From NCBI GenBank assembly GCA_026874595.1, contig CM049319.1, forward strand, positions 60,706,917-60,770,916: a stretch of 64,000 bases of DNA. The letters are read 5' to 3'. Below, piece after piece: positions 1-64,000 of the stretch (the first letter of the stretch is position 1; the number at the start of each line of letters is the position of its first letter). Both the position numbers and the translations under genes were made by a program. A model generated the notes under the pieces. That model saw only the letters and a list, made by a program, of their open reading frames with translations, ran no database searches and was not told the origin of the DNA. This stretch comes from Sipunculus nudus (lineage: Eukaryota > Annelida > Sipuncula > Golfingiida > Sipunculidae).

Positions 1-140
1 ATCAGCAGTTTTTTTCAGCAGACAGGCCCATGTGCAACACCTGGGGTTTAAGTGCATCATAAACGGTCAAAGCAGGCAGCGGGAAAATCAGTAGCTTCTT
101 TAGAAGCGCAAGATTTCCGCTGCCTCTGGAGCATACTTCT
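1..140. repeat. Duplicated intergenic segment, copy 1
   Basis: This stretch is clearly similar to 39895-40025. Both hold a run reading ATAAACGGTCAAAGC, then AAAATCAGT and GAAGCGCAAGATTTCCGCTG. No coding potential or tRNA-like promoter was recognised. The second copy lies between TLR units C and D, so this is probably a far part of the same duplicated intergenic unit, or an old short repeat. Confidence 0.55.
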
Positions 141-480
141 CACATTGCTTTAATTATATAAACGGGAACGGGATTGTAAAGCATTGGATGCTCACGCGCA
201 AGTTCCAAACTTTCATACTGAAAATCAACCGCTTTTGGCATTTTTTCAAGGGGAAGACACAAGGACAATCCTCGATTATATGACGTCATGGTATGGATTC
301 CCGTCCGCAACCGTCGTCCGCTTCCGTTGTGAATCGGTCCCAAAGCGATTTGTGCCGACGGTACGTGAGACGGGGGCAGAAGCGGATAGGTGTGTATGCT
401 CTATTTATTTTTAACTGATTCGAATTTGACGGAAGTGGGTACGAGTGCGGAAGGGAAAAAAACGGATACGTGTGAACGCC
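141..480. other. Unassigned intergenic DNA
   Basis: No gene, RNA or repeat was recognised. The short overlapping ORFs on both strands match nothing I know. GC content is higher than in the surroundings and several CGG/CCG trinucleotides are present. Confidence 0.4.
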
Positions 481-1332
481 CCTTAATTCAAATATGCATG
501 AGTCATGTGACTAACATTTGCATGAGAATTGGTCATGGAAGCTTCTGCTGTTGCTAATATTATCTTAGTATGCTTACTTGGCCAAATGGCAAAATTCATT
601 TTCCTGTTACTCAGCCAAATATCACAGAACCGGAAACATTCGCATTGAGAGAGAGAGCTCGTTTCCTGGATCACTTCTGTAAAATATCAAACATTTGGCT
701 TAACCTTTTCGTAGAAGAAGATTTTAAATTTTTTTAAGGTTTCCCCGTAAAAGGAAAGTCCAAGTAGGTGGAGCTACAAAAATTTCAATCTCATAACGTT
801 TAACGTGTAAAAATATCTTGGAGGGGAGTGCACCCCCTCGCCCCCCTTCCCCTCATGTGACTCTTCTCGCCTTTGACACTTTTATATATATAAGTGTGTG
901 TGTGTGTGTCTACTATTTAGATCCCACCCCACCGGAACAATATTTGGCTTGGTCGCCTAGGTGTTTGTATGTATTTATCCGATTTTTATACCCTAATGCC
1001 TTCAGTGAGATTACACAGCTTTAATTTCCCTTTTGTTCTCTCTAATCAATATGTTGTAGGTTGACAGAGGGAGCGGATCCTGGAAACAGGACACGTGACA
1101 GCAAGACTAGTGGCTCTGTTGTGCTTCTTAAAATGCAATAAACCTGAAATATAAGTTTTTGCTCAGAATGCATGTAAACAAACGGGGGTATCATATAGGA
1201 TATTTGCATGCAACTTGACTAGCGGTGTTTATGTGCTTTGCAAACAGGACCAATTCCGATTCATGCTCTTTATTCACATATATACATGTAATAAATGCAT
1301 ATAATTAATGCACCGACGTAACAAAAGTATAT

Positions 1333-1384
<52 letters not shown>

Positions 1385-2950
1385 AAAATCAAGATTTTCA
1401 TTTGTAATCAATCAAAACTAGAAATTTGCATTTTGGTGAATGCAGGCCTCCGCCATATCGGCGGTCACTGGGGATTACTCCGCAAACGGTGTATTCATTC
1501 ACTTTTCGGCCAATATTACCAAGTTCTATCGGGCATATGTGACTGCACATTTGTGAATTTTCTTTTAAGTCCTTCCTGCATCTGGATCATGAGCAGAACC
1601 CACACCAAAATCCAATCAATTCTTCATGGGCCAATTTCCGGATAACCCTGTGAATTTCATGGGATTCCTTTAATGCTTGGGTTAGTTATGTTGTTAACAA
1701 ATACACAAACATGTATACACGAGCGGGAATGAGCGCACATCATCCTGGCAGAGGCAATTACCTTCACGTACTCCCAGAGGAAGCATGACCCAGAGGAAAT
1801 ATCAGCACTCTCTACAGCACCTTCAAGACAACTTACTTATAATTAAATAATACATATGCACCTCGTTTGGCGACCTCAACCTAACCTTATACAGTGATTT
1901 ATTTATATTTACATACAACTAAGAAAACACTGCACACGCGACAGTGACGACAAGTATATGATCTAATCGGTGGGCTATGCATGTTTATACTGTATATGCG
2001 AGTATATTGACCCATTCCATTTGTACATCCCTGTCACATCGTAAGATACTCCAGAACACTATAGTCCGTTTCATCCCCTCATGTCCACCTGTTTTTTGCT
2101 ATGAAAATTTTTATTTGTTACATTTCAAGGGAAACAATTATAGTGTAGAGGAGAGGATTACAGAACCTAATTTTCAACTAGGTAACTAAATTCCTACCTT
2201 ATTCCCTATTTGAGTAACATAATTTTTCTGAAAATATGAGAAATCAGTCTACATTTTACAACATATCTACCCACTTACGGCGGTCAAGGTCATTTGTCAC
2301 ATGCAAAAACAGCCTCAACTGACAGCTGCTGATTGGATGATCTCATGTAAACACTCTAAAAAATATAACCAGCTAAAACAAAGATGGCTACTTATGGAGG
2401 GACACACAATATCTGCCAGATCATGATAAAGAGTCTAAAATGTTGTGAAACATGAACAGGGGATTTATTGTAAAATCCTTAACTGCCATATTAGGTTGTC
2501 ACTTCCATATGTTGTTTACTTTGAAAATATTGAAAAATATAAACTTTTAAGTAAATCATCTACAAAAAACAGGTGGACAGCAGGTGGTGAAACGGACTAT
2601 AACATCATTATAGCAAATGGGGCTCCCAATGGGAGTAGCTAATCAGAACCCTTTCGGTTTCCGGAATCTAACTTCTGTATAACCTTGGGGAACCTATGTA
2701 AATCACCATGTGATCATGTGATCAGGTCTGACATTAAGAAAATCCGCCATATTGGAGATTTGGCGCAAACAGAAAATGGCAGGAGAAAGAAGAAAGAAAT
2801 GAAGGTCCACTGACATAATATTTATAACCCAAATATCAAATAAACTCATCAACCCCCATAAGCCTTCCCCTGCTTCTCCGGGATGCTTAAGTATACTAGT
2901 ATTTTTGCAGTTACAGAATCAAGTCATATCACATATACAAAACATTCATT
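480..2950. repeat. 3' flank of TLR unit A (segmental duplication)
   Basis: This non-coding stretch aligns in pieces with the 3' flanks of units B (15355-17813), C (32500-34288) and D (46100-47991). Shared landmarks in order are TTAGTATGCTTACTTGGCC, the CACATGTGACAGCAAG/CACGTGACAGCAAG run, AACTAGAAATTTGCATT followed by GCAGGCCTCCGCCATA, and the GAAGATGGC/GAAAATGGC run just below the receptor. It is shorter than the other copies and partly rearranged. It shows that the receptor was duplicated with kilobases of flank. Confidence 0.75.
1337..1379. repeat. (AT)n microsatellite
   Basis: About 21 uninterrupted AT dinucleotides inside the 3' flank of unit A. The matching positions of units B, C and D lack this expansion. 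Confidence 0.97.
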
Positions 2951-5177
2951 CTATTTTTCTCTGTGGTTATACAGGTTTGATCTCGGATGATTAGCATTTT
3001 GTGGTTTCAGAAGAGGAGGCCCAAGAGCGTTACGCAGACGTAACCAGAATAATTGTCGTTCAGTCGCTGTTTTAGGCCACACAAGATATGTATTAGATTT
3101 TAGCAGGTAGTCAAGAGTGGCTGACCTACGTGTGGGCAGTTTTTCTGGTTTACCCATCACGATACAAATCACCTTGGCGTGCCTGGCATTTACATGTACC
3201 TTTGCAAAGTGAAGCTCCGTTTGAAAATACCTGCCTTTAAGAGCATTTCTGGATATCACCAACAGACAACTTTTGCTGTGTCGAAAAGCGTCAGAAATGT
3301 TTTCATCGATGCTAACGCCGATGGCAAAGTTCCTCTCATGCACACACAAACTGTAATCATGTCGTTTCTCAAGATTTCTCAAAACGAATTCAACAAACCA
3401 GTAATCGTTTGTATTGTAACACAGGAAAGCATCAAATATATAATCCTTCTCTGTCAGACCTGCTCGGAATTTTGTCAGTTGTCTGGCAAAATACCAAATG
3501 TACAACAGGCGCCATCTGTAGCGACAGACCAAACAACACACCATGCAAAATATAAGCGCACTTACGTATGTCAAAAATACTCTAACAACCAACTTATCGT
3601 CAAAGCCATGGGCGCACTCAGCTAAGAGTCTTTCTGTATTCAAGGTATAAATATCTAAAGGGATTGAAGCATCTGTGACACGACATTGAAATCCAATCAG
3701 TCGCACTGGCAGCATCTGTATTCTTCTGACCTTGTCAAGGTCACTGCAAGGACACTGGAGAGGGTTCCCGGTCATATCTATGGTTACATTTCTCGTGCGA
3801 CTGAACTGATTCCAATCGCGAATAAACGAGTCGTTCAAAGTGCCAATCTTATTATGACTAAGATTCAGCATTCGAAGGTGTTGCAGACTGCCAAAAGTAA
3901 AACGAACGTCATACAGGCCACATTGATATAATTTAAGACTGACGAGTCGAGTGAAATTTGTGAATGCAGCAGGATTAATTCCATTTCTTATGTAGTTTCT
4001 TGACAAATCTAAATCCTGCAATTTGTTTTCTGAAGAGAACCGAACATAAGGTAGAGTCCAATAATTTGGTATAACTCGGGTTACAGAGGATGCCCGTACG
4101 ACCTTAAGTTTTGGTGGTAAAAAGATGGTGTAATGTTCACTTTTATCGACTGCTTTATCATAAGAAGAACACACAGGCTTGACTTGGAAATTATTGTTGC
4201 ATGATAAACGTGCATTTGCCAGTCCCTTTCTCACATTATGACCAAAATCTTGATGACCGAGGTTTATATATGTCAAAGCACTCATCATTCGTATTTCTAT
4301 GAACAAGTCAATTAAACTGAATCCAAACAGCATATTATGGTTTAGATTTAGTGATTGTAAATGGAGAAAGTTAATTAGGACTCCCCGTCTTAATGCTATG
4401 ATCTGGTTTTGTGCAAGATTTAGAACCTGAACGCGCGTTCCGCGCAAGCATCGAAATATTGGTGGTTTTAGATCCCAGAATATTCCAGACATACCTCCTC
4501 TACACACTCTGTCCAATTTAAGAACAGCGAGTGGTGAGCCTTTAAGTCCACACAGCACTTGGAATTTAAGTACCGTCTCACTGGTTAGGTACCATTCATC
4601 CAGTTTCAGATATTGAAGTCGCTTAAGGGGCTCAAACACCTTTAATGGCATATCAACAGCAGGTAATAAGTTTTTAAGAGTTAACACAACGAGGTTTTTC
4701 AGACCGACGAAAGCGCCTTGCTCTACCTTACTAATTTTAAAGTTTTCCTCTATATTGAGAAGTTTCATCTTAGGCAACCATGCAAAACTGTCATTTTGTA
4801 ATTCAGTTAGTCTTGTTCTTGATATAAACAGACGCGTTGTATTTGGCCCGGATGCATTTCATTTGGTTTATGGAAATAATCCGTTTACCGTGACAATTTG
4901 CAGTTAAATCCCCTCTGTAGGTCGTCATTGTACACAAACATTCGTCTGGAAATTTAACGTTACCATAAAACGTAAATCCCCCATCTTCCTGATTGGTAGA
5001 GCCATTGTTAGTGTAGATATTTGAAATTCTTTGGTTACGGTTCGAGGTATTCGGTCCTCGAGCTCTTTTCGGTTTATTGATCTTTAGAGGATTTTCCTTA
5101 AATTCAAATGAAAACTCCGATACATTTATTTGTAAAAAAATTAAACAGACCAATAACGCTTTTGTTCGACGAACCAT
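2951..5177 (-). pseudogene. Toll-like receptor copy A, single frameshift
   Basis: An intronless TLR of the same design as copy B: a hydrophobic leader, about 50 polar residues, an LRR-NT cysteine region (CLC), LRRs, an LRR-CT (CPC...C), one membrane span and a full cytoplasmic TIR domain. The start at 5177 is chosen because it lines up with the starts of B, C and D and has the same context (gtgaaaATGG). One extra base near 4844-4852 (GGCCCGG here, GACCAG in B) shifts the frame within the N-terminal LRR cap; the span of 2227 nt is 3n+1. Everything after that, including TIR box 1 (FDAFLCY), the ERNFAIG loop and the FW box, stays open to the stop at 2951. In frame, an upstream ATG at 5252 would add 25 residues. 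It could be a recent pseudogene or a one-base assembly error of a live gene. Confidence 0.9.
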
Positions 5178-5506
5178 TTTCACTATATCTTCTTGTAGTG
5201 TTCCGTTGCCTCGGTCTGAGTTTAGGAAGTTATACAGCCGCACGAGATGCACGTTTATTTAAAACAAACCACTCCCCAATCTAGTATTTATCAACAGGCA
5301 ATCTACAATAGTATAATCATCCTTTATTTTTTGCCTCTACAAACAAGGAGCTATTTCTTTACTCAACAATTTGTTGATAGTACTTTAACTCGCTGCATAA
5401 TGTACAATCAACAAAAGTGGTTATTGGTTGTAGTTCTCACTGTTTTATTAAAAATCGTCCATGACGAGCTGGCACTCTATGACTAAAAAGCCTTTCTTTA
5501 CAGTAC

Positions 5507-5582
5507 AGTAATAATCATGCGATTGTTGTATACACGTCTGTGGTTGTCAATAGATTAAGTTACCGATATCTAATAAAAAAAT
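5507..5582. promoter_or_regulatory. Conserved upstream block, unit A
   Basis: A stretch of about 75 bp lies upstream of the receptor and occurs seven times in the window. Others are at 6112, 20406, 28708, 36318, 36930 and 50598. Landmarks are AATCATGCGATTGTTGTATA, GTGGTTGTCAAT and GATATCYAATAAA. Most copies include an ATCCAAT, which is an inverted CCAAT box relative to the receptor. Conservation could reflect only recent duplication, so a promoter role is inferred. Confidence 0.45.
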
Positions 5583-5594
5583 AAACACTCTAAA

Positions 5595-5835
5595 CATCTT
5601 CACTACTGATAGATCCCATTGTAAGTCTAGACATTTGAAACTCTATTGTTATAGTTCGAATTATTCGGTCTTCGAGTTTTTGTCCCTTGATTTTTAGAGG
5701 ATTTCCCTCAAATTCTCCTGAAAATACCGATACCGCTCTTGTTGGACGACCCATTTTCTCTATATTTTCATACAGTTATTCAGCTGCTTCGTTCTGAATT
5801 TAGGAAGTTATATTGCCGCACAAGATACACGCAAT
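5595..5835 (-). pseudogene. TLR 5'-end relic, unit A
   Basis: A second TLR start lies 0.5 kb upstream of copy A. The ATG at 5754 sits in CCCATTTTC on the plus strand, like the real starts. The reading begins MGRPTRA, then jumps to a stretch like FSGEFEGNPLKIK, the residues that follow the signal peptide in other copies. The hydrophobic signal core is deleted and the frame is lost after about 30 residues. Its 5' leader (ATATTGCCGCACAAGATACA on the plus strand) is still recognisable. No LRR or TIR sequence follows. Confidence 0.75.
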
Positions 5836-6111
5836 AATATACAAACAGCTCCGCAATCTAGTATTTATCAACAACCAATCTAGACCAATCTGGTATAATC
5901 AACCTTTATTCTATGTCTGTACACAAAACATTTGAAATTACTTTAAACAGCAGTGCCTTATGTGCACGAGTTTTTTTAAATAGTTATTGTGGACAATGAT
6001 CAAAGACCTTGCACAATGAACGTGCAACAAAAGTGGTCATTGTTTAAAGCTGTCATTGTTTTACGCGAGGCCTCAGTCATAAAGGAATGTACTAGTGCAT
6101 TTAAGCCTTTA

Positions 6112-6190
6112 GTCATAATCATGCGATCGTCGTGTACCTCTCTGTGGTAGTCAATTGATTAAGCTGACGATATCAAATAAACAATTCGGC
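6112..6190. promoter_or_regulatory. Conserved upstream block, relic of unit A
   Basis: The second copy of the upstream block in unit A (ATAATCATGCGATCGTCGTG, then GTAGTCAATTGATTAAG). It sits between the TLR relic and the plus-strand exon-like ORF at 6421, matching the layout of unit C. Confidence 0.45.
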
Positions 6191-6420
6191 ACTTTAATTC
6201 TATACGAGTGGCCGGTAATCTTAACACAATATGTCATAACGATACCGAATCAAAATTCTTTTTTTAGTTATTCAATTGCGATATAGGTAACTAGAAAAAC
6301 GCCCAAAGACAGCAGCATCGCATCAATGCATTCCCGTGTTTACACATTCTCATTGCTAAGATCACGCCGATATTTTCGACATGGGGTCAGGGACATCCGG
6401 GTTCAAAGTGTGTACGGAAA

Positions 6421-6486
6421 ATGGCAAGGCCCATAAGTGGTTTCAAGAAAATGAGAGAAATAAACCTGTCAGATGAAGTGATATGA
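6421..6486 (+). pseudogene. Divergent exon-like ORF, unit A copy
   Basis: A plus-strand ORF beginning MARPISGFKKMREINLS and ending at TGA after 21 codons. It is one of four related starts, one per TLR unit, pointing away from the receptor (others at 29429, 37246 and 51776). The shared pattern is roughly MAxPxxxFEKxRxxNLSG. The B copy is the longest with the best start context. I do not recognise the family. It looks like the first coding exon of a gene duplicated with the TLR, broken here by early divergence. Confidence 0.4.
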
Positions 6487-6599
6487 TACAAATACAACAC
6501 TGTATCATATATCGCATTTATACAGTCTATACATGTGTAGTAATACAGTTAGCTAAAGTAGTTCAGTGCATGTTATCCTTATTGTTACATGTGTAACAC

Positions 6600-7962
6600 A
6601 ATCATGGTAATAAAGAAGGTCAATCTAACCAAAGGGCAATTGAACCATCTTATTGACTGATTCAGAGAAATCTTTGGCCAAACACTTAGAAAACACATCA
6701 AGTTGGGCAGATAGGATTCGAAGAACTGCGGTGTCCGCCTTGTCAAGTTGCCTCTGAAGACATGCATGGAAATTTAAGGTAATTAACAACTTAAAGCCAG
6801 CCATAACTTTATCTGTCTGGGAATAGAATCATTTTGTGGTATATGGCTACAGATTCACAAACCTTGAAGCTCTGACCAAAAAGTGCATGTATTAAGCAAA
6901 TATGAGTCGCAAAAACCATATCACATTTATTGGTGTTCCAGCTTAGCTTTCAGAGCCGAAAAGGATGGTTCCTTGAGAATCTGCATAGATCCAAAGAAAC
7001 TGAAATCAAGTCTTAAGAGATGTCCCCACAAAATTCCAACAGTGGAAGAGCTTAATCCAGAATTAGCTACAGCAAAAGTATTCAGAAAATTAGACACCAA
7101 AGCTGGATATTGGTCGATCCATTACAACAAAGAATGACAGCTTCTCACCAAGTATGGCACATCATTTGGTCGTTATTGTTTGTGTAGACTACTATTTGGA
7201 CTCAGCGTGTCACAAGACTTATTCCTGTCAAGAATGGACCAGATCTTAGAAACCTCATAGGTGTTGTGAGCATCGCAGACGATGCCTATGTGTATGGTGA
7301 GACAACAGCCGAATATGAAGCTAATCTGATACAGCTGATGGACCGAGCACTTGAAAATGGACTTGAATGTAACAGTGACGAATGCATAATCAAGCAACCG
7401 AGTATTTCTTTCTTCGGAAATATGTATACAAGTGGAGATATCAAACCAGATCCTGCCAAAGACATGCATAAGATGCCAACTGCTCAAAATCAGGAAGACG
7501 TATCTCGGATTCTAAGTCTAATGACTTATTTGAGTCAATTCATACCACATTATGCAAACAAGGCAAATACTCTCGGTTACCTCCTTAAAACGTATATACC
7601 TTGGACCTGGGATGCGTATTACCAGAAATTCTTTGACGAAATAAAGCAGACAGCCTCAGAGAAGGCGTGTCTGAAATATTACGACCCCGACACAAATGAG
7701 GTTGATGCTCCACAAAAGGGATTGGGAGCTGCCTTGATCAAGGAAGGTAGACCAATTGCCTTTGGTTCATAATCTTTGAATGTAAAATTTTGGCTGTGGT
7801 ACATAGTATATAAAGATACCATACCTATCTATACGGAAGATTCTTCACTGTTGCGACAGATTACAAACCTCTTGTTACTATTGTTACGGAACTTAATATC
7901 AACAGATCACGTAGTAGTGACCAACATAAATTTTGTAATAGAGATAAGAAAAAATCAGCTTC
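6600..7962 (+). pseudogene. Ty3/gypsy reverse transcriptase-RNase H fragment
   Basis: Plus-strand remains of a gypsy pol gene. From 6940 the reading shows an RT finger/palm stretch (DGSLRICIDPKKLK, then FRKLDTKAGYWSI), a YxDD-box remnant changed to IADDAYVYG near 7273, a thumb/connection stretch (YLSQFIPHYANKANTL) and the start of RNase H (GLGAALIKEGRPIAFGS). At least two stops (7135, 7258) interrupt it and the catalytic tyrosine is lost, so it is dead. Borders are uncertain. It abuts the LTR of the next element at 7963, which probably inserted into it. Confidence 0.8.
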
Positions 7963-8736
7963 TGTAACACTAGACAGCGTGAAATGTCGAGGCGAATGAA
8001 TAAAGAGGTCTAAATAAGTGTTTATTGTTAACAAATAATTATAATCTATTCTTAAAACAACCCTGACATTACAATACACCAAATCAATACAACTACACAG
8101 TATAACAATAGTACAACAGTAAATCAATACAAGTATATAAATAAAGGGTACAGTACCTGGATACCACGACTATCACAGCGACAACAAGTCCTTTATAACG
8201 TACAACCCAGATGAACAGTTCACATAAATCTTCTCAGAGAATAACAGTCCAGTTCATTCACAAAATCAATCTGATGTGGTCCCAAAGTGAAGTTCTTGTT
8301 ATAATTCGTAAAATAAACTGAAGACTATATAAGATCCGTCACAAATTTAGAAGAAAATCTATAATTGCCGCAATTACAGGAAAAGGTCCACAACCGACTA
8401 ACACGCTTCTGTGTCCGCTGGAATACTTCTCTCCTCTCTCTTCGGCTTTAAAACACAGCCCCTATTTATAGCTTCCCATCTCAAGCCGAGAACTTTCCAT
8501 TTCCCGAACAATCTAAAGAACAATACATTATACATAGTACACACGCGTTACAGGAAACATCTAGAACATGAAAGCTGTGTTTCTACATGTCAGGGTACGG
8601 CCAGGCGAGAAAGCCCCAGGCCAGCATTACCGCTGTGTCCACAAATCAGACACCACGCATGGGCCGGGCTATGCCGCCATGGCAACGGACAACGCAATCG
8701 CTGGAAATACATAGCATTAAAGAGACATCTGTAACA
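7963..8736 (-). repeat. 3' LTR of the Gmr1-like element
   Basis: This 774-bp block starts with TGTAACA and ends with TGTAACA on the plus strand. As a minus-strand LTR it therefore begins TGTTACA and ends TGTTACA, giving the TG...CA ends expected. A purine-rich tract lies directly against its 5' edge. No second LTR is present in the window, so length and borders rest on the termini and the polypurine tract. Confidence 0.75.
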
Positions 8737-8748
8737 CTCCACCTCCTG
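8737..8748 (-). other. Polypurine tract of the Gmr1-like element
   Basis: On the minus strand the sequence CAGGAGGTGGAG sits immediately before the LTR start TGTTACA. That is the position and composition of the plus-strand priming site used in LTR-element reverse transcription. Confidence 0.75.
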
Positions 8749-9099
8749 TATGAAAAAAGAAAGTTTTCTCAAAACTTTCTTTTTGGGATCACAATAATTA
8801 ATTTTACAAAATCTCAAAAAACATCTTATTAACAACATTACATTAATATCTTGTTTACAACATTTCATAAACATCTCGATAAGCAATCAGCAAGTTCACT
8901 GTCTTTCCCTTTAATATGTCTGATTTTAAGATTGTAATCCTGAAAAAAAACTCCATCTCAACAATCTTTTTTTATTTTTTCACTTCAACTTGTTCATGAA
9001 CGTGAGGGGATTGTGATCACTGAAGACAATGATAGGCTTGACTGATGAAGTAACATAAACTTTAAAACGTTGCAATGCCAAAATCAGAGCCAACCATTC

Positions 9100-10264
9100 T
9101 TTTTCAATAGTGGAGTAGTTTTTCTGGCTTGCATTAAACTTTCTTGAAAAAAAAAACTAATTGGATGATCGATGCCATCATTGCCATCACAGCACCAGTA
9201 GCAGTATCACTAGCATCTACAGATAACTTAACAGGTACAGAAAAGTCTGGAGCTACCAAAACTGGTGAACTTTGCAGGATTGCTTTCAAATTCTGAAATG
9301 CATTTTCACACTGAAAATTCCTCATAAAACGTTTGTTTCTTCTTTAAAAAATTAGTCAAAGGTTCAGCTACAGCAGAAAAATTTGGACAAAACTACCTGG
9401 AATATTGAGCCATACCGAGAAAACGCATAATTTGCTTTTATTGTTTTCTGGTCTAGAAAATGCAGAAATAGCACTTATTTTAGCATCAACAGGTTTTAAC
9501 TGACCCTGCCCTACAATATGACCCAAAAATGTTACCAGTGCATGACAAAACCCAGACTTTACTAAGTTGATGATCAGACATGCTTTACTGAGTCTTTCAA
9601 AGAGGTCGCGGAGATTTCGCAGATGTTACTCACAGGTGTCGCTGTACACGAAAAGGTCATCAATATATGCGTCGCAGCCCTGAATGTCCTTGATAACTAT
9701 ATGCATGAAGCGCTTGAACGTGGCTTGCGAGTTCTTCATGCCAAACGGCATAACTTTATACTGGTACAGTCCTTGCGGCGTCATAAATGCAGACACTTCT
9801 TGTGCTCGTTCTGTCAGCGGTACTTGCCAGAATCCTTTTAGCAAGTCAAACTTAAAGATATATATGTAGCTACCGACTCTATCAATACAATCATAGATCC
9901 TCGGAATCGGGAACGTGTCAGTGACAGAATTCAGTTTTTGATAATCTGTGCACATACGGTAACTTCCATCAGGTATTGGCATAAGAATACATAGTGAACT
10001 CCAGTTACTGTAACTAGGTTCAATAAAATCATTGTCCAGCAAATATTGAACCTCATCCTGCAGATACTTTTGCTTTTCTGGATTCAGTCTATAAGGATGC
10101 TGCTTGACTGCACTTGCTTCGCCAACATCGACGTCATGGCACAACATGTCAGTTCGCTTTGGAATGTCACTAAACAAATTTTCATAATTCCGCAGCAGGT
10201 TCTTGAGGTCTTCTTGTTGTTGTGCGGTAAGGTGTGACTGTTCGGCATCCAAGTTGTTAAGCAT
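9100..10264 (-). pseudogene. RT-RNase H of the Gmr1-like element
   Basis: From 10264 down to 9626 an open stretch of 212 codons shows a gypsy-type RT: a YRMCTDYQKLN finger motif, FKFDLLKGFWQVPL (motif A with the catalytic Asp), MPFGMKNSQATF (motif B) and AYIDDLFVYS (the YxDD box, intact). After frame breaks, RNase H follows near 9325-9134 (FSVPVKLSVDASDTATGAV, first catalytic Asp present). RNase H stops early and the thumb region contains stops, so the gene is dead though young. Confidence 0.88.
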
Positions 10265-10429
10265 GCCTGAATTTTTAGTGGTACTGTTCCACCTTGAATG
10301 GCTACATCACTTTTACAATCAGTATTAACTTTAACTGGGTCAGGGTCAGTTTTTACACAATTAACAGCAGTAACATTATATACAACATCCGATGTGCTAT
10401 TTCTTTCATAATATGGTTTCAACATGTTA

Positions 10430-11482
10430 ACATGGCACAGTTGTTTCTTCTAACGCTTATCTGGTGTCGACAGTATGTAATTTAAATTAATGACTTTCTT
10501 GTCAACAATGTAAGGACCAAAATACCTAGCTTGCAAAGGTATGCCAGGGATCCGTAGTTTCACCAGGCTCAAAAGTCTTATTCACAGTGTGCTTGTCATA
10601 CTTTGTTTTCATTTTACCTTGTGCAGATTTCAAATTAGACTTTGCAATCTCACAAGCATTGTGCAGTTTAGTGCGAAAGTGTGAGACATACTGCAACAAA
10701 CTAAGAGAATCAGAATTTTCACACAAAAGTTTTTCTTTAAGCAGTTTAAATCGATCGCGAACTGAGTGTCCAAAAACTAGTTCAAAGGGACTGAAACCCA
10801 TGGACTCTTGAAAGGATTCTCTGACAACAAACAGCAATAGGTGGATTCCTTCATACAAGTCTTTCTGTGTGTCAAAACAATAAGTCCTAATCATATTTTT
10901 TAATGTTTGGTGAAAACGCTCGAGGGCGCCCTGACTTTCAGAATGGTATGGCGAAGTGTTGTACTGTTTTATACCCAGCTCAAGCATAACTTGTTGGAAT
11001 AAGCCAGACATAAAATTAGACCCTTGGTCAGACTGGACGGTTTTTGGTAATCCACAATTTGTAAAAAAAACTTCGCCAGAACCTTGACAACACTTTTGGC
11101 ATTAATTTTGCGCAATGGTATTGCCTCAGGGAACCTGGTAGATGCGCACATAATTGTCAGCAAGTATTCATGTCCAGATTTTGTTTTGGGCGGTGGTCCA
11201 ACACAATCAACAATAATCCTACTAAATGGTTCCTCGAAAGCAGGAATAGGCCTAAGTGGGGCCTTAGGAGGATTCTGACTGGGCTTGCCTACTATCTGGC
11301 ATGTATGGTATGATAAACAATATTTTACAACATCTTTCTGAGGTAAGCCTATAGAAGTGTGTTCTAACTTTTGGATAAGTTTTATTTATACCTAAATGGC
11401 CAGACAATGGAGGCTCATGTGCCATGCTCAGAATTTCATTGCGAAAGCTTTGGGCATTACTATTTGATGTTTGATGGTCCAC
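10430..11482 (-). pseudogene. Integrase with GPY/F module, Gmr1-like element
   Basis: The N-terminal zinc-binding region is visible near 11400-11300 (AHEPPLSGHLGINKTY, a His pair). The catalytic core shows IIVDCVGPPPK (first Asp, about 11204), QSDQGSNFMSGLF (second Asp, about 11025) and SQGALERFHQTLK (Glu, about 10921), so the DDE triad is intact. The C-terminal GPY/F module reads FGPYIVDKKV near 10520-10490 and is followed by HVNMLKPYYER. Frameshifts near 11300, 11060 and 10540 and a stop near 10450 break the reading. RT follows directly downstream. Confidence 0.88.
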
Positions 11483-12551
11483 TCATCATCAGCACATACA
11501 TCAGGTGGTCGCCATTTACGTATAAGCACTCCATTTTTAACAGAGAAACAAACTGAGTTCTGTGACAGTTCATCTTTAGAAACCGCCCTGTGAAACAAAC
11601 ATGAAATATCAGGGTCCTTATGTTGTTCCGCGATAAGTTCTGACCTTGAAAATGCTGCAACCTGTACGGGCGAGTCGTTAGATGAGTCGCTAGTGACTCC
11701 CGGAGTGTTATTATCTGGACCATTACCCTCATGATGTTTTTCTTTGCCATAGATTGGAACAGACTGTACTTTGTCACCTGCAACATCATTGTCTAGCAGC
11801 AACTGAATTACCTTAAAAAGTAAAGTAGTTTTTACGTCCACAGTAATATTCTCAGAAATCAAATCTGACTTTAAATGTATACTGTGAAGCGGAACTGAAA
11901 TGTGCTTGTCTGAAAACACACCATTAAAAAGTGTATGTGCACCAGTAAAGGACCTATTAGAAAATGGCAAAGTGTTTGCTAAAATGAGAGTTTGGCCTGA
12001 ACCAGTGTCCCTCAAAATTCTAATAGGGGTAGAATTTGAAAAATCACTTAAAAGTGATACAAAACCATCATGTATGAATGGCTCTAATAACTCCATTTCG
12101 GAGACAATAGAGGAATCTACTACCTCAGTTTCATCAAACAAAGAACTGACATTGAGAGTGTCAGTCATAAACTCTTTTTCAGAGTCATTAAAGGAATCTA
12201 CATCCTAATTACAATCAAACGCCTCATAGGATCAACAGGGGATTTCCTCAGCAGAAACAAACTTCTGTTTGTCAAAGGAGGACCTGGCCTTATTTGAAAT
12301 ACTCTCGCAATAGTCAGAAAGGACTTAGCCTTATTTAGAGGATATTCCTTGCAGGAGTCTTGAAAGGACCTAGCCTTAATAAATTCCTCGCAGGAATAAA
12401 CTGAGGTTTTTACCCCGCAAACTACGGATTTTTCTTTGGATTCAGACGGCACTTGGGCCTCCGTAGCCTCAAACTCTTTAGTTGAGTCAATAAAGGAGTT
12501 GTACCCCTTATTTACATGAAAAGAGCGTGGCTCTTGTACTATGCCATGCAT
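11428..12551 (-). pseudogene. Gag-pol linker and retropepsin, Gmr1-like element
   Basis: The ORF from 12168 carries an aspartic protease: RILRDTGSGQT (D-T-G flap/catalytic motif), then VPLHSIHLKSDL and LLLDNDVAGDKV, the second hydrophobic-Gly-type landmark of gypsy retropepsins. It then runs into the integrase leader (ELIAEQHKDPDISCL). The stretch 12551-12198 is a polar Ser/Glu-rich linker in another frame. No RT sequence lies between protease and integrase. Confidence 0.8.
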
Positions 12552-12599
12552 AGATTTTTAATCAAAACAAGAAGGTATTTTTTTTATGCTTCAGAATAT

Positions 12600-13380
12600 T
12601 TTTCTCTTTTTTCCAACGATTTTCTTTTCATCATCGACATCACATGAACTAATGAATAATAATGTTACAGAAAGTCATACATGCAGGGTTCGGTACGTGT
12701 TATGATATCAGTAACATGTCATAGAATAAACTCACAATTTACATTCAATATAAATTTACAAAATTAACATTAAACCTTAATGTCTAAGATGATAATAAAT
12801 TATGCAACTCAACTTCAAATCAACATCAACTGGACGCTAACATATTTCCAGCGAATATGAAACACAATTAAATTCAACTGGGTAATTAAATCGCGAACAT
12901 TGAGCAGTTGGAAGGTATTCAAGTGATTTGGTTTAAAAGGATTTTGTTCCATTTATACAGATGATTTTGCTTAACATTGCTTAACATTGTTCTCTGTCAC
13001 CTTACGCTCAACCAGTTCCATTTTTTGCACATGCATCTTAAACAGTTGTGACAAAAGACTCACAGTACATTCATAAAATATATGTGTGATAGTCTCTTCT
13101 TCATTTGAACAATACGAGCATTTATTTGTGTCTATTATTTTCCATTTATACAATTTTTCGTTTACCGATAAAATGCTATGAAGAATCCTGTACTGTTATT
13201 GCCTTACATATCAAGCGTGACAGAATAAACATGATATACTGATTGGTTCAACGTGGTGTTTTGGTTCAACATAGTTTCTACTTTTTCTTTATTTGGTGGA
13301 TCGCACACCTTTTTCTGGCACAGTTTCAATAGAGCCATTTAAAATCCAAATTTCTGGCATCTAAAACCACTTCTTCTAAG
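12600..13380 (-). mobile_element. LINE 3' fragment inserted in the gypsy element
   Basis: Between gag and the gag-pol linker lies unrelated AT-rich DNA. From 13200 to 12971 it encodes the C-terminal zinc-binding region found after the RT domain of some non-LTR retrotransposons: YRILHSILSVNEKLYKWKI, then CSYCSNEEETITHIFYEC (C-x2-C...H...C). No RT core is present. A similar fragment lies at 21381. The insertion borders are approximate. Confidence 0.65.
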
Positions 13381-13407
13381 GGAAAAAAATTTCCCATAAC
13401 ATCAATT

Positions 13408-13700
13408 TCATCCGCTTTGTAAACAAGAAGATTTACCCTTTGGTATATTTGCAAGTTTCCAGCAGTCAGATTTTAGATGACCTTCCTTTTTGCAGTAATT
13501 ACAGATTTTCTTCCCAAATGGCTGGTCTTTGTTGGACTTAGACACAGTGGACGTGGAATAAGGTGTAGCAATGCAATTTGCTGAGCTATCAGGACTACTA
13601 GTACTAGGTGACTGCGCTTTAAACTTCTTTTGACCATACTGATTTACATTCTTGTCTGTGAATGACTGGTTTGATTTGCTAGTAAAGGACATTTTGTGTG
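13408..13700 (-). pseudogene. Gag zinc-knuckle fragment, Gmr1-like element
   Basis: A Ser/Lys/Gln-rich reading ending in a CCHC zinc knuckle, CNYCKKEGHLKSDC (C-x2-C-x4-H-x4-C), the RNA-binding motif of retroelement Gag. The N-terminal Gag domains and 5' LTR are absent because homology to the TLR-unit flank begins at about 13720. Confidence 0.8.
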
Positions 13701-13719
13701 TTAAATAATAATCATCAGA

Positions 13720-16700
13720 ACCAGTCCATAGATATATGCGTGTACATATTCTTCAACTATGTGATTGCAGGTGGTACCACCTATCTGGTCTACAACTAAG
13801 CTATCCAAGACGGATAAACATGCAAAATGTCAAGCCACATCAAACACATCAAGCCACTCCTGCGATATGAACGATTTTCATCCAAAGCAAACCGACGGAT
13901 TTACGCCACGCATAAACAATTCCAGATGGAACCACTAGTCTTTAGTACGAGACTGAGGTATCAAAATTTTATGGACATTCCTTATTTCAGGCCATCACGG
14001 CAAACTAATCCTGCGAAAAGGGCATCCACGTATTCAAGGAAAACGGGAAGGTAGAAGGTGCCCCTTGTCTGATGTAGGAAAAACTCTCCATGATCAAAGG
14101 ACATGCCAAATTTCAGACCCATACATGGAACCACTCCTGAGATATGAGTGATTTTTACCAAAAGCAAACGCATGGATGGGTGCCACGCAAATATGATTAC
14201 AAATGGCGCCACCAGTCCTGAAAACCAAATGGAGATACCAAAAATCTTTGGACATGCACACTTTCAGCGCAATACATTGAATCAATCAGTAAGACGAATA
14301 TTTAGCAAATGCATTGACGGACGCATGGCATGACAGTCTCGAGTACGAGATGCACAATTTCAGCCCAATATATTAAACCAGTCCTAAGATATCGGCTGTT
14401 CTCACTAAGACGCCCAGATTCATGTTGCGCAAAAAGGATTGCCGATGGCGCCACCACTCTTTGTTAGGCCTCAGTTCACATGTGACCCAATAAAAATGCT
14501 GGGTTTCGGAAAGATTGGTCCAAAGGTATCATAGCACTTCTCCGGAAACGGACATGGTGGCAGCGGCCGAACCCGCGTGAAAACATAGTATCCACAAACT
14601 GTTACGATAATAGTCTTTGTGTCTTCATTTCTATGCACATATTCAACGAGGTATCATTTTCTCCATCTTCCTGCAAACAAAGCTGTCCATGGGCCAAGCT
14701 TCATACCAGAAGACTGTGTTCTACCAGGTCGGTTTGGTAGTCTTTTCTTAAATATTGAACAAGATACCCCGTAATGAGGCCGAAATTATTTCGGCAATTC
14801 AAATCTGACGTAGCAAAGTAAACAGTTCACTGAAGTTTAAACTGTTCCAAAACGTATAAAAGAATATCACGTATATCGGAAACTAGATAAGCTTTCCAGC
14901 CTATATACATATCATTTATCATATGTTACAGCTTCAAAGAGCCAACTCGTATGGTAAAATGATCATGTTCAATCTCCCATAATTCAGGCAAAATCATTTA
15001 TTCCGAACTGTTTTAATAAACTTGAACAAGAATAACCTCAGAATCATTTTGATGCACAACTAAAAAACCTGGCACATTAGTTTGGGAGGACGATAATTGC
15101 CCTAGTCTGACACATCGCCTAGTTCAGATTTCCATGACTCTTCCAAAATAACTAAATCCGAACCATTCTTACACACTTAAGAGAATACTACCCAAAAATT
15201 ATACATGTGAAATGTTAAAAAAAATTGGTTGACATTTCTTCAGAGAAGATTTCTAAAAAATGTGGCCAAAAGAAGCCCAAATAACTAGTTTTCCTCCAAT
15301 AAAATATAGGTCGATGCAGGTTACGCCACAAAAACCTGTATTTCAAATATGATTCAGGTGATTTACCATTTGCATAAAAATTGGTCATGCAAGATTTTGC
15401 TCTTGCTAGGATTGTTATCTTAGTATGCTTACTTGGCCAAATGACAAACTGCTGCTTCCCCTAACTCGGCCAAATATCACGAAACAAGAGAGATTCGAAT
15501 AAACTTAATTGAGAGAGCTGGTTTCTTGAATCATTTCTGTGAAATATTAAACAATGTAGCTTAACAGTTTCAATGTTTACAAGGTTTCCCCGTAAAATGA
15601 AAGTCGACGTATGTGGCGCCACCACTCATTAACTCTCACAACGTTTGACATACATGTCAACTGCATGTTTGTTTAAATTTAGTGGAGCTAGCATGGGTTG
15701 ACGTACGGACGGTACCGGTGCATAAGCCCACACGTTCTCTAAACATCCCGGTGGGCAGTGACCCTCCCTCACCCCTCCCCCCCCCCCCCCTACGGGACGC
15801 TTTACGCCCATATCAAAATAAATACCGAAGAAAGATCTGGCTTCCTCGCCTATAGGTGAATCTATGCGTTATCAAATTTTTGTATCCTGATTTTATAACC
15901 TTCAGTGAGATTACACAGCTTATATTTCCCCTTTTGTACGGAATTCACATGTGACAGCAAGCCTAGCGGCTCTGTAGTGCTTCAATTAAAAAGATAATTT
16001 AAATAAACCTGAAATCTTAAACGGAATGCATATTAATAAACTGGGGCAATGTTATAGAATATTTGCATGCAACTTTACTAGGTGTGGTTTTGTGTTGTGC
16101 TTTGTAAACATTAACCGGTCCAATTCAGGCTTTTTATTTACATATATACATGTCATAAATACAAATGAACTTTCCCTAATTAACATTTTTTCAAAGCAAA
16201 CATTGAACATGTAATACGTGTATATTGTATTGTGAAAATTATAGCAACGACGTAACAACAATATGTACTATACGTTAGAGAATTTCCATGTATATGCCAG
16301 CACTTATGTGGCGCAATTGACCTATCCATGAACTCTATGCGACCTAAATCCCACATTCATTCAATGAATAAACATAAGCATGGGACTATGGAGCAACAAA
16401 TCAGGTGACCTCAATCATTGTATAGCGTCAAGCACCTGACAAAAACAAAATTTTGCATAATTTGACAGAGCTCTGTCAAACAGAACACGTGTAGTCTGTA
16501 AATACTACCAGTACCCATGTCGTCATGTTTCCTAGGATATTTTATTATACGAAGGAGACAGTATAAAAAGTGTCTATGCTATAGGTTGCGGGAGCCATTC
16601 CTCCGACTACCGAGTGAATAATCCAATATATATTGCAACACAGTTCATATATGACTGCAATATAGTAAACAATGGTCAGGTGATACCAGTTGATCAGTCA

Positions 16701-17813
16701 ATACGACGTCATGCGCCATCGCCCTTTGTGACATCATTTTAATGTTATAATCAGCTCTCGGTACCATGGGCAAGGAAGTCCATATGTGTAGGAGCGTTTT
16801 GGGGGCTCATTATAATAAAAAGTTAAAGGGTGGAGCATTTTGGCTGTGGTGGATAGTTCAATTAAGGTTTAACACATTATAGCGCTTTAACTCTACTTTA
16901 CACTAAATATTTTACTAAAATCAATATTTTCGTTTTTAATAATCAAAACTAGAAATTTGCATTCCAACGAATGCAGGCCTCCGCCATATTGGCGGTCTAT
17001 AATGTGAGGACTATTCAACCCGTGTATTCATTCACTTATTAGCCCATATCCCCATTGTGTCATTCGTGCATATGTGCATAAGATTTGATAGCAAGTCCTT
17101 AAACAAAGTCACTTAGTCAGTATAGAACCCAAGCGTAATAAGGAGACGGATAAAGTGATGCGCTGGTAAAATTTTATAGCCACCGCAAACCTTCGTTTCT
17201 GTAGATTATGTGCTTCCCCAAGGACTGGCAGTATGATAAGTTTCGGCTTAAAATAATCATTTAAGCGATATAGCACTTAATTGCTGTGTAGCTTTTTCAT
17301 TTGTGGGGACAAATCCTAAAACATTTCATCTCCATCGGCAAGACACTGCCATTTTATTCGCACACGCCAGTCCGCTGAGCATGAAAAACACCGTTCAGAA
17401 TGGATATATGCAATCGCAAAGGGTTAATTTGAACCCTGCCCCCACCCCCACACCCCACACACACAAAATAAAATAAAAACACAATGGGGCTATTATGGAA
17501 ATCTGCTATCTAATTAACGATTTTGGGAATAAGGTCTAGGCAAAATATAAATATCAGGTGCAAATCTGTAACCTAGGATTAATATTGTGCATAACCTATA
17601 GAAAATCTGCCATTTTGGAGATCTGTCGCAAACAGAAGATGGCATGAGAAAGAAAAAATAAATGTAGGTCCATCAACATAATATATATAACCCAAATATC
17701 AAATAAAAACTCAACCCCCATAAGTCTTCTCCTGCAACGCTGGGGATGCTTAAATATACTAGCATTTCTGCAGTTACAGAATCAAGTTATATCACATATA
17801 CAAAACGTTAAGT
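13720..17813. repeat. 3' flank of TLR unit B (segmental duplication)
   Basis: About 4 kb of non-coding DNA matches the flanks of C and D nearly end to end. Sub-parts in order are a GGCGCCACC-type satellite-like array (13720-14560); a GCCGAAATTATTTCGGC palindrome near 14780; unique-looking DNA to 16260; an insertion (16315-16856); and the receptor-proximal flank. Short C-rich runs lie near 15778 and 17440. No gene was found. Confidence 0.8.
16315..16856. repeat. Short copy of the 53.1-55.2 kb repeat element
   Basis: Both ends match the repeat at 53100-55180. The left part shares ATTCAATNAATAAACAT and CCATTCCTCCGACTACCGAG. The right part shares GTGTAGGAGCGTTTTG followed by a GTGGAGCAT/GCGGAGCAT run. 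The middle of the long copy, which holds the GGCGCCACC array, is absent here. C and D lack this insert, so it arrived or was lost after duplication. Confidence 0.6.
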
Positions 17814-20033
17814 CTATTTGTCTCTGTGGATATACAGGTTGGATCTGGGATGATTAGCATTTTGTGGTTTCAGAAGTGGAGGTCCGAGAGCATTACGCAG
17901 ACGTAACCAGAATAATTGTCGTTCAGCAGCTGTTTTGGGCCACACAAGATACGTGTTACATTTCAGCAGGTAGTCAAGAGTGGCTGACTTACTTGTGGGC
18001 AGTTTTTCTGGTTTACCCAACACGATACAAATCACCTTGGCGTGCCTAGCATTGTGTTGTTCTTTTGCAAAGTGAAGCTCCGTTTGGAAATACCTACCTT
18101 TCAGCGCGTTTCTGGATATCACCAACAGACAACTTTTGCTGTGGCGGAAGGCGTCAGAAATGTTTTCATCAATGCTAACGCCGATGGCAAAGTTCCTCTC
18201 ATGCACACACAAACTGTAATCATGCTGTTCCTCAAGATTTCTTAAAACAAATTCAACAAACCAGTAATCATTTGTATTGTAACACAGAAAAGCATCAAAT
18301 ATATAATCCTTCTCTGTCTGACCTGCTCGGAATTTTGTCAGTTGTCTGGCAAAATACCAAATGTACAACAGGCGCCATCTGTAGCGACAGACCAAACAAC
18401 ACAATATGCAAAATGTAAGCACACTTACATATGTCAAAAATACTTTAACAACCAATTTGTCGTCAAAGCCATGGGCACACTCAGCCAAGAGTTTGTCTGT
18501 ATTCAAGGTATAAATATCTACAGGGTCTGAAGCATCTGTGACACGACATTGAAATCCAATAAGCCGCACTGGCAACATCTGTATTCTTCTACTCTTGTCA
18601 AGGTCACTGCAAGGACACTGGAGAGGGTTCCCGGTCATAACTATGGTTAAGTTCCTCGTGCGACTGAACTGATTCCATTCCCGAATAACCGAGTCGTTCA
18701 AAGTGACAATCTTGTTATGACTAAGATCCAACATTCGAAGGTGTTTCATACTGCCGAAAGTGAAACATACGTCTTTCAGGCCACACTTACGTAACTGTAG
18801 ACTGATGAGTCGAGTGAAATTTGTGAATGCAGCAGGATTAATACCATTTAAAATGTAGTTTTCAGAAAAATTTAAATGCTGCAATTTGTTTTCCGGAGAG
18901 AACCGAACATAAGGTAAAGACCGATAATAGGGTATAACTTGGGTTACATAGGCTGCCGATATTACTTCCAGCTTTGGAGGTAAAAATATGGTGTGATGTT
19001 TACTTTTATCGACTGCTTTATCAGAACACACAGGCCTGAATTGGAAATTCCTCAGGCTTGATAACTGTTTGTTTGCAAGTCGCCATCTCCATTTATGACC
19101 GAAATCTTGATGACGGATGTTCAAATATGTCAAAGCACTCATCAGTCGTATTTCTATGAACAAGTCAATTAAACTGAATCCAAACAGCATATTATGACTT
19201 AGATTAAGTGATTTTAAATGGAGAAAGTTTATCAGGACTCCGCGTCTTAATGCTATTATCTGGTTTCTCACAAGATCTAGTTTCTGAACGGGTGTGCCGC
19301 GTAAGCATCTAAATGTAGGTGGTTTTATATCCCAGAATATTCCAGCCATTCCGCCGCGACAAACTCTGTCCAGTTTTAGAACAGTGACTGGTGAACCCTG
19401 AAGTTCACAGAGCACTTGTAACTTAAGTGCCGTCTCACTGGTAAGGCCCCATTTACCCAAGTTCAGATATTGAAGTCGCTTTAGGGGCTCAAGCACGTTT
19501 AGCGGCATATCAATAGTAGGAATTAGATGTTTAAGAGATAACCGAACAAGGTTTATCAGACCGACAAAAGCTCCTTCTTCTACCTTACTAATTTTCAAGT
19601 TTTCCGCAATATTAAGATGTTTCAACTTAGGCAACCATGCAAAACTGTCATTTTGTAATTCAGTAAGTCTTGTTCTTGATATATAAAGACGCGTTGTATT
19701 TGACCAGATGCATTTCATTTGGTTTATGGAATTAATTCGTTTACCGTGACAGTTTGCAGTCAAATCCCCTCTGTAGATCGTCATTTTACACAAACATTCA
19801 GCTGGATATTTAACGTTACCATAAAACGTCAATCCCTCATCTTCCTGATTGGTAGTGCCATTGTTAGTGTAGACATTTGAAATTCTTTGGTTACGGTTCG
19901 AGGTATCCGGTCTTCGAGCTCTTTTCTGTCCCTTGATCTGTAGAGGATTTCCCTCAATTTCGAGAGAAATCTCCGATAAGGTTGTTTGTAAGAAAATTAT
20001 CCAGACCAATAACGCTTTTGTTCGACGACCCAT
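17814..20033 (-). CDS. Toll-like receptor copy B, intact
   Basis: A single-exon type I membrane receptor of 739 aa and the only unbroken TLR here. Residues 7-19 are a signal-peptide core. Residues 20-78 are polar. The LRR-NT cysteines are C80, C82, C95 and C108. LRRs run to about 465 (LKSLNLSHNML, LRMLDLSHNKI). LRR-CT cysteines are C473, C475, C496 and C519, a single cluster. The membrane span is about 527-549 with a basic stop (RYRWR). The TIR domain is 576-715, with box 1 YIFDAFLCY at 577-585, a BB loop ERNFAIG at 612-618 and box 3 FW at 708-709. TLRs sense microbial or damage ligands with the ectodomain and recruit TIR adaptors. The start at 20033 has a strong context (gtgaaaATGGG); the frame is open 22 codons further but has no ATG. 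The BB loop lacks the usual Asp and Pro, so adaptor choice may be unusual. Confidence 0.95.
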   Translation of the reverse strand: MGRRTKALLVWIIFLQTTLSEISLEIEGNPLQIKGQKRARRPDTSNRNQRISNVYTNNGTTNQEDEGLTFYGNVKYPAECLCKMTIYRGDLTANCHGKRINSINQMKCIWSNTTRLYISRTRLTELQNDSFAWLPKLKHLNIAENLKISKVEEGAFVGLINLVRLSLKHLIPTIDMPLNVLEPLKRLQYLNLGKWGLTSETALKLQVLCELQGSPVTVLKLDRVCRGGMAGIFWDIKPPTFRCLRGTPVQKLDLVRNQIIALRRGVLINFLHLKSLNLSHNMLFGFSLIDLFIEIRLMSALTYLNIRHQDFGHKWRWRLANKQLSSLRNFQFRPVCSDKAVDKSKHHTIFLPPKLEVISAAYVTQVIPYYRSLPYVRFSPENKLQHLNFSENYILNGINPAAFTNFTRLISLQLRKCGLKDVCFTFGSMKHLRMLDLSHNKIVTLNDSVIREWNQFSRTRNLTIVMTGNPLQCPCSDLDKSRRIQMLPVRLIGFQCRVTDASDPVDIYTLNTDKLLAECAHGFDDKLVVKVFLTYVSVLTFCILCCLVCRYRWRLLYIWYFARQLTKFRAGQTEKDYIFDAFLCYNTNDYWFVEFVLRNLEEQHDYSLCVHERNFAIGVSIDENISDAFRHSKSCLLVISRNALKGRYFQTELHFAKEQHNARHAKVICIVLGKPEKLPTSKSATLDYLLKCNTYLVWPKTAAERQLFWLRLRNALGPPLLKPQNANHPRSNLYIHRDK

Positions 20034-20228
20034 TTTCACTATAACTTCGTGCATTAATCCGCTGGCTCGCTCTGAGTTAAGGAACTTATACAGCCGCACG
20101 AGATGAACGTAATATTAAAAAAAACACTCCGCAATCTAGTATTTATCAACGGGCAATCTACGATAATATAATCATCCATTATTCTTTGTCTCTGCAAATA
20201 AGCTAATACAACTTTGCACAGCAGCGCC

Positions 20229-20240
20229 TGTATATATACT
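20229..20240 (-). promoter_or_regulatory. TATA-like element upstream of TLR B
   Basis: TATATATA, about 198 bp upstream of the start codon. The intact-length copy D has a TATA-like run at the same distance (193 bp). It is a candidate core promoter only; no initiator or transcription start can be read. Confidence 0.3.
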
Positions 20241-20405
20241 GTAACAAATTGTGGATAGTGATTAAAGCCGCTGCATAATGTAGAAGCAACAAAAGTGGTT
20301 ATTGATTGTAGTTGTCACTGTTTTATGCGAGGCATCAGGCATCAATATTAAAAAAAAAAGTGACGTATTAGGTCACATTATGAAATCCTCTTTGCACAGT
20401 ACAGT

Positions 20406-20482
20406 AATAATCATGCGATTGTTTTATACACCTCTCTGGCTGTCACTAGATTAAGCTTCCGATATCCAATAAACAATAAAAC
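20406..20482. promoter_or_regulatory. Conserved upstream block, unit B
   Basis: Third of the seven upstream blocks (ATAATCATGCGATTGTTTTA, then CCGATATCCAATAAACAATA). It lies 370 bp upstream of the intact receptor and includes ATCCAAT. Confidence 0.45.
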
Positions 20483-20599
20483 GCTGTATAATTCTTCACA
20501 GCTGATCGATAATCATAATCTAGCATGACATAACGATACCGTTCCAAATTTTTCATAAATATTCAATCGTAATGCAGGAAACTTCGTCATGGTTATAGA

Positions 20600-21260
20600 A
20601 AGTTAAACATCATAAATGCACGCTGTTAGGGGATCACTCTGGCCCGTTGCCAGGTTCGTTTGAAACATTAAGAAAGGATGCCCAAGATGGATATATGTAA
20701 CAAACTTTTGTATTGACTATTTACAGTGAATGTAATTTCATAATTTCAATGATATGGCTTGGCTGGTAGTTGTCGCAAAGCTTGACAAGGAGCTGCTGCA
20801 GGTACCAAATTCACTGACAGAGGGACTATCCCAAAAGTGTAATATCTGCAGACAAATAAAACCCTTATTTAATCTTTACGGTTCTCAACCAAATCTTCCC
20901 AAGAGAAATGTGACACAAGAAGGAAAATGTATTTCACAGGAAAACTAGACCAAGATATGATTCGTTTAAGACAAATTCAACAGGGGATGTCACGAGTCAA
21001 TGAAGTAATAATGATGATGAAATATGAAAACTAGTTAAGTTCTTTGCTGAGGCTGAGATGCAGCGTTTTTACAATGCAATAAGTTAAATTGTAACAGGCT
21101 CACCAACATTGCATCAGAGCTTTAAGAAAGTTTGTTGTCACAGGTTGGTAGTAGAGGCGGCCGGTTGTCATGGATTCCTCCACCCCAAGGTCAAAGGGTC
21201 ACTTCCGGTGCCTAATTTCGAAATGTTTTTGTTGCTTTAGTAAAGTTATTTAGAGCTAAA
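20600..21260. other. Unassigned DNA upstream of TLR B
   Basis: No gene, RNA or clear repeat is recognised. It lies between the duplicated upstream region and a LINE fragment, and may be part of the same LINE insertion. Confidence 0.35.
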
Positions 21261-21269
21261 TATTACATG

Positions 21270-21840
21270 TAACTTCAGTCACATGATACTGTAGAGAAAT
21301 ATATAGCACATTGATTGAAAAAATATAGAAACCTCCTACAGCTCAGAAGTTTTTTAATATCTTGAACACGAAAAATAATATTGATATTAATTGGAAAAAT
21401 GTGTACGAAGGTATCTATAAAAACAACAATGGATACACGTATGAGAGAATTCCAGTACAAACTATTGAATAATTACATTCCAGTGAATGAGCATCTGTAT
21501 AAGTGGAAAATGAAGAAAACGCCCAGATGTTCCTATTGCTTTAACTATAATGAATGTATTGTTCATTTATCTTTTTAATGTACACTTGCCAAAAAACCTT
21601 TAAAATACACTCATGGTTGCAAAATAGTGATATCAATCAGACCCATCACTGATGTTATATGGTATGGTATACTCCCAGTCACCTCGAACAACATGCTGAT
21701 TAACCAGATCTTGATGGTATTTAAATATGTTTTGTATATGCAAAGAGAGGACAACCCAGTTGCTTTGTTTTCAATATTCCGTGGGATTTTAACCTAGACA
21801 GAGGTTACAGAAAGGTTTTGAGCGCATGAAAAGTTATGGC
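21270..21840 (+). mobile_element. LINE 3' fragment (post-RT zinc-binding region)
   Basis: The plus-strand reading from 21381 shows REFQYKLLNNYIPVNEHLYKW, then CSYCFNYNECIVHL, a decayed zinc-binding region of the kind found C-terminal to RT in some non-LTR elements. After a stop at 21576 the same frame continues with LINQILMVFKYVLYMQRE and LFSIFRGIL, also typical of that region. The fragment is related to 12971-13200, so the same LINE family hit two places. Confidence 0.65.
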
Positions 21841-22309
21841 AGAGAGTTGGTTACCAATTTTCATTGTAATTTGGCAACATGAGTTCACTTCAAGGTTCAT
21901 GCATTGTGAAGCAGTGGGTGTTCAGCTCTCAAGTGAACCTCCCACTTCCAGGTTCACAGACCAGCTCTGGCCTCAACACAAAATTCCTTATGCACCAAGA
22001 CACAAAAAACATTACAGCCTCACTTTGAGTTGTGTGATTACTGGGGTATAAGAAAGGACATGTGACTGGGAGAAAAGGGGATTTTAACCCAGCAGAAAAT
22101 AGAAAGAAGGGGACAACCTTTTAAAACCCAGTGAATACTAAGGGCATTCAAAAGCTGCACCTGCCATGGACCACTGCTCTTAGTCAAAACTTGATAAGTG
22201 ATTTAAGGTTACAGGTTACTGGCCCGGGGAAGTACAGGGCAGGGTAAAAAAAAACCGAATCACATGTAAATTACATTAATATGTTTGTTTTCAGCAGTTA
22301 ATATGTGAC

Positions 22310-22572
22310 ACATGCAATATAAAACAGACCACTGCGCAATCAAGTATTTGTCAATAGGCAATGTACGATGGTATGATCATCCTTTATTCCTTGTCTGTAC
22401 CGAAAAAAAGCTGAAGTTACTTTAATAGCAGTGTCTTATGTGCACACGTTTTTAAAATACTTTACATATAGCATTTGTGGATAGTGATTAAAGACCCTGC
22501 ACAATGTACAAGCAACAAAAGTGGTTATTGATAAAAGCTGTCATTGTTCACGGGAGGCCTCAAGTATTAAGG
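22310..22572. repeat. Promoter-side relic of a second TLR, unit B
   Basis: This matches the DNA upstream of the TLR relics in A (5840-6080) and C (36690-36915). Landmarks are a CGCAATCNAGTATTT-like run, TTAATAGCAGTG.CTTA, GATAGTGATTAAAGACCCTG and GCAACAAAAGTGGTTATTG. The N-terminal coding part itself is gone in B. Homology stops abruptly at about 22572 and resumes at about 28684. Confidence 0.6.
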
Positions 22573-22593
22573 CTTAAACTCCAATACCGCCCT

Positions 22594-22640
22594 GGCGGGC
22601 GTGCGGTATGTCACGGGCCTAGAATTCTAGGGCGCCCGCC
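22594..22640. repeat. GC-rich nested palindrome
   Basis: GGCGGGCG (22594-22601) pairs with CGCCCGCC (22633-22640). Inside lies a perfect 14-bp palindrome CCTAGAATTCTAGG (22618-22631). It sits within 25 bp of the left edge of the 6.1-kb insertion, where transposon ends often carry hairpins. Confidence 0.6.
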
Positions 22641-23700
22641 CGAGCGCGCTAAAGCCTATTTTACATAGCCGTAATTGGGGCAAGTTTTGGGGGTGAAATA
22701 TCTATTGTCATCTATCATATTTGTACTTAAATGAAAGAGCAGATCGTCAAGAGTTGTTCTAACATGTGACCAAGATCCAAACTGGCGCGGACGCCGACTT
22801 GTTGGAAAAAAATAAAAAAGGATTGACTTTCACGTGGCCTTGTTACGTGGGCCCTGGTAACATGTCGCCTGCGAGAGTAAAATCAGACACTTGCGCTAAA
22901 TTCATCAGAAATCGGTAAATCACTAAATGTTGGCTATCAATTCCAGTGACAAAACCAAGTGCAATGTGTTTATAGATTTAACTTCCGTTAAATATTTCCA
23001 AGATCATATATTATCCCTTTTTTTATTGGTTAAACTTGTGACCAATGATCGCCGTCCGACTGACTGACGCGTTTGACAGACACCACGCACGTGATCTGAG
23101 TGACCTCCTAATTGTGTCATGTAATGGCACTGGAAAACCATGTTTTACCGATATCATATAATAAGATGAGTATTTATTTTAAATATTAAAATATTTTCAT
23201 AAATAAAAATCGAAGATACTGTCATATATCATGTCGTATATATATGTGATGTCTGATTGTTTACTAGTGATCATTTCTGTGCCAAACATTCTATGTACAA
23301 TCGTAATCGGGCACAATCGGGCGTGCACAAGAACTGTCAATCATTCTAAGAGGCTTTTTGGATTGAAAATAAAATTAATACCGTCTTAACTTAGAAAGAG
23401 CCAGATAATTTATGGATATAGTTAATTTTCCAGTGTAAAATATAAAGATAACTTTATATTTCATGAAATATTGATGTAATTATTATACGACGTACGTGGA
23501 ACTGCACGCCTACACCCAGATCCTTGAATATGTAAGACAATTAAGACGGACAGTGACTTATAGCTTGAACAAATATGTATTAATACGGTTTCAACACATA
23601 CTGAACAGATATATGTATATGTGTAGTACTTCCTGTATATGTATAGGCTACATGTGTATGTGCACGTGTGCGCGCTTTTGTGTGTGTATGTATATATAGG

Positions 23701-23702
<2 letters not shown>

Positions 23703-23744
<42 letters not shown>
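23703..23744. repeat. (TA)n microsatellite
   Basis: About 21 uninterrupted TA dinucleotides, flanked on both sides by copies of TAGGCCTA. Confidence 0.97.
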
Positions 23745-23749
<5 letters not shown>

Positions 23750-23759
23750 GTGTAGGCCT

Positions 23760-25370
23760 ATATAGTATGTGCGTATTATAATTTTCATTAGTGATTGAAA
23801 AAAGCACTGTCACTGCCAGTGAAACAGATTTTATATTATAAATTGAAGTAAATAATTTTTTTGTAAGGCCTACATGTTTGCCTATAACAGGCTATTCATT
23901 GTTGTAAGGAATAGTACTGCGTTAAATGTTTGTACCTTTTAAACATAAAATCTTACCACTAATACCGGAACTTATAACTCCTTTTTACATTTCATCCATG
24001 TCAATTTCTCAAATCGGTTTCATTCGCTGCCTATATTAATAAAAAAATACATACTGTATACCGCAGACCGCCTGCATATATATCGCATATACCGTGCGCC
24101 CGGTATAAAGTCCGCTTTATATTGATATCGCTCTCTAAACCCAGTCACCATGCATGCATGGCCCAGGGATTAAATATGGAAAATGTGTCGTGGTCATGAT
24201 AATCCTTTAAAGTTATACGGCGGAGTAAGTCTCAGTCATGATACATGCAGGACAAATGAATAAAATGCATTCGCCAATCTTAAATTAGAAGCTATAGCGT
24301 ATATATATAGTGACGGTGACACAGTGAAAGTAAAATATAAACACCAAAGATGCGGACTTTCGATATGCATGCGCATGGTGTATTCAAAATGACGAGAAAC
24401 CATGCAGGTGGACAAATTAGACTGAAATATAATTGTACCTTTCCATTGTTGTAAGATAAGATTTAAAATACGCAGGTATACAAATATATCTATATTGCAA
24501 AATGTTTGATGGCTTTGTCTCAAACTTGCCCCTTTCGAAGACCTAAAATACCACATGTAGGGTGTCGGCTTCTATTTTTACCCACCCGACCTTGTCATTT
24601 TCACGTTTGATTGACAGTTTTATTAGCACACGGAAATTTTCCTATCACACAGAAATTTTAACGGAAAGACAGCACACATCATGTGGCCAACCAGGCGGGG
24701 ATTCGGAGTGAAAATTACTACTTTAAATTGGCATCTATTACATTAATCATCAAAGGATAATGACATCATTTACAATGTTCGGAAACCGAATGACATGTAT
24801 AATTGCAAGGTGTAGGTCATGGTCCGCGTCTCCATAGCTGACGGGACTGGTGAATACAAAATAAATAAATAAACACCAAAGAGATCATAACTTATTAGAA
24901 GTTTTTGGAACATTCCAGGTGCTTCTTTAGAATTATTGAATTGTTGCTGCATGTTGTTTTATAATTAACTGGAACTCTGCATCTCCGTGAAATCACCACC
25001 TTGCAGCCTGGGGAGACCGCATGCTTTCCTGCTGAAGCTGATCGAAGTTTTATCAGCAGTGCATGACTTCTGACTATATGAGGGCTTAAATGTACAAAGT
25101 TGCATACGGAGGTAACCAGATTAGATATATGATTTGAAGTTAGGTCTCGTGTATACATCTAGTTAACCAAGGAATTGTGCGTCTCAAAATTATTAAATAA
25201 ATTTCCTACTTTTCTTCAAGTGAAGTTGAATTGAATAAATGTAATTATATATTTCCATTTTATATTAATTTCATAACGTAATTATGCTTCATTTGAATGT
25301 CACTGAAATTAAGTGCAAATTGAAGACCTGGATAAGTAAGTGCATGAAGATATGTACGTGCAATTTTCCT
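23760..25370. other. Unassigned part of the 6.1-kb insertion
   Basis: AT-rich DNA without a credible ORF, RNA gene or repeat that I can identify. Confidence 0.4.
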
Positions 25371-25956
25371 CTAAGGGTGCCTTTCCATACATGCGGATTT
25401 TCACCCGCGCGGGACCCGCGCGGGTCCCCGCATGCGAAGAGTCCCTTTCCATATGTGCGGGTCCCCGCATGCGGGTGACCCATTAGTTTGGATAAACGCA
25501 TGCACTAATAATCATAATTTCTAAAATTTTAGTGTAATATCTTAAGAAAATATTAAGTGTAAACGTTTATACTAACTGATGAGGCAGATTGGAGCGGATT
25601 AATATCGTATCTCACCAGCCAGGCTTAAATGGTGGGTATTTCCTGTCACACTCTAACTAGAGCTTGTCCCGGGCCGTATCTCAATGAAGAATGGTCGTAT
25701 ATTTTTTTAATGCAATGAAATAAGCTCTATCAGTTCCTTTTTCTTTTCAAATACAAGGACACATGCCTGCTACTGATATATACATGTAGCATCCGCATGC
25801 GGGCCCCCGCAGAAATCCAACACTGCTGGATCCGCATGCGGGACCCGCGCGGGTGCCCGCACGTATGGAAAGGCGACAGTGATAACACACTTGTTGGATT
25901 TAAACCGTGCGGGACCCGACCCGCGCGGGTCCGCATGTATGGAAAGGCATCCTTAG
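25371..25956. mobile_element. MITE-like element with GC-rich sub-terminal repeats
   Basis: Terminal inverted repeats of 26 bp (25371-25396 and 25931-25956) match at 25 of 26 positions; the outer end reads CTAAGGGTGCCTTTCCAT on the left. Just inside, both ends carry several copies of CCGCATGCGGG and GGGACCCGCGCGGG in opposite orientation, standing out against an AT-rich middle. No transposase is encoded. Both edges fall next to CTTAG-like DNA, so the target duplication is unclear. It is a non-autonomous DNA transposon of unknown superfamily. Confidence 0.78.
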
Positions 25957-26407
25957 ATACCCTTAGATACCAGAATGTACTGCTATGAAATCATAGTAAC
26001 TAGGCATAATTTTGATAGGCATTGTTGGATTTAGGTAGGCCTATATATTTGAATAACATAACATACATTAAAATGTACTGTGAAAAACATGTTTCTTTGG
26101 TGTTACTTCACAGTTTAGTATCGTTTTCCCACGTTTATAAACTTTGGTATTATGTGCATTATCCCAATAGCACATTTTAAAAACACCTTTCCAACAATAA
26201 AAAATGTTGATTTTCCGTTATTTTATATTCTTGTTAATAACGATTTGTTTACATTAATGTGCATATATATTATATATGTAATAAATTATTGTTCTACTAT
26301 CTAAGTACTATCAGTGTTCTCATTGTTTCTGATCCCTGCGGGAAAGAATCCATTCTAATGCATATATATTGCATGACGTGAGAGGATGTTTCCAGGTAAC
26401 TCCAACA
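25957..26407. other. Unassigned part of the 6.1-kb insertion
   Basis: AT-rich DNA with no gene or repeat that I can identify. Confidence 0.4.
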
Positions 26408-26408
26408 A

Positions 26409-26409
<1 letters not shown>

Positions 26410-26439
<30 letters not shown>

Positions 26440-26441
26440 AG
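26410..26441. repeat. Poly-C/poly-A tract
   Basis: An uninterrupted C run of about 20 followed by an A run of about 11. The exact length is prone to assembly error. Confidence 0.9.
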
Positions 26442-26487
26442 AATAATTCGACCGCCAGTCGGCACTGCATCTCATGATGCTTCTTAT

Positions 26488-26597
26488 AATAAACACGCCA
26501 GACTCAGTCACGTGAACCTTGTCCATTTAAAAGACTTTACAAAATAAACACGCCAGACCCAGTCACGTGAACCTTGCCGATGTAAAAGTAGATCCGA
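26488..26597. repeat. Two-unit 55-bp repeat with TCACGTGA E-boxes
   Basis: AATAAACACGCCAGAC starts at 26488 and again at 26543. Each unit holds CAGTCACGTGAACCTTG, so palindromic TCACGTGA boxes (26508-26515 and 26563-26570) lie 55 bp apart. TCACGTGA is a binding site of bHLH-zip factors such as USF, MITF/TFE or MYC. Local GC content is raised to about 26700. No adjacent gene is visible, so regulatory use is only a possibility. Confidence 0.6.
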
Positions 26598-26719
26598 TTG
26601 GGTGAGAAAAGTTTGCAGCGTCAGTGCGTCACCGCTGGCTGAGGGATGACGCGGTAGAATTGGACCGTTCAGGAAAGAAACCCAAACAGACGTGTCGTCT
26701 TGCATCTAAATTGCCCAGT

Positions 26720-27240
26720 GAAAGTTTAATTCATTTTTATTTTACCGTTATATTGACCAGATAGGTTAATCCTGCGACTAAAGTCTGCAAAACCGCGTCA
26801 TTAATGTACCTTGTGTGCTACATATTGCTAAATTCACTCATTATCGCTCAATCACCGTCAGCTGCGGAGGGGCGGGTACATCAAAAGAAATTGCATGGAT
26901 ACCCTCAATTAGGAAAATAACAGTTTTCACAAGTGTAAGACATATTTGTTTTGATTTTTATTTCAAATTTTAGTACATTTGCACTGTTTCGAATGGGAAA
27001 GATTAGGATTATCAACGTTTATTTAGGCTAATCGTTGATCGAACCAAGTGCACACCTGTTTACCTGTCGCACCTGGATTTTTAACTGTGCAGATAAACGC
27101 GAAGGACCAACTAAACAGCAATTTTATTATTGCATGAAATGTAATCAAACAGAGTAGAAACAATTTTCCAGATTTTATTTTATTATCCGTCGGCGATTTG
27201 TTTTTGCCTGCACATGTTAAAATATATTAATTTGACATTA
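26720..27240. other. Unassigned part of the 6.1-kb insertion
   Basis: AT-rich DNA without recognised features. Confidence 0.4.
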
Positions 27241-28310
27241 AAAGGTATATTACAGGTAACCAGATAATTAGTGCATTTTACACCCATAAATTATATATTT
27301 TGCACATTGGACAAAAGTAAATAGTTTTTATTGCGATGTCCCTTATAACAAGTATAATATATAATTTAAATTTTAAAAAAGAGAGAATTTACCTTTATCT
27401 ACCTGATCTTACCTGTGCAGGTGAGTAAACTTTTACAGGTAGCATTTGGCAAAATTGAAAGCACTCGTGGCTGTGCAGTTAATTAAAAGATAGCTTCTGC
27501 ATATTGTTTTGACTCCTTCAAAAATTTCCTTTCCACTTTTAAAATGAAAAGTTGTCTTTATATTCTGTACTTACAAAGGTAATTAAATCTGTTTAAGATC
27601 AAAGGTATCATTTCAGGTAACCCAATAAATAGTGCAGTTAGTACCAATAAATCATAAATTTTACACATGGCACTCAAAATTAAGTTGTTTGTTTTTTTTT
27701 TCTCCCTAATTACATGTATAAAATATATACTTCATTAAAAAATAATTTACCTGTATTTACCTGAACTCACCTGTACAGGTGAGTATGTTTTTATGTGTAA
27801 CTGTAACCAAAATTATCAATTTATGTTTTACATGTCGGAAAAATCAAAATATAATGGTTTTACACAGTTGACACTTGTTTATCCATATTCTTCTCAGCCA
27901 CTTTTCAGCATGCTTTTGTCACTGCCACAGGTAATTAGTTCAGTTGAAGAACAAAGGTACTATTCACATAGGTAACTTAATTACTGTATTAAAAGCACCT
28001 GTTCTTATATTAAAATTAATTATACAGTCCATAAATAGAGAAGGTATTAATTTATAGTAACTATAAATGATGAACAAGGTGTTTGCGTACATATTCAGAA
28101 AAAAAAATTTACCTTTACTTACCTGTACAGGTAAATATATGTGTTATATGTTAATAGTCATAGAATGTGCTCTTTTGGTCAGCAAGCTTTTCAGGTGAAA
28201 AATATTTGATTTCCACAGAAAAATCCAATTTTACTTGCACATTCTGGTTCGTTTTAAACCAGTATTAAACCAAATCATTTACCTTTTTCTTACCTTTAAT
28301 TTATAATTAC
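27241..28310. repeat. 355-bp tandem repeat, three diverged units
   Basis: Units start at 27241, 27601 and 27953 with AAAGGTAT/C followed by CAGGTAAC or TAGGTAAC. Near the middle of each unit is an inverted pair of CAGGTR boxes: TTACCTGTGCAGGTGA (27409), ACTCACCTGTACAGGTGAGT (27765, a perfect 20-bp palindrome) and TTACCTGTACAGGTAA (28119, a perfect 16-bp palindrome). The palindrome is better kept than the rest of the unit. Further TTACCTG and CAGGTA words continue to about 28460. Confidence 0.75.
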
Positions 28311-28707
28311 CTTAGAGTGAAAAAAATTCCTTACATTTCCCTTTTTTTATCAAATGGTTAATGGGTTACCTGAACAGGATGAAAGGGGTTATTTTGGTGA
28401 TATACCAGTGAGTGGAAATACAGGTAGTACAGATTTACCTGTTTTTACTTGTATATACCTTAGTTACATACATATCGAACCAGGTATGTAGAAAATAAAT
28501 AAAATAACATGAAGGACATATACCTGACAGTAAAAGCTGAAAATTTCACAAAGATACCATTAACGGTTACTGAGTTGATGTCTCTTATATAGATTCATGT
28601 CAAAATGTGGAAAAAATGCAAAATAAATCTGAACAGTAGGAGTGTGACAATCCACAGGCTAATCTGAACAGTAAAGGGTTAAGCAGGGTACTACTTTAAA
28701 AAAGTCA

Positions 28708-28790
28708 TAATTATGCAAATGTAGTACACATCTCTGTGGTTGTCAATTGATTAAGCTCCCGATATCCAATGAACAATAAAAATACTGTAC
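28708..28790. promoter_or_regulatory. Conserved upstream block, far side of unit B
   Basis: Fourth of the seven blocks (GTGGTTGTCAATTGATTAAG, then CTCCCGATATCCAATGAACA). It resumes the unit B upstream homology after the 6.1-kb insertion. Confidence 0.45.
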
Positions 28791-28835
28791 AATTATTGAT
28801 TCATGATCGGTAAACTTAACCCAAGTTGGTATAAT

Positions 28836-29281
28836 GATACCGAATCAAACTTTTCTTAACACATTCGCTGCCAATGACGTGTATACCCGTCATTTATTAC
28901 GTATATTCACGCCATTTTCAGCAGATATTCTCATAAATTTATCTATAAATTCTTTGCAGATGAGTAGCAGTCCATTTATAAAATAGTCTCGCAGTATGAA
29001 ATTGAATTATTTGTAATTCAACAGTGCACTCCATCATTCGAAAGCAGATAAGATGTGTAGATGGTGACAAAATCCACGGCTCCGGTCCATTGCCATAAAA
29101 TAACTTTACGACGCGCTTCAGTTATAAGTCGATTCCTTGTAAAAATAGTACTTTGAATCAAACGAAAAGGAGGATCGTAAAGATATGTAGCTAGTTTAAT
29201 ATTAGAGTATGTTTTGGACACTTATTTAAGACAGACCCTGTTGGGAGGCTGAGGTGTGATACAAAATCAAACTTTTCTTAA
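28836..29281. mobile_element. 422-bp insertion with direct repeats and a piggyBac-like edge
   Basis: A 24-bp direct repeat with two mismatches (GATACCGAATCAAACTTTTC at 28836, repeated at 29258) brackets about 400 bp that are absent from A and C. The left edge reads TTAA followed by CACATTCGCTGCCAATGACG and a TATACCCGTCA half-palindrome, the style of piggyBac-type ends with a TTAA target. No matching right terminal repeat was found. It may be a truncated element, with the 24-bp repeat formed by a separate duplication. Confidence 0.5.
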
Positions 29282-29428
29282 TCATTCAATCGTGATATCA
29301 AATCATGATAGGAAAACACACAGACCGTAGAATCGCATCAATGCAGTCCCGTGTTTACACATTGTCATTCTTTACGGCAGACCCTTATTTTCGACTGCGG
29401 CTTGTGGCAACCAGCGCCTGTACGCAAA

Positions 29429-29533
29429 ATGGCTGCGCCCATGAGCGATTTCGAGAAACTGAGAAAATTAAACCTGTCAGGGTTCGATGAGGACATGGGG
29501 ATGCGACACGAAATTACTCAAGGAAAGAGTTAA
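29429..29533 (+). CDS. Divergent exon-like ORF, unit B copy (best preserved)
   Basis: A 34-codon plus-strand ORF starting MAAPMSDFEKLRKLNLSGFD with a good start context (gcaaaATGG). It points away from TLR B and has relatives in A, C and D at the equivalent place. The repeated survival of the start and of a FEK-R-NLSG core suggests the first exon of a real gene, perhaps sharing a bidirectional control region with the receptor. No obvious splice donor could be fixed. I do not recognise the family. Confidence 0.4.
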   Translation: MAAPMSDFEKLRKLNLSGFDEDMGMRHEITQGKS

Positions 29534-29559
29534 GCGAGAATCTGTCTGCGGAGAGCGTT

Positions 29560-30170
29560 TGAGTTATAGGAGGCGTACATCGACAAAGAACTTTTTTTTA
29601 GCACATCCAAATCCTCAAAATACGATTCAATTAGGTCACGCTAGCCATATTAAACCTGGGAGCAACTCCCATCCCATTCGGAAGTTCACAATTCAAACCC
29701 CCTCAAGCCCCTGCTCCGATCGGCTCCTTTATACCATTGTAATGCTCATGCAGGCTGCATATAGGAGGGATGGGTAATAGTAGCATGTTATAATTATAGT
29801 AATCGAACATTACAGGTTTCAATGTAATAATAATATACACGTATTTTTTAAATGTAATGTAATACTAGTAACATGACCCCAAGTAACAGAATAATAGCTA
29901 TTACATTTCTAATACATGTATGACATTTGACTGAAACATGTGAGGGAAGGAGTGTTTGATTATATTGAAATAGTAAAGGGCTCAAATTATAGTGTGATTA
30001 GTTCATGCCTAGATGCTTTCATGGTCCGTTTGGCACGGGGCAGCGGGCATTCACTTGAACTGATAACCAATTAGATAATCCTGGGCTATTTGAAAATTCA
30101 TTACCTAAGAATGGTCAGTAACATTGGAGCAGTGCTTGGTCAGTTTATGCTGAGACTGGACAGTGCCCCC
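29560..30170. repeat. Far upstream part of unit B
   Basis: Non-coding DNA that matches 37600-38480 of unit C (ATGTTATAATNATAG, then TTACAGGTTT; TAGTGTGATTAGTTCATGC; AGTGCTTGGTCAGTTT). It ends with a short remnant of the candidate exon seen at 38451, whose splice acceptor is lost here. Confidence 0.65.
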
Positions 30171-30221
30171 TAATATATATCATATTTTCTGAAAAGCAGG
30201 GGAATAATTACATTGATCAGC

Positions 30222-30290
30222 CTCCCCCCCCCCCCCCCACCCGGCCCCCCCCCCCACCCCGTTGCTAAACAGGTTTCGGGGGGGGGGGCT
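30222..30290. repeat. Opposed C-tract and G-tract
   Basis: C runs of about 15 and 11 near 30225-30255 face a G run of about 11 near 30277-30287. The outer bases (CAGCC / GGCTG) extend the inverted symmetry, so the strand can fold into a hairpin or a G-quadruplex. Confidence 0.8.
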
Positions 30291-30504
30291 GTATATGCGC
30301 CACTGAGAACAACCCGAGAAACTGTCCCAAGAATAAACCTGGGCACTATAAACCTCCCTCCATCTATCATCAACATAAACTAATTGTAAGGCCTATTCAA
30401 GATACAAGCTCCTTACATATTTTTTCATAATTTTTATAAATATAAATGAAATGAAAATACATGTGATACAATAAAATACCAGAAAACCAAATATTCGGAT
30501 AGAA

Positions 30505-33500
30505 TAACAGATAGATGGACATATGGCTGTCTATGACAGAGTTATCCAAGATGGATACATTTCAAAATTGATTCTGAAATATAGTTTGACTCCTCATATA
30601 TGTTCCATTTTTACCAAAAACAGATCTACAGATGGATACGAGATGAAATTGATTGTAAGTGGCCCAAGCAGTTTGGTATATAAGATATACCTAACAATAT
30701 CTATGGAAATGCAACTTTTCAGGTAATACATCAAAATCTCCTTAGAAAAAGGCAATTTATTCTATGAAAACGAAAAGGTAGGTGGCGCCACTTTTCTGTT
30801 CTATGATGGATCTGCGCTATGTGAAATGTTAGAAGGTGGCACCACTGGGCTAGTGTACAGTTGGGAAGTATCCAAATCTGAGGACATGTGAAATTTCAGG
30901 CTAATATATTAAACCAGTTCTTAGATATATGCGTGAACGTATTCTTCAAATACGTGATTGCACGCGGCACTACCTATCTGCTCTACAACAAAGCTATTCA
31001 AGACGGATAATAATGCACAATGTCAAGCTACATCAAACGCATCCATCTACTCCTGAGATATGAGCGATTTTCACCCAGAGCAAACCGACGGATGGACGCC
31101 ACGCGAAAACAATTCAAGATGGAGCAACCAGTCTTTAGTATGAGATTGAGGTATCCGAAGATTTATGAACATGTCAAATTTCAGGCCTTTGTGGCAAACT
31201 ACTCCTGCGATAGAGCACCCATGTAATATACGAAAACGAGAAGGGACATGCCAAATTTCAGACCAATACATTGAACCACTCCGGAGATATGAGTGATTTT
31301 TACCAAAAGAAAAGCATGGATAGGTGCCACGCAAATACGATTACAGATGGCTCCACCCGTTTTGAAAACCAGATGGAGATATCGAAAATCTTTGACATGC
31401 ACACTTTCAGCGCAATTCATTGAATCAATCACTAAGACGAACAAATAGCAAATGCATGAAAGGACGCCACGCGAAAATGATTGTAGGTAGCGCAGGCAGT
31501 CTCGAGTACGAGATGCTCAATTTCAGCCCAATATATTAAAACCACTTCTAAGATATTGGCTGTTCGCACTAAGACACCCAGATGCATACTGCGCAAAAAG
31601 GTTTGCAGATGACGCAACCAGTTTTGTTAGGCCCTAGGTCACATGTGACCAAATAATAATGGTGGGTTTCGGAAAGATTGGTCCAATGTATCAGAGCACT
31701 TTTCAAAACGAACACGGTGGCAGCGGCCAAACCCGCGTGAAAACAGATTATCAACAAAACTGATATAATTATAGTCTCCATGTGTTTTCATTTCCATGCA
31801 TTTATTCAACCAGGTATCATTTTCTGCAAACAAAGCTGTCCGTGGGCTAAACTTCATACCGAGGGACTGTGTTCTACCAGGTCGGTTTGGTAGTCTTTTC
31901 TTAAATATTGAACTAGATACCACGTAATGAGGCCGAAATTATTTCGGCAATTCAAATCTGACGTAGCAAAGTAAACAGTTCACAGAAGTTTAAACAGTTC
32001 CCAAGAATATTAAAGAATATCACGTACACCGGAAACTAGATCAGTTTTTAAGCCTATATACATATCAATTGTCAGATGTTACAGCTTCAAAGAGCCAACT
32101 TGTATGGTAAAATGATCATGTTCAAGGTCCCTTAATTCAGGCAAAAATCATTTATTCAGAACTATTTGAATAAATTTGAACAAGAATAACCTAAGAAACA
32201 TTTTGATACACAACTAAAGAATATTGCACATTAGTTGGCAGGAGAAGATGAATCGAGCCCTAGTCTCATACACGGCCAACTTCAGATTTCCATGACTCTT
32301 CCAAAAAATAACCAAATCCGGACCATTCTTACACACCGAAGAGAATACTACCCAAAAATTATTCATGTGAAATGTTAAAAAATTGGGGTGACATTTCTTC
32401 TGAGAAGATCTGTAAAATATGTGTCTAAAAGAAGCCCAAATAACTAGTATTCTCCCAGTAAAAAATAGGCCGATGCAGGTTACGCCACAAAAACCTATAA
32501 TTTCAAATATGATTCAGGTGATTTACCATTTGCATAAAAAATGGTCATGCAAGATTTTGCTCTTGCTAGGATTGTTATCTTAGTATGCTTACTTGGCCAA
32601 ATGCCAAGCTGCAGTTTCCCATAACTCGGCCAAATATCACCTAACCAGAAACATTCGAATAAACTTAATTGAGAGAGCTCGTTTCTTGAATCATTTCTGT
32701 GAAATATTAAACAATCTAGCCTAACAGTTTCAATGTTAAAAAGGTTTCCCCGTAAAATGAAAGTCGACGTATATGGCGCCACAACTCATTAAATCTCACA
32801 ACGTTTGACATACATGTAACTGCATGTTTGTTTAAATTTAGTGGAGCTAGCATGGGTTGACGTACTGACGGTACTGGTGCATAAGCGCACACGTTCTATA
32901 AAAATCCCGGTGGGCAGTGACCCTTCCTCCCCCCCCCCCCCCCCCCCCCAATGGGACGCTTAACGCCCATATCAAAATAAATACCTAAAAAAATATCTGG
33001 CTTCGTCGCCTATAGGTGTTTATATGAGGTATCCGATTTCAGTATCCTGAAACCCCCAGAGAGGTTACACAGCTTTAATTGTCCCTTTTGTACGGAACTC
33101 ACATGTGACAGCAAGCCTAAGCGGTTCTGTTGTACTTCTTAAAATTTAAAAGATGATTTGAATAAACGTGAAATCTTAAACGGTATGCATGTTAATAAAC
33201 TGGAACAATTCGATATAGCACTTAATTGCTTTACAGCTGTTTTCATTTCTGGGGACAAATCCTAAACATGTCTCAATCGGCATGACACTTCCTCCTGATT
33301 TGCTTACGCCAGTCTGCTGAGCATGAAAAACACCGACCTAAATAGACATATGCAATCTTAAAGGGATAATTTAACCCCTCCCCCCCCCCGAAAAAACGCA
33401 ACTGAGCTATAATGGGAATCTGCTATTTATTGAACGAACAATTTGCATGCAACTTTATTAAATGTGTTTAAGTTGTGCTTTGTAAACATTAACCTTTCCG

Positions 33501-34288
33501 ATTCAGGTTCTTTATTTCCATATATAAATGTAATGAATACATGTGAACTTTCCCTTATTAATTTTTTTTTATTAAAAATGCAAACATTTTACATGTAATA
33601 CGTTAATATTGTATTGTGAAAATTATAGCAACGACGTACCAACAGTATATACAATAAGTTACAGAATTTCCATGTAGATGCAAACACTTATGTGGCGCAA
33701 TTACGGTTTAACACATAGCACATTGACTCTATTTTACACTATATGTTGTATTGAAATCATTTTTTTTTTTCGTTTGTAATAATCAAAACTAGAAATTTGC
33801 ATTCTCACGCATGCAGGCCTCCGCCATACGGGCGGTCCTTAATGTGGGGACTCACCGTGTTCATTCAATTTTTGGCCCATATTCCAAGTGTCATTGGTGC
33901 ATATGTGCATAAGCTTTGATAGAAAGTCCCTTTAACAAAGTCACTTATATTATAGTCAGTATAGACCCCCAGCGTAATAAGGAGACGGACCAAGTCATCC
34001 ACTGGTAGAATTTAATAGCCACCGCGACTCTTCGTTTCTTTAGATTATGTGCTTCCCTAAGGACTAGCAGTATGATAAGTTTCGGCTTAAAATAATGATT
34101 TTTGCGATATAGCACTTAATTGCTTTATAGCTGTTTTCATTTCTGGGGACAAATCCTGAAACCTGTCTCAATCGACAAGACACTTTCACCTCATTCGCAC
34201 ACGCCAGTCGGCTGAGCATGAAAACACCGATCTAAATAGATATATGCAATCGCAAAGGGATAATTTGAATCCTTTTCTATCAGACCTG
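30505..34288. repeat. 3' flank of TLR unit C (segmental duplication)
   Basis: Matches the B and D flanks over nearly 4 kb. It holds the GGCGCCACC-type satellite-like array (30770-31620), the GCCGAAATTATTTCGGC palindrome near 31933, a C-rich tract near 32930 and the receptor-proximal flank. An extra 226-bp copy of the receptor-proximal flank is inserted at 33211-33436, and a deletion at the end joins the flank directly to the receptor's juxtamembrane codons. No gene was found. Confidence 0.8.
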
Positions 34289-35968
34289 CTACCAAACGTA
34301 CAACAGGCGCCACCTGTAGCGACAGACTAAACAACACACTATGCAAAATGTAAGCACACTAACATATGTCAAAAATACTTTAACAACCAATTTGTCGTCA
34401 AAGCCATTGGCGCACTCAGCCAAGAGTTTGTCTTTATTCAAGGTATAAATATCTATAGGGTCTGAATCATCTGTGACACGATATTGAAATCCAATAAGCC
34501 GCACTGGCGGAATCTGTATTCTTCTGAACTTGTCAAGGTCACTGCAAAGACATTGGAGAGGGTTTCCAGTCATATCTATGGTTACATTTCTCGTGCCACT
34601 GAACTGATTCCATTCCCGAATAACCGAGTCGTTCAAAGTGACAATCTTGTTATGACTAAGATCCAACATTCGAAGGTGTTTCATGCTGCCGAAAGTGAAA
34701 CGGACGTCTTTCAGGCCACACTTACGTAACTGTAGACTGATGAGTCGAGTGAAATTTGTGAATGCAGCAGGATTAATTCCATTTAAAATGTAATTTTCAG
34801 AAAAATTTAAATGCTGCAATTTGTTTTCCGGAGAGAACCGAACATAAGGTAAAGACCGATAATAGGGTATAACTTGGGTTACATAGGCTGCCGATATTAC
34901 TTCCAGCTTTGGAGGTAAAAAGATGGTGTAATGTTTACTTTTATCGACTGCTTTATCAGAACACACAGGCCTGAATTGGAAATTCCTCAGGCTTGATAAC
35001 CGTTTGTTTGCAAGTCGCCATCTCAGTTTATGACCGAAATCTTGATGACGGATGTTCAAATATGTCAAAGCACTCATCAGTCGTATTTCTATGAACAAGT
35101 CAATTAAACTGAATCCAAACAGCATATTATGACTTAGATTAAGTGATTTTAAATGGAGATAGTTTATCAGGACTCCGCGTCTTAATGCTATTATCTGGTT
35201 TCTCACAAGATCTAGTTTCTGAACGGGTGTGCCGCGTAAACATCTAAATGTAGGTGGTATTATATCTCAGAATATTCCAGCCATTCCGCCGCGACAAACT
35301 CTGTCCAGTTTTAGAACAGTGACTGGTGAACCCTGAAGTTCACAGAGCACTTGTAACTTAAGTGCCGTCTCACTGGTAAGGCACCATTTACCAAAGTTTA
35401 GATATTGAAGTCGCTTAAGGGGCTCAAGCACCTTTAGCGGCATATCAATAGTAGGATTAAGGTGTTTAAGAGATAACCGAACAAGGTTTTTCAGACCGAC
35501 GAAAGCTCCTTCTTCTACCTTACTAATTTTCAAGTTTTCCGCTATATTAAGATGTTTCATTTTAGGCAACCATGCAAAACTGTCATTTTGTAATTCAGTA
35601 AGTCTTGTTCTTGATATATAAAGACGCGTTGTATTTGACCAGATGCATTTCATTTGGTTTATGGAAGTAATCCGTTTACCGTGACAGTTTGCAGTCAAAT
35701 CCCCTCTGTAGATCGTCATTGTACACAAACATTCAGCTGGATATTTAACGTTACCATAAAACGTCAATCCCTCATCTTCCTGATTGGTAGTGCCATTGTT
35801 AGTGTAGACATTTGAAATTCTTTGGTTACGGTTCGAGGTATCCTGTCTTCGAGCTCTTTTCTGTTCATTGATCTTTAGAGGATTTCCCTTAAATTCCAAT
35901 GAAAACTCCGATACAGTTATTTGTATGAAAATTATCCAGACCAATAACGCTTTTGTTCGACGACCCAT
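34289..35968 (-). pseudogene. Toll-like receptor copy C, TIR-less and nonsense-broken
   Basis: The start at 35968 has the same context as copy B, and the ectodomain is very close to B. A TGA at 35267-35269 replaces the Trp codon of the GIFWD stretch (TGG in B), leaving about 233 codons. Beyond it the frame is intact through the remaining LRRs, the LRR-CT and the membrane span. There a 28-bp deletion creates a TAG (34289-34291) after LLYVW. A second deletion of about 0.87 kb relative to B removes the whole TIR domain from EKDY onward and fuses the coding strand to 3' flank. One LRR-CT cysteine is kept in altered context (QCLCSD). The copy cannot signal. A secreted N-terminal fragment is conceivable but not supported. 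Confidence 0.93.
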
Positions 35969-36317
35969 TTTCACTATACCTTCATGCAGTGTTCCGTTGC
36001 TTCGGTCTGAGTTTAGGAAGTTATACAGCCGTACGAGATGCACGTTAATATTAAACAAACCACTCCGCAATCTAGTATTTATCAGCGGACAATCTACAGT
36101 AGTATAATCATCTTTTATTCTTTTCCTCTGATATTTCTTCATTTAACAATTTGTGGATTGTAATTTAACTCGCTGCATAATGTACAATCAACAAAATTGC
36201 TTACTGATTGTAGTTCATACTGTTTTATGCGAGGCTTTAGGCATCAAAATTTAAAAATCGCCAGTAACGTACTAGGTCACTTTATGTCTATAAAAGCCTC
36301 TCTGTACAGTACAGTAA

Positions 36318-36392
36318 TAATCATGCGATTGATGTATACACTTTTGTGGTTGTCAATAGATTAAGCTACAGATATCCAATAAAAAATTTAAA
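36318..36392. promoter_or_regulatory. Conserved upstream block, unit C
   Basis: Fifth upstream block (AATAATCATGCGATTGATGT, then GTGGTTGTCAATAGATTAAG). Confidence 0.45.
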
Positions 36393-36408
36393 AAACTGTA
36401 AAAAATCT

Positions 36409-36690
36409 TTACTGCTGATCGATCCCATTGTTAGTGTAGACATCTGAAATTCTTTTGTTATAGTTCGAAATATGGTCTTCGAGTTTTCTCTCCCTTGATT
36501 TTAGAGGAATTACCTCAAATTCTCCTGAAAACTCCGATACCGTTATTTGTATGAAAATTATCCAGACCAAGAACATTTTTGTTCGACGACTCATTTCCTC
36601 TATTTCTTCTTACACTGATTCGCTGCCTCGTTCTGAATTAAGGAAGTTATATTGCCGAACAAGATGCACGCAATCAAAAACAAACGCTCC
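36409..36690 (-). pseudogene. TLR 5'-end relic, unit C
   Basis: From an ATG at 36594 the reading gives MSRRTKMFLVWIIFIQITVS, a complete TLR signal peptide, then FSGEFEVIPLKS and ISDVYTNNGIDQQ, and stops at 61 codons before the LRR-NT cysteines. Its 5' leader continues to about 36690. It is the counterpart of 5595-5835, so the ancestral unit already held a full receptor plus a second 5' end about 0.6 kb upstream. Confidence 0.82.
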
Positions 36691-36929
36691 GCAATCTAGA
36701 ATTTTTTTTATCAACAGCCAATCTAGAATGATATAATCATCCTTTATTCTATGTCTGTACAGAAAACAGTTGAAATCAATTTAAACAGCAGTGCCATACA
36801 TGCATCAGTTTTTTAAATAATTCTGTGGATAGTGATTAAAGACCCTGCACAATTTACGAGCAACAAAAATGGTTATTGGTTAAAGTTGTCATTGTTTTAT
36901 GCGAGGCCTCATTTTAATAATGCCTATAG

Positions 36930-37005
36930 TCATAATCATGTTGTGTACATCTCTGTGATTGTCAATTGATTAAGCTCCCGATATCCAATAAACAATAAAG
37001 CACTG
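36930..37005. promoter_or_regulatory. Conserved upstream block, relic of unit C
   Basis: Sixth upstream block (GTGATTGTCAATTGATTAAG, then CTCCCGATATCCAATAAACA), between the TLR relic and the plus-strand ORF at 37246. Confidence 0.45.
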
Positions 37006-37245
37006 TAATTTTTCCACGAGTGACCGGTAATCTTAACCCTAGATGTCATAACGATACCGAATCAAAATTCTTTTTCTTAATTATTCAATTTTGATATAGG
37101 TAACTATAAATACACCAAAAGACAGCAGCATCGCATCAATGCAGTCCTGTGTTTACACATTCTCATTGCTAAGGTCACGCCGATATTTTCGACATGCGGT
37201 CAGTGACATCAGGGTTCAAAGTGTGTTCAGAAAATTGCTACGCCC

Positions 37246-37353
37246 ATGGGTGGTTTAGAGAAAATGAGAGAAATAAACCTGTCAGGGTTAGAAGAACTAC
37301 TAGGAGTTTCCTTGGAGCACATCCAAATCCTCAAATTACAGTACGATTCGTGA
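37246..37353 (+). CDS. Divergent exon-like ORF, unit C copy
   Basis: A 35-codon plus-strand ORF, MGGLEKMREINLSGLEELLG and on. The first ATG of the B copy is TTG here, so the start is the second in-frame Met. It keeps the EK-R-NLSG core and adds a Leu/Glu-rich helix-like tail. A candidate downstream exon lies at 38451. Function unknown. Confidence 0.35.
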   Translation: MGGLEKMREINLSGLEELLGVSLEHIQILKLQYDS

Positions 37354-38450
37354 ACATTGGATTTAAGAGAATGCGGAAAATGTTGCCACCTCATGTCTTC
37401 CAGCGCTGTTCATTTTGGCTTGGTTCCCAAGTTTGGCCACGAGAGGGAGGAACAATTTGTTGGGGAATCCGTAGCATTATCTATGTTATTCTTTTACGTA
37501 TGCTTCCAGGAATAAAAGAATAAATATTAGCCTGTAAAATGGGAAGGGATAAAAGAGAACACAACTTTTCTAATTTTACGCTCCCTTTAAAGAGTATATA
37601 AAGGAAAACGTAAGAGCAGAAAAGTATTCCACCCCGATAGAGATTTTTCTCGGTTCATGAACTCGATGGTTGCACCACAGGTCTGCTCTGCCTATTACAT
37701 GAGAGGGCAAATCAATTAGGCCACGTTAGATATATTACACGTGGGAGAATCTCTGAAGTCCTCAATTATAAGGTAGTCCTCTTACTAGACATTTATGACG
37801 GTCTTGCCCTCCCACGGGACAAGGTTCTCGGAATTGAGAGAAATGATATTACGTCCGAGTGAAGCATGAAATTGATAAATGCATGGTTTTTAAACAAAGA
37901 AGTCTTTCCTTATATATATAGTACAGGAGCGTATCCAGGACATCACTACAACAGTGAATTTCACATATTAGGGGAAGGGGGAGAACCCCCTTCATCTCCT
38001 GCTTGGATCTGCTCCTTTATTACGTTGTAATACTCAGGGTATATTTAGCAGGGATGGTTAGAGTAACATGTTATAATAATAGGATTAGGAAGTTACAGGT
38101 TTTCTAAATAAAAGTAATAGTAATATACAGAAACTTTTTAATGATAATAGTAAAAATAATGGTAATAGGACCCAAAATGACAGGATTATAGCTATTACAT
38201 TTCTTATGAATGTACTTCATTTGACTGGAACAGTTGAGGGATGGAGTATTTGATTATACTGAAATAGTAAAGGGTTCAATTTATAGTGTGATTAGTTCAT
38301 GCTTAGATACTGTCTTGGTCCGTTTGGCATGGGCCACCGGGCATTCACTTGATCTGATAAACAGATAAACCTGGGCCTATTTGTAGATTCATTACCTAAG
38401 CATGGTTAGTACTTAACATTGAAGCAGTGCTTGGTCAGTTTGTTTTTCAG
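37354..38450. repeat. Far upstream part of unit C
   Basis: Non-coding DNA matching parts of B (29560-30170) and of D (51900-52290; AATCCGTAGCATTATCTATG is shared with D). If the plus-strand exons belong together, this would be their intron. Confidence 0.6.
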
Positions 38451-38534
38451 CTGAGACTGGACAGTGCCACGGCTGCAGTGCAGCTGATGTTTGAGAAGTT
38501 CAAGGGTTGGTGGTCTGAGAGTCATAACCTCTGA
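38451..38534 (+). CDS. Candidate terminal exon of the divergent gene
   Basis: A pyrimidine-rich acceptor (CAGTTTGTTTTTCAG) is followed by an open reading LRLDSATAAVQLMFEKFKGW and WSESHNL, then TGA. The helical, Leu/Phe-rich composition looks coding. It lies 1.1 kb downstream of the exon-like ORF at 37246 on the same strand, and a decayed copy sits at the same place in unit B (30140-30165). The phase relative to the first exon cannot be set. No family was recognised. Confidence 0.35.
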   Translation: MRLDSATAAVQLMFEKFKGWWSESHNL

Positions 38535-38539
38535 TGAGT

Positions 38540-39890
38540 TAATTAGTGGTGCCAAAGTCAGTGAATAAATTACAGATTTCTGTGTTCGCTGAATATAGGA
38601 ATAGGTTAAAGTTGAATGCTACGAGCTAGAGGGACTGTACAGACAGGATACTGGAACCATATAAACGGGTCAATGACATAAAAGGAAGTTTTTTTTCTTG
38701 TTAAATGATGTGTTTTTAGAAGATGTAGTCATTCTCCCTAATGCATTGACGGATTTTCATCCATGCTGAAGATGAAGTTGATACAAGATTTGGTGAACAT
38801 GAAATTACTGGCTTTTATTTCTGCTGTGTTGAACAGGAACTGCTTGTATTCAATTCTGCTAGATTTGTCAAAATTTTAATTCAATAATTTTTTGTTCAGA
38901 ATTATTCAAACCATAAAACTGCTTATTTGATTTTCACTGAATATTGTGGGAAATGTTTAATTAAAGGTAAAAGACACTTCGTAAATTATAATGAATATAA
39001 ACGGGCAGTTCTAACTCCTGTGCACGCTTATACACTCGAACCTATCTTAGTGGGCAACTCGATAAAGCTTGCATCCCTTCATATGGAAAGTTTTGGTGAG
39101 CCCCAAATTTCTACTTTTCATTATATTCATAGTCGAAGCGGCCACTTCCATATCCTATGTGGTGGGACAAACTCTGCTGGTAGTCTTTCGTAGAAATACA
39201 TCATTTTTTTAACACAAAAAAAACTTGCAAAAATTTTAACCATGGATAAATATTTAGCTGAACAAGTCTTGTCACTCCCAAGACCAGATGTGGACTACAC
39301 ATGTACCAGTATCATATTCCTATCACAATATACGCACTTTACACAGCGCTTTAACTATAGGCCTACTTCCTATATCGTAAGCGCTGTTTGCTATGACCTC
39401 GTATTTTGCTACACCAGAGGGGAGCACTGTATTTTTGTCCAATCAAATGAGACCTTGTGCTGGAAGACACAGCTAAGCGAGGAATACACGGAGCCAATCA
39501 TGTTCATTTCGTTTTGAGTGACAGCTCATCGCCCCAGTAGTAGTCTGAACAGGCCACAGGCTCAGAGAGAATTGCCCCAGACGTGGTTTGCTTAGGGCCT
39601 TTGGCACATAGGATGCCCGGCCGGTGAGCTGTAATTCAAAGGAAACATAACAACAAAGGCTGCTTGCACACCTCGCTGGCTGGTTTCAGTTCTGCAGACA
39701 ACAGATAAATGGCTACGCTAACACAGTCATAATGTCATAATCGAATCGGTCGATGATGCGAGAATACAGAGGGAGCAATTAAAATTAGACCGTACACTGA
39801 TATCAAGCGGCGCTTGAAGCGCAGCCATGGGCGGAGCCAGAGTGCCTGTCGAGTGTTTGTTTATTGGCATCTGGTTGGCTTCTTGTCACA
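38540..39890. other. Unassigned intergenic DNA
   Basis: No confident gene. Two plus-strand ORFs of 88 and 91 codons (38927-39193 and 39242-39517) show no recognisable domain, signal or splice signals, and I treat them as chance ORFs. GC content rises between 39530 and 39890. Confidence 0.4.
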
Positions 39891-39894
39891 TCAT

Positions 39895-40025
39895 ACGCAC
39901 GTTTTTTTCAGCGGACAACGAACCGCCATCTGGTGTCTAAATATATCATAAACGGTCAAAGCTGGCAGCGTGAAAATCAGTTGCTTCTTTGGAAGCGCAA
40001 GATTTCCGCTGCCTCGGGAGCGTAA
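39895..40025. repeat. Duplicated intergenic segment, copy 2
   Basis: The partner of 1-140, sharing ATAAACGGTCAAAGC and GAAGCGCAAGATTTCCGCTG. Confidence 0.55.
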
Positions 40026-40139
40026 TCACAATAGAGTCGTGGATGCAGTAGTGACTTCTAATACCTCCATGTTTCAGGAGTACAAATAGTGGCATCAATT
40101 TATCTTCCATTAAGAAGATAAAAAAATATCTGATAAAAA

Positions 40140-40520
40140 ATTATGTCGACATGCGTCATTATGGTAAAATGTTAATAAAATGAAAATACATATTATACAA
40201 ATAAAATACAAGGAAACCAAATTTTCGTATACAATTTATTTGAAAAGAAATCAGTGGTGAGTTCGATCATACTGGATAATCAAGATAATCTGACTTATCA
40301 GTGACGGTATATAAAGACATATCAGTAAGTGTATATAAAGACGTATCAGTAAGGCTACATAAAGACTTATCAGTAAGTGTATATAAAGACTTATCAGTAA
40401 TGGTATATAAAGACTTATCAGTGACGGCAAATAAAGAATGTACTATTTCACTCAACTGGTTATCCAAAAGTGAAGTTTGTTATGAAGTATGTTGCTTTCT
40501 TACAAGATCTAGTCCGTACT
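40140..40520. repeat. Intergenic repeat, homologous to 52375-52640
   Basis: The segment shares AAAATGTTAATNAAAT, GTATACAATTTATTTGA, AAGAAATCAGTGG and TATCCAAAAGTGA with the DNA beyond unit D. The RTE element at 40521 inserted into it; its sequence resumes at 44136. Confidence 0.65.
40293..40436. repeat. 24-bp minisatellite, six units
   Basis: Six exact-length units of ACTTATCAGTRASKGTATATAAAG type in 144 bp. The homologous repeat near 52500 has a single unit (CTTATTGG...GGTATATAAAGAC), so the array expanded after duplication. On the minus strand it reads as an octapeptide repeat (TDKSLYTL), which I regard as a by-product. Confidence 0.95.
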
Positions 40521-40649
40521 AACTTACTTACTTATCCTTCTAGCTCCTATAGGAGCAAGAGGCTGCAACTATGTCACTCCATTGGCTCCTGTCCTGTGCT
40601 TTTCTCTCGGCTTCTCCCCAGGTAAGTCCCATCTGCTCCAGTTCACTGA

Positions 40650-42297
40650 CTACGGTTCTCGCAAAGTTGTTTTTGGGCATCCTGGTTTCCGTTTCCCTGT
40701 TGGTGTCAAGCGAAGTGCTATCTTGGGTATCCGGCTCTCTTCCATCCTGAGGATGTGTTTAAGCCAGCTAAGGCGCCGCTTTTTTATCTCCGTGATGATA
40801 TCCTGACAACTGGTCCTCTGGTAGAGGTCCACATTTGAGATTCTGTTGGGCCAGTATATGTTACATATCCTTCGGCGACATCTGTTGTGGAAAGCGTTGA
40901 CTTTGCTGATGTCTGCCTTCACCTCCCGCCAGCATTCAGATCCATATAGCAGCACTGATTTAACATTGCTGTTGTAGAGCTTCACCTTGGTCTTGATACT
41001 GTAGTTCTTAGACTTCCAGATTGGCCGAAGTCTCTGAATGCACCCCTGGCTTTGTTTAAACGGGCTTGGATGTCTTTCTTAGCACCGTTATCAATGCTTA
41101 TAGCACTGCCAAGGTAGGTGAAGTCTTCTACTGAGTTCAGCTCTGTTTCATTGAAGGTAACTGGCTGCTCATTTGCTGGGTTGATGGTCATGACTTCTGT
41201 CTTCTTGGCATTGATCTCAAGACCAGTCTGTTTGGCAAATGCGCTGAGTCTGTTTGCTTTCTCTTGAAGGTGGGCATGGTTTGTTGACAAGACAGCTAGG
41301 TCGTCAGCAAAATCAAGGTCTTCCAGCTGTGAGAAGAGGGTCCACTGAATTCCCCTTGGACGATCCGATGTTGTCTGGCGCATCACCCAATCGATGGTGA
41401 CAAGTCAGATTATGGGTGATAGGATGCAGCCTTGCCTCACTCCTGAGTTTACCGGGAATTGATCTGTCAGCCCATTGTTGAGTATGATGGAGCATTCAAA
41501 GTGTCTGTAAAACTCGCTTATCATGTTGCGATCTTTGCTGGGATCCCATGATCGGAGAATCTTCCATAGGGTTTTACGATGGACACTATCGAAAGCCTTT
41601 ATGAAGTCAATGAAGCTGATGTGTAAAGGTGCGTTCCACTCTAGGCATTGCTCGATGATATTACGTAAGGCAAAGATCTGGTCAATGCACCTTCTGCCTT
41701 TGCGGAATCCTGCTTGTTCATCTCGCAGTTTGGGGTCCATGGCTGCATCAATTCGTTTCAGGAGAACCCGACAGAAGACCTTGCTTTGGATAGAATGCAG
41801 TGTTATCCCTCTCCAGTTGTCACAGTTCTGGAGGTCTCCCTTCTTTGGCAGCTTCACTATTAGTCCCTTGCTCCAGTCCTCTGGGATGGCTTCTTTTCCC
41901 CATATATTATGGAAGATGTCAGTTAACACCCTTGTTGCTGTTGTGATGTCAGCTTTCAGCAACTCTGCGTGGACGGCATCAATTCCGGGTGCTTTCCCAC
42001 TTTTCAATGCCTTAATTGCGGCATGAACTTCATCTTCTGTTGTTGGATGAGTATCAATTTCCAGGAGCATTTCGCTGGGTGGTGGGTCAGCTGGTTCAGC
42101 TGTTTCTGGCAAGTTAAAACCTCTTGAAAGTGCTGCATCCATCTAGCAGCTTGCTCTCTTTCTGATGTTATTTTCATGCCATTCTTATCTCTTACAGGTT
42201 CAGTACTGTTGATGGTTTGTCCACAGAGCTGTCTGGAAATTTTGTAGACCACACTCAGTTCACCCTTGGCTGCGGCCTGTTCTGCTTCTTCAGCCAA
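40650..42297 (-). pseudogene. RTE reverse transcriptase domain
   Basis: The reading keeps the landmarks of non-LTR RT: LPKKGDLQNCDNWRGITL, EQAGFRKGRRCIDQI, FIKAFDSVHR (catalytic Asp, motif A), NSGVRQGCILSP (motif B), LDFADDLAVLS (catalytic FADD box), then the thumb region with LYGSECW and RRLSWLKHILRM. A TGA at 41405-41407 lies between motifs B and C in otherwise continuous frame, and frameshifts occur near 42100 and 40985. Confidence 0.9.
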
Positions 42298-42465
42298 ACT
42301 GTCAACGAATGCCCTTTTGTCATTCCTGGCACTTCTCTTTACTTTTCTGTCTTTTGCCCTGTATTCTGCTTCTGCTCTTGCCAGTAACCGAGGTGACTTG
42401 GTGCTCAGAACTTTCTCCTTACAGTGTCTTCTCTCGTCTATTAGTTTCAGTGTTTCTGGTGTTAT

Positions 42466-43671
42466 TCACTTCCTGTGTTTCTTCTTTCTGTATCCAATTA
42501 CTTTGGCAGCTGCTTCCGTGTACACCTTCTTGATTTTATCCCACTTCTGTTCCACATCACTGTCGTCATCCTTGGTCATACTGGCAAGCATGCTGAAGCG
42601 GGTTCTCACCTCAACAGTGAATTCTCTTTTGATGTCTGGTGACTTGAGCCTTATGATGTCAAACACCATTCGCCTGGTTGTTTCCTTTCTTGTGGCTCTT
42701 AACTTCAGCTTGACTTTAGCTATCACCAAATGATGATCACTGTTGACGTCAGCTCCACAGTACACTCTCACATCTTCAAGTGATCTCCTCCATTTGTTAT
42801 TAATCAGGATGTGGTCAATCTGATTTACTGTATGACCATCTGGAGATCTCCACGTTACCTTGTGGATGTTCTTATGTGGAAAGAGGGTGCCTCCCACAGC
42901 CTGGTTATTGTCCAAACAGAAATTCACCAGTCTTTCGCCATTTTCATTGATGTTCCCACATCCTTGGTTGCCCATAGCTCTCTCGCGTTCAGTGTTGTTG
43001 TTCCCGACTTTTGCGTTCATGTCTCCCATGATAACAAGCATATCGTGCCTTGGGACTTTGGAACTTTGTCCTGTTCTTCTGCTTTTTTGGTGGGGGCATA
43101 GCACTGCAGGATGGTAATTTTGCAGTGTCTTGGGTCAAATCGTGCACGCAGCAGCATGTTGCTGAGGGGTTCCCATTCGATGAGGGATTTGGCTTTGGCT
43201 TTGGTGATTATCAGGGCTACTCTACTGGTGTGTTGGTTCTCTTTACCTAGGTAGATGATGGTGAAGCCATTACTTGTCTGCTTGCGGCCAGTTCCTGTCC
43301 ACCTGCATTCGCTGATGCCAAGGATGTCCGAATCGTATCTCTGCATCTCTCTTATGAATTGCTCTGTTTTTTTATGTTTCGTACATCGTGCGAACATTCC
43401 ATGCCCCAAGACGGACTGTGGTTTTAGCACCTAGGAAATCCCTGGTCAAGCTCCTGTCTTCCCCGGAAGGGCTTTCATCAGGCGCTGTCATAGTGCCATC
43501 TCTTTGGCTGAGATCTTCTATTGGTGCTCTCGTACTTCTTGTACATGTTGCAGTTTCTGTAATGTTTTGTTTTTTTGGTGGGATGGGATTGTTAGTCCCA
43601 TGCCCAACCCCAACCTGGAGGACCAGGCCCTGTAGGTATGCAGAGTAAGCTGGGTCCACTTTCTCTGTCAC
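42466..43671 (-). pseudogene. RTE endonuclease domain
   Basis: An APE-type endonuclease in two overlapping frames: LGAWNVRTMYET (catalytic Asn), DILGISECRWTGTGR (catalytic Glu), then VIMGDMNAKVGN (Asp/Asn pair), QIDHILI and DVNSDHHLVIAK (terminal Asp-His). All catalytic landmarks are present. A frameshift near 43050 separates the halves. The N-terminal 60 residues are Pro/Thr-rich and unassigned. Confidence 0.88.
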
Positions 43672-44135
43672 TGGCCGGTGGGACTACATTGTCCTCATAC
43701 GCTCTTTGCTGTTGGAACTACTGGTGTTCTCATCCGCCGAGGGTGTGTGCTCCCCACTATTTACCCATAGCTGGGGCAAGATTTGTGAGTGGCGGGACAT
43801 GTCCGCACGCTGGTGGGCCCTGACCACTACACATATCGGCCTCTTGCTGCTCCGCCCTTTTTTACACTAGATCCCGTACGAACTTTGCCTGGAGCCGTGA
43901 GGTGTCAAGTTCCCATGTGATGTCGCGGGGAGGCGCCGTACGAGTATTGGCCGTGGAGAGGCTATGTACCAGCGGAGAAGACTTACTCACTCGGCTTCCC
44001 TTCTCACATCACAGATTCTAGCTGGCGGCTGCAGTGGGGCGAGAGGTTAGAAGCAACTAAGCTACCAGCTAATCTACGCGGTATTACAGCACTAATCGCA
44101 TCACACAGCCCTTGTAGCAGAGCTACACACCACAC

Positions 44136-44511
44136 AGTCCATACTAAAGACAATCAGAAATCTTATTCTGCATTAAGATACTTTAATTCATAGTGGCAAA
44201 TACAAATGAAATGTAGCAGTTGGATGGGTATTATTATCATATTGCGAAACCATAGCAAACACATATTAACGACACATAAGCGATAAAAGTTTCCTCAAAT
44301 TCTGTAATAGCTTTTGCAAAAGATTCCTGGAGGGATGTTAAATTAAGATTACAATGGGTAGAATTGTTTTCATTAAACAACTAAAAAATGGGCATTCGAC
44401 AAGTGACTACAGGTTTCCGCTAAATCACAGAGGCATGGGCAAAGTAAGGCATTGAATGTTCCTAACATGACAGGACCCCAACTTTGTGGCATCAGAGATG
44501 CAAAAGTATCC
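44136..44511. repeat. Continuation of the 40.1-40.5 kb repeat
   Basis: Resumes after the LINE (ACAATCAGAAATCTTA, matching ACAACTGAAAATTTTA near 52625), then unassigned AT-rich DNA without a gene. Confidence 0.5.
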
Positions 44512-47500
44512 CATGACAGATAGATGGACATATGGTTGTCTATGATATAGTAATCTAAGATGGATACATTTCAAAATTGATGCTGATATATGGTTCAAAC
44601 CCACATACATGTTCCATTTTCACCAAAAACAGATCTAAAGATGGACAGGAGATGAAATTAATTCTAAGTGGCCCAAGCTGTCTTGTATACAAGATATACC
44701 GTTCCAATATCTATGGAAATGCACATTTTCAGGTAAATACATCATACAAAAACAATACGTGTATATTCTATTAAAACGAAAAGGTAGGTGGCGCCATTTA
44801 TCTGTTCTATGATAGATCTGCGCTATGTGAAAGGTTTGTAGGTGGCACCAGTTGGCTAGTGTACAAGTGGGAAGTATCCAGATCTGTGGACTTGTGAAAT
44901 TTCAGGCTGATACAATAAACCAGTCCTTTGATATATGCGTCAACGTATTCTTCAAATACGTGATTGCAGGCGGCGCTACCTATCTGCTCTACAACAAAGC
45001 TATTCAAGACGGATAATAATGCACAATGTCAAGACACATCAAACGCATCCATCCACTCCTGAGATATGTGTGATTTTTACCAAAAGCAAACGCATGGATG
45101 AGTGCAACGCAAATACGATTACGAATGGCGTCACCAGTCTTAAAACCAGATGGAGATATCGAAAATCTTTGACATGCACACTTTCAGCCCAATACATTGA
45201 ATCAATCACTAAGACGAACAAATAGCAAATGCATGGACGGACGCCACACGAAAATGATTGTAGATAGCGCTGGCAGTCTCGAGTACGAGATGCTCAATTT
45301 TAGCCCAATATATTAAACCACGCCTATGATATTGGCTGTTCTAACTAAGACCCAGATTCATACTGCGCAAAAAGGATTGCAGATGGCGCCACGAATCGTT
45401 GTTAGGCCCATGTTCACATGTGACCCAATAATAATGCTGGGTTTCGGGAAAGATTGGTCGAAAGGTATCATAGCACTTCTCCGGAAATGAACACGGTGGC
45501 AGCGGCCAAACCCACGTGAAAACATAGCATCCTCAAAACTGTTACAATAATAGTCTTTGTGTCTTCATTTCAATTCACATATTCAACCAGGTATCATTTT
45601 CTCGATCTTGCTGCAAACAAAGCTGTCCGTGGGCTAAGCTTCACACCGGGGGACTGTGTTCTACCAGGTCGGTTTGGTAGTCTTTTCTTAATTATTGAAC
45701 AAGATACCACGTAATGAGGCCGAAATCATATCGGCAATTCAAATCGGACGTAGCAAAGTGAACAGTTCACAGAAGATGAAACTGTCCCAAATCGTATAGT
45801 AGAATATCACGTACATTGAAAACTAGATAATCTAGATCTGGCACATTAGTTTGGCAGGAGAAGACGATTGTAGCCCTAGTCTGATACACGGCCAACTTCA
45901 GATTTCCATGACTCTTCCAAAAATAACCAAATCCGGACCATTCTTACACACTTAAAAGAATACTACCCCAAAATTATTCATGTGAAATGTTAAAAATTTG
46001 GGTTGACATTTCTTCAGAGAGGATCTTTAAAATATGTGGCTAAAAGAAGCCCAAATAATTAGTTTTCCCCAATAGAAAATAGGTCGATGCAGGTTACGCC
46101 ACCAAAACCTCTATTTCAAATATGATTCAGGTGATTTACCATTTGCATAAAAATTGGTCATGCAAGATTTTGCTCTTGGTAGGATTCTTTTCTTAGTGTA
46201 CTTACTTGGCCAATTGACAAACTGCTCCTTCCCCTCACTCGCCCATATAACCTAATCGAAAAGATTCGAATAAACTTAACTGAAAGAGCTTTTTTCTTGA
46301 ATCATTTCTGTGAAATATTAAACAATCTAGTTTAACATTTTCAATGTTTACAAGGTTTCCCCGTAAAATGAAAGTCGACGTAGGTGGCGCCACAAATCAT
46401 TAAATCTCACCACGTTTGACATACATGTAAGTGCATATTTGTTTAAATTTAGTGGAGCTAGCATGGGTTGACGTACGGACGGTACCGGCGCATAAGCGCA
46501 CACGCTCTCTAAACATCCTGGTGGGCAGTGACCCTCCCAACCCCCCACCCCATGGGACGCTTAACGCCCATATAAAAATAAATACCTAAGAAACATCTGG
46601 CTTCGTCGCCTATAGGTAATTCTATACGGTATCCGATTTTTGTATACTGATACCTTCAGTGAGATTTCACAGCTTTAATTTTCCCTTTTGTACGGAATTC
46701 ACATGTGACAGCAAGCCTAGCGGCTCTGTAGTGCTTCAATTAAAAAGATCATTTAAAAAAACCTGAAATCTTAAACGGAATGCATATTAATAAACTGGGG
46801 CAATGTTATAGAATATTTGCATGCAACTTTACTAGGTGTGGTTTTTGTGTTGTGCTTTGTAAACATTAACCGGTCCAATTCAGGCTCTTTATTCACATAT
46901 ATACATGTAATAAATACATATGAACTTTCCCTAATTAACATTTTTTCAAAGCAAACCTTGATCATGTAATACTATATATTGTATTGTGAAAATTATAGCA
47001 ACGACGTAACAACAAGATGTACTATACGTTAGAGAATTTCCATGTATAGCCAGCACTTATGTGGCGCAATTAAGGTTTAACACATTATAGCGCTTTAACT
47101 CTACTTTACACTATATATATTACTAAAATCAATATTTTCGTTTTTAATAATCAAAACTAGAAATTTGCATTCCAACGAATGCAGGCCTCCGCCATATTGA
47201 CGGTCTATAATGTGAGGACTATGCAATCCGTGTATTCATTCACTTATTGGCCCATATCCCCAGTGTCAATCGTGCATATGTGCATAAGATTTGATAGCAA
47301 GTCCTTAAACAAAGTCTCTTAGTCAGTATAGAACCCTAGCGTAATAAGGAGACGGATAAAGTGATGCGCTGGTAAAATTTGATAGCCACCGCAAACCTTC
47401 TTTTCTTTAGATTATGTGCTTCCCCAAGGACTGGCAGTATGATAAGTTTCGGCATAAAATAATCATTTTGGCGATATAGCACTTAATTGCTGTGTAGCTG

Positions 47501-47991
47501 TTTTCATTTGTGGGGACAAATCCTAAAATATTTCGTCTCCATCGGCAAGACACTGCCACCTCGTTCGCACACGTGAGTCCGCTGAGCATGAAAAACACCG
47601 TTCAAAATGGATATATGCAATCGCAAAGGATAATTGGACCCCCCCCCCCCCCCCGAAAAAAAAAAACGCAACTGAGCTATAATGGGAATCTGCTATCTAG
47701 TGAACGACCTTGGGGGTAAGGTCTAGGCAAAATATAAATATCAGGTGCAAATCTGTGGCCTAAGATTAATATTGTGCATAAGCTATAGAAAATCTGCCCT
47801 TTTGAAGGTCTGTCGCAAACAGAAAATGGCATGAGAAAGAAAAAATAAATGTTATACATAATATTTATAACCAAAATATCAAATAAACTCAACCCCAATA
47901 AGTCTTCCCCTACTACGCCGGGGATGCTTAAATATATTAGTATTTCTCCAGTAACAGAATCCAGTCATATCACATATACAAAACATTCAGT
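44512..47991. repeat. 3' flank of TLR unit D (segmental duplication)
   Basis: Matches the B and C flanks with the same order of parts: a GGCGCCACC-type array (44785-45400), a GCCGAAATCATATCGGC palindrome near 45720, a C-rich tract near 47640 and the receptor-proximal flank. It lacks the 16315-16856 insert of B and the 33211 duplication of C. No gene was found. Confidence 0.8.
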
Positions 47992-48081
47992 CTATTTTTC
48001 TCTGTGGTTAAACAGGTTGGATCTGGGAAGATTAGCATCTTGTGGTTTCAGAAGAGGAGGCCCAAGAGCGTTTCGCAGACG

Positions 48082-50214
48082 TTACCAGAATAATTGTCGT
48101 TCAGCATCTGTTTTAGGCCACACAAGATACGTGTTCCGTTTCAGCAGGTAGTCAAGAGTGGCTGACCTACGTGTGGGCAGTTTCTCTGGTTTACCCAACA
48201 CGATACAAATCACCTTGGCGTGCCTGGCATTGTGCTGTTCTTTTGCAAAGTGAAGCTCCGTTTGGAAATACCTGCCTTTTAGAGCGTTTCTGGATATCAC
48301 CAACAAACAACTTTTGCTGTGGCGAAAAGCGTCAGAAATGTTTTCATCTATGCTAACGCCGATGGCAAAGTTCCTCTCATGCACACACAAACTGTAATCA
48401 TGCTGTTCCTCAAGATTTCTTAAAACAAATTCAACAAACCAGTAATCATTTGTATTGTAACACAGAAAAGCATCAAATATATAATCCTTCTCTATCAGAC
48501 CTGCTGCAAATTTTGTCAGTTGTCTGGCGAAATACCAAATGTACAACAGGCGCCATCTGTAGCGACAGACAAGACAACACAACATGCAAAATATAAGCAC
48601 ACTTACATATGTCAAAAATACTTTAACAACCAACTTGTCGTCAAAGCCATGGGCGCACTCGGCTAATAGTTTGTCTGTATTCAAGGTATAAACATCTAAA
48701 GGGATTGAAGCATCTGTGACACGACATTGAAATCCAATAAGCCGCACTGGCAACATCTGTATTCTTCTGACCCTGTCAAGGTCACTGCAAGGACATTGGA
48801 GAGGATTCCCGGTCATATCTATGGTTACATTTCTCGTGCGACTGAACTGATTCCAATCGCGAATAACCGAGTCGTTCAAAGTGTCAATCTTATTGTGACT
48901 AAGATCCAACATCCGAAGGAAGTCGAGACTGCCGAAAGTGAAACGGACTCCTTCCAGGCCACAGTGGTTTAATTTTAGACTGACGAGTCGAGTGAAATTT
49001 GTGAATGCAGCAGAATTAATTTCACTTACAATGTAGTTCTTTGAAAAATCTAAATGCTGCAATTTGTTTTTCGGAGAGAACCGAACGTAAGGTAGAGTCC
49101 AATAATATGGTATAACTTGAGTTACAGAGGATGCCGATACGACCTTCAGTTTTGGAGGTAAAAAGATGGTGTAATGTTCACTTTTATCGACTGCTTTATC
49201 ATCATCAGAACACACAGGCCTGCTTTGGAAATGTTTGGGGCATGATAAACGTGTGTTTGCTAGTCCCTCTCTCCGATTATGACCAAAATCTTGATGACGG
49301 ATGTTTATATATGTCATAGCACTCATCATTCGTATTTCTATTAATAAGTCAATTAAACTGAATCCAAACAGCATATTATGACTTAGATTCAGTGATTTTA
49401 AATGTAGAAAGTTAATCAAGACTCCCCGTCTTAATGCTATGATCTGGTTTTGCGCCAGATCTAGTCTCTGAACGGGTGTTCCGCGTAAACAACTAAATAT
49501 TGGTGGTTTAATTTCCCAGAATAATCCAAACATTCCGCCGTGACAAACTTTGTGCAGATTTAGAACAGCGACTGGTGAACCTTGAAGTCCACACAACACT
49601 TTGAACTTAAGTGCCGTCTCACTGGTAAGGAACCATTTATCCAAGTTCAGATATTGAAGTCCCTTTAGGGGCTCAAACACCTTTAAAGGCATATCAATAG
49701 CAGGTAATAAATTTTTAAGAGTTAACCAAACAAGGTTTTTCAGACCGACGAAAGCGCCTTCTTCTACCTTACTAATTTTCAAGTTGTTCTCCATATGAAG
49801 AAGTTTTAACTCAGGCAACCATGCAAAACTGTCATTTTTTAATTCTTTAATTCTTGTTCTTGATATATAAAGACCCGTTGTATTTGACCAGATGCACTTG
49901 ATCTGGCTTGTAGAAATTATTAGTTTACTCTGACAATTTGCATTCAGATTCCCTCTGTAGATCCGCATTGTACACAAACATTTAGCTGGATATTCAAAGT
50001 TACCATAAAACTTCAATCCCCCATCTGCCTGATTAGTAGACCAATTGTTATTGTAGCCATTTGAAACTCTTTGGCTATGGTTCGAGGTATTCGGTCTTCG
50101 AGGTCTTTTCTTTCTACTGATATGTAGAGGATTTCTCTCAAATTCTCCTGAAAATTGCGATACAGCTATTTGTAAGAAAATTATCCAGACCAATAACACT
50201 TTTGTTCGACCCAT
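48082..50214 (-). CDS. Toll-like receptor copy D, C-terminal truncation
   Basis: An intronless TLR of 710 aa with signal peptide, LRR ectodomain, LRR-CT, membrane span and TIR. The start at 50214 is homologous to those of A-C; upstream the frame is open but without ATG. A TTA-to-TAA change right after the FW of TIR box 3 ends the protein. The lost frame remains open for 29 more codons to a TAG at 47992-47994, so this is a fresh point mutation in a 740-aa gene. Box 1 (FDAFLCY), the ERNFAIG loop and FW are kept. The final TIR helix and tail are missing, so signalling is doubtful. The ectodomain is closer to A than to B or C. Confidence 0.93.
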   Translation of the reverse strand: MGRTKVLLVWIIFLQIAVSQFSGEFERNPLHISRKKRPRRPNTSNHSQRVSNGYNNNWSTNQADGGLKFYGNFEYPAKCLCTMRIYRGNLNANCQSKLIISTSQIKCIWSNTTGLYISRTRIKELKNDSFAWLPELKLLHMENNLKISKVEEGAFVGLKNLVWLTLKNLLPAIDMPLKVFEPLKGLQYLNLDKWFLTSETALKFKVLCGLQGSPVAVLNLHKVCHGGMFGLFWEIKPPIFSCLRGTPVQRLDLAQNQIIALRRGVLINFLHLKSLNLSHNMLFGFSLIDLLIEIRMMSAMTYINIRHQDFGHNRREGLANTRLSCPKHFQSRPVCSDDDKAVDKSEHYTIFLPPKLKVVSASSVTQVIPYYWTLPYVRFSPKNKLQHLDFSKNYIVSEINSAAFTNFTRLVSLKLNHCGLEGVRFTFGSLDFLRMLDLSHNKIDTLNDSVIRDWNQFSRTRNVTIDMTGNPLQCPCSDLDRVRRIQMLPVRLIGFQCRVTDASIPLDVYTLNTDKLLAECAHGFDDKLVVKVFLTYVSVLIFCMLCCLVCRYRWRLLYIWYFARQLTKFAAGLIEKDYIFDAFLCYNTNDYWFVEFVLRNLEEQHDYSLCVHERNFAIGVSIDENISDAFRHSKSCLLVISRNALKGRYFQTELHFAKEQHNARHAKVICIVLGKPEKLPTRRSATLDYLLKRNTYLVWPKTDAERQLFW

Positions 50215-50406
50215 TTTCACTAGATCTTCTTGCAGTGATCTGCTGTCTCGGTCTGAGTTAAGGAACTTATACAGCCGCACGAGATAAACGTAAATATTTT
50301 ACAAACCACTCGCAATCGTATTTATCAACGGGCAATCTACGATGGTATAATCATCCTTTATTCTTTGCCTCTACAAACAAACTAGTATAACTTTACACAG
50401 TAGTGC

Positions 50407-50417
50407 TTTTATAAATA
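50407..50417 (-). promoter_or_regulatory. TATA-like element upstream of TLR D
   Basis: TATTTATAAAA on the minus strand, 193 bp upstream of the start, in the same place as the TATA-like run of unit B. Confidence 0.35.
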
Positions 50418-50597
50418 CTTTACTTTTACCATTTGTGGATAGAGATTAAAATCGCTGCACAATGTACAAGCAATAAATTGGTTATTGATAGTAGCTGTCA
50501 CTGTTTTATGCGAGGCTTCAGGCATCAAGCCTTAAAAATCGCCAGTGGTGTACCAGTTCACTCTATGACAATAAAAGCCTTTCTCCACGGTACAGTT

Positions 50598-50675
50598 ATA
50601 ATCATGCGATTGTTGTATTCACTTCTGTGGTTGTCAACAGATTTAGCTGCCGATATCCAATAAACAATAAAACAC
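50598..50675. promoter_or_regulatory. Conserved upstream block, unit D
   Basis: Seventh upstream block (ATAATCATGCGATTGTTGTA, then GCCGATATCCAATAAACAAT). Unit D has no second TLR relic after it. Confidence 0.45.
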
Positions 50676-50799
50676 TGTATGAATCTTCACTGCTGATCGA
50701 TAATCTTAACCCAGCGTGACAAAACAATACTGTTCCGAACTTTTCTTATATCCAGTCGTAATAGCGACCGCATGATCCCGTCACGGAGACCCCGCTTTT

Positions 50800-51180
50800 A
50801 TACGTTTGTCTATGACCACACTAGGCCTGCAACAGGCCGAAGAATAAATTATTTAAATACAATTTATTGGGGTTTTTTTTTTACCAAGTTTATTAATGTT
50901 CAGTGATCATTTTATGATTCATGCATTGGCTTCTTCCGTGGGGTGCAAATAAGTTACGTTCTTTCTCCAGGGGGCCCCACTATCACTCAGGGGTTAGAAC
51001 TACATAAGAATTCTCTGAGCACACAGATGCCACCGTTATGGACAATTCTAAATTGCTGGAACTGGTCATGGCAGCAAAAGAGAAGCTTGACATTGGGTCA
51101 ACAGAGTAACAGTATAGGGGTTGCTTTTACTTGGAGTATATTATGTAATATCAGAATCGGTCTAAATTATAGAGACCTAC
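50800..51180. other. Unassigned insertion in the upstream region of unit D
   Basis: No gene seen. It separates the upstream block from the plus-strand ORF at 51776 and has no counterpart in A or C. Confidence 0.4.
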
Positions 51181-51670
51181 GCAGGTCTATGACGGGACGT
51201 ATAATGGTATATATACCCACGGTCCGTCCGTCCGTTAAAGTCTAGTGTCGCCACGATAACTTTTCAGGGTTTTTGATGGATTTTCGCGAAAACTACCTAT
51301 CAATAGTGTATTTCGCCCGAGTTCAATTATGGGCAAATTCTGTGCATATTTAATAAGGTCAAAAGTCACTGGGCTACTTTGTGTCGCCGGGATAACTTAC
51401 CAGGAATATAATGGATTTTGATAAAACTATTCAGTAATATTAATCATTTTAACATCTGGCCAAAGTTCGATTTCCAGCAAAACTAAATTTAATGCATATT
51501 CGAGGAGGTCAGAGGTCACCACACTTTGGTGGCGCCATGGTGACTTACCAAAAATCTGACCAAAACCTCATTATGAATATTAACCTATATGATTTCTCAC
51601 CTGAATTATGTTCGCAGCAAAAAAAATCATCCATTTTTAAGGTCAGAGGTCACAAGATCTGCGATGGGCG
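51180..51670. repeat. ~140-bp tandem repeat element
   Basis: Three diverged units begin near 51246 (GTCGCCACGATAACTT), 51382 (GTCGCCGGGATAACTT) and 51530 (GGCGCCATGGTGACTT). Each is followed by a TTGAT/AAAAC stretch and a GGTCA run. A CCGTCCGTCCG run precedes the array at 51222. The layout suggests a non-autonomous element with internal repeats. Confidence 0.6.
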
Positions 51671-51775
51671 AACTGTTCACCATTTGCGAGGCACTTGTTA
51701 CACATTGTCATAACTATCAGTACAACAAAAACCCCAAAAGCGCCTGTGACATCAGGATTAAATGGTGCACGCAAA

Positions 51776-51811
51776 ATGGCTGTGCCCGTTGAAGGTTTCG
51801 AGAAACTCTGA
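51776..51811 (+). pseudogene. Divergent exon-like ORF, unit D copy
   Basis: Begins MAVPVEGFEKL with the good start context of the B copy (gcaaaATGG), then hits TGA. Past the stop the DNA still resembles the B copy (GGTTCGAGGAGG against GGTTCGATGAGG). A dead copy of the unknown divergent exon. Confidence 0.4.
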
Positions 51812-52290
51812 GGAATAAAGCTATCAAGGTTCGAGGAGGGCACGGGTACGCGATATGATAGCACTCCGCGGTGATCGTCCATGCAAGAATCTGCGGAGAG
51901 CGTTATGAGACGTGCATCCCAATTTTAATGTTTACCACACCTAAACCCTAAAATCACAGGTTTCGTGAATATTGATACCTCGGGATAATATTGCGCCCTT
52001 TACTCTGTGCTTTATCTGTACCTTGTGTTCTCAAGTGCTATTCATTTTGGCATGGCTCTTAATTTTGGTTAAGAGAAGGCAGAAAGAGTTGTTGGACAAT
52101 CCGTAGCATTATCTATGATTGTAAAGTGTCTGTATGCTTTCAAGAATCAAACAACGGAGAACAGCCTGTACACCGGGCAGCGGTTAAAAACAGGGAGAAA
52201 ATTGTTCTGACTTTCCAGGTGCCTCGAAAGAGTATATAGGGATACACAAGGGCAGAAATTCAATCCTACCCTCTCGAGATTTGGAGCATG
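51812..52290. repeat. Far upstream part of unit D
   Basis: Matches 37315-37640 of unit C (TTCATTTTGGC, AATCCGTAGCATTATCTATG, AAAGAGTATATA). Homology to the TLR unit ends near 52290. No gene. Confidence 0.6.
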
Positions 52291-52374
52291 TTTGGACAAT
52301 GCAATATATATCTATCAGACAATATATTATATCTGGTGAATACATTAAGTCAAAAAGTTTCATTTTGATACGGG

Positions 52375-52700
52375 TGATAAAATGTTAATGAAATTAAATG
52401 AAAATATTGATAACAATAGCAAAACATATTTTAGTATACAATTTATTTGACAAGAAATCAGTGGCTAGTCGGGTAATATTGACTGAACACCATATATTGA
52501 CTTATTGGTCAAGGTATATAAAGACAAAATACGTGTTCACTCTACTGGCTATCCAAAAGTGAGGTTTGTTGTAGCGTAAAGTTGAAGTATGTAACTCTCT
52601 TACAAGCTATAGTACGTACTAAGGACAACTGAAAATTTTATCTTACATAAAGTTTCTTCAATTTATTTTTGCAAATACAGTTTGTGCTTGGAAAAAAAAT
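52375..52700. repeat. Intergenic repeat, homologous to 40140-40520
   Basis: Uninterrupted version of the segment that received the RTE insertion between C and D; it shows the empty target site (GTACGTACTAAGGACAACTG near 52612). Confidence 0.65.
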
Positions 52701-53095
52701 CCCTTCCAGTGAAGCTAGTGGCTGGCCATTATTACCATGACATATGAAAAACGCCAAATAATATTAAGTCCTGGAGGTGAATCCCTTTTGTATTCTTAAC
52801 AACATTAAAATACAACTGGTCAAAATTCAATGCCGTTTACATTAATGATAAGTAAGCAAGAATTTCTTCTCCACTTCATGTATGAACTACATATGACATT
52901 GTTTAGCAACCAGGTATCTTTTTTACATCTTCTGCAAGCACGGCTCTGGCTTGGCTAAGCTTTGAAGCATGAGACACCGTTTTACTTGTCTAATGTACCA
53001 GGCATTTCGTGGATCATGAACAAGCTAGCAAGTGATAAGGCCCAAATCATTTCGGCAAATCAAGTCTGACTTAGCAAAGTAAAGAGTACACAGTT
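52700..53095. other. Intergenic DNA with flank-like remnants
   Basis: AT-rich. From about 53037 it resembles the palindrome region of the TLR flanks (CATTTCGGCAAATCAAGTCT). No gene. Confidence 0.45.
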
Positions 53096-53237
53096 GACCC
53101 GTCATGAAGTCTGTGACCTTAATCGCATATGCATTCAATTAATAAACATGGGCAGATCAATCAAGTTACCGTTGGCAATGTAACAATCAATCAACCGAAA
53201 AGCTCAAAATTTCCATAATTTTGGCGACTCTCTCAAA

Positions 53238-53298
53238 TAGCATGGTTTCCAGTCTGCCTTGCGCTAGCGTAGCGCAAGGTAGGCTGGAAACCATGCTA
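53238..53298. repeat. Perfect-loop hairpin, 29-bp arms
   Basis: The arms 53238-53266 and 53270-53298 pair at 27 of 29 positions around a 3-nt loop GCG. The left arm starts TAGCATGGTTTCCAG. The loop is too tight for a typical microRNA precursor. It may be a very short foldback element inserted in the repeat; the copy at 16315 has no such hairpin. Confidence 0.85.
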
Positions 53299-53639
53299 CG
53301 CTCCCAAACAGAACACGTACAGTCTGTACAAGTACCCGTGTCGGCATGTTTTCCGGGTTATTTTTTTTTTATTCAAAAGAGACAGTATAAAAGTTCTAGG
53401 CCAAAGGTTTCAGGAACCATTCCTCCGACTACCGAGTGATAAACAATGTCTCACTTGGCAAGTTATTCGTTTGAGACAAATAATCCAAACTAGAATATGG
53501 GTTGTCCACAAGTGACGTGTATCCGCCGAAATCCGAGTGGTACGGGTGAAGTTATCAAAGACCTGCCAAATAATCCCAGACACGTAAAAGTTAAGGCCCA
53601 TACGTCAAACTACTCCTCAACCACTTGTCTTTTTGTCTA

Positions 53640-54600
53640 TGAGAAAGTTCTCTAGGATGAATACATTTCAAAATTTCAGACTCAAACATAGTTAAACATA
53701 AACTATGAAACCATTATCATCGGAAGGGAAACTTTTCCCATAAAACAGCGTACAGTGGAAGCTACATGAAAACAGCCAGCACTATAACTCTTTAAATATG
53801 AGATAAATAATCCTAGACATGTACAGTTTCAGGCCCATATGTCACACCACTCCTGAATGAGGTCCACTAATACTCTAAGAAAAGGGCATTAATTTATTCG
53901 ACGAAAACAGGAAGGTAGGTGGTGCCACCTGTCTGGTTTACGGGAAAAAAAACTTTCCAAGATGGATGGACATGCCAAATTTCAGACCAATACATTGAAC
54001 CACTCTTGAGATATGAGCAAATGTACGGATGGACGCCACGGCAAAATGATTACAAATCGCGCCACCGGTCTCGAGTATAAGATGGAGGAGACAAGGATCT
54101 ATCGAAATGCAAAATTTCAGGCCAATATGGCAAATCACTCCTGAGTAGGGGCAATAATTTATTCTACGAAAACAGGAAGGTATTTGGCGCCACCTGTCTG
54201 GTTTATGAGAAAAAAATCCAAGATGGATGAATATGCCAAATTTCAGTCCAATACCTTTAACAATTCCTGGGATATGAGCAATTTTCACCCTAAGCAAATG
54301 TACAGATGGACAACATGTGAAAACGATTGCAGAAGGCACCACCAGTCTTGTTTACAAGAATGAGGTGTCGAGGATCTATGACCATGCACAATTTAAACCC
54401 AATACAGTGAACAACCACTAAGACAAACAGATGGCAAATGCAAAGATGGACGCTACGCAAAAAGCATTGTAGATGGCGCCACCAGTCTCCATTTACGAGA
54501 TGAAGAGATCCATGATCTATAAACATGCAAAATTTCAGCTCAATACATTGAACCACTCCTGAGATATGGGCTGTTATCTAAAAAGACACCCAGACTGTAC
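53640..54600. repeat. GGCGCCACC satellite-like array, ~140-bp units
   Basis: An ATTTCAG landmark recurs at 53979, 54114, 54240, 54391 (as ATTTAAA) and 54532, giving spacings of 126-151 bp. Each unit also holds ACTCCTGAGATATGAGC, a GGACGCCACGCGAAAA-like run and a TGGCGCCACC box. The same unit makes up 13720-14560, 30530-31620 and 44520-45400. Confidence 0.75.
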
Positions 54601-54890
54601 TGCACAGAAAGGATTGCAGGTGGCGCCACCTGTCTTTGTTACAAGCAACTACATACGTGAGGGAACAACTTGGCAAGGTTTCGGAAAGATTGGTTCAAGG
54701 ATCTTGGAGGAGTTCTCCGGAAACGACTTTGGTGGCGGAGGAAGGTGCACAGAAGGGATTGCAGGTGGCGCCACCTGTCTTTGTAACACACAACTACATA
54801 CGTGAGGGAACAACTTGGCAAGGTTTCGGAGAGATTGGTTCAAGGATCTTGGAGGAATTCTCCGGAAACAACTTTGGTGGCGGAGGAGGA
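54601..54890. repeat. 145-bp tandem duplication
   Basis: TGCACAGAAAGGATTGCAGG at 54601 recurs as TGCACAGAAGGGATTGCAGG at 54746, and similarity runs through the whole 145 bp. Each copy holds the perfect palindrome CAGGTGGCGCCACCTG. High identity points to a recent event within the older array. Confidence 0.9.
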
Positions 54891-55180
54891 ACCCACGTAA
54901 AAACATAGCATCTGCAAAACTCTGTTTTGGCAGATACAAATATGGCAAGACACTTCAAAATGACTGCTATATATTCATCACTGGTGAACAAGAGAAACAG
55001 CAATTCCAGTTGGTGTCAGTCAATGCAACATCACGTCATCGACCTTTGTGCTGTCTTCATTGTCTTGTAAACAGCTCTCGCAACCATGGGCATGGAACAC
55101 TTTCTGTGTAGGAGCGTTTTGAGGGGTTCATTATGATTAATCGGTTAAAAGGGCGGAGCATATGGGCTCTGGTGGTTAGG

Positions 55181-56940
55181 TCAGTTATACACGCCATTTA
55201 AACATGAACATGTGAACCAGAACTGGGCTTGCCTTTACTTCTTACTCAAAAACATTCAAGACTGCTTACCCCAATATAGCAATAGATCTGTTTTGCTTGG
55301 TACATACAGGGAGCATTATAGAGTCACTCGATTGGTTCCTAATTTATGAAATTATTGGCAAAGCATTCTTGTCAGGCAAAGTTTATCTCGTTCAAACTTC
55401 ACTTAGCCAGAGCTATGCTTATGAGCAAATGCTTTTGTGTAGAATTTTTCCTATTTTCAGTGAGACAAGAACTAAGCTTTAAATATGGATATTTTTTTAA
55501 ATAAGAAGAACCATACCAAATTCAAAACCGGCGATTTCACATGCAATGTATTTCCTGTGATTCAATATATTTTCTGTCTAAAAATTGTCATAAAACTTGA
55601 CCATTTTCTATGTTCATGAAAACCATAATTTATGGTGCTCATTAATCATACATCCATTTGACCGTGCGAAGGCATTCTTACATTGAAGAAAGTATACAAA
55701 GGCATCTATTGAAATACATCCTAGACTGTACTGGCTAACCGTTAACTTTTTACATAATCATCTTGTCTTTACTAGTCCCATGATAACAGTTTAGTGGAAT
55801 GATATGTCTTTGGATGTCTTAGTAGAAAATACGAATGAGTGGCATAACATAAGGAATGAGTGAAGATTTTTTTTTTAACTCTTGTGTTTACACACATTTG
55901 AAAAGGGTACAGCGCACCTGATTGTTAAGAAACAACAGGGAAAACACTGTATTCACTGTTAATTACAAACCATATTGGTTTAAGCTAAAATAAACAATAA
56001 ATAGAATAGTATATATTCAGTCGTTGGCATTAAATGTAAATGTAAGATTTCTAGTTGCTACACTTCCTGAATAATACCAGAAATTAAAATACAAAATGAG
56101 GTTTTTAAACTTAAAATGAAGTTCCAGGAGAAAGCAGTACCGATAATTAGCAAAAGCCAGATAGTGATCAGATATTAAAACCAGAATTAAGCAGTATTAA
56201 CCAGAAATCTGCAGTACATGTACTAATAATTAGGAGGATACATCATTGACAGAAAAAGGAAGAGTGCAAGTAATGATAACTACAATCATGAACAGAACCT
56301 CAAGGAATTATCCAGGCATTTTGGGAAAGGGCCTATGAAGAAACAGTCATTAGCCATAAGTCAAGATTGCATAACATTACTTGAATCCTCTAAACAAACA
56401 AAAGTACATTGATAATTAAGTTAGCGATCCTTAACATTTTTCTGTTAAACATCCCTTCACCCTTAACTTCTGGTCTTACATCTATTATTCAAATTATTCT
56501 ACAAATATATATTAATATCTCTAAGTAAATAAATGAACCTCTATACTTTTCTATATTAAATACTATAAATAGGCTACAATGTGTATACAGCCTTGTACAC
56601 AATTACAAACTAAATAATATAAAACAGTGCAACCACAACTGTAAATTTTTCAATTATATATAGTTACCCAGCTGTAAATATATCTAAATGTCTTATCAAC
56701 AAAGATGGTCATTTGTTTTTTTTTTACTATTTCTATATTAAGTCAAATTTATAACCAAATATAGTTTCCATTGAAAATATACCAATCATGCACCTGTTAT
56801 GGAATGATAAAACCAATACATCTATATATTCTGGTACATAAATACAAGCCACCACACTGATATTAAAATGATACAATTCACTGAATAACATCATGGAATC
56901 TCCAAGGAATAACATTCTCCGAAATCCTCTATCGATAGAT
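55181..56940. other. AT-rich DNA without recognised genes
   Basis: No coding exon, RNA gene or clear repeat is seen on either strand. Confidence 0.45.
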
Positions 56941-56950
56941 CATGCACTTT

Positions 56951-57017
56951 GGTCAAAGGTCAAGCCATACTCTGATCAAAGGTTAAGCCATACTGCATGG
57001 TTTAAAGGTCATACCAT
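56951..57017. repeat. Three-unit ~23-bp repeat with nuclear-receptor-like half-sites
   Basis: GGTCAAAGGTCAAGCCATAC (56951), GATCAAAGGTTAAGCCATAC (56974) and a diverged GGTTTAAAGGTCATACCAT (56999). The first unit, with the preceding T, reads TGGTCA-A-AGGTCA, close to a DR1 nuclear-receptor site. Regulatory use is unproven. Confidence 0.6.
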
Positions 57018-58650
57018 CGTTTTAGCTTACATGAGTTTATTCATGTTTCAACTGCAACATTTATTTGATAATTATGGTGTTACAACGTTGATATTAATTT
57101 TCTGATATTCTGACAGTATGCAACATATAGATCTCTTTCCAAAACAGTACAATCTTTCTGCAAGAGTAGATCAAACATGTGCAATTTCAGCAAACATATA
57201 TATCAAAATGCACTAATAATATACAGTTATATATAGTTATTTTTTGCTTTAGGTAATATCTGTGAAATATAATCTAATACCTGATTTTGATGACACACAG
57301 GTGTAATGAACACAATTGGCCAAACATTTTTCACATTTGTGTTCCAAACTTAACCTATGAATAAATACAAAATATCAGAAACAAAATGCCCATTATCATA
57401 TCAGAATGCCATTACCAATGGCAAATTTTAGCTGGTACTGTAAAATTGCATTATAAAGAAATGCAATTTCATCTTTTTCATGTTATATCTAGTCACAAAA
57501 ATAAATTTGTCACATATTAAGATTTGAGTTGACAAATCTGCTACTTTAATGGTGAGTTTATCAATTCTAGTTACATGCAGTGTCAAATCATGCCCTGAAT
57601 CTGATCACAAAATGTTCTGTGGTGGGAGTTATTATCACCAAAATAAAACCTGCATAAGTAAGACGCCACATCTGCACAGGTGAACAGTTATTCTTAAGCT
57701 TCAATGGCATCCAAAGTATATTGTGCTGGTAGCATAAATATTAGCATACATATAATGTTAACCATATTTCAAAGATCGGTCATTTAAATATCAATTCTCT
57801 TATATCTCCCACTATTGATAGTAGAATTTCCATCTGTTCTTTGCTCTCTTTGCTTCACATACCATTGTTTAGATTTTGCACACATAGTGTGTCACTGATA
57901 TCATGATTATATACATTGTGTAAGTAACTGTATTGAAAATCGTGAAAATAAAGCCCTGACAAAACACCGAAGTAATGAAAATCATAAACATTTAACCTCA
58001 CAAATATTAAGGTATCACTGATGTGTGAATCTGCTACATCTAAATTCAATTTAATTATTGAATAATTATTTAACACAAAATTAAAATTTCAGTTTTAGGC
58101 TAGATAGAAACATGACAGAGGATAAACAAAAAAAACAAACGTTTTTGAGATATTATCATGTAGATTAATAATAGTCCGTTAAAAACAGGATAATTGTTAC
58201 TGTTGGCTTAAAATAATGTATGTTTTAAAAATGTTTTGAAATGATACAAGATCATGTGAAAATGAGTGAAAATTTAAAATTTGTGAATACTTTTAGAAAG
58301 ATCACCATACCAGGTTTAAATTTATGTATATTTTATTGGGTCTTTTATGAATATATACCACTTCTGGACTGATTTTAGAATAGATATAGGGGATTTAAAC
58401 AATGATGATACCTTAAGCCAACAACAGTTAACATGACTGAAGAAGTTTAAGTAAATTTAAACATTCTATGTTTTAACTGAACAGCTTCTTACTTCCTCTG
58501 TTTCTGTAAACAAACACACATGATAAAACTCATGGTATCAAAACAGACTAGTAAGTGTAAATAAATGCATTTGGTCTGTGATATTTTCTTTCTGCCAGCC
58601 CATACCTTTTGTAACTATCTACCGGTATTCACAAGGTTTTTTTATAAATG
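57018..58650. other. AT-rich DNA without recognised genes
   Basis: Nothing supportable as a gene. Minor inverted repeats only. Confidence 0.45.
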
Positions 58651-59159
58651 GAACAAGTGACCCATGGGTCATGACGCTCAGCTGCCAAGCATGACCTGTG
58701 ACATCATGGACTGAGATTCACAACTTCCAGTCAAATTTTGAAGAACCAATTTGCCAATTTGTTGAAAATTTTCTATGACAACAGAAATATATATCACCTA
58801 TGTCTGGTTAAAACACAGTGAATTGATGGTCTGAGGAAAATGCATGATTGTTAAGCTATCAGGAACTATTCCAACAGCTTGCTTGAAACCTGTCAGTCTC
58901 AAAAGGAACACCACAAAGGGCAAATATAAGATCAAAATATATAGCAAAAATCAAGGAAATACATGCAAGAATTATTGAGAAACAGGTGCTTCTTTATGAA
59001 TTTTTATTCAATACAAGCCAACTGTACTCCACTTTTATAAATGATGGTAATATTTATTCAGAAATATTTGACCCAATCCTTTACAAGATTACATAAATAT
59101 ACATCCAACTGCATTCACTTTAACTGTTCTTGAGATAATATGATCAAAAGGAATTAAAA

Positions 59160-59365
59160 GATGGTTGCCTGGTGGCCATATTGGACTTCTGACAAGTCTG
59201 AAATCAGACAACAAACATTCTCTAAATCGGACCAAACATTAAAGAAAAATTACTGAAACTGCACTGTAGAAAGAATTTCTAAGGTGGCTAACTGGCAGAC
59301 ATAATGGATTTCTGACAAGTATGACATTTGATATCCTACATTCTCCAATAAGAGACCAAACTTGG
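59160..59365. repeat. Two-unit 121-bp direct repeat
   Basis: Both units share TTTCTGACAAGT-like and GAGACCAAACTT/CGGACCAAACATT landmarks, with a GGTGGC/TGGTGG start. They diverge by roughly a third by eye. Confidence 0.5.
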
Positions 59366-60063
59366 GGCAAATTATTCAGTAATGAATGCCCAAAATAATT
59401 CAAAAGGCATGTCCAGGCCCTCATATCAGATTTATAGATATGCAATTGTAAAAAGTGTAAGACCAATATTTTTTATTATCACTCTGCTTTTCAATGGGGT
59501 CAGCAGGGTAGGTAAACTGCCAAACCTGAAAGAAAAGAAATGCAGAAAGCATGAATAAGAGTCTTGAAATAAAACAAAAAGCCATCCTAAATCAAGGTAC
59601 ACATCCACATATTATTAGAACAAACACTTGCTTTTATATGTGGTGATATATATTAAAATATTCAGATATCTAAGAAACTAAGTTAATTGCTAGGATTCCA
59701 TAAAATAAACTGCAAAATGTTCCCATCATCTTATAAATCAGTAGCTAAACACTAATACTATACTCTCATAGTCTTTATGCCTGGCTGAAGCATTCTGACA
59801 AGTGTTTTTGTTATGAAGCAACGAGGTACTTATCACTGACCCTTGTCACTTAATAGGCTGATACAAAAGGGAGTCATATGTCACCAGTGTCACTCACAAT
59901 TACAGCCACACAGGGAGATGTACCAGCTGGAGTGGGATGGTTATATATACAAGAAAAATAGAGATAGTCTATAAAATAAGTAATTGTGAACATCCCTGAC
60001 CCATGACCTTGGCCTTTTGCCCATGCATCCACAGGCTTTTCAAAGAAGAGGCTCCTGTGACTT

Positions 60064-60076
60064 TGACCTTTGACCT
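60064..60076. promoter_or_regulatory. Perfect DR1-type nuclear-receptor motif
   Basis: TGACCTTTGACCT, the reverse complement of AGGTCAAAGGTCA, with a further TTTGACCT right after and CATGACCT before. DR1 is the class of site bound by RXR, HNF4 or PPAR-type receptors. Occupancy is not known. Confidence 0.5.
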
Positions 60077-60419
60077 TTTGACCTCAAAAAAATTATGGTT
60101 CTTCCCCTGTTGGTAGGTTAGCTGTATGTGAAAGATGGAAGGTTTGGGATGAAAATTTTGTCTCAAAGAGTCATTTCTGGGGGGGGTGCAAACACACCCC
60201 ATAACTTCGAGAATATAGGTCGCAGTGACCTAATTTCAGGTTTGCAAGGAGATCTTTTTATAACCTCTAAGACTGCATAGGGTTCATGGCCCTAGCCCCT
60301 ATGGTTACGATTTGTGCCCTGCTGCCGGCCGGCCGGACAGACGGAAGGACGACGGACAAAGACCCATCGCTATAGCCCAGCATGACTGAAAGTCAGCTGA
60401 GCTAAAAATTGTAATATTA

Positions 60420-61250
60420 AACACCATAAGTGCAACGTTAATGAATGCCTCTGTGTATATATGAAGATATTTCTATATTAATACATACTGTGCATGACTT
60501 GGTTTTGATATTCATCATCTCTAGCACCTAAATATAATACCCTTTAATAATATTAATGTAAGCAGCAACGCTAAACAACTATCAAACTATAATCAACTCA
60601 TTAATATACTGTAAGAACACCCCATGGCATTGATGCATTAATATCAGCATAAAAAACATCCTCTGAAAAAACTCATAAAATAAAACCCCAGCAGAACTTT
60701 AATATCACTGATAAATGCAATTGGTACAGTTTTGTACATTTTTCACATCAGTTGCTCAGATAAGGTGTATGTATTTTTAAACAGACACTGACTAAAATTC
60801 ACAGATTGCTTGTTGTCTCAGTTTGCAAATACTGACTTTCATATAACTGTTTTATTTTCTGAGAAACTATTTCTCAGCTAAGTAAAATAATTTAAACTTC
60901 AATTTTATGAAAAATAATCACTTAACATTTAAATCCTTAATTCTGTCTCATTAAGCTCACAAAATTAAAGAACTAGAAATAGTTTATTAGCAGAAAACCT
61001 TATTCATAAAGTTATTAATAACAAAGAAATCAAGAACTATATGGACAAAGTGTTACAACTAATGATAATGATATTAAAAGCTTGGTTAAATTCTGCACAT
61101 TTAAGGATAAGGTTTCATCTTCAATGTTCATCAAGAACACAGAAACTATATGCTCTACATTTCTAAATACATGTACATAATGAGTAAGATTTTTTTATGA
61201 ACAATATATAATATCACTGACATCTTCAAGAGATTCAAATTCACGTATAA
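60420..61250. other. AT-rich DNA, possible CSRP 3' UTR or downstream region
   Basis: No coding signal. It lies downstream of the CSRP stop codon on the minus strand, and minus-strand AATAAA words occur near 60850 and 60980, so part may be 3' untranslated sequence. Confidence 0.3.
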
Positions 61251-61254
61251 CCTA

Positions 61255-61418
61255 CAGTGGAACACCCCTTTGCGACCACCCCACAATCACAACCACCCAA
61301 CAATTATGACCACTTGGTCATGCATATATGATACAGTTACTTTCTTCACAACTGTGATCATCCCAAAATTACAACCATTTTGGTCAGTCCCCGAAGTGGT
61401 AATTGTGAGGTTCCACTG
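61255..61418. mobile_element. Tc1/mariner-like MITE
   Basis: A 164-bp element with terminal inverted repeats CAGTGGAAC / GTTCCACTG, flanked on both sides by TA (61253-61254 and 61419-61420), the target duplication of Tc1/mariner transposons. No transposase. Confidence 0.75.
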
Positions 61419-61741
61419 TACTTCAACCAACACTGATTTATGCTACATCATGCCATAGGAAAGCAAATTATAATATAATTATATATTACCGTAAAAGAGA
61501 TACAATCAATAACAAGATGGCCAACATCTTGATTTGTCACACAAAATTTTTGTTTAGTTCCATGATTTTTAACCAAGTTAATACAGGTCTGTATGTCTAA
61601 AATACAGCAGGATCAAACTATTAAATATATACCTCAATACTGTAAATACAATAAGTTTTGCTTAACAAGAAAAATTACATGACTTATTCTAATAATATTG
61701 GATCAGTTTTTTTTTAACTTAAAGATTTTTAAAATAAATAA

Positions 61742-61763
61742 ATATATATATATATATATATAA

Positions 61764-61800
<37 letters not shown>
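61742..61800. repeat. (AT)n microsatellite
   Basis: Two AT runs interrupted by AATTAAT, about 59 bp in total. Confidence 0.95.
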
Positions 61801-61803
<3 letters not shown>

Positions 61804-61957
61804 CAATATAATCTTCTTACAACCATATCAAAATAACTAAAGGCACATAGCCTTAAACTCCCAATTTTGTGTCGTTGACATTTCGTATATTTCTGCTTAT
61901 TCTGCCTCCACCACAAATGATCTTCTTCCTGTCCATCATCCTGCCTTAGGAAGTTAA

Positions 61958-62031
61958 TCAGTTTGTCTGTAAAATGCCAGCTCCTCCTCCAAATCCATAG
62001 CCTTTAGGACCAAAGTTTTTGCCATAGCAGT
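61958..62031 (-). CDS. CSRP: Terminal coding exon of a CSRP/muscle LIM protein gene
   Basis: On the minus strand an acceptor with a pyrimidine-rich tract (GTTCTTATTTCTAG) is followed by codons for CYGKNFGPKGYGFGGGAGIL and QTN, then TGA. The final Cys of a LIM domain followed by YGKNFGPKGYGFG-GAG is the signature C-terminus of cysteine- and glycine-rich proteins (CSRP/MLP), adaptors that bind alpha-actinin and actin at muscle Z-discs and in the nucleus. The exon begins in mid-codon (phase 2: the last two bases complete the codon before Cys). The other exons lie beyond the right edge, so the last intron is longer than 1.9 kb. The call rests on 23 residues but the motif is distinctive. Confidence 0.78.
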
Positions 62032-62120
62032 CTAGAAATAAGAACAGATTCAATTCAGCACAAGTGGTCAGTATGTGTATGATTAACATGGAAAATAATC
62101 CCTTCAGGAAATAAGCATCA

Positions 62121-63830
62121 ACAAGTGGCCAATGGGCCATGACACTCAGCTGAATTTGACTGGGTGCTCATTCTTTCAGTAATGTTATATAATGTCTGGG
62201 AGAATAGCCTATGGGTAATGATACTACCGGTATGTTGAAAATTGGACGGGAAATAACAATTTCAGGATTCAAAGGAGACTTGCAAAAGGACAGCCTTGGA
62301 TTAAACAATAGAAGATTCCAAGGAAAATAGAAACAATTTGTACCCTGTCTCCCTGGGTGCTAAAAATCATGTTTCTGGTCTTTACCTTACAGAATATAGG
62401 TCATCATGACCCAATTTCAGGTTTTCAAGGAGATTTGCCAAGGTTCTTCCTGAATGTTACGTTAGAAGAGTCTAGGGCTAATGGATACAATTTGTCTGAC
62501 TGCTCAAAATCATGCTCCTGACCAGTAGCTTTCAGAATAAAATTCACCATGAACTAATTTTAAATTTCAAAAGAGATTTGCCCAGGACCTAGGCCTAATG
62601 CATACAAATTACCCATCTGATGTTAAAGGGGCTCAAATCTCCCTGGATGTAGTGTTGGAAGATTTTGGGGCTTAAGGATACAATTTGTACCCTATCTAAC
62701 TGTATTTGACATGTTTTATATGAATTAAGTTGCCTAATTTCAGGATTCAAAGGCAACTTGCCAACAACCTCCCTTGACTTACGATAGTAGGTTCAAAAGA
62801 AAATAGATACCGTGTCTATCTGGGTTCTCAAATCCATACCTTTTTTACTCATAGTGTACAAAATATAGCCTGTGCACCATGACCTAATTTCTGGTTTCTA
62901 AAGAGATTTCTCTATAACCTCCCTAGAAGGTATTTTAGAAAAGTCTAGGGCTAATGCATACAATATGTGCCCATCTGACATTCAGGGTGCTCATGTGACA
63001 TCTTTTTCCCTGTATGTTGCAGAATACAGGTCCCAGTGACCTAATTTCATGTTTCAAAGTACATTTGCCTGGGACCTCCCTGGATGTTATGTTAGAATAT
63101 TCTGGGCCTAGTGGATACAATTTGTGCCCTTCTGTCTGGGTGCTCAAAATTGTGTTTTCGGCCTGGGTTGCAATAAAAGGTCACTATGACCTAATTTCAG
63201 TTTCCAAGTAGATTTGCGTAGAACCTCCCTGGATATTGTGAAGAAAGATTCTGGGCTTAACAGACATTAACTGTGTCTATCTGCCATTCAAGGTACTCCT
63301 ATGACATTTTTCATATAGGTTGCAGAATATAGGTCACCATGACCTAATTTCATGTTTCCAAAGACATTTGCCTAGGACCACCCTGGAAATTATGTTAGAA
63401 TATTCAAGGCCTAATGGATACAATTAGTGCCTCATCTGACTGTCTCAGTGCTCAATATCATATTTTTTTGGTCCACAGGTTGCAAAATATAGGTCTCACT
63501 GATATAATTTCCAGTTTCCAAGGACATTTGACTCGGACCTCCCTAAATGTTAAGTTAGAAGATTCTAGGCCTAATGGATACACTTTGTGCCCCGCCTGAC
63601 TGTCTGGGTGCTAAAAATCATGTTTCTAGCCCATAGGTTACAAAATTTGGGTCATCATGACTTAATTTCAGGTTTCCAAGGAGATTTGCCTAGGACCTCC
63701 TTGGATGTGAAGTTAAAAGTTTCTAGGTCTAATGGTAACAATTTGTGCCCTGTTAATGGAAGGCCAGAAATGGACGATAGACAAAGGGTGATTGATATAG
63801 CTCAGATGACTTCCAGTCAGCTGAGCTAAT
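62121..63830. mobile_element. CTCAGCTG-ended non-autonomous element, copy 2
   Basis: Left end ACAAGTGGCCAATGGGCCAT and CTCAGCTG (62145); right end CAGCTGAGCTAATAATT (63818). Most of the interior is a tandem array of ~155-bp units. It encodes no protein and lies in the last intron of the CSRP gene. Confidence 0.65.
62390..63760. repeat. ~155-bp tandem array with AGGTCAnnnTGACCT palindromes
   Basis: About nine diverged units. Landmarks per unit are TTGCAGAATATAGGTCA, CATGACCTAATTTCAGGTTT, GAGATTTGCCTAGGACCTCC, GTTAGAAGATTCTAGG, GCCTAATGGATACAATTTGT and TGTCTGGGTGCTCAAAATCA. The motif or its decayed form recurs near 62398, 62541, 62722, 62867, 63028, 63178, 63331, 63490 and 63651. Those at 63178-63192 (AGGTCACTATGACCT) and 63331-63345 (AGGTCACCATGACCT) are perfect inverted repeats with 3-bp spacing. 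Confidence 0.8.
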
Positions 63831-64000
63831 AATTGGTAGAGGTTTCACCGAAAGAATATCATTAGAGGAGATCCAAGTTTTTTTCAGACTATTAATTTTC
63901 TTCCATACAATATGTGGAGCTATGTTCCTTGCAGCAATATTATTCAGTTTTCTGCTAGCAATATCAGTTTTCTGCATCTGTTAGTGGTGTTCCAATTAAT

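Follow-up and report, generated by a model that had tools for sequence, protein, structure and literature searches.

Sea urchin TLR genes form a family with a high share of pseudogenes. In the Pacific oyster, 57 of 83 TLRs are linked in tandem arrays and 9 of the 83 carry frameshifts; the passages drawn on here also describe positive selection at ectodomain sites of one tandem TLR (PMC4346834). For mammalian TLR1/TLR6, the corresponding account is of neighbouring same-strand paralogs that swap segments, with trees that conflict along the gene; homogenisation extends over the C-terminal LRRs, cap, TM, and the greater part of the TIR, leaving a divergent N-terminus (PMC2077338). The portion of the sea urchin report used here describes the large expansion of one lineage, with positive selection on residues (PMC5660111). 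With respect to architecture, V-type/scc TLRs are defined by a single LRRCT adjoining the membrane (PMC8609888).

We analysed a stretch of 64,000 nucleotides from Sipunculus nudus (hereafter the window), in which reading frames and Pfam matches reveal four single-exon TLR copies, all on the minus strand:

2951..5177, minus strand: TLR copy A, with a 1-nt insertion within 4844-4852 and 630 downstream codons open through LRRs, TM, and TIR
17814..20033, minus strand: TLR copy B, an intact single-exon gene of 739 aa with LRRs and TIR and, as read by eye, signal peptide, LRRNT, one LRRCT, and TM
34268..35968, minus strand: TLR copy C, with a TGA at 35267, a 28-nt deletion at 34291/34290, a ~873-bp deletion at 34268/34267, and the change C496Y
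47992..50214, minus strand: TLR copy D, with a TAA at 48082 immediately past the box-3 FW and 29 further codons open

The locus thus resembles the oyster repertoire in its tandem arrangement, frameshifted copy, and ectodomain positive selection; however, three of the four linked copies are broken, and the segment exchange present here is absent from the oyster passages compared (PMC4346834). As in TLR1/TLR6, neighbouring same-strand paralogs have swapped segments and trees conflict along the gene, but the clearest coding tract is in the ectodomain and one exchange partner is now broken (PMC2077338). Expansion of one lineage and positive selection on residues are shared with the sea urchin family as described in part, whereas the window holds four genes only (PMC5660111).

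Start codons at 5177 (A), 20033 (B), 35968 (C), and 50214 (D) give start-to-start spacings of 14856 (A-B), 15935 (B-C), and 14246 (C-D), which, with the frames and Pfam matches, bears out the original prediction of four same-strand single-exon TLRs with starts 14-16 kb apart. Its 15-kb period with duplicated units of several kilobases stands for the units, which self-BLAST places at ~6-7 kb (484-6472, 13719-20573, 30504-37285, and 44513-50762; one TLR copy in each), but there is no duplicated unit of 15 kb, as a large share of the spacers between units is without match to the other units. Retrotransposon fragments lie in the spacers between A and B and between C and D; a LINE reverse-transcriptase piece gave 3 pattern matches against viral_contigs (0 confirmed). 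An Rfam search at gathering scores and a tRNA scan of the window were both empty. Origin as a processed (retro) pseudogene was ruled out, the units having promoters and flanks in common.

Copy B, in which no lesion was found, has an uninterrupted coding frame from signal peptide through TIR (17814-20033; 739 codons), i.e., a single-exon coding region, and is the sole complete receptor within the window, as predicted. Its signal peptide, LRRNT/LRRCT cysteines, and TM were read by eye, the last as a hydrophobic stretch near codons 528-550 between LRRCT and TIR; one CxC...C...C cluster (by eye) lies ahead of the TM, and an LRRCT model is absent from the Pfam matches. The LRRs matched PF13855 (LRR_8; E 6e-24 in B), which is above cut-off also in A, C, and D, and PF13676 and PF01582 hits above cut-off place a TIR in A, B, and D; for the two frame pieces of C, Pfam returned LRR models only and no TIR match. 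The best solved match of the TIR is a TLR1 TIR (E 9e-20). In TLRs, the BB-loop proline (P681 of TLR2) is used in MyD88 recruitment; this proline is missing from A, B, and D, which have RNFAIG where TLR1 has RNFVPG. Searches with B gave no pattern match in viral_contigs and 5 pattern matches in genome_contigs, with 0 confirmed. An AlphaFold2 model of B, for which the window's own copies served as alignment, had a mean pLDDT of 27.8 and was unused.

Copies A, C, and D are each broken in a different way, again as predicted. In A, the extra base separates the codon that ends at 4845 from the one that begins at 4843, where the surrounding sequence reads CCGGGCC, and the would-be product stops soon past the LRRNT. 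In C, the TGA occupies codon 234, a tryptophan codon in A, B, and D, leaving a would-be product of 233 aa with no membrane anchor. The ~873-bp deletion (vs B) takes out the TIR and following sequence, and the 28-nt deletion is separate from it, a distinction that the earlier reader did not draw (lengths counted from the copy alignment); C496Y is the loss of an LRRCT cysteine. In D, a single substitution yields the TAA at codon 710, which keeps the sequence through FW and loses the remainder, the frame beyond being open to its natural end at 47992.

As those of A and D amount to one base and one substitution, the lesions might be single-base errors, or the array one locus falsely duplicated; haplotype switching in assembly could likewise generate a tract of ~2% divergence. 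However, the A insertion lies outside any long homopolymer and is accompanied by two adjacent substitutions, C carries two deletions as well as a stop, and the window is without N bases. Moreover, flanks differ by about 5-30% outside the exchange tracts and the spacers are different and largely unmatched, and for this reason mis-assembly of one locus, and with it a collapse of the four units into fewer loci, is disfavoured. We consider an assembly or base-calling artefact quite unlikely overall, though single lesions may be base errors.

The copies are mosaic, with two exchange tracts (in B coordinates):

18713..19930, minus strand: B-C exchange tract of ~1.2 kb, 95-98% identical, covering ectodomain codons about 35-440 and spanning the site of the TGA in C
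15945..16991, minus strand: B-D exchange tract in the 3' flank, 2.4% divergent over the best 500 aligned columns

Groupings change along the array, from A+C in the 5' region to B+C in the ectodomain tract and B+D in the 3'-flank tract. The 108 four-way informative sites divide among AB/CD, AC/BD, and AD/BC as 2, 20, and 4 before B 19930/19907 and as 2, 7, and 73 after it, a break reached in 0 of 2000 shuffles; the phylogenetic signal thus shifts beyond chance. Over the best 500-column stretch, divergence is 1.6% for B-C (vs a mean of 12.5%) and 2.4% for B-D (vs a mean of 12.2%), with 0 of 1000 shuffles attaining either value. Within codons 1-230, B and C are nearer D by synonymous distances and nearer A by nonsynonymous ones, giving conflicting signals on the direction of the B-C exchange. 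A literature search for TLR gene conversion in bivalves/molluscs found none on TLR conversion by title, which is no proof of absence.

Upstream of three genes lie remnants of further TLR sequence:

5615..6292, minus strand: relic A', the truncated 5' end of a further TLR copy (promoter-like region and N-terminal codons), adjoining the A promoter
36412..37105, minus strand: relic C', a truncated TLR 5' end as in A', upstream of C
22307..22562, minus strand: remnant resembling a promoter, upstream of B, which shares 72-75% identity with the TLR gene and relic promoters
28703..28859, minus strand: a second such remnant, likewise upstream of B, which shares 74-80% identity with the gene and relic promoters

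After the second remnant, pieces at 29258-30167 are homologous to the C upstream flank. Relic A' pairs with relic C' (support 1.0), and gene A with gene C (0.986). The resemblance of A to C in the 5' region prompted the idea of a dimeric origin [A B][C D]; this was set aside, given that no 3' flank is more diverged than that of A and that a B-D grouping of promoters is unsupported (0.096). The mosaic, the 5' relics, and the second deletion in C had all been overlooked by the earlier reader.

Pairwise dS between copies is 0.21-0.27, with the exception of B-C (0.08), for which the low value is due to segment exchange. No copy in the window is therefore a young duplicate; births are old, and deaths at least partly recent. 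The suggestion of fast birth is thus not upheld. Rapid origin and loss of copies would be in keeping with the relic 5' ends and broken copies, which represent losses at more than one time; nonetheless, the dS values, the low B-C figure that tracks the exchanged tract, and the 3' flanks of A (no more than 70-80% identity with the other copies across BLAST pieces) make such rapid turnover unlikely.

As originally proposed, dN/dS was computed separately for ectodomain and TIR, giving omega 0.48 for codons 30-520 vs 0.20 for TM+TIR, with omega = 1 rejected for each. Codons with a gap, stop, or non-contiguous columns were dropped, so that of 739 codons 737 were kept for each of A and B, 563 for C, and 734 for D, and both site and branch tests rest on four sequences, three of them broken. 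A site model on codons 28-412 with one topology (the tract in this model, for which the identity profile sets edges nearer 35 and 440) assigned 4.8% of codons an omega of 5.7 (p = 2.7e-4); the posterior exceeds 0.5 in 14 of 385 codons, with 164 and 251 within LxxLxL strands (by eye). Ectodomain codons are under diversifying selection, and the TIR is conserved.

On the terminal branch of A, omega is 0.36 for codons 30-520 and 0.19 for TM+TIR, both tests rejecting omega = 1 (p about 3e-5 each), and there are 0 in-frame stops vs 14.0 expected if wholly neutral, the missing stops bounding constraint at no less than about four fifths of the branch. A was thus under purifying selection until a late inactivation, and at least its lesion is recent. 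In C, the TGA lies inside the B-C tract and B has no stop there; the TGA is thus probably younger than the exchange, unless the exchange skipped the site. C may nevertheless have died before the exchange of its core, which would count against the explanation favoured below, as it looks more decayed outside the tract: unique changes in codons 413-566 are 8 nonsynonymous vs 5 synonymous, the lost LRRCT cysteine among them. Its omega of 0.81 in codons 413-527, however, does not differ from that of the other copies (p = 0.23). The C ectodomain branch (omega 0.45) is compatible with omega = 1 (p = 0.10), and its stop count (2.1 expected, 1 seen) is uninformative on the neutral share. For D, omega is 0.28 in TM+TIR (omega = 1 rejected, p = 0.043) and 0.66 in the ectodomain (not rejected, p = 0.12); the value of 1.18 in codons 28-231, a block picked out among 19 lineage-by-block cells, is compatible with selection or relaxation, and the number of stops sets no tighter limit than 0.58 on the neutral share of the branch. 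The claim that the lesions are few and recent accordingly holds for their small number, their difference per copy, and the recency of A, with that of the C TGA probable, and is weaker for D and for C as a whole.

The otherwise open frames of A and D, the constraint on A nearly to the present, and the probable youth of the C TGA would also fit lesions that are common polymorphisms, with haplotypes keeping different intact copies. The large deletion in C makes an intact C allele less likely and nothing speaks directly against the idea, which we hold as a tentative but serious possibility, compatible with our preferred explanation. Single-exon genes escape exon-junction-dependent decay of early-stop transcripts. 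Truncated copies might by this route still have a use, with C secreted as a fragment of the ectodomain and D serving as a decoy membrane receptor with a shortened TIR, the latter in line with the TM+TIR constraint in D and a stop that spares the sequence through FW. This is quite doubtful, however, as the constraint in D averages over time before the stop, the C product has no membrane anchor, and that of A ends soon past the LRRNT.

We favour, at a probability of roughly 80%, a decaying tandem cluster of the animal's own single-exon TLR, shaped by old duplication, exchange, diversification, and independent breakage. A gene unit of 6-7 kb was duplicated long ago, giving rise to at least four genes and at least one further copy now present as 5' relics. 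The units then swapped segments to yield the observed mosaic, possibly by gene conversion or unequal recombination. Selection held the TIR near fixed while diversifying some ectodomain positions, as the rates indicate; the copies may have recognised different microbial ligands, which would fit this diversification. Three copies would then have been broken independently, A late and C by a nonsense codon probably acquired after the B-C exchange, leaving B. The array may now be in a loss phase, or the lesions may segregate as null alleles.

In birds, pseudogenes diversify the antibody genes. By parallel, broken copies such as C could feed ectodomain sequence into intact B by gene conversion, as a donor-acceptor reservoir; were this very improbable scheme true, dead genes would go on diversifying a living immune receptor.

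Ultimately, the locus adds one more example of TLR birth-and-death accompanied by segment exchange, a process already known and ordinary in the turnover of immune families. At this one compact locus, a temporal order can be given to duplication, segment exchange, diversifying selection, and gene death. A TLR array may thus resemble fast birth-and-death even though its births are old. Should the lesions segregate, the array would provide a natural test of whether the loss of single TLR copies is costly.

Four single-exon TLR copies, designated A to D in coordinate order, were confirmed on the minus strand by stop-to-stop frames, translations, a tblastn search of the window with the copies as queries, and Pfam. 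Their start codons lie at 5177, 20033, 35968 and 50214, respectively, and the resulting spacings (14856, 15935 and 14246 bases) agree with the 14-16 kb of the original prediction, as does the placement of all four on one strand. The 15-kb period proposed there holds as a start-codon spacing but not as the size of the duplicated unit; by self-BLAST, the homologous unit is about 6-7 kb, with much of the remaining period of each unit matching no other unit.

17814-20033, minus strand: TLR copy B, an open frame of 739 codons

Copy B encodes LRRs (PF13855, E 6e-24) and a TIR domain (PF13676, E 1e-11), while a signal peptide, LRRNT, one LRRCT and a transmembrane (TM) stretch were read by eye. The other three are broken in different ways, as had been claimed: (i) A carries 1 additional base between the codon ending at 4845 and that starting at 4843, downstream of which 630 codons are open; (ii) TGA stands at codon 234 of C where A, B and D encode tryptophan, and two deletions (28 nt and ~873 bp relative to B, counted from the alignment) removed its TIR and following sequence, with an LRRCT cysteine also missing (C496Y); and (iii) codon 710 of D is TAA, immediately 3' of box 3 FW, with 29 further codons open up to the natural end at 47992, the missing part being the sequence after "lfw" in the TLR1 alignment. 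A ~160-bp segment of the C 3' flank is present twice (33211-33372 and 34105-34266; 89.6% identical), a further local duplication within that unit.

Retrotransposon fragments are present in the A-B and C-D spacers, and a minisatellite lies near the right end of the window:

9368-13752, minus strand, and 6868-7772, plus strand: LTR-type fragments in the A-B spacer; RVT_1 above cut-off, rve and RT_RNaseH_2 matches below theirs
41405-43134, minus strand: LINE-like fragment in the C-D spacer; RVT_1 above cut-off, endonuclease match below it, surrounding stretch GC-richer
62258-63750: minisatellite with a repeat period of ~160 bp; the array at 62875-63749 holds about 5.6 copies, and related copies lie to its left

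By eye, a zinc-knuckle-like motif was also seen at 13408-13752. Outside exchange tracts, the 3' flanks of B, C and D differ by ~5-16% in most aligned windows, the outer end of that of B being far more divergent than the rest, and the A 3' flank is 70-80% identical to the other units in BLAST pieces. Because the flanks have diverged and much of each spacer is unmatched, the four units are more likely distinct loci than assembler duplicates of a single locus.

Remnants of further copies, in the case of A and C a truncated TLR 5' end, were found upstream of three of the genes:

5615-5836: N-terminal codons of relic A', upstream of A, plus a promoter-like region
36412-36669: N-terminal codons of relic C', upstream of C, plus a promoter-like region
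22307-22562 and 28703-28859: promoter-like pieces upstream of B

A FastTree analysis of six promoter regions joined relic A' to relic C' (support 1.0) and gene A to gene C (0.986), with a B-D grouping unsupported (0.096); by this tree, the relic looks to predate the A-C split. By eye, A' and C' each end at a similar junction with the adjoining promoter, where both carry the word ATCAG. At least one additional ancestral TLR copy has been lost in the window. Separately, the sequence at 52907-55187 resembles the far 3' flank of the TLR units in scrambled form (65-79% identity) and contains a 145-bp tandem duplication; this is perhaps an older, deleted unit, and tblastn within the window detected nothing TLR-like to the right of it (E up to 1).

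The copies are mosaics. Among 108 four-copy informative sites between B positions 20510 and 18330, 4 support AB|CD, 27 AC|BD and 77 AD|BC, and the signal changes at B 19930/19907, from 2, 20 and 4, respectively, to 2, 7 and 73, a contrast attained in 0/2000 shuffles. A shuffle scan of all six pairs found the best 500-column stretch of B-C to be 1.6% divergent (mean 12.5%) and that of B-D, in the 3' flank, 2.4% (mean 12.2%), each with 0/1000 shuffles. The former sits in a tract of 95-98% B-C identity at about 19.93-18.71 kb (B coordinates). Ectodomain dS is 0.076 for B-C and 0.22-0.28 for the other five pairs; since synonymous sites show the same pattern, constraint does not explain it. For the A-D (6.0%) and A-B (6.4%) low stretches in the LRRCT-TM-TIR part (0/1000 shuffles each), strong constraint can account for at least part of the signal. 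A-C had a low stretch near the 5' end (7.4%, 2/1000), and C-D gave 30/1000. Either gene conversion or unequal recombination could have produced the exchanges.

Computed separately for ectodomain and TIR, as the original prediction had proposed, omega is 0.48 for codons 30-520 (p 1e-8) and 0.20 for TM+TIR (p 6e-9), both below 1. Over codons 28-412, M2a fits better than M1a (p = 2.7e-4), placing 4.8% of codons at omega 5.7, with posterior >0.5 at 14/385 codons; codons 28-527, a range spanning the tract edge, give 6.6% at omega 4.0 (p = 5e-4), and all such tests rest on four sequences, which is few. Two of those 14 codons (164 and 251) are LxxLxL positions by eye, and four others (315, 317, 327 and 332) fall within a variable stretch. 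D codons 28-231, a block picked out from 19 lineage-by-block cells, show 29 unique nonsynonymous changes and 5 unique synonymous ones. Omega there is 1.18, compared with 0.39 on the remaining branches (p = 0.014), and is statistically indistinguishable from 1 (p = 0.68).

As to when the copies died, the A branch has omega of 0.36 and 0.19, each significantly below 1 (p about 3e-5), and 0 in-frame stops versus 14.0 expected were it wholly neutral, limiting its neutral share to <=0.21 (95%); at least this death is recent. The C TGA falls within the B-C tract and is absent from B; if the exchange included that site, the TGA is the younger of the two, and it is probably late as well. C stops (1 versus 2.1 expected) are uninformative, and the omega of its ectodomain branch (0.45) is not significantly different from 1 (p = 0.10); its unique changes outside the tract (8 nonsynonymous, 5 synonymous) suggest that the TIR loss may be older. 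D is weakly bounded (1 stop versus 8.1 expected; neutral share <=0.58), with TM+TIR omega of 0.28 rejecting 1 (p = 0.043) and ectodomain omega of 0.66 not doing so (p = 0.12). The supposed recency of the lesions is upheld for A, only probable for the C TGA, and loosely constrained for D; that lesions segregate within the population is a serious possibility. Instead of the "fast birth" first proposed, the order of events is old births, then segment exchange, followed by the death of A and probably the C stop.

All three TIR-bearing copies (A, B and D; 17814-18320 in B) lack the BB-loop proline, reading RNFAIG versus RNFVPG in TLR1, with isoleucine at the proline position despite strong constraint on the TIR.

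Of the 83 TLRs in oyster, 57 lie in tandem arrays and nine carry frameshifts (PMC4346834). Mammalian TLR1 and TLR6 undergo gene conversion that covers the C-terminal LRRs, the cap, the TM and most of the TIR (PMC2077338), and sea urchin TLRs form an expanded set showing positive selection (PMC5660111). The Sipunculus nudus array is a fresh instance of a kind known from those systems.
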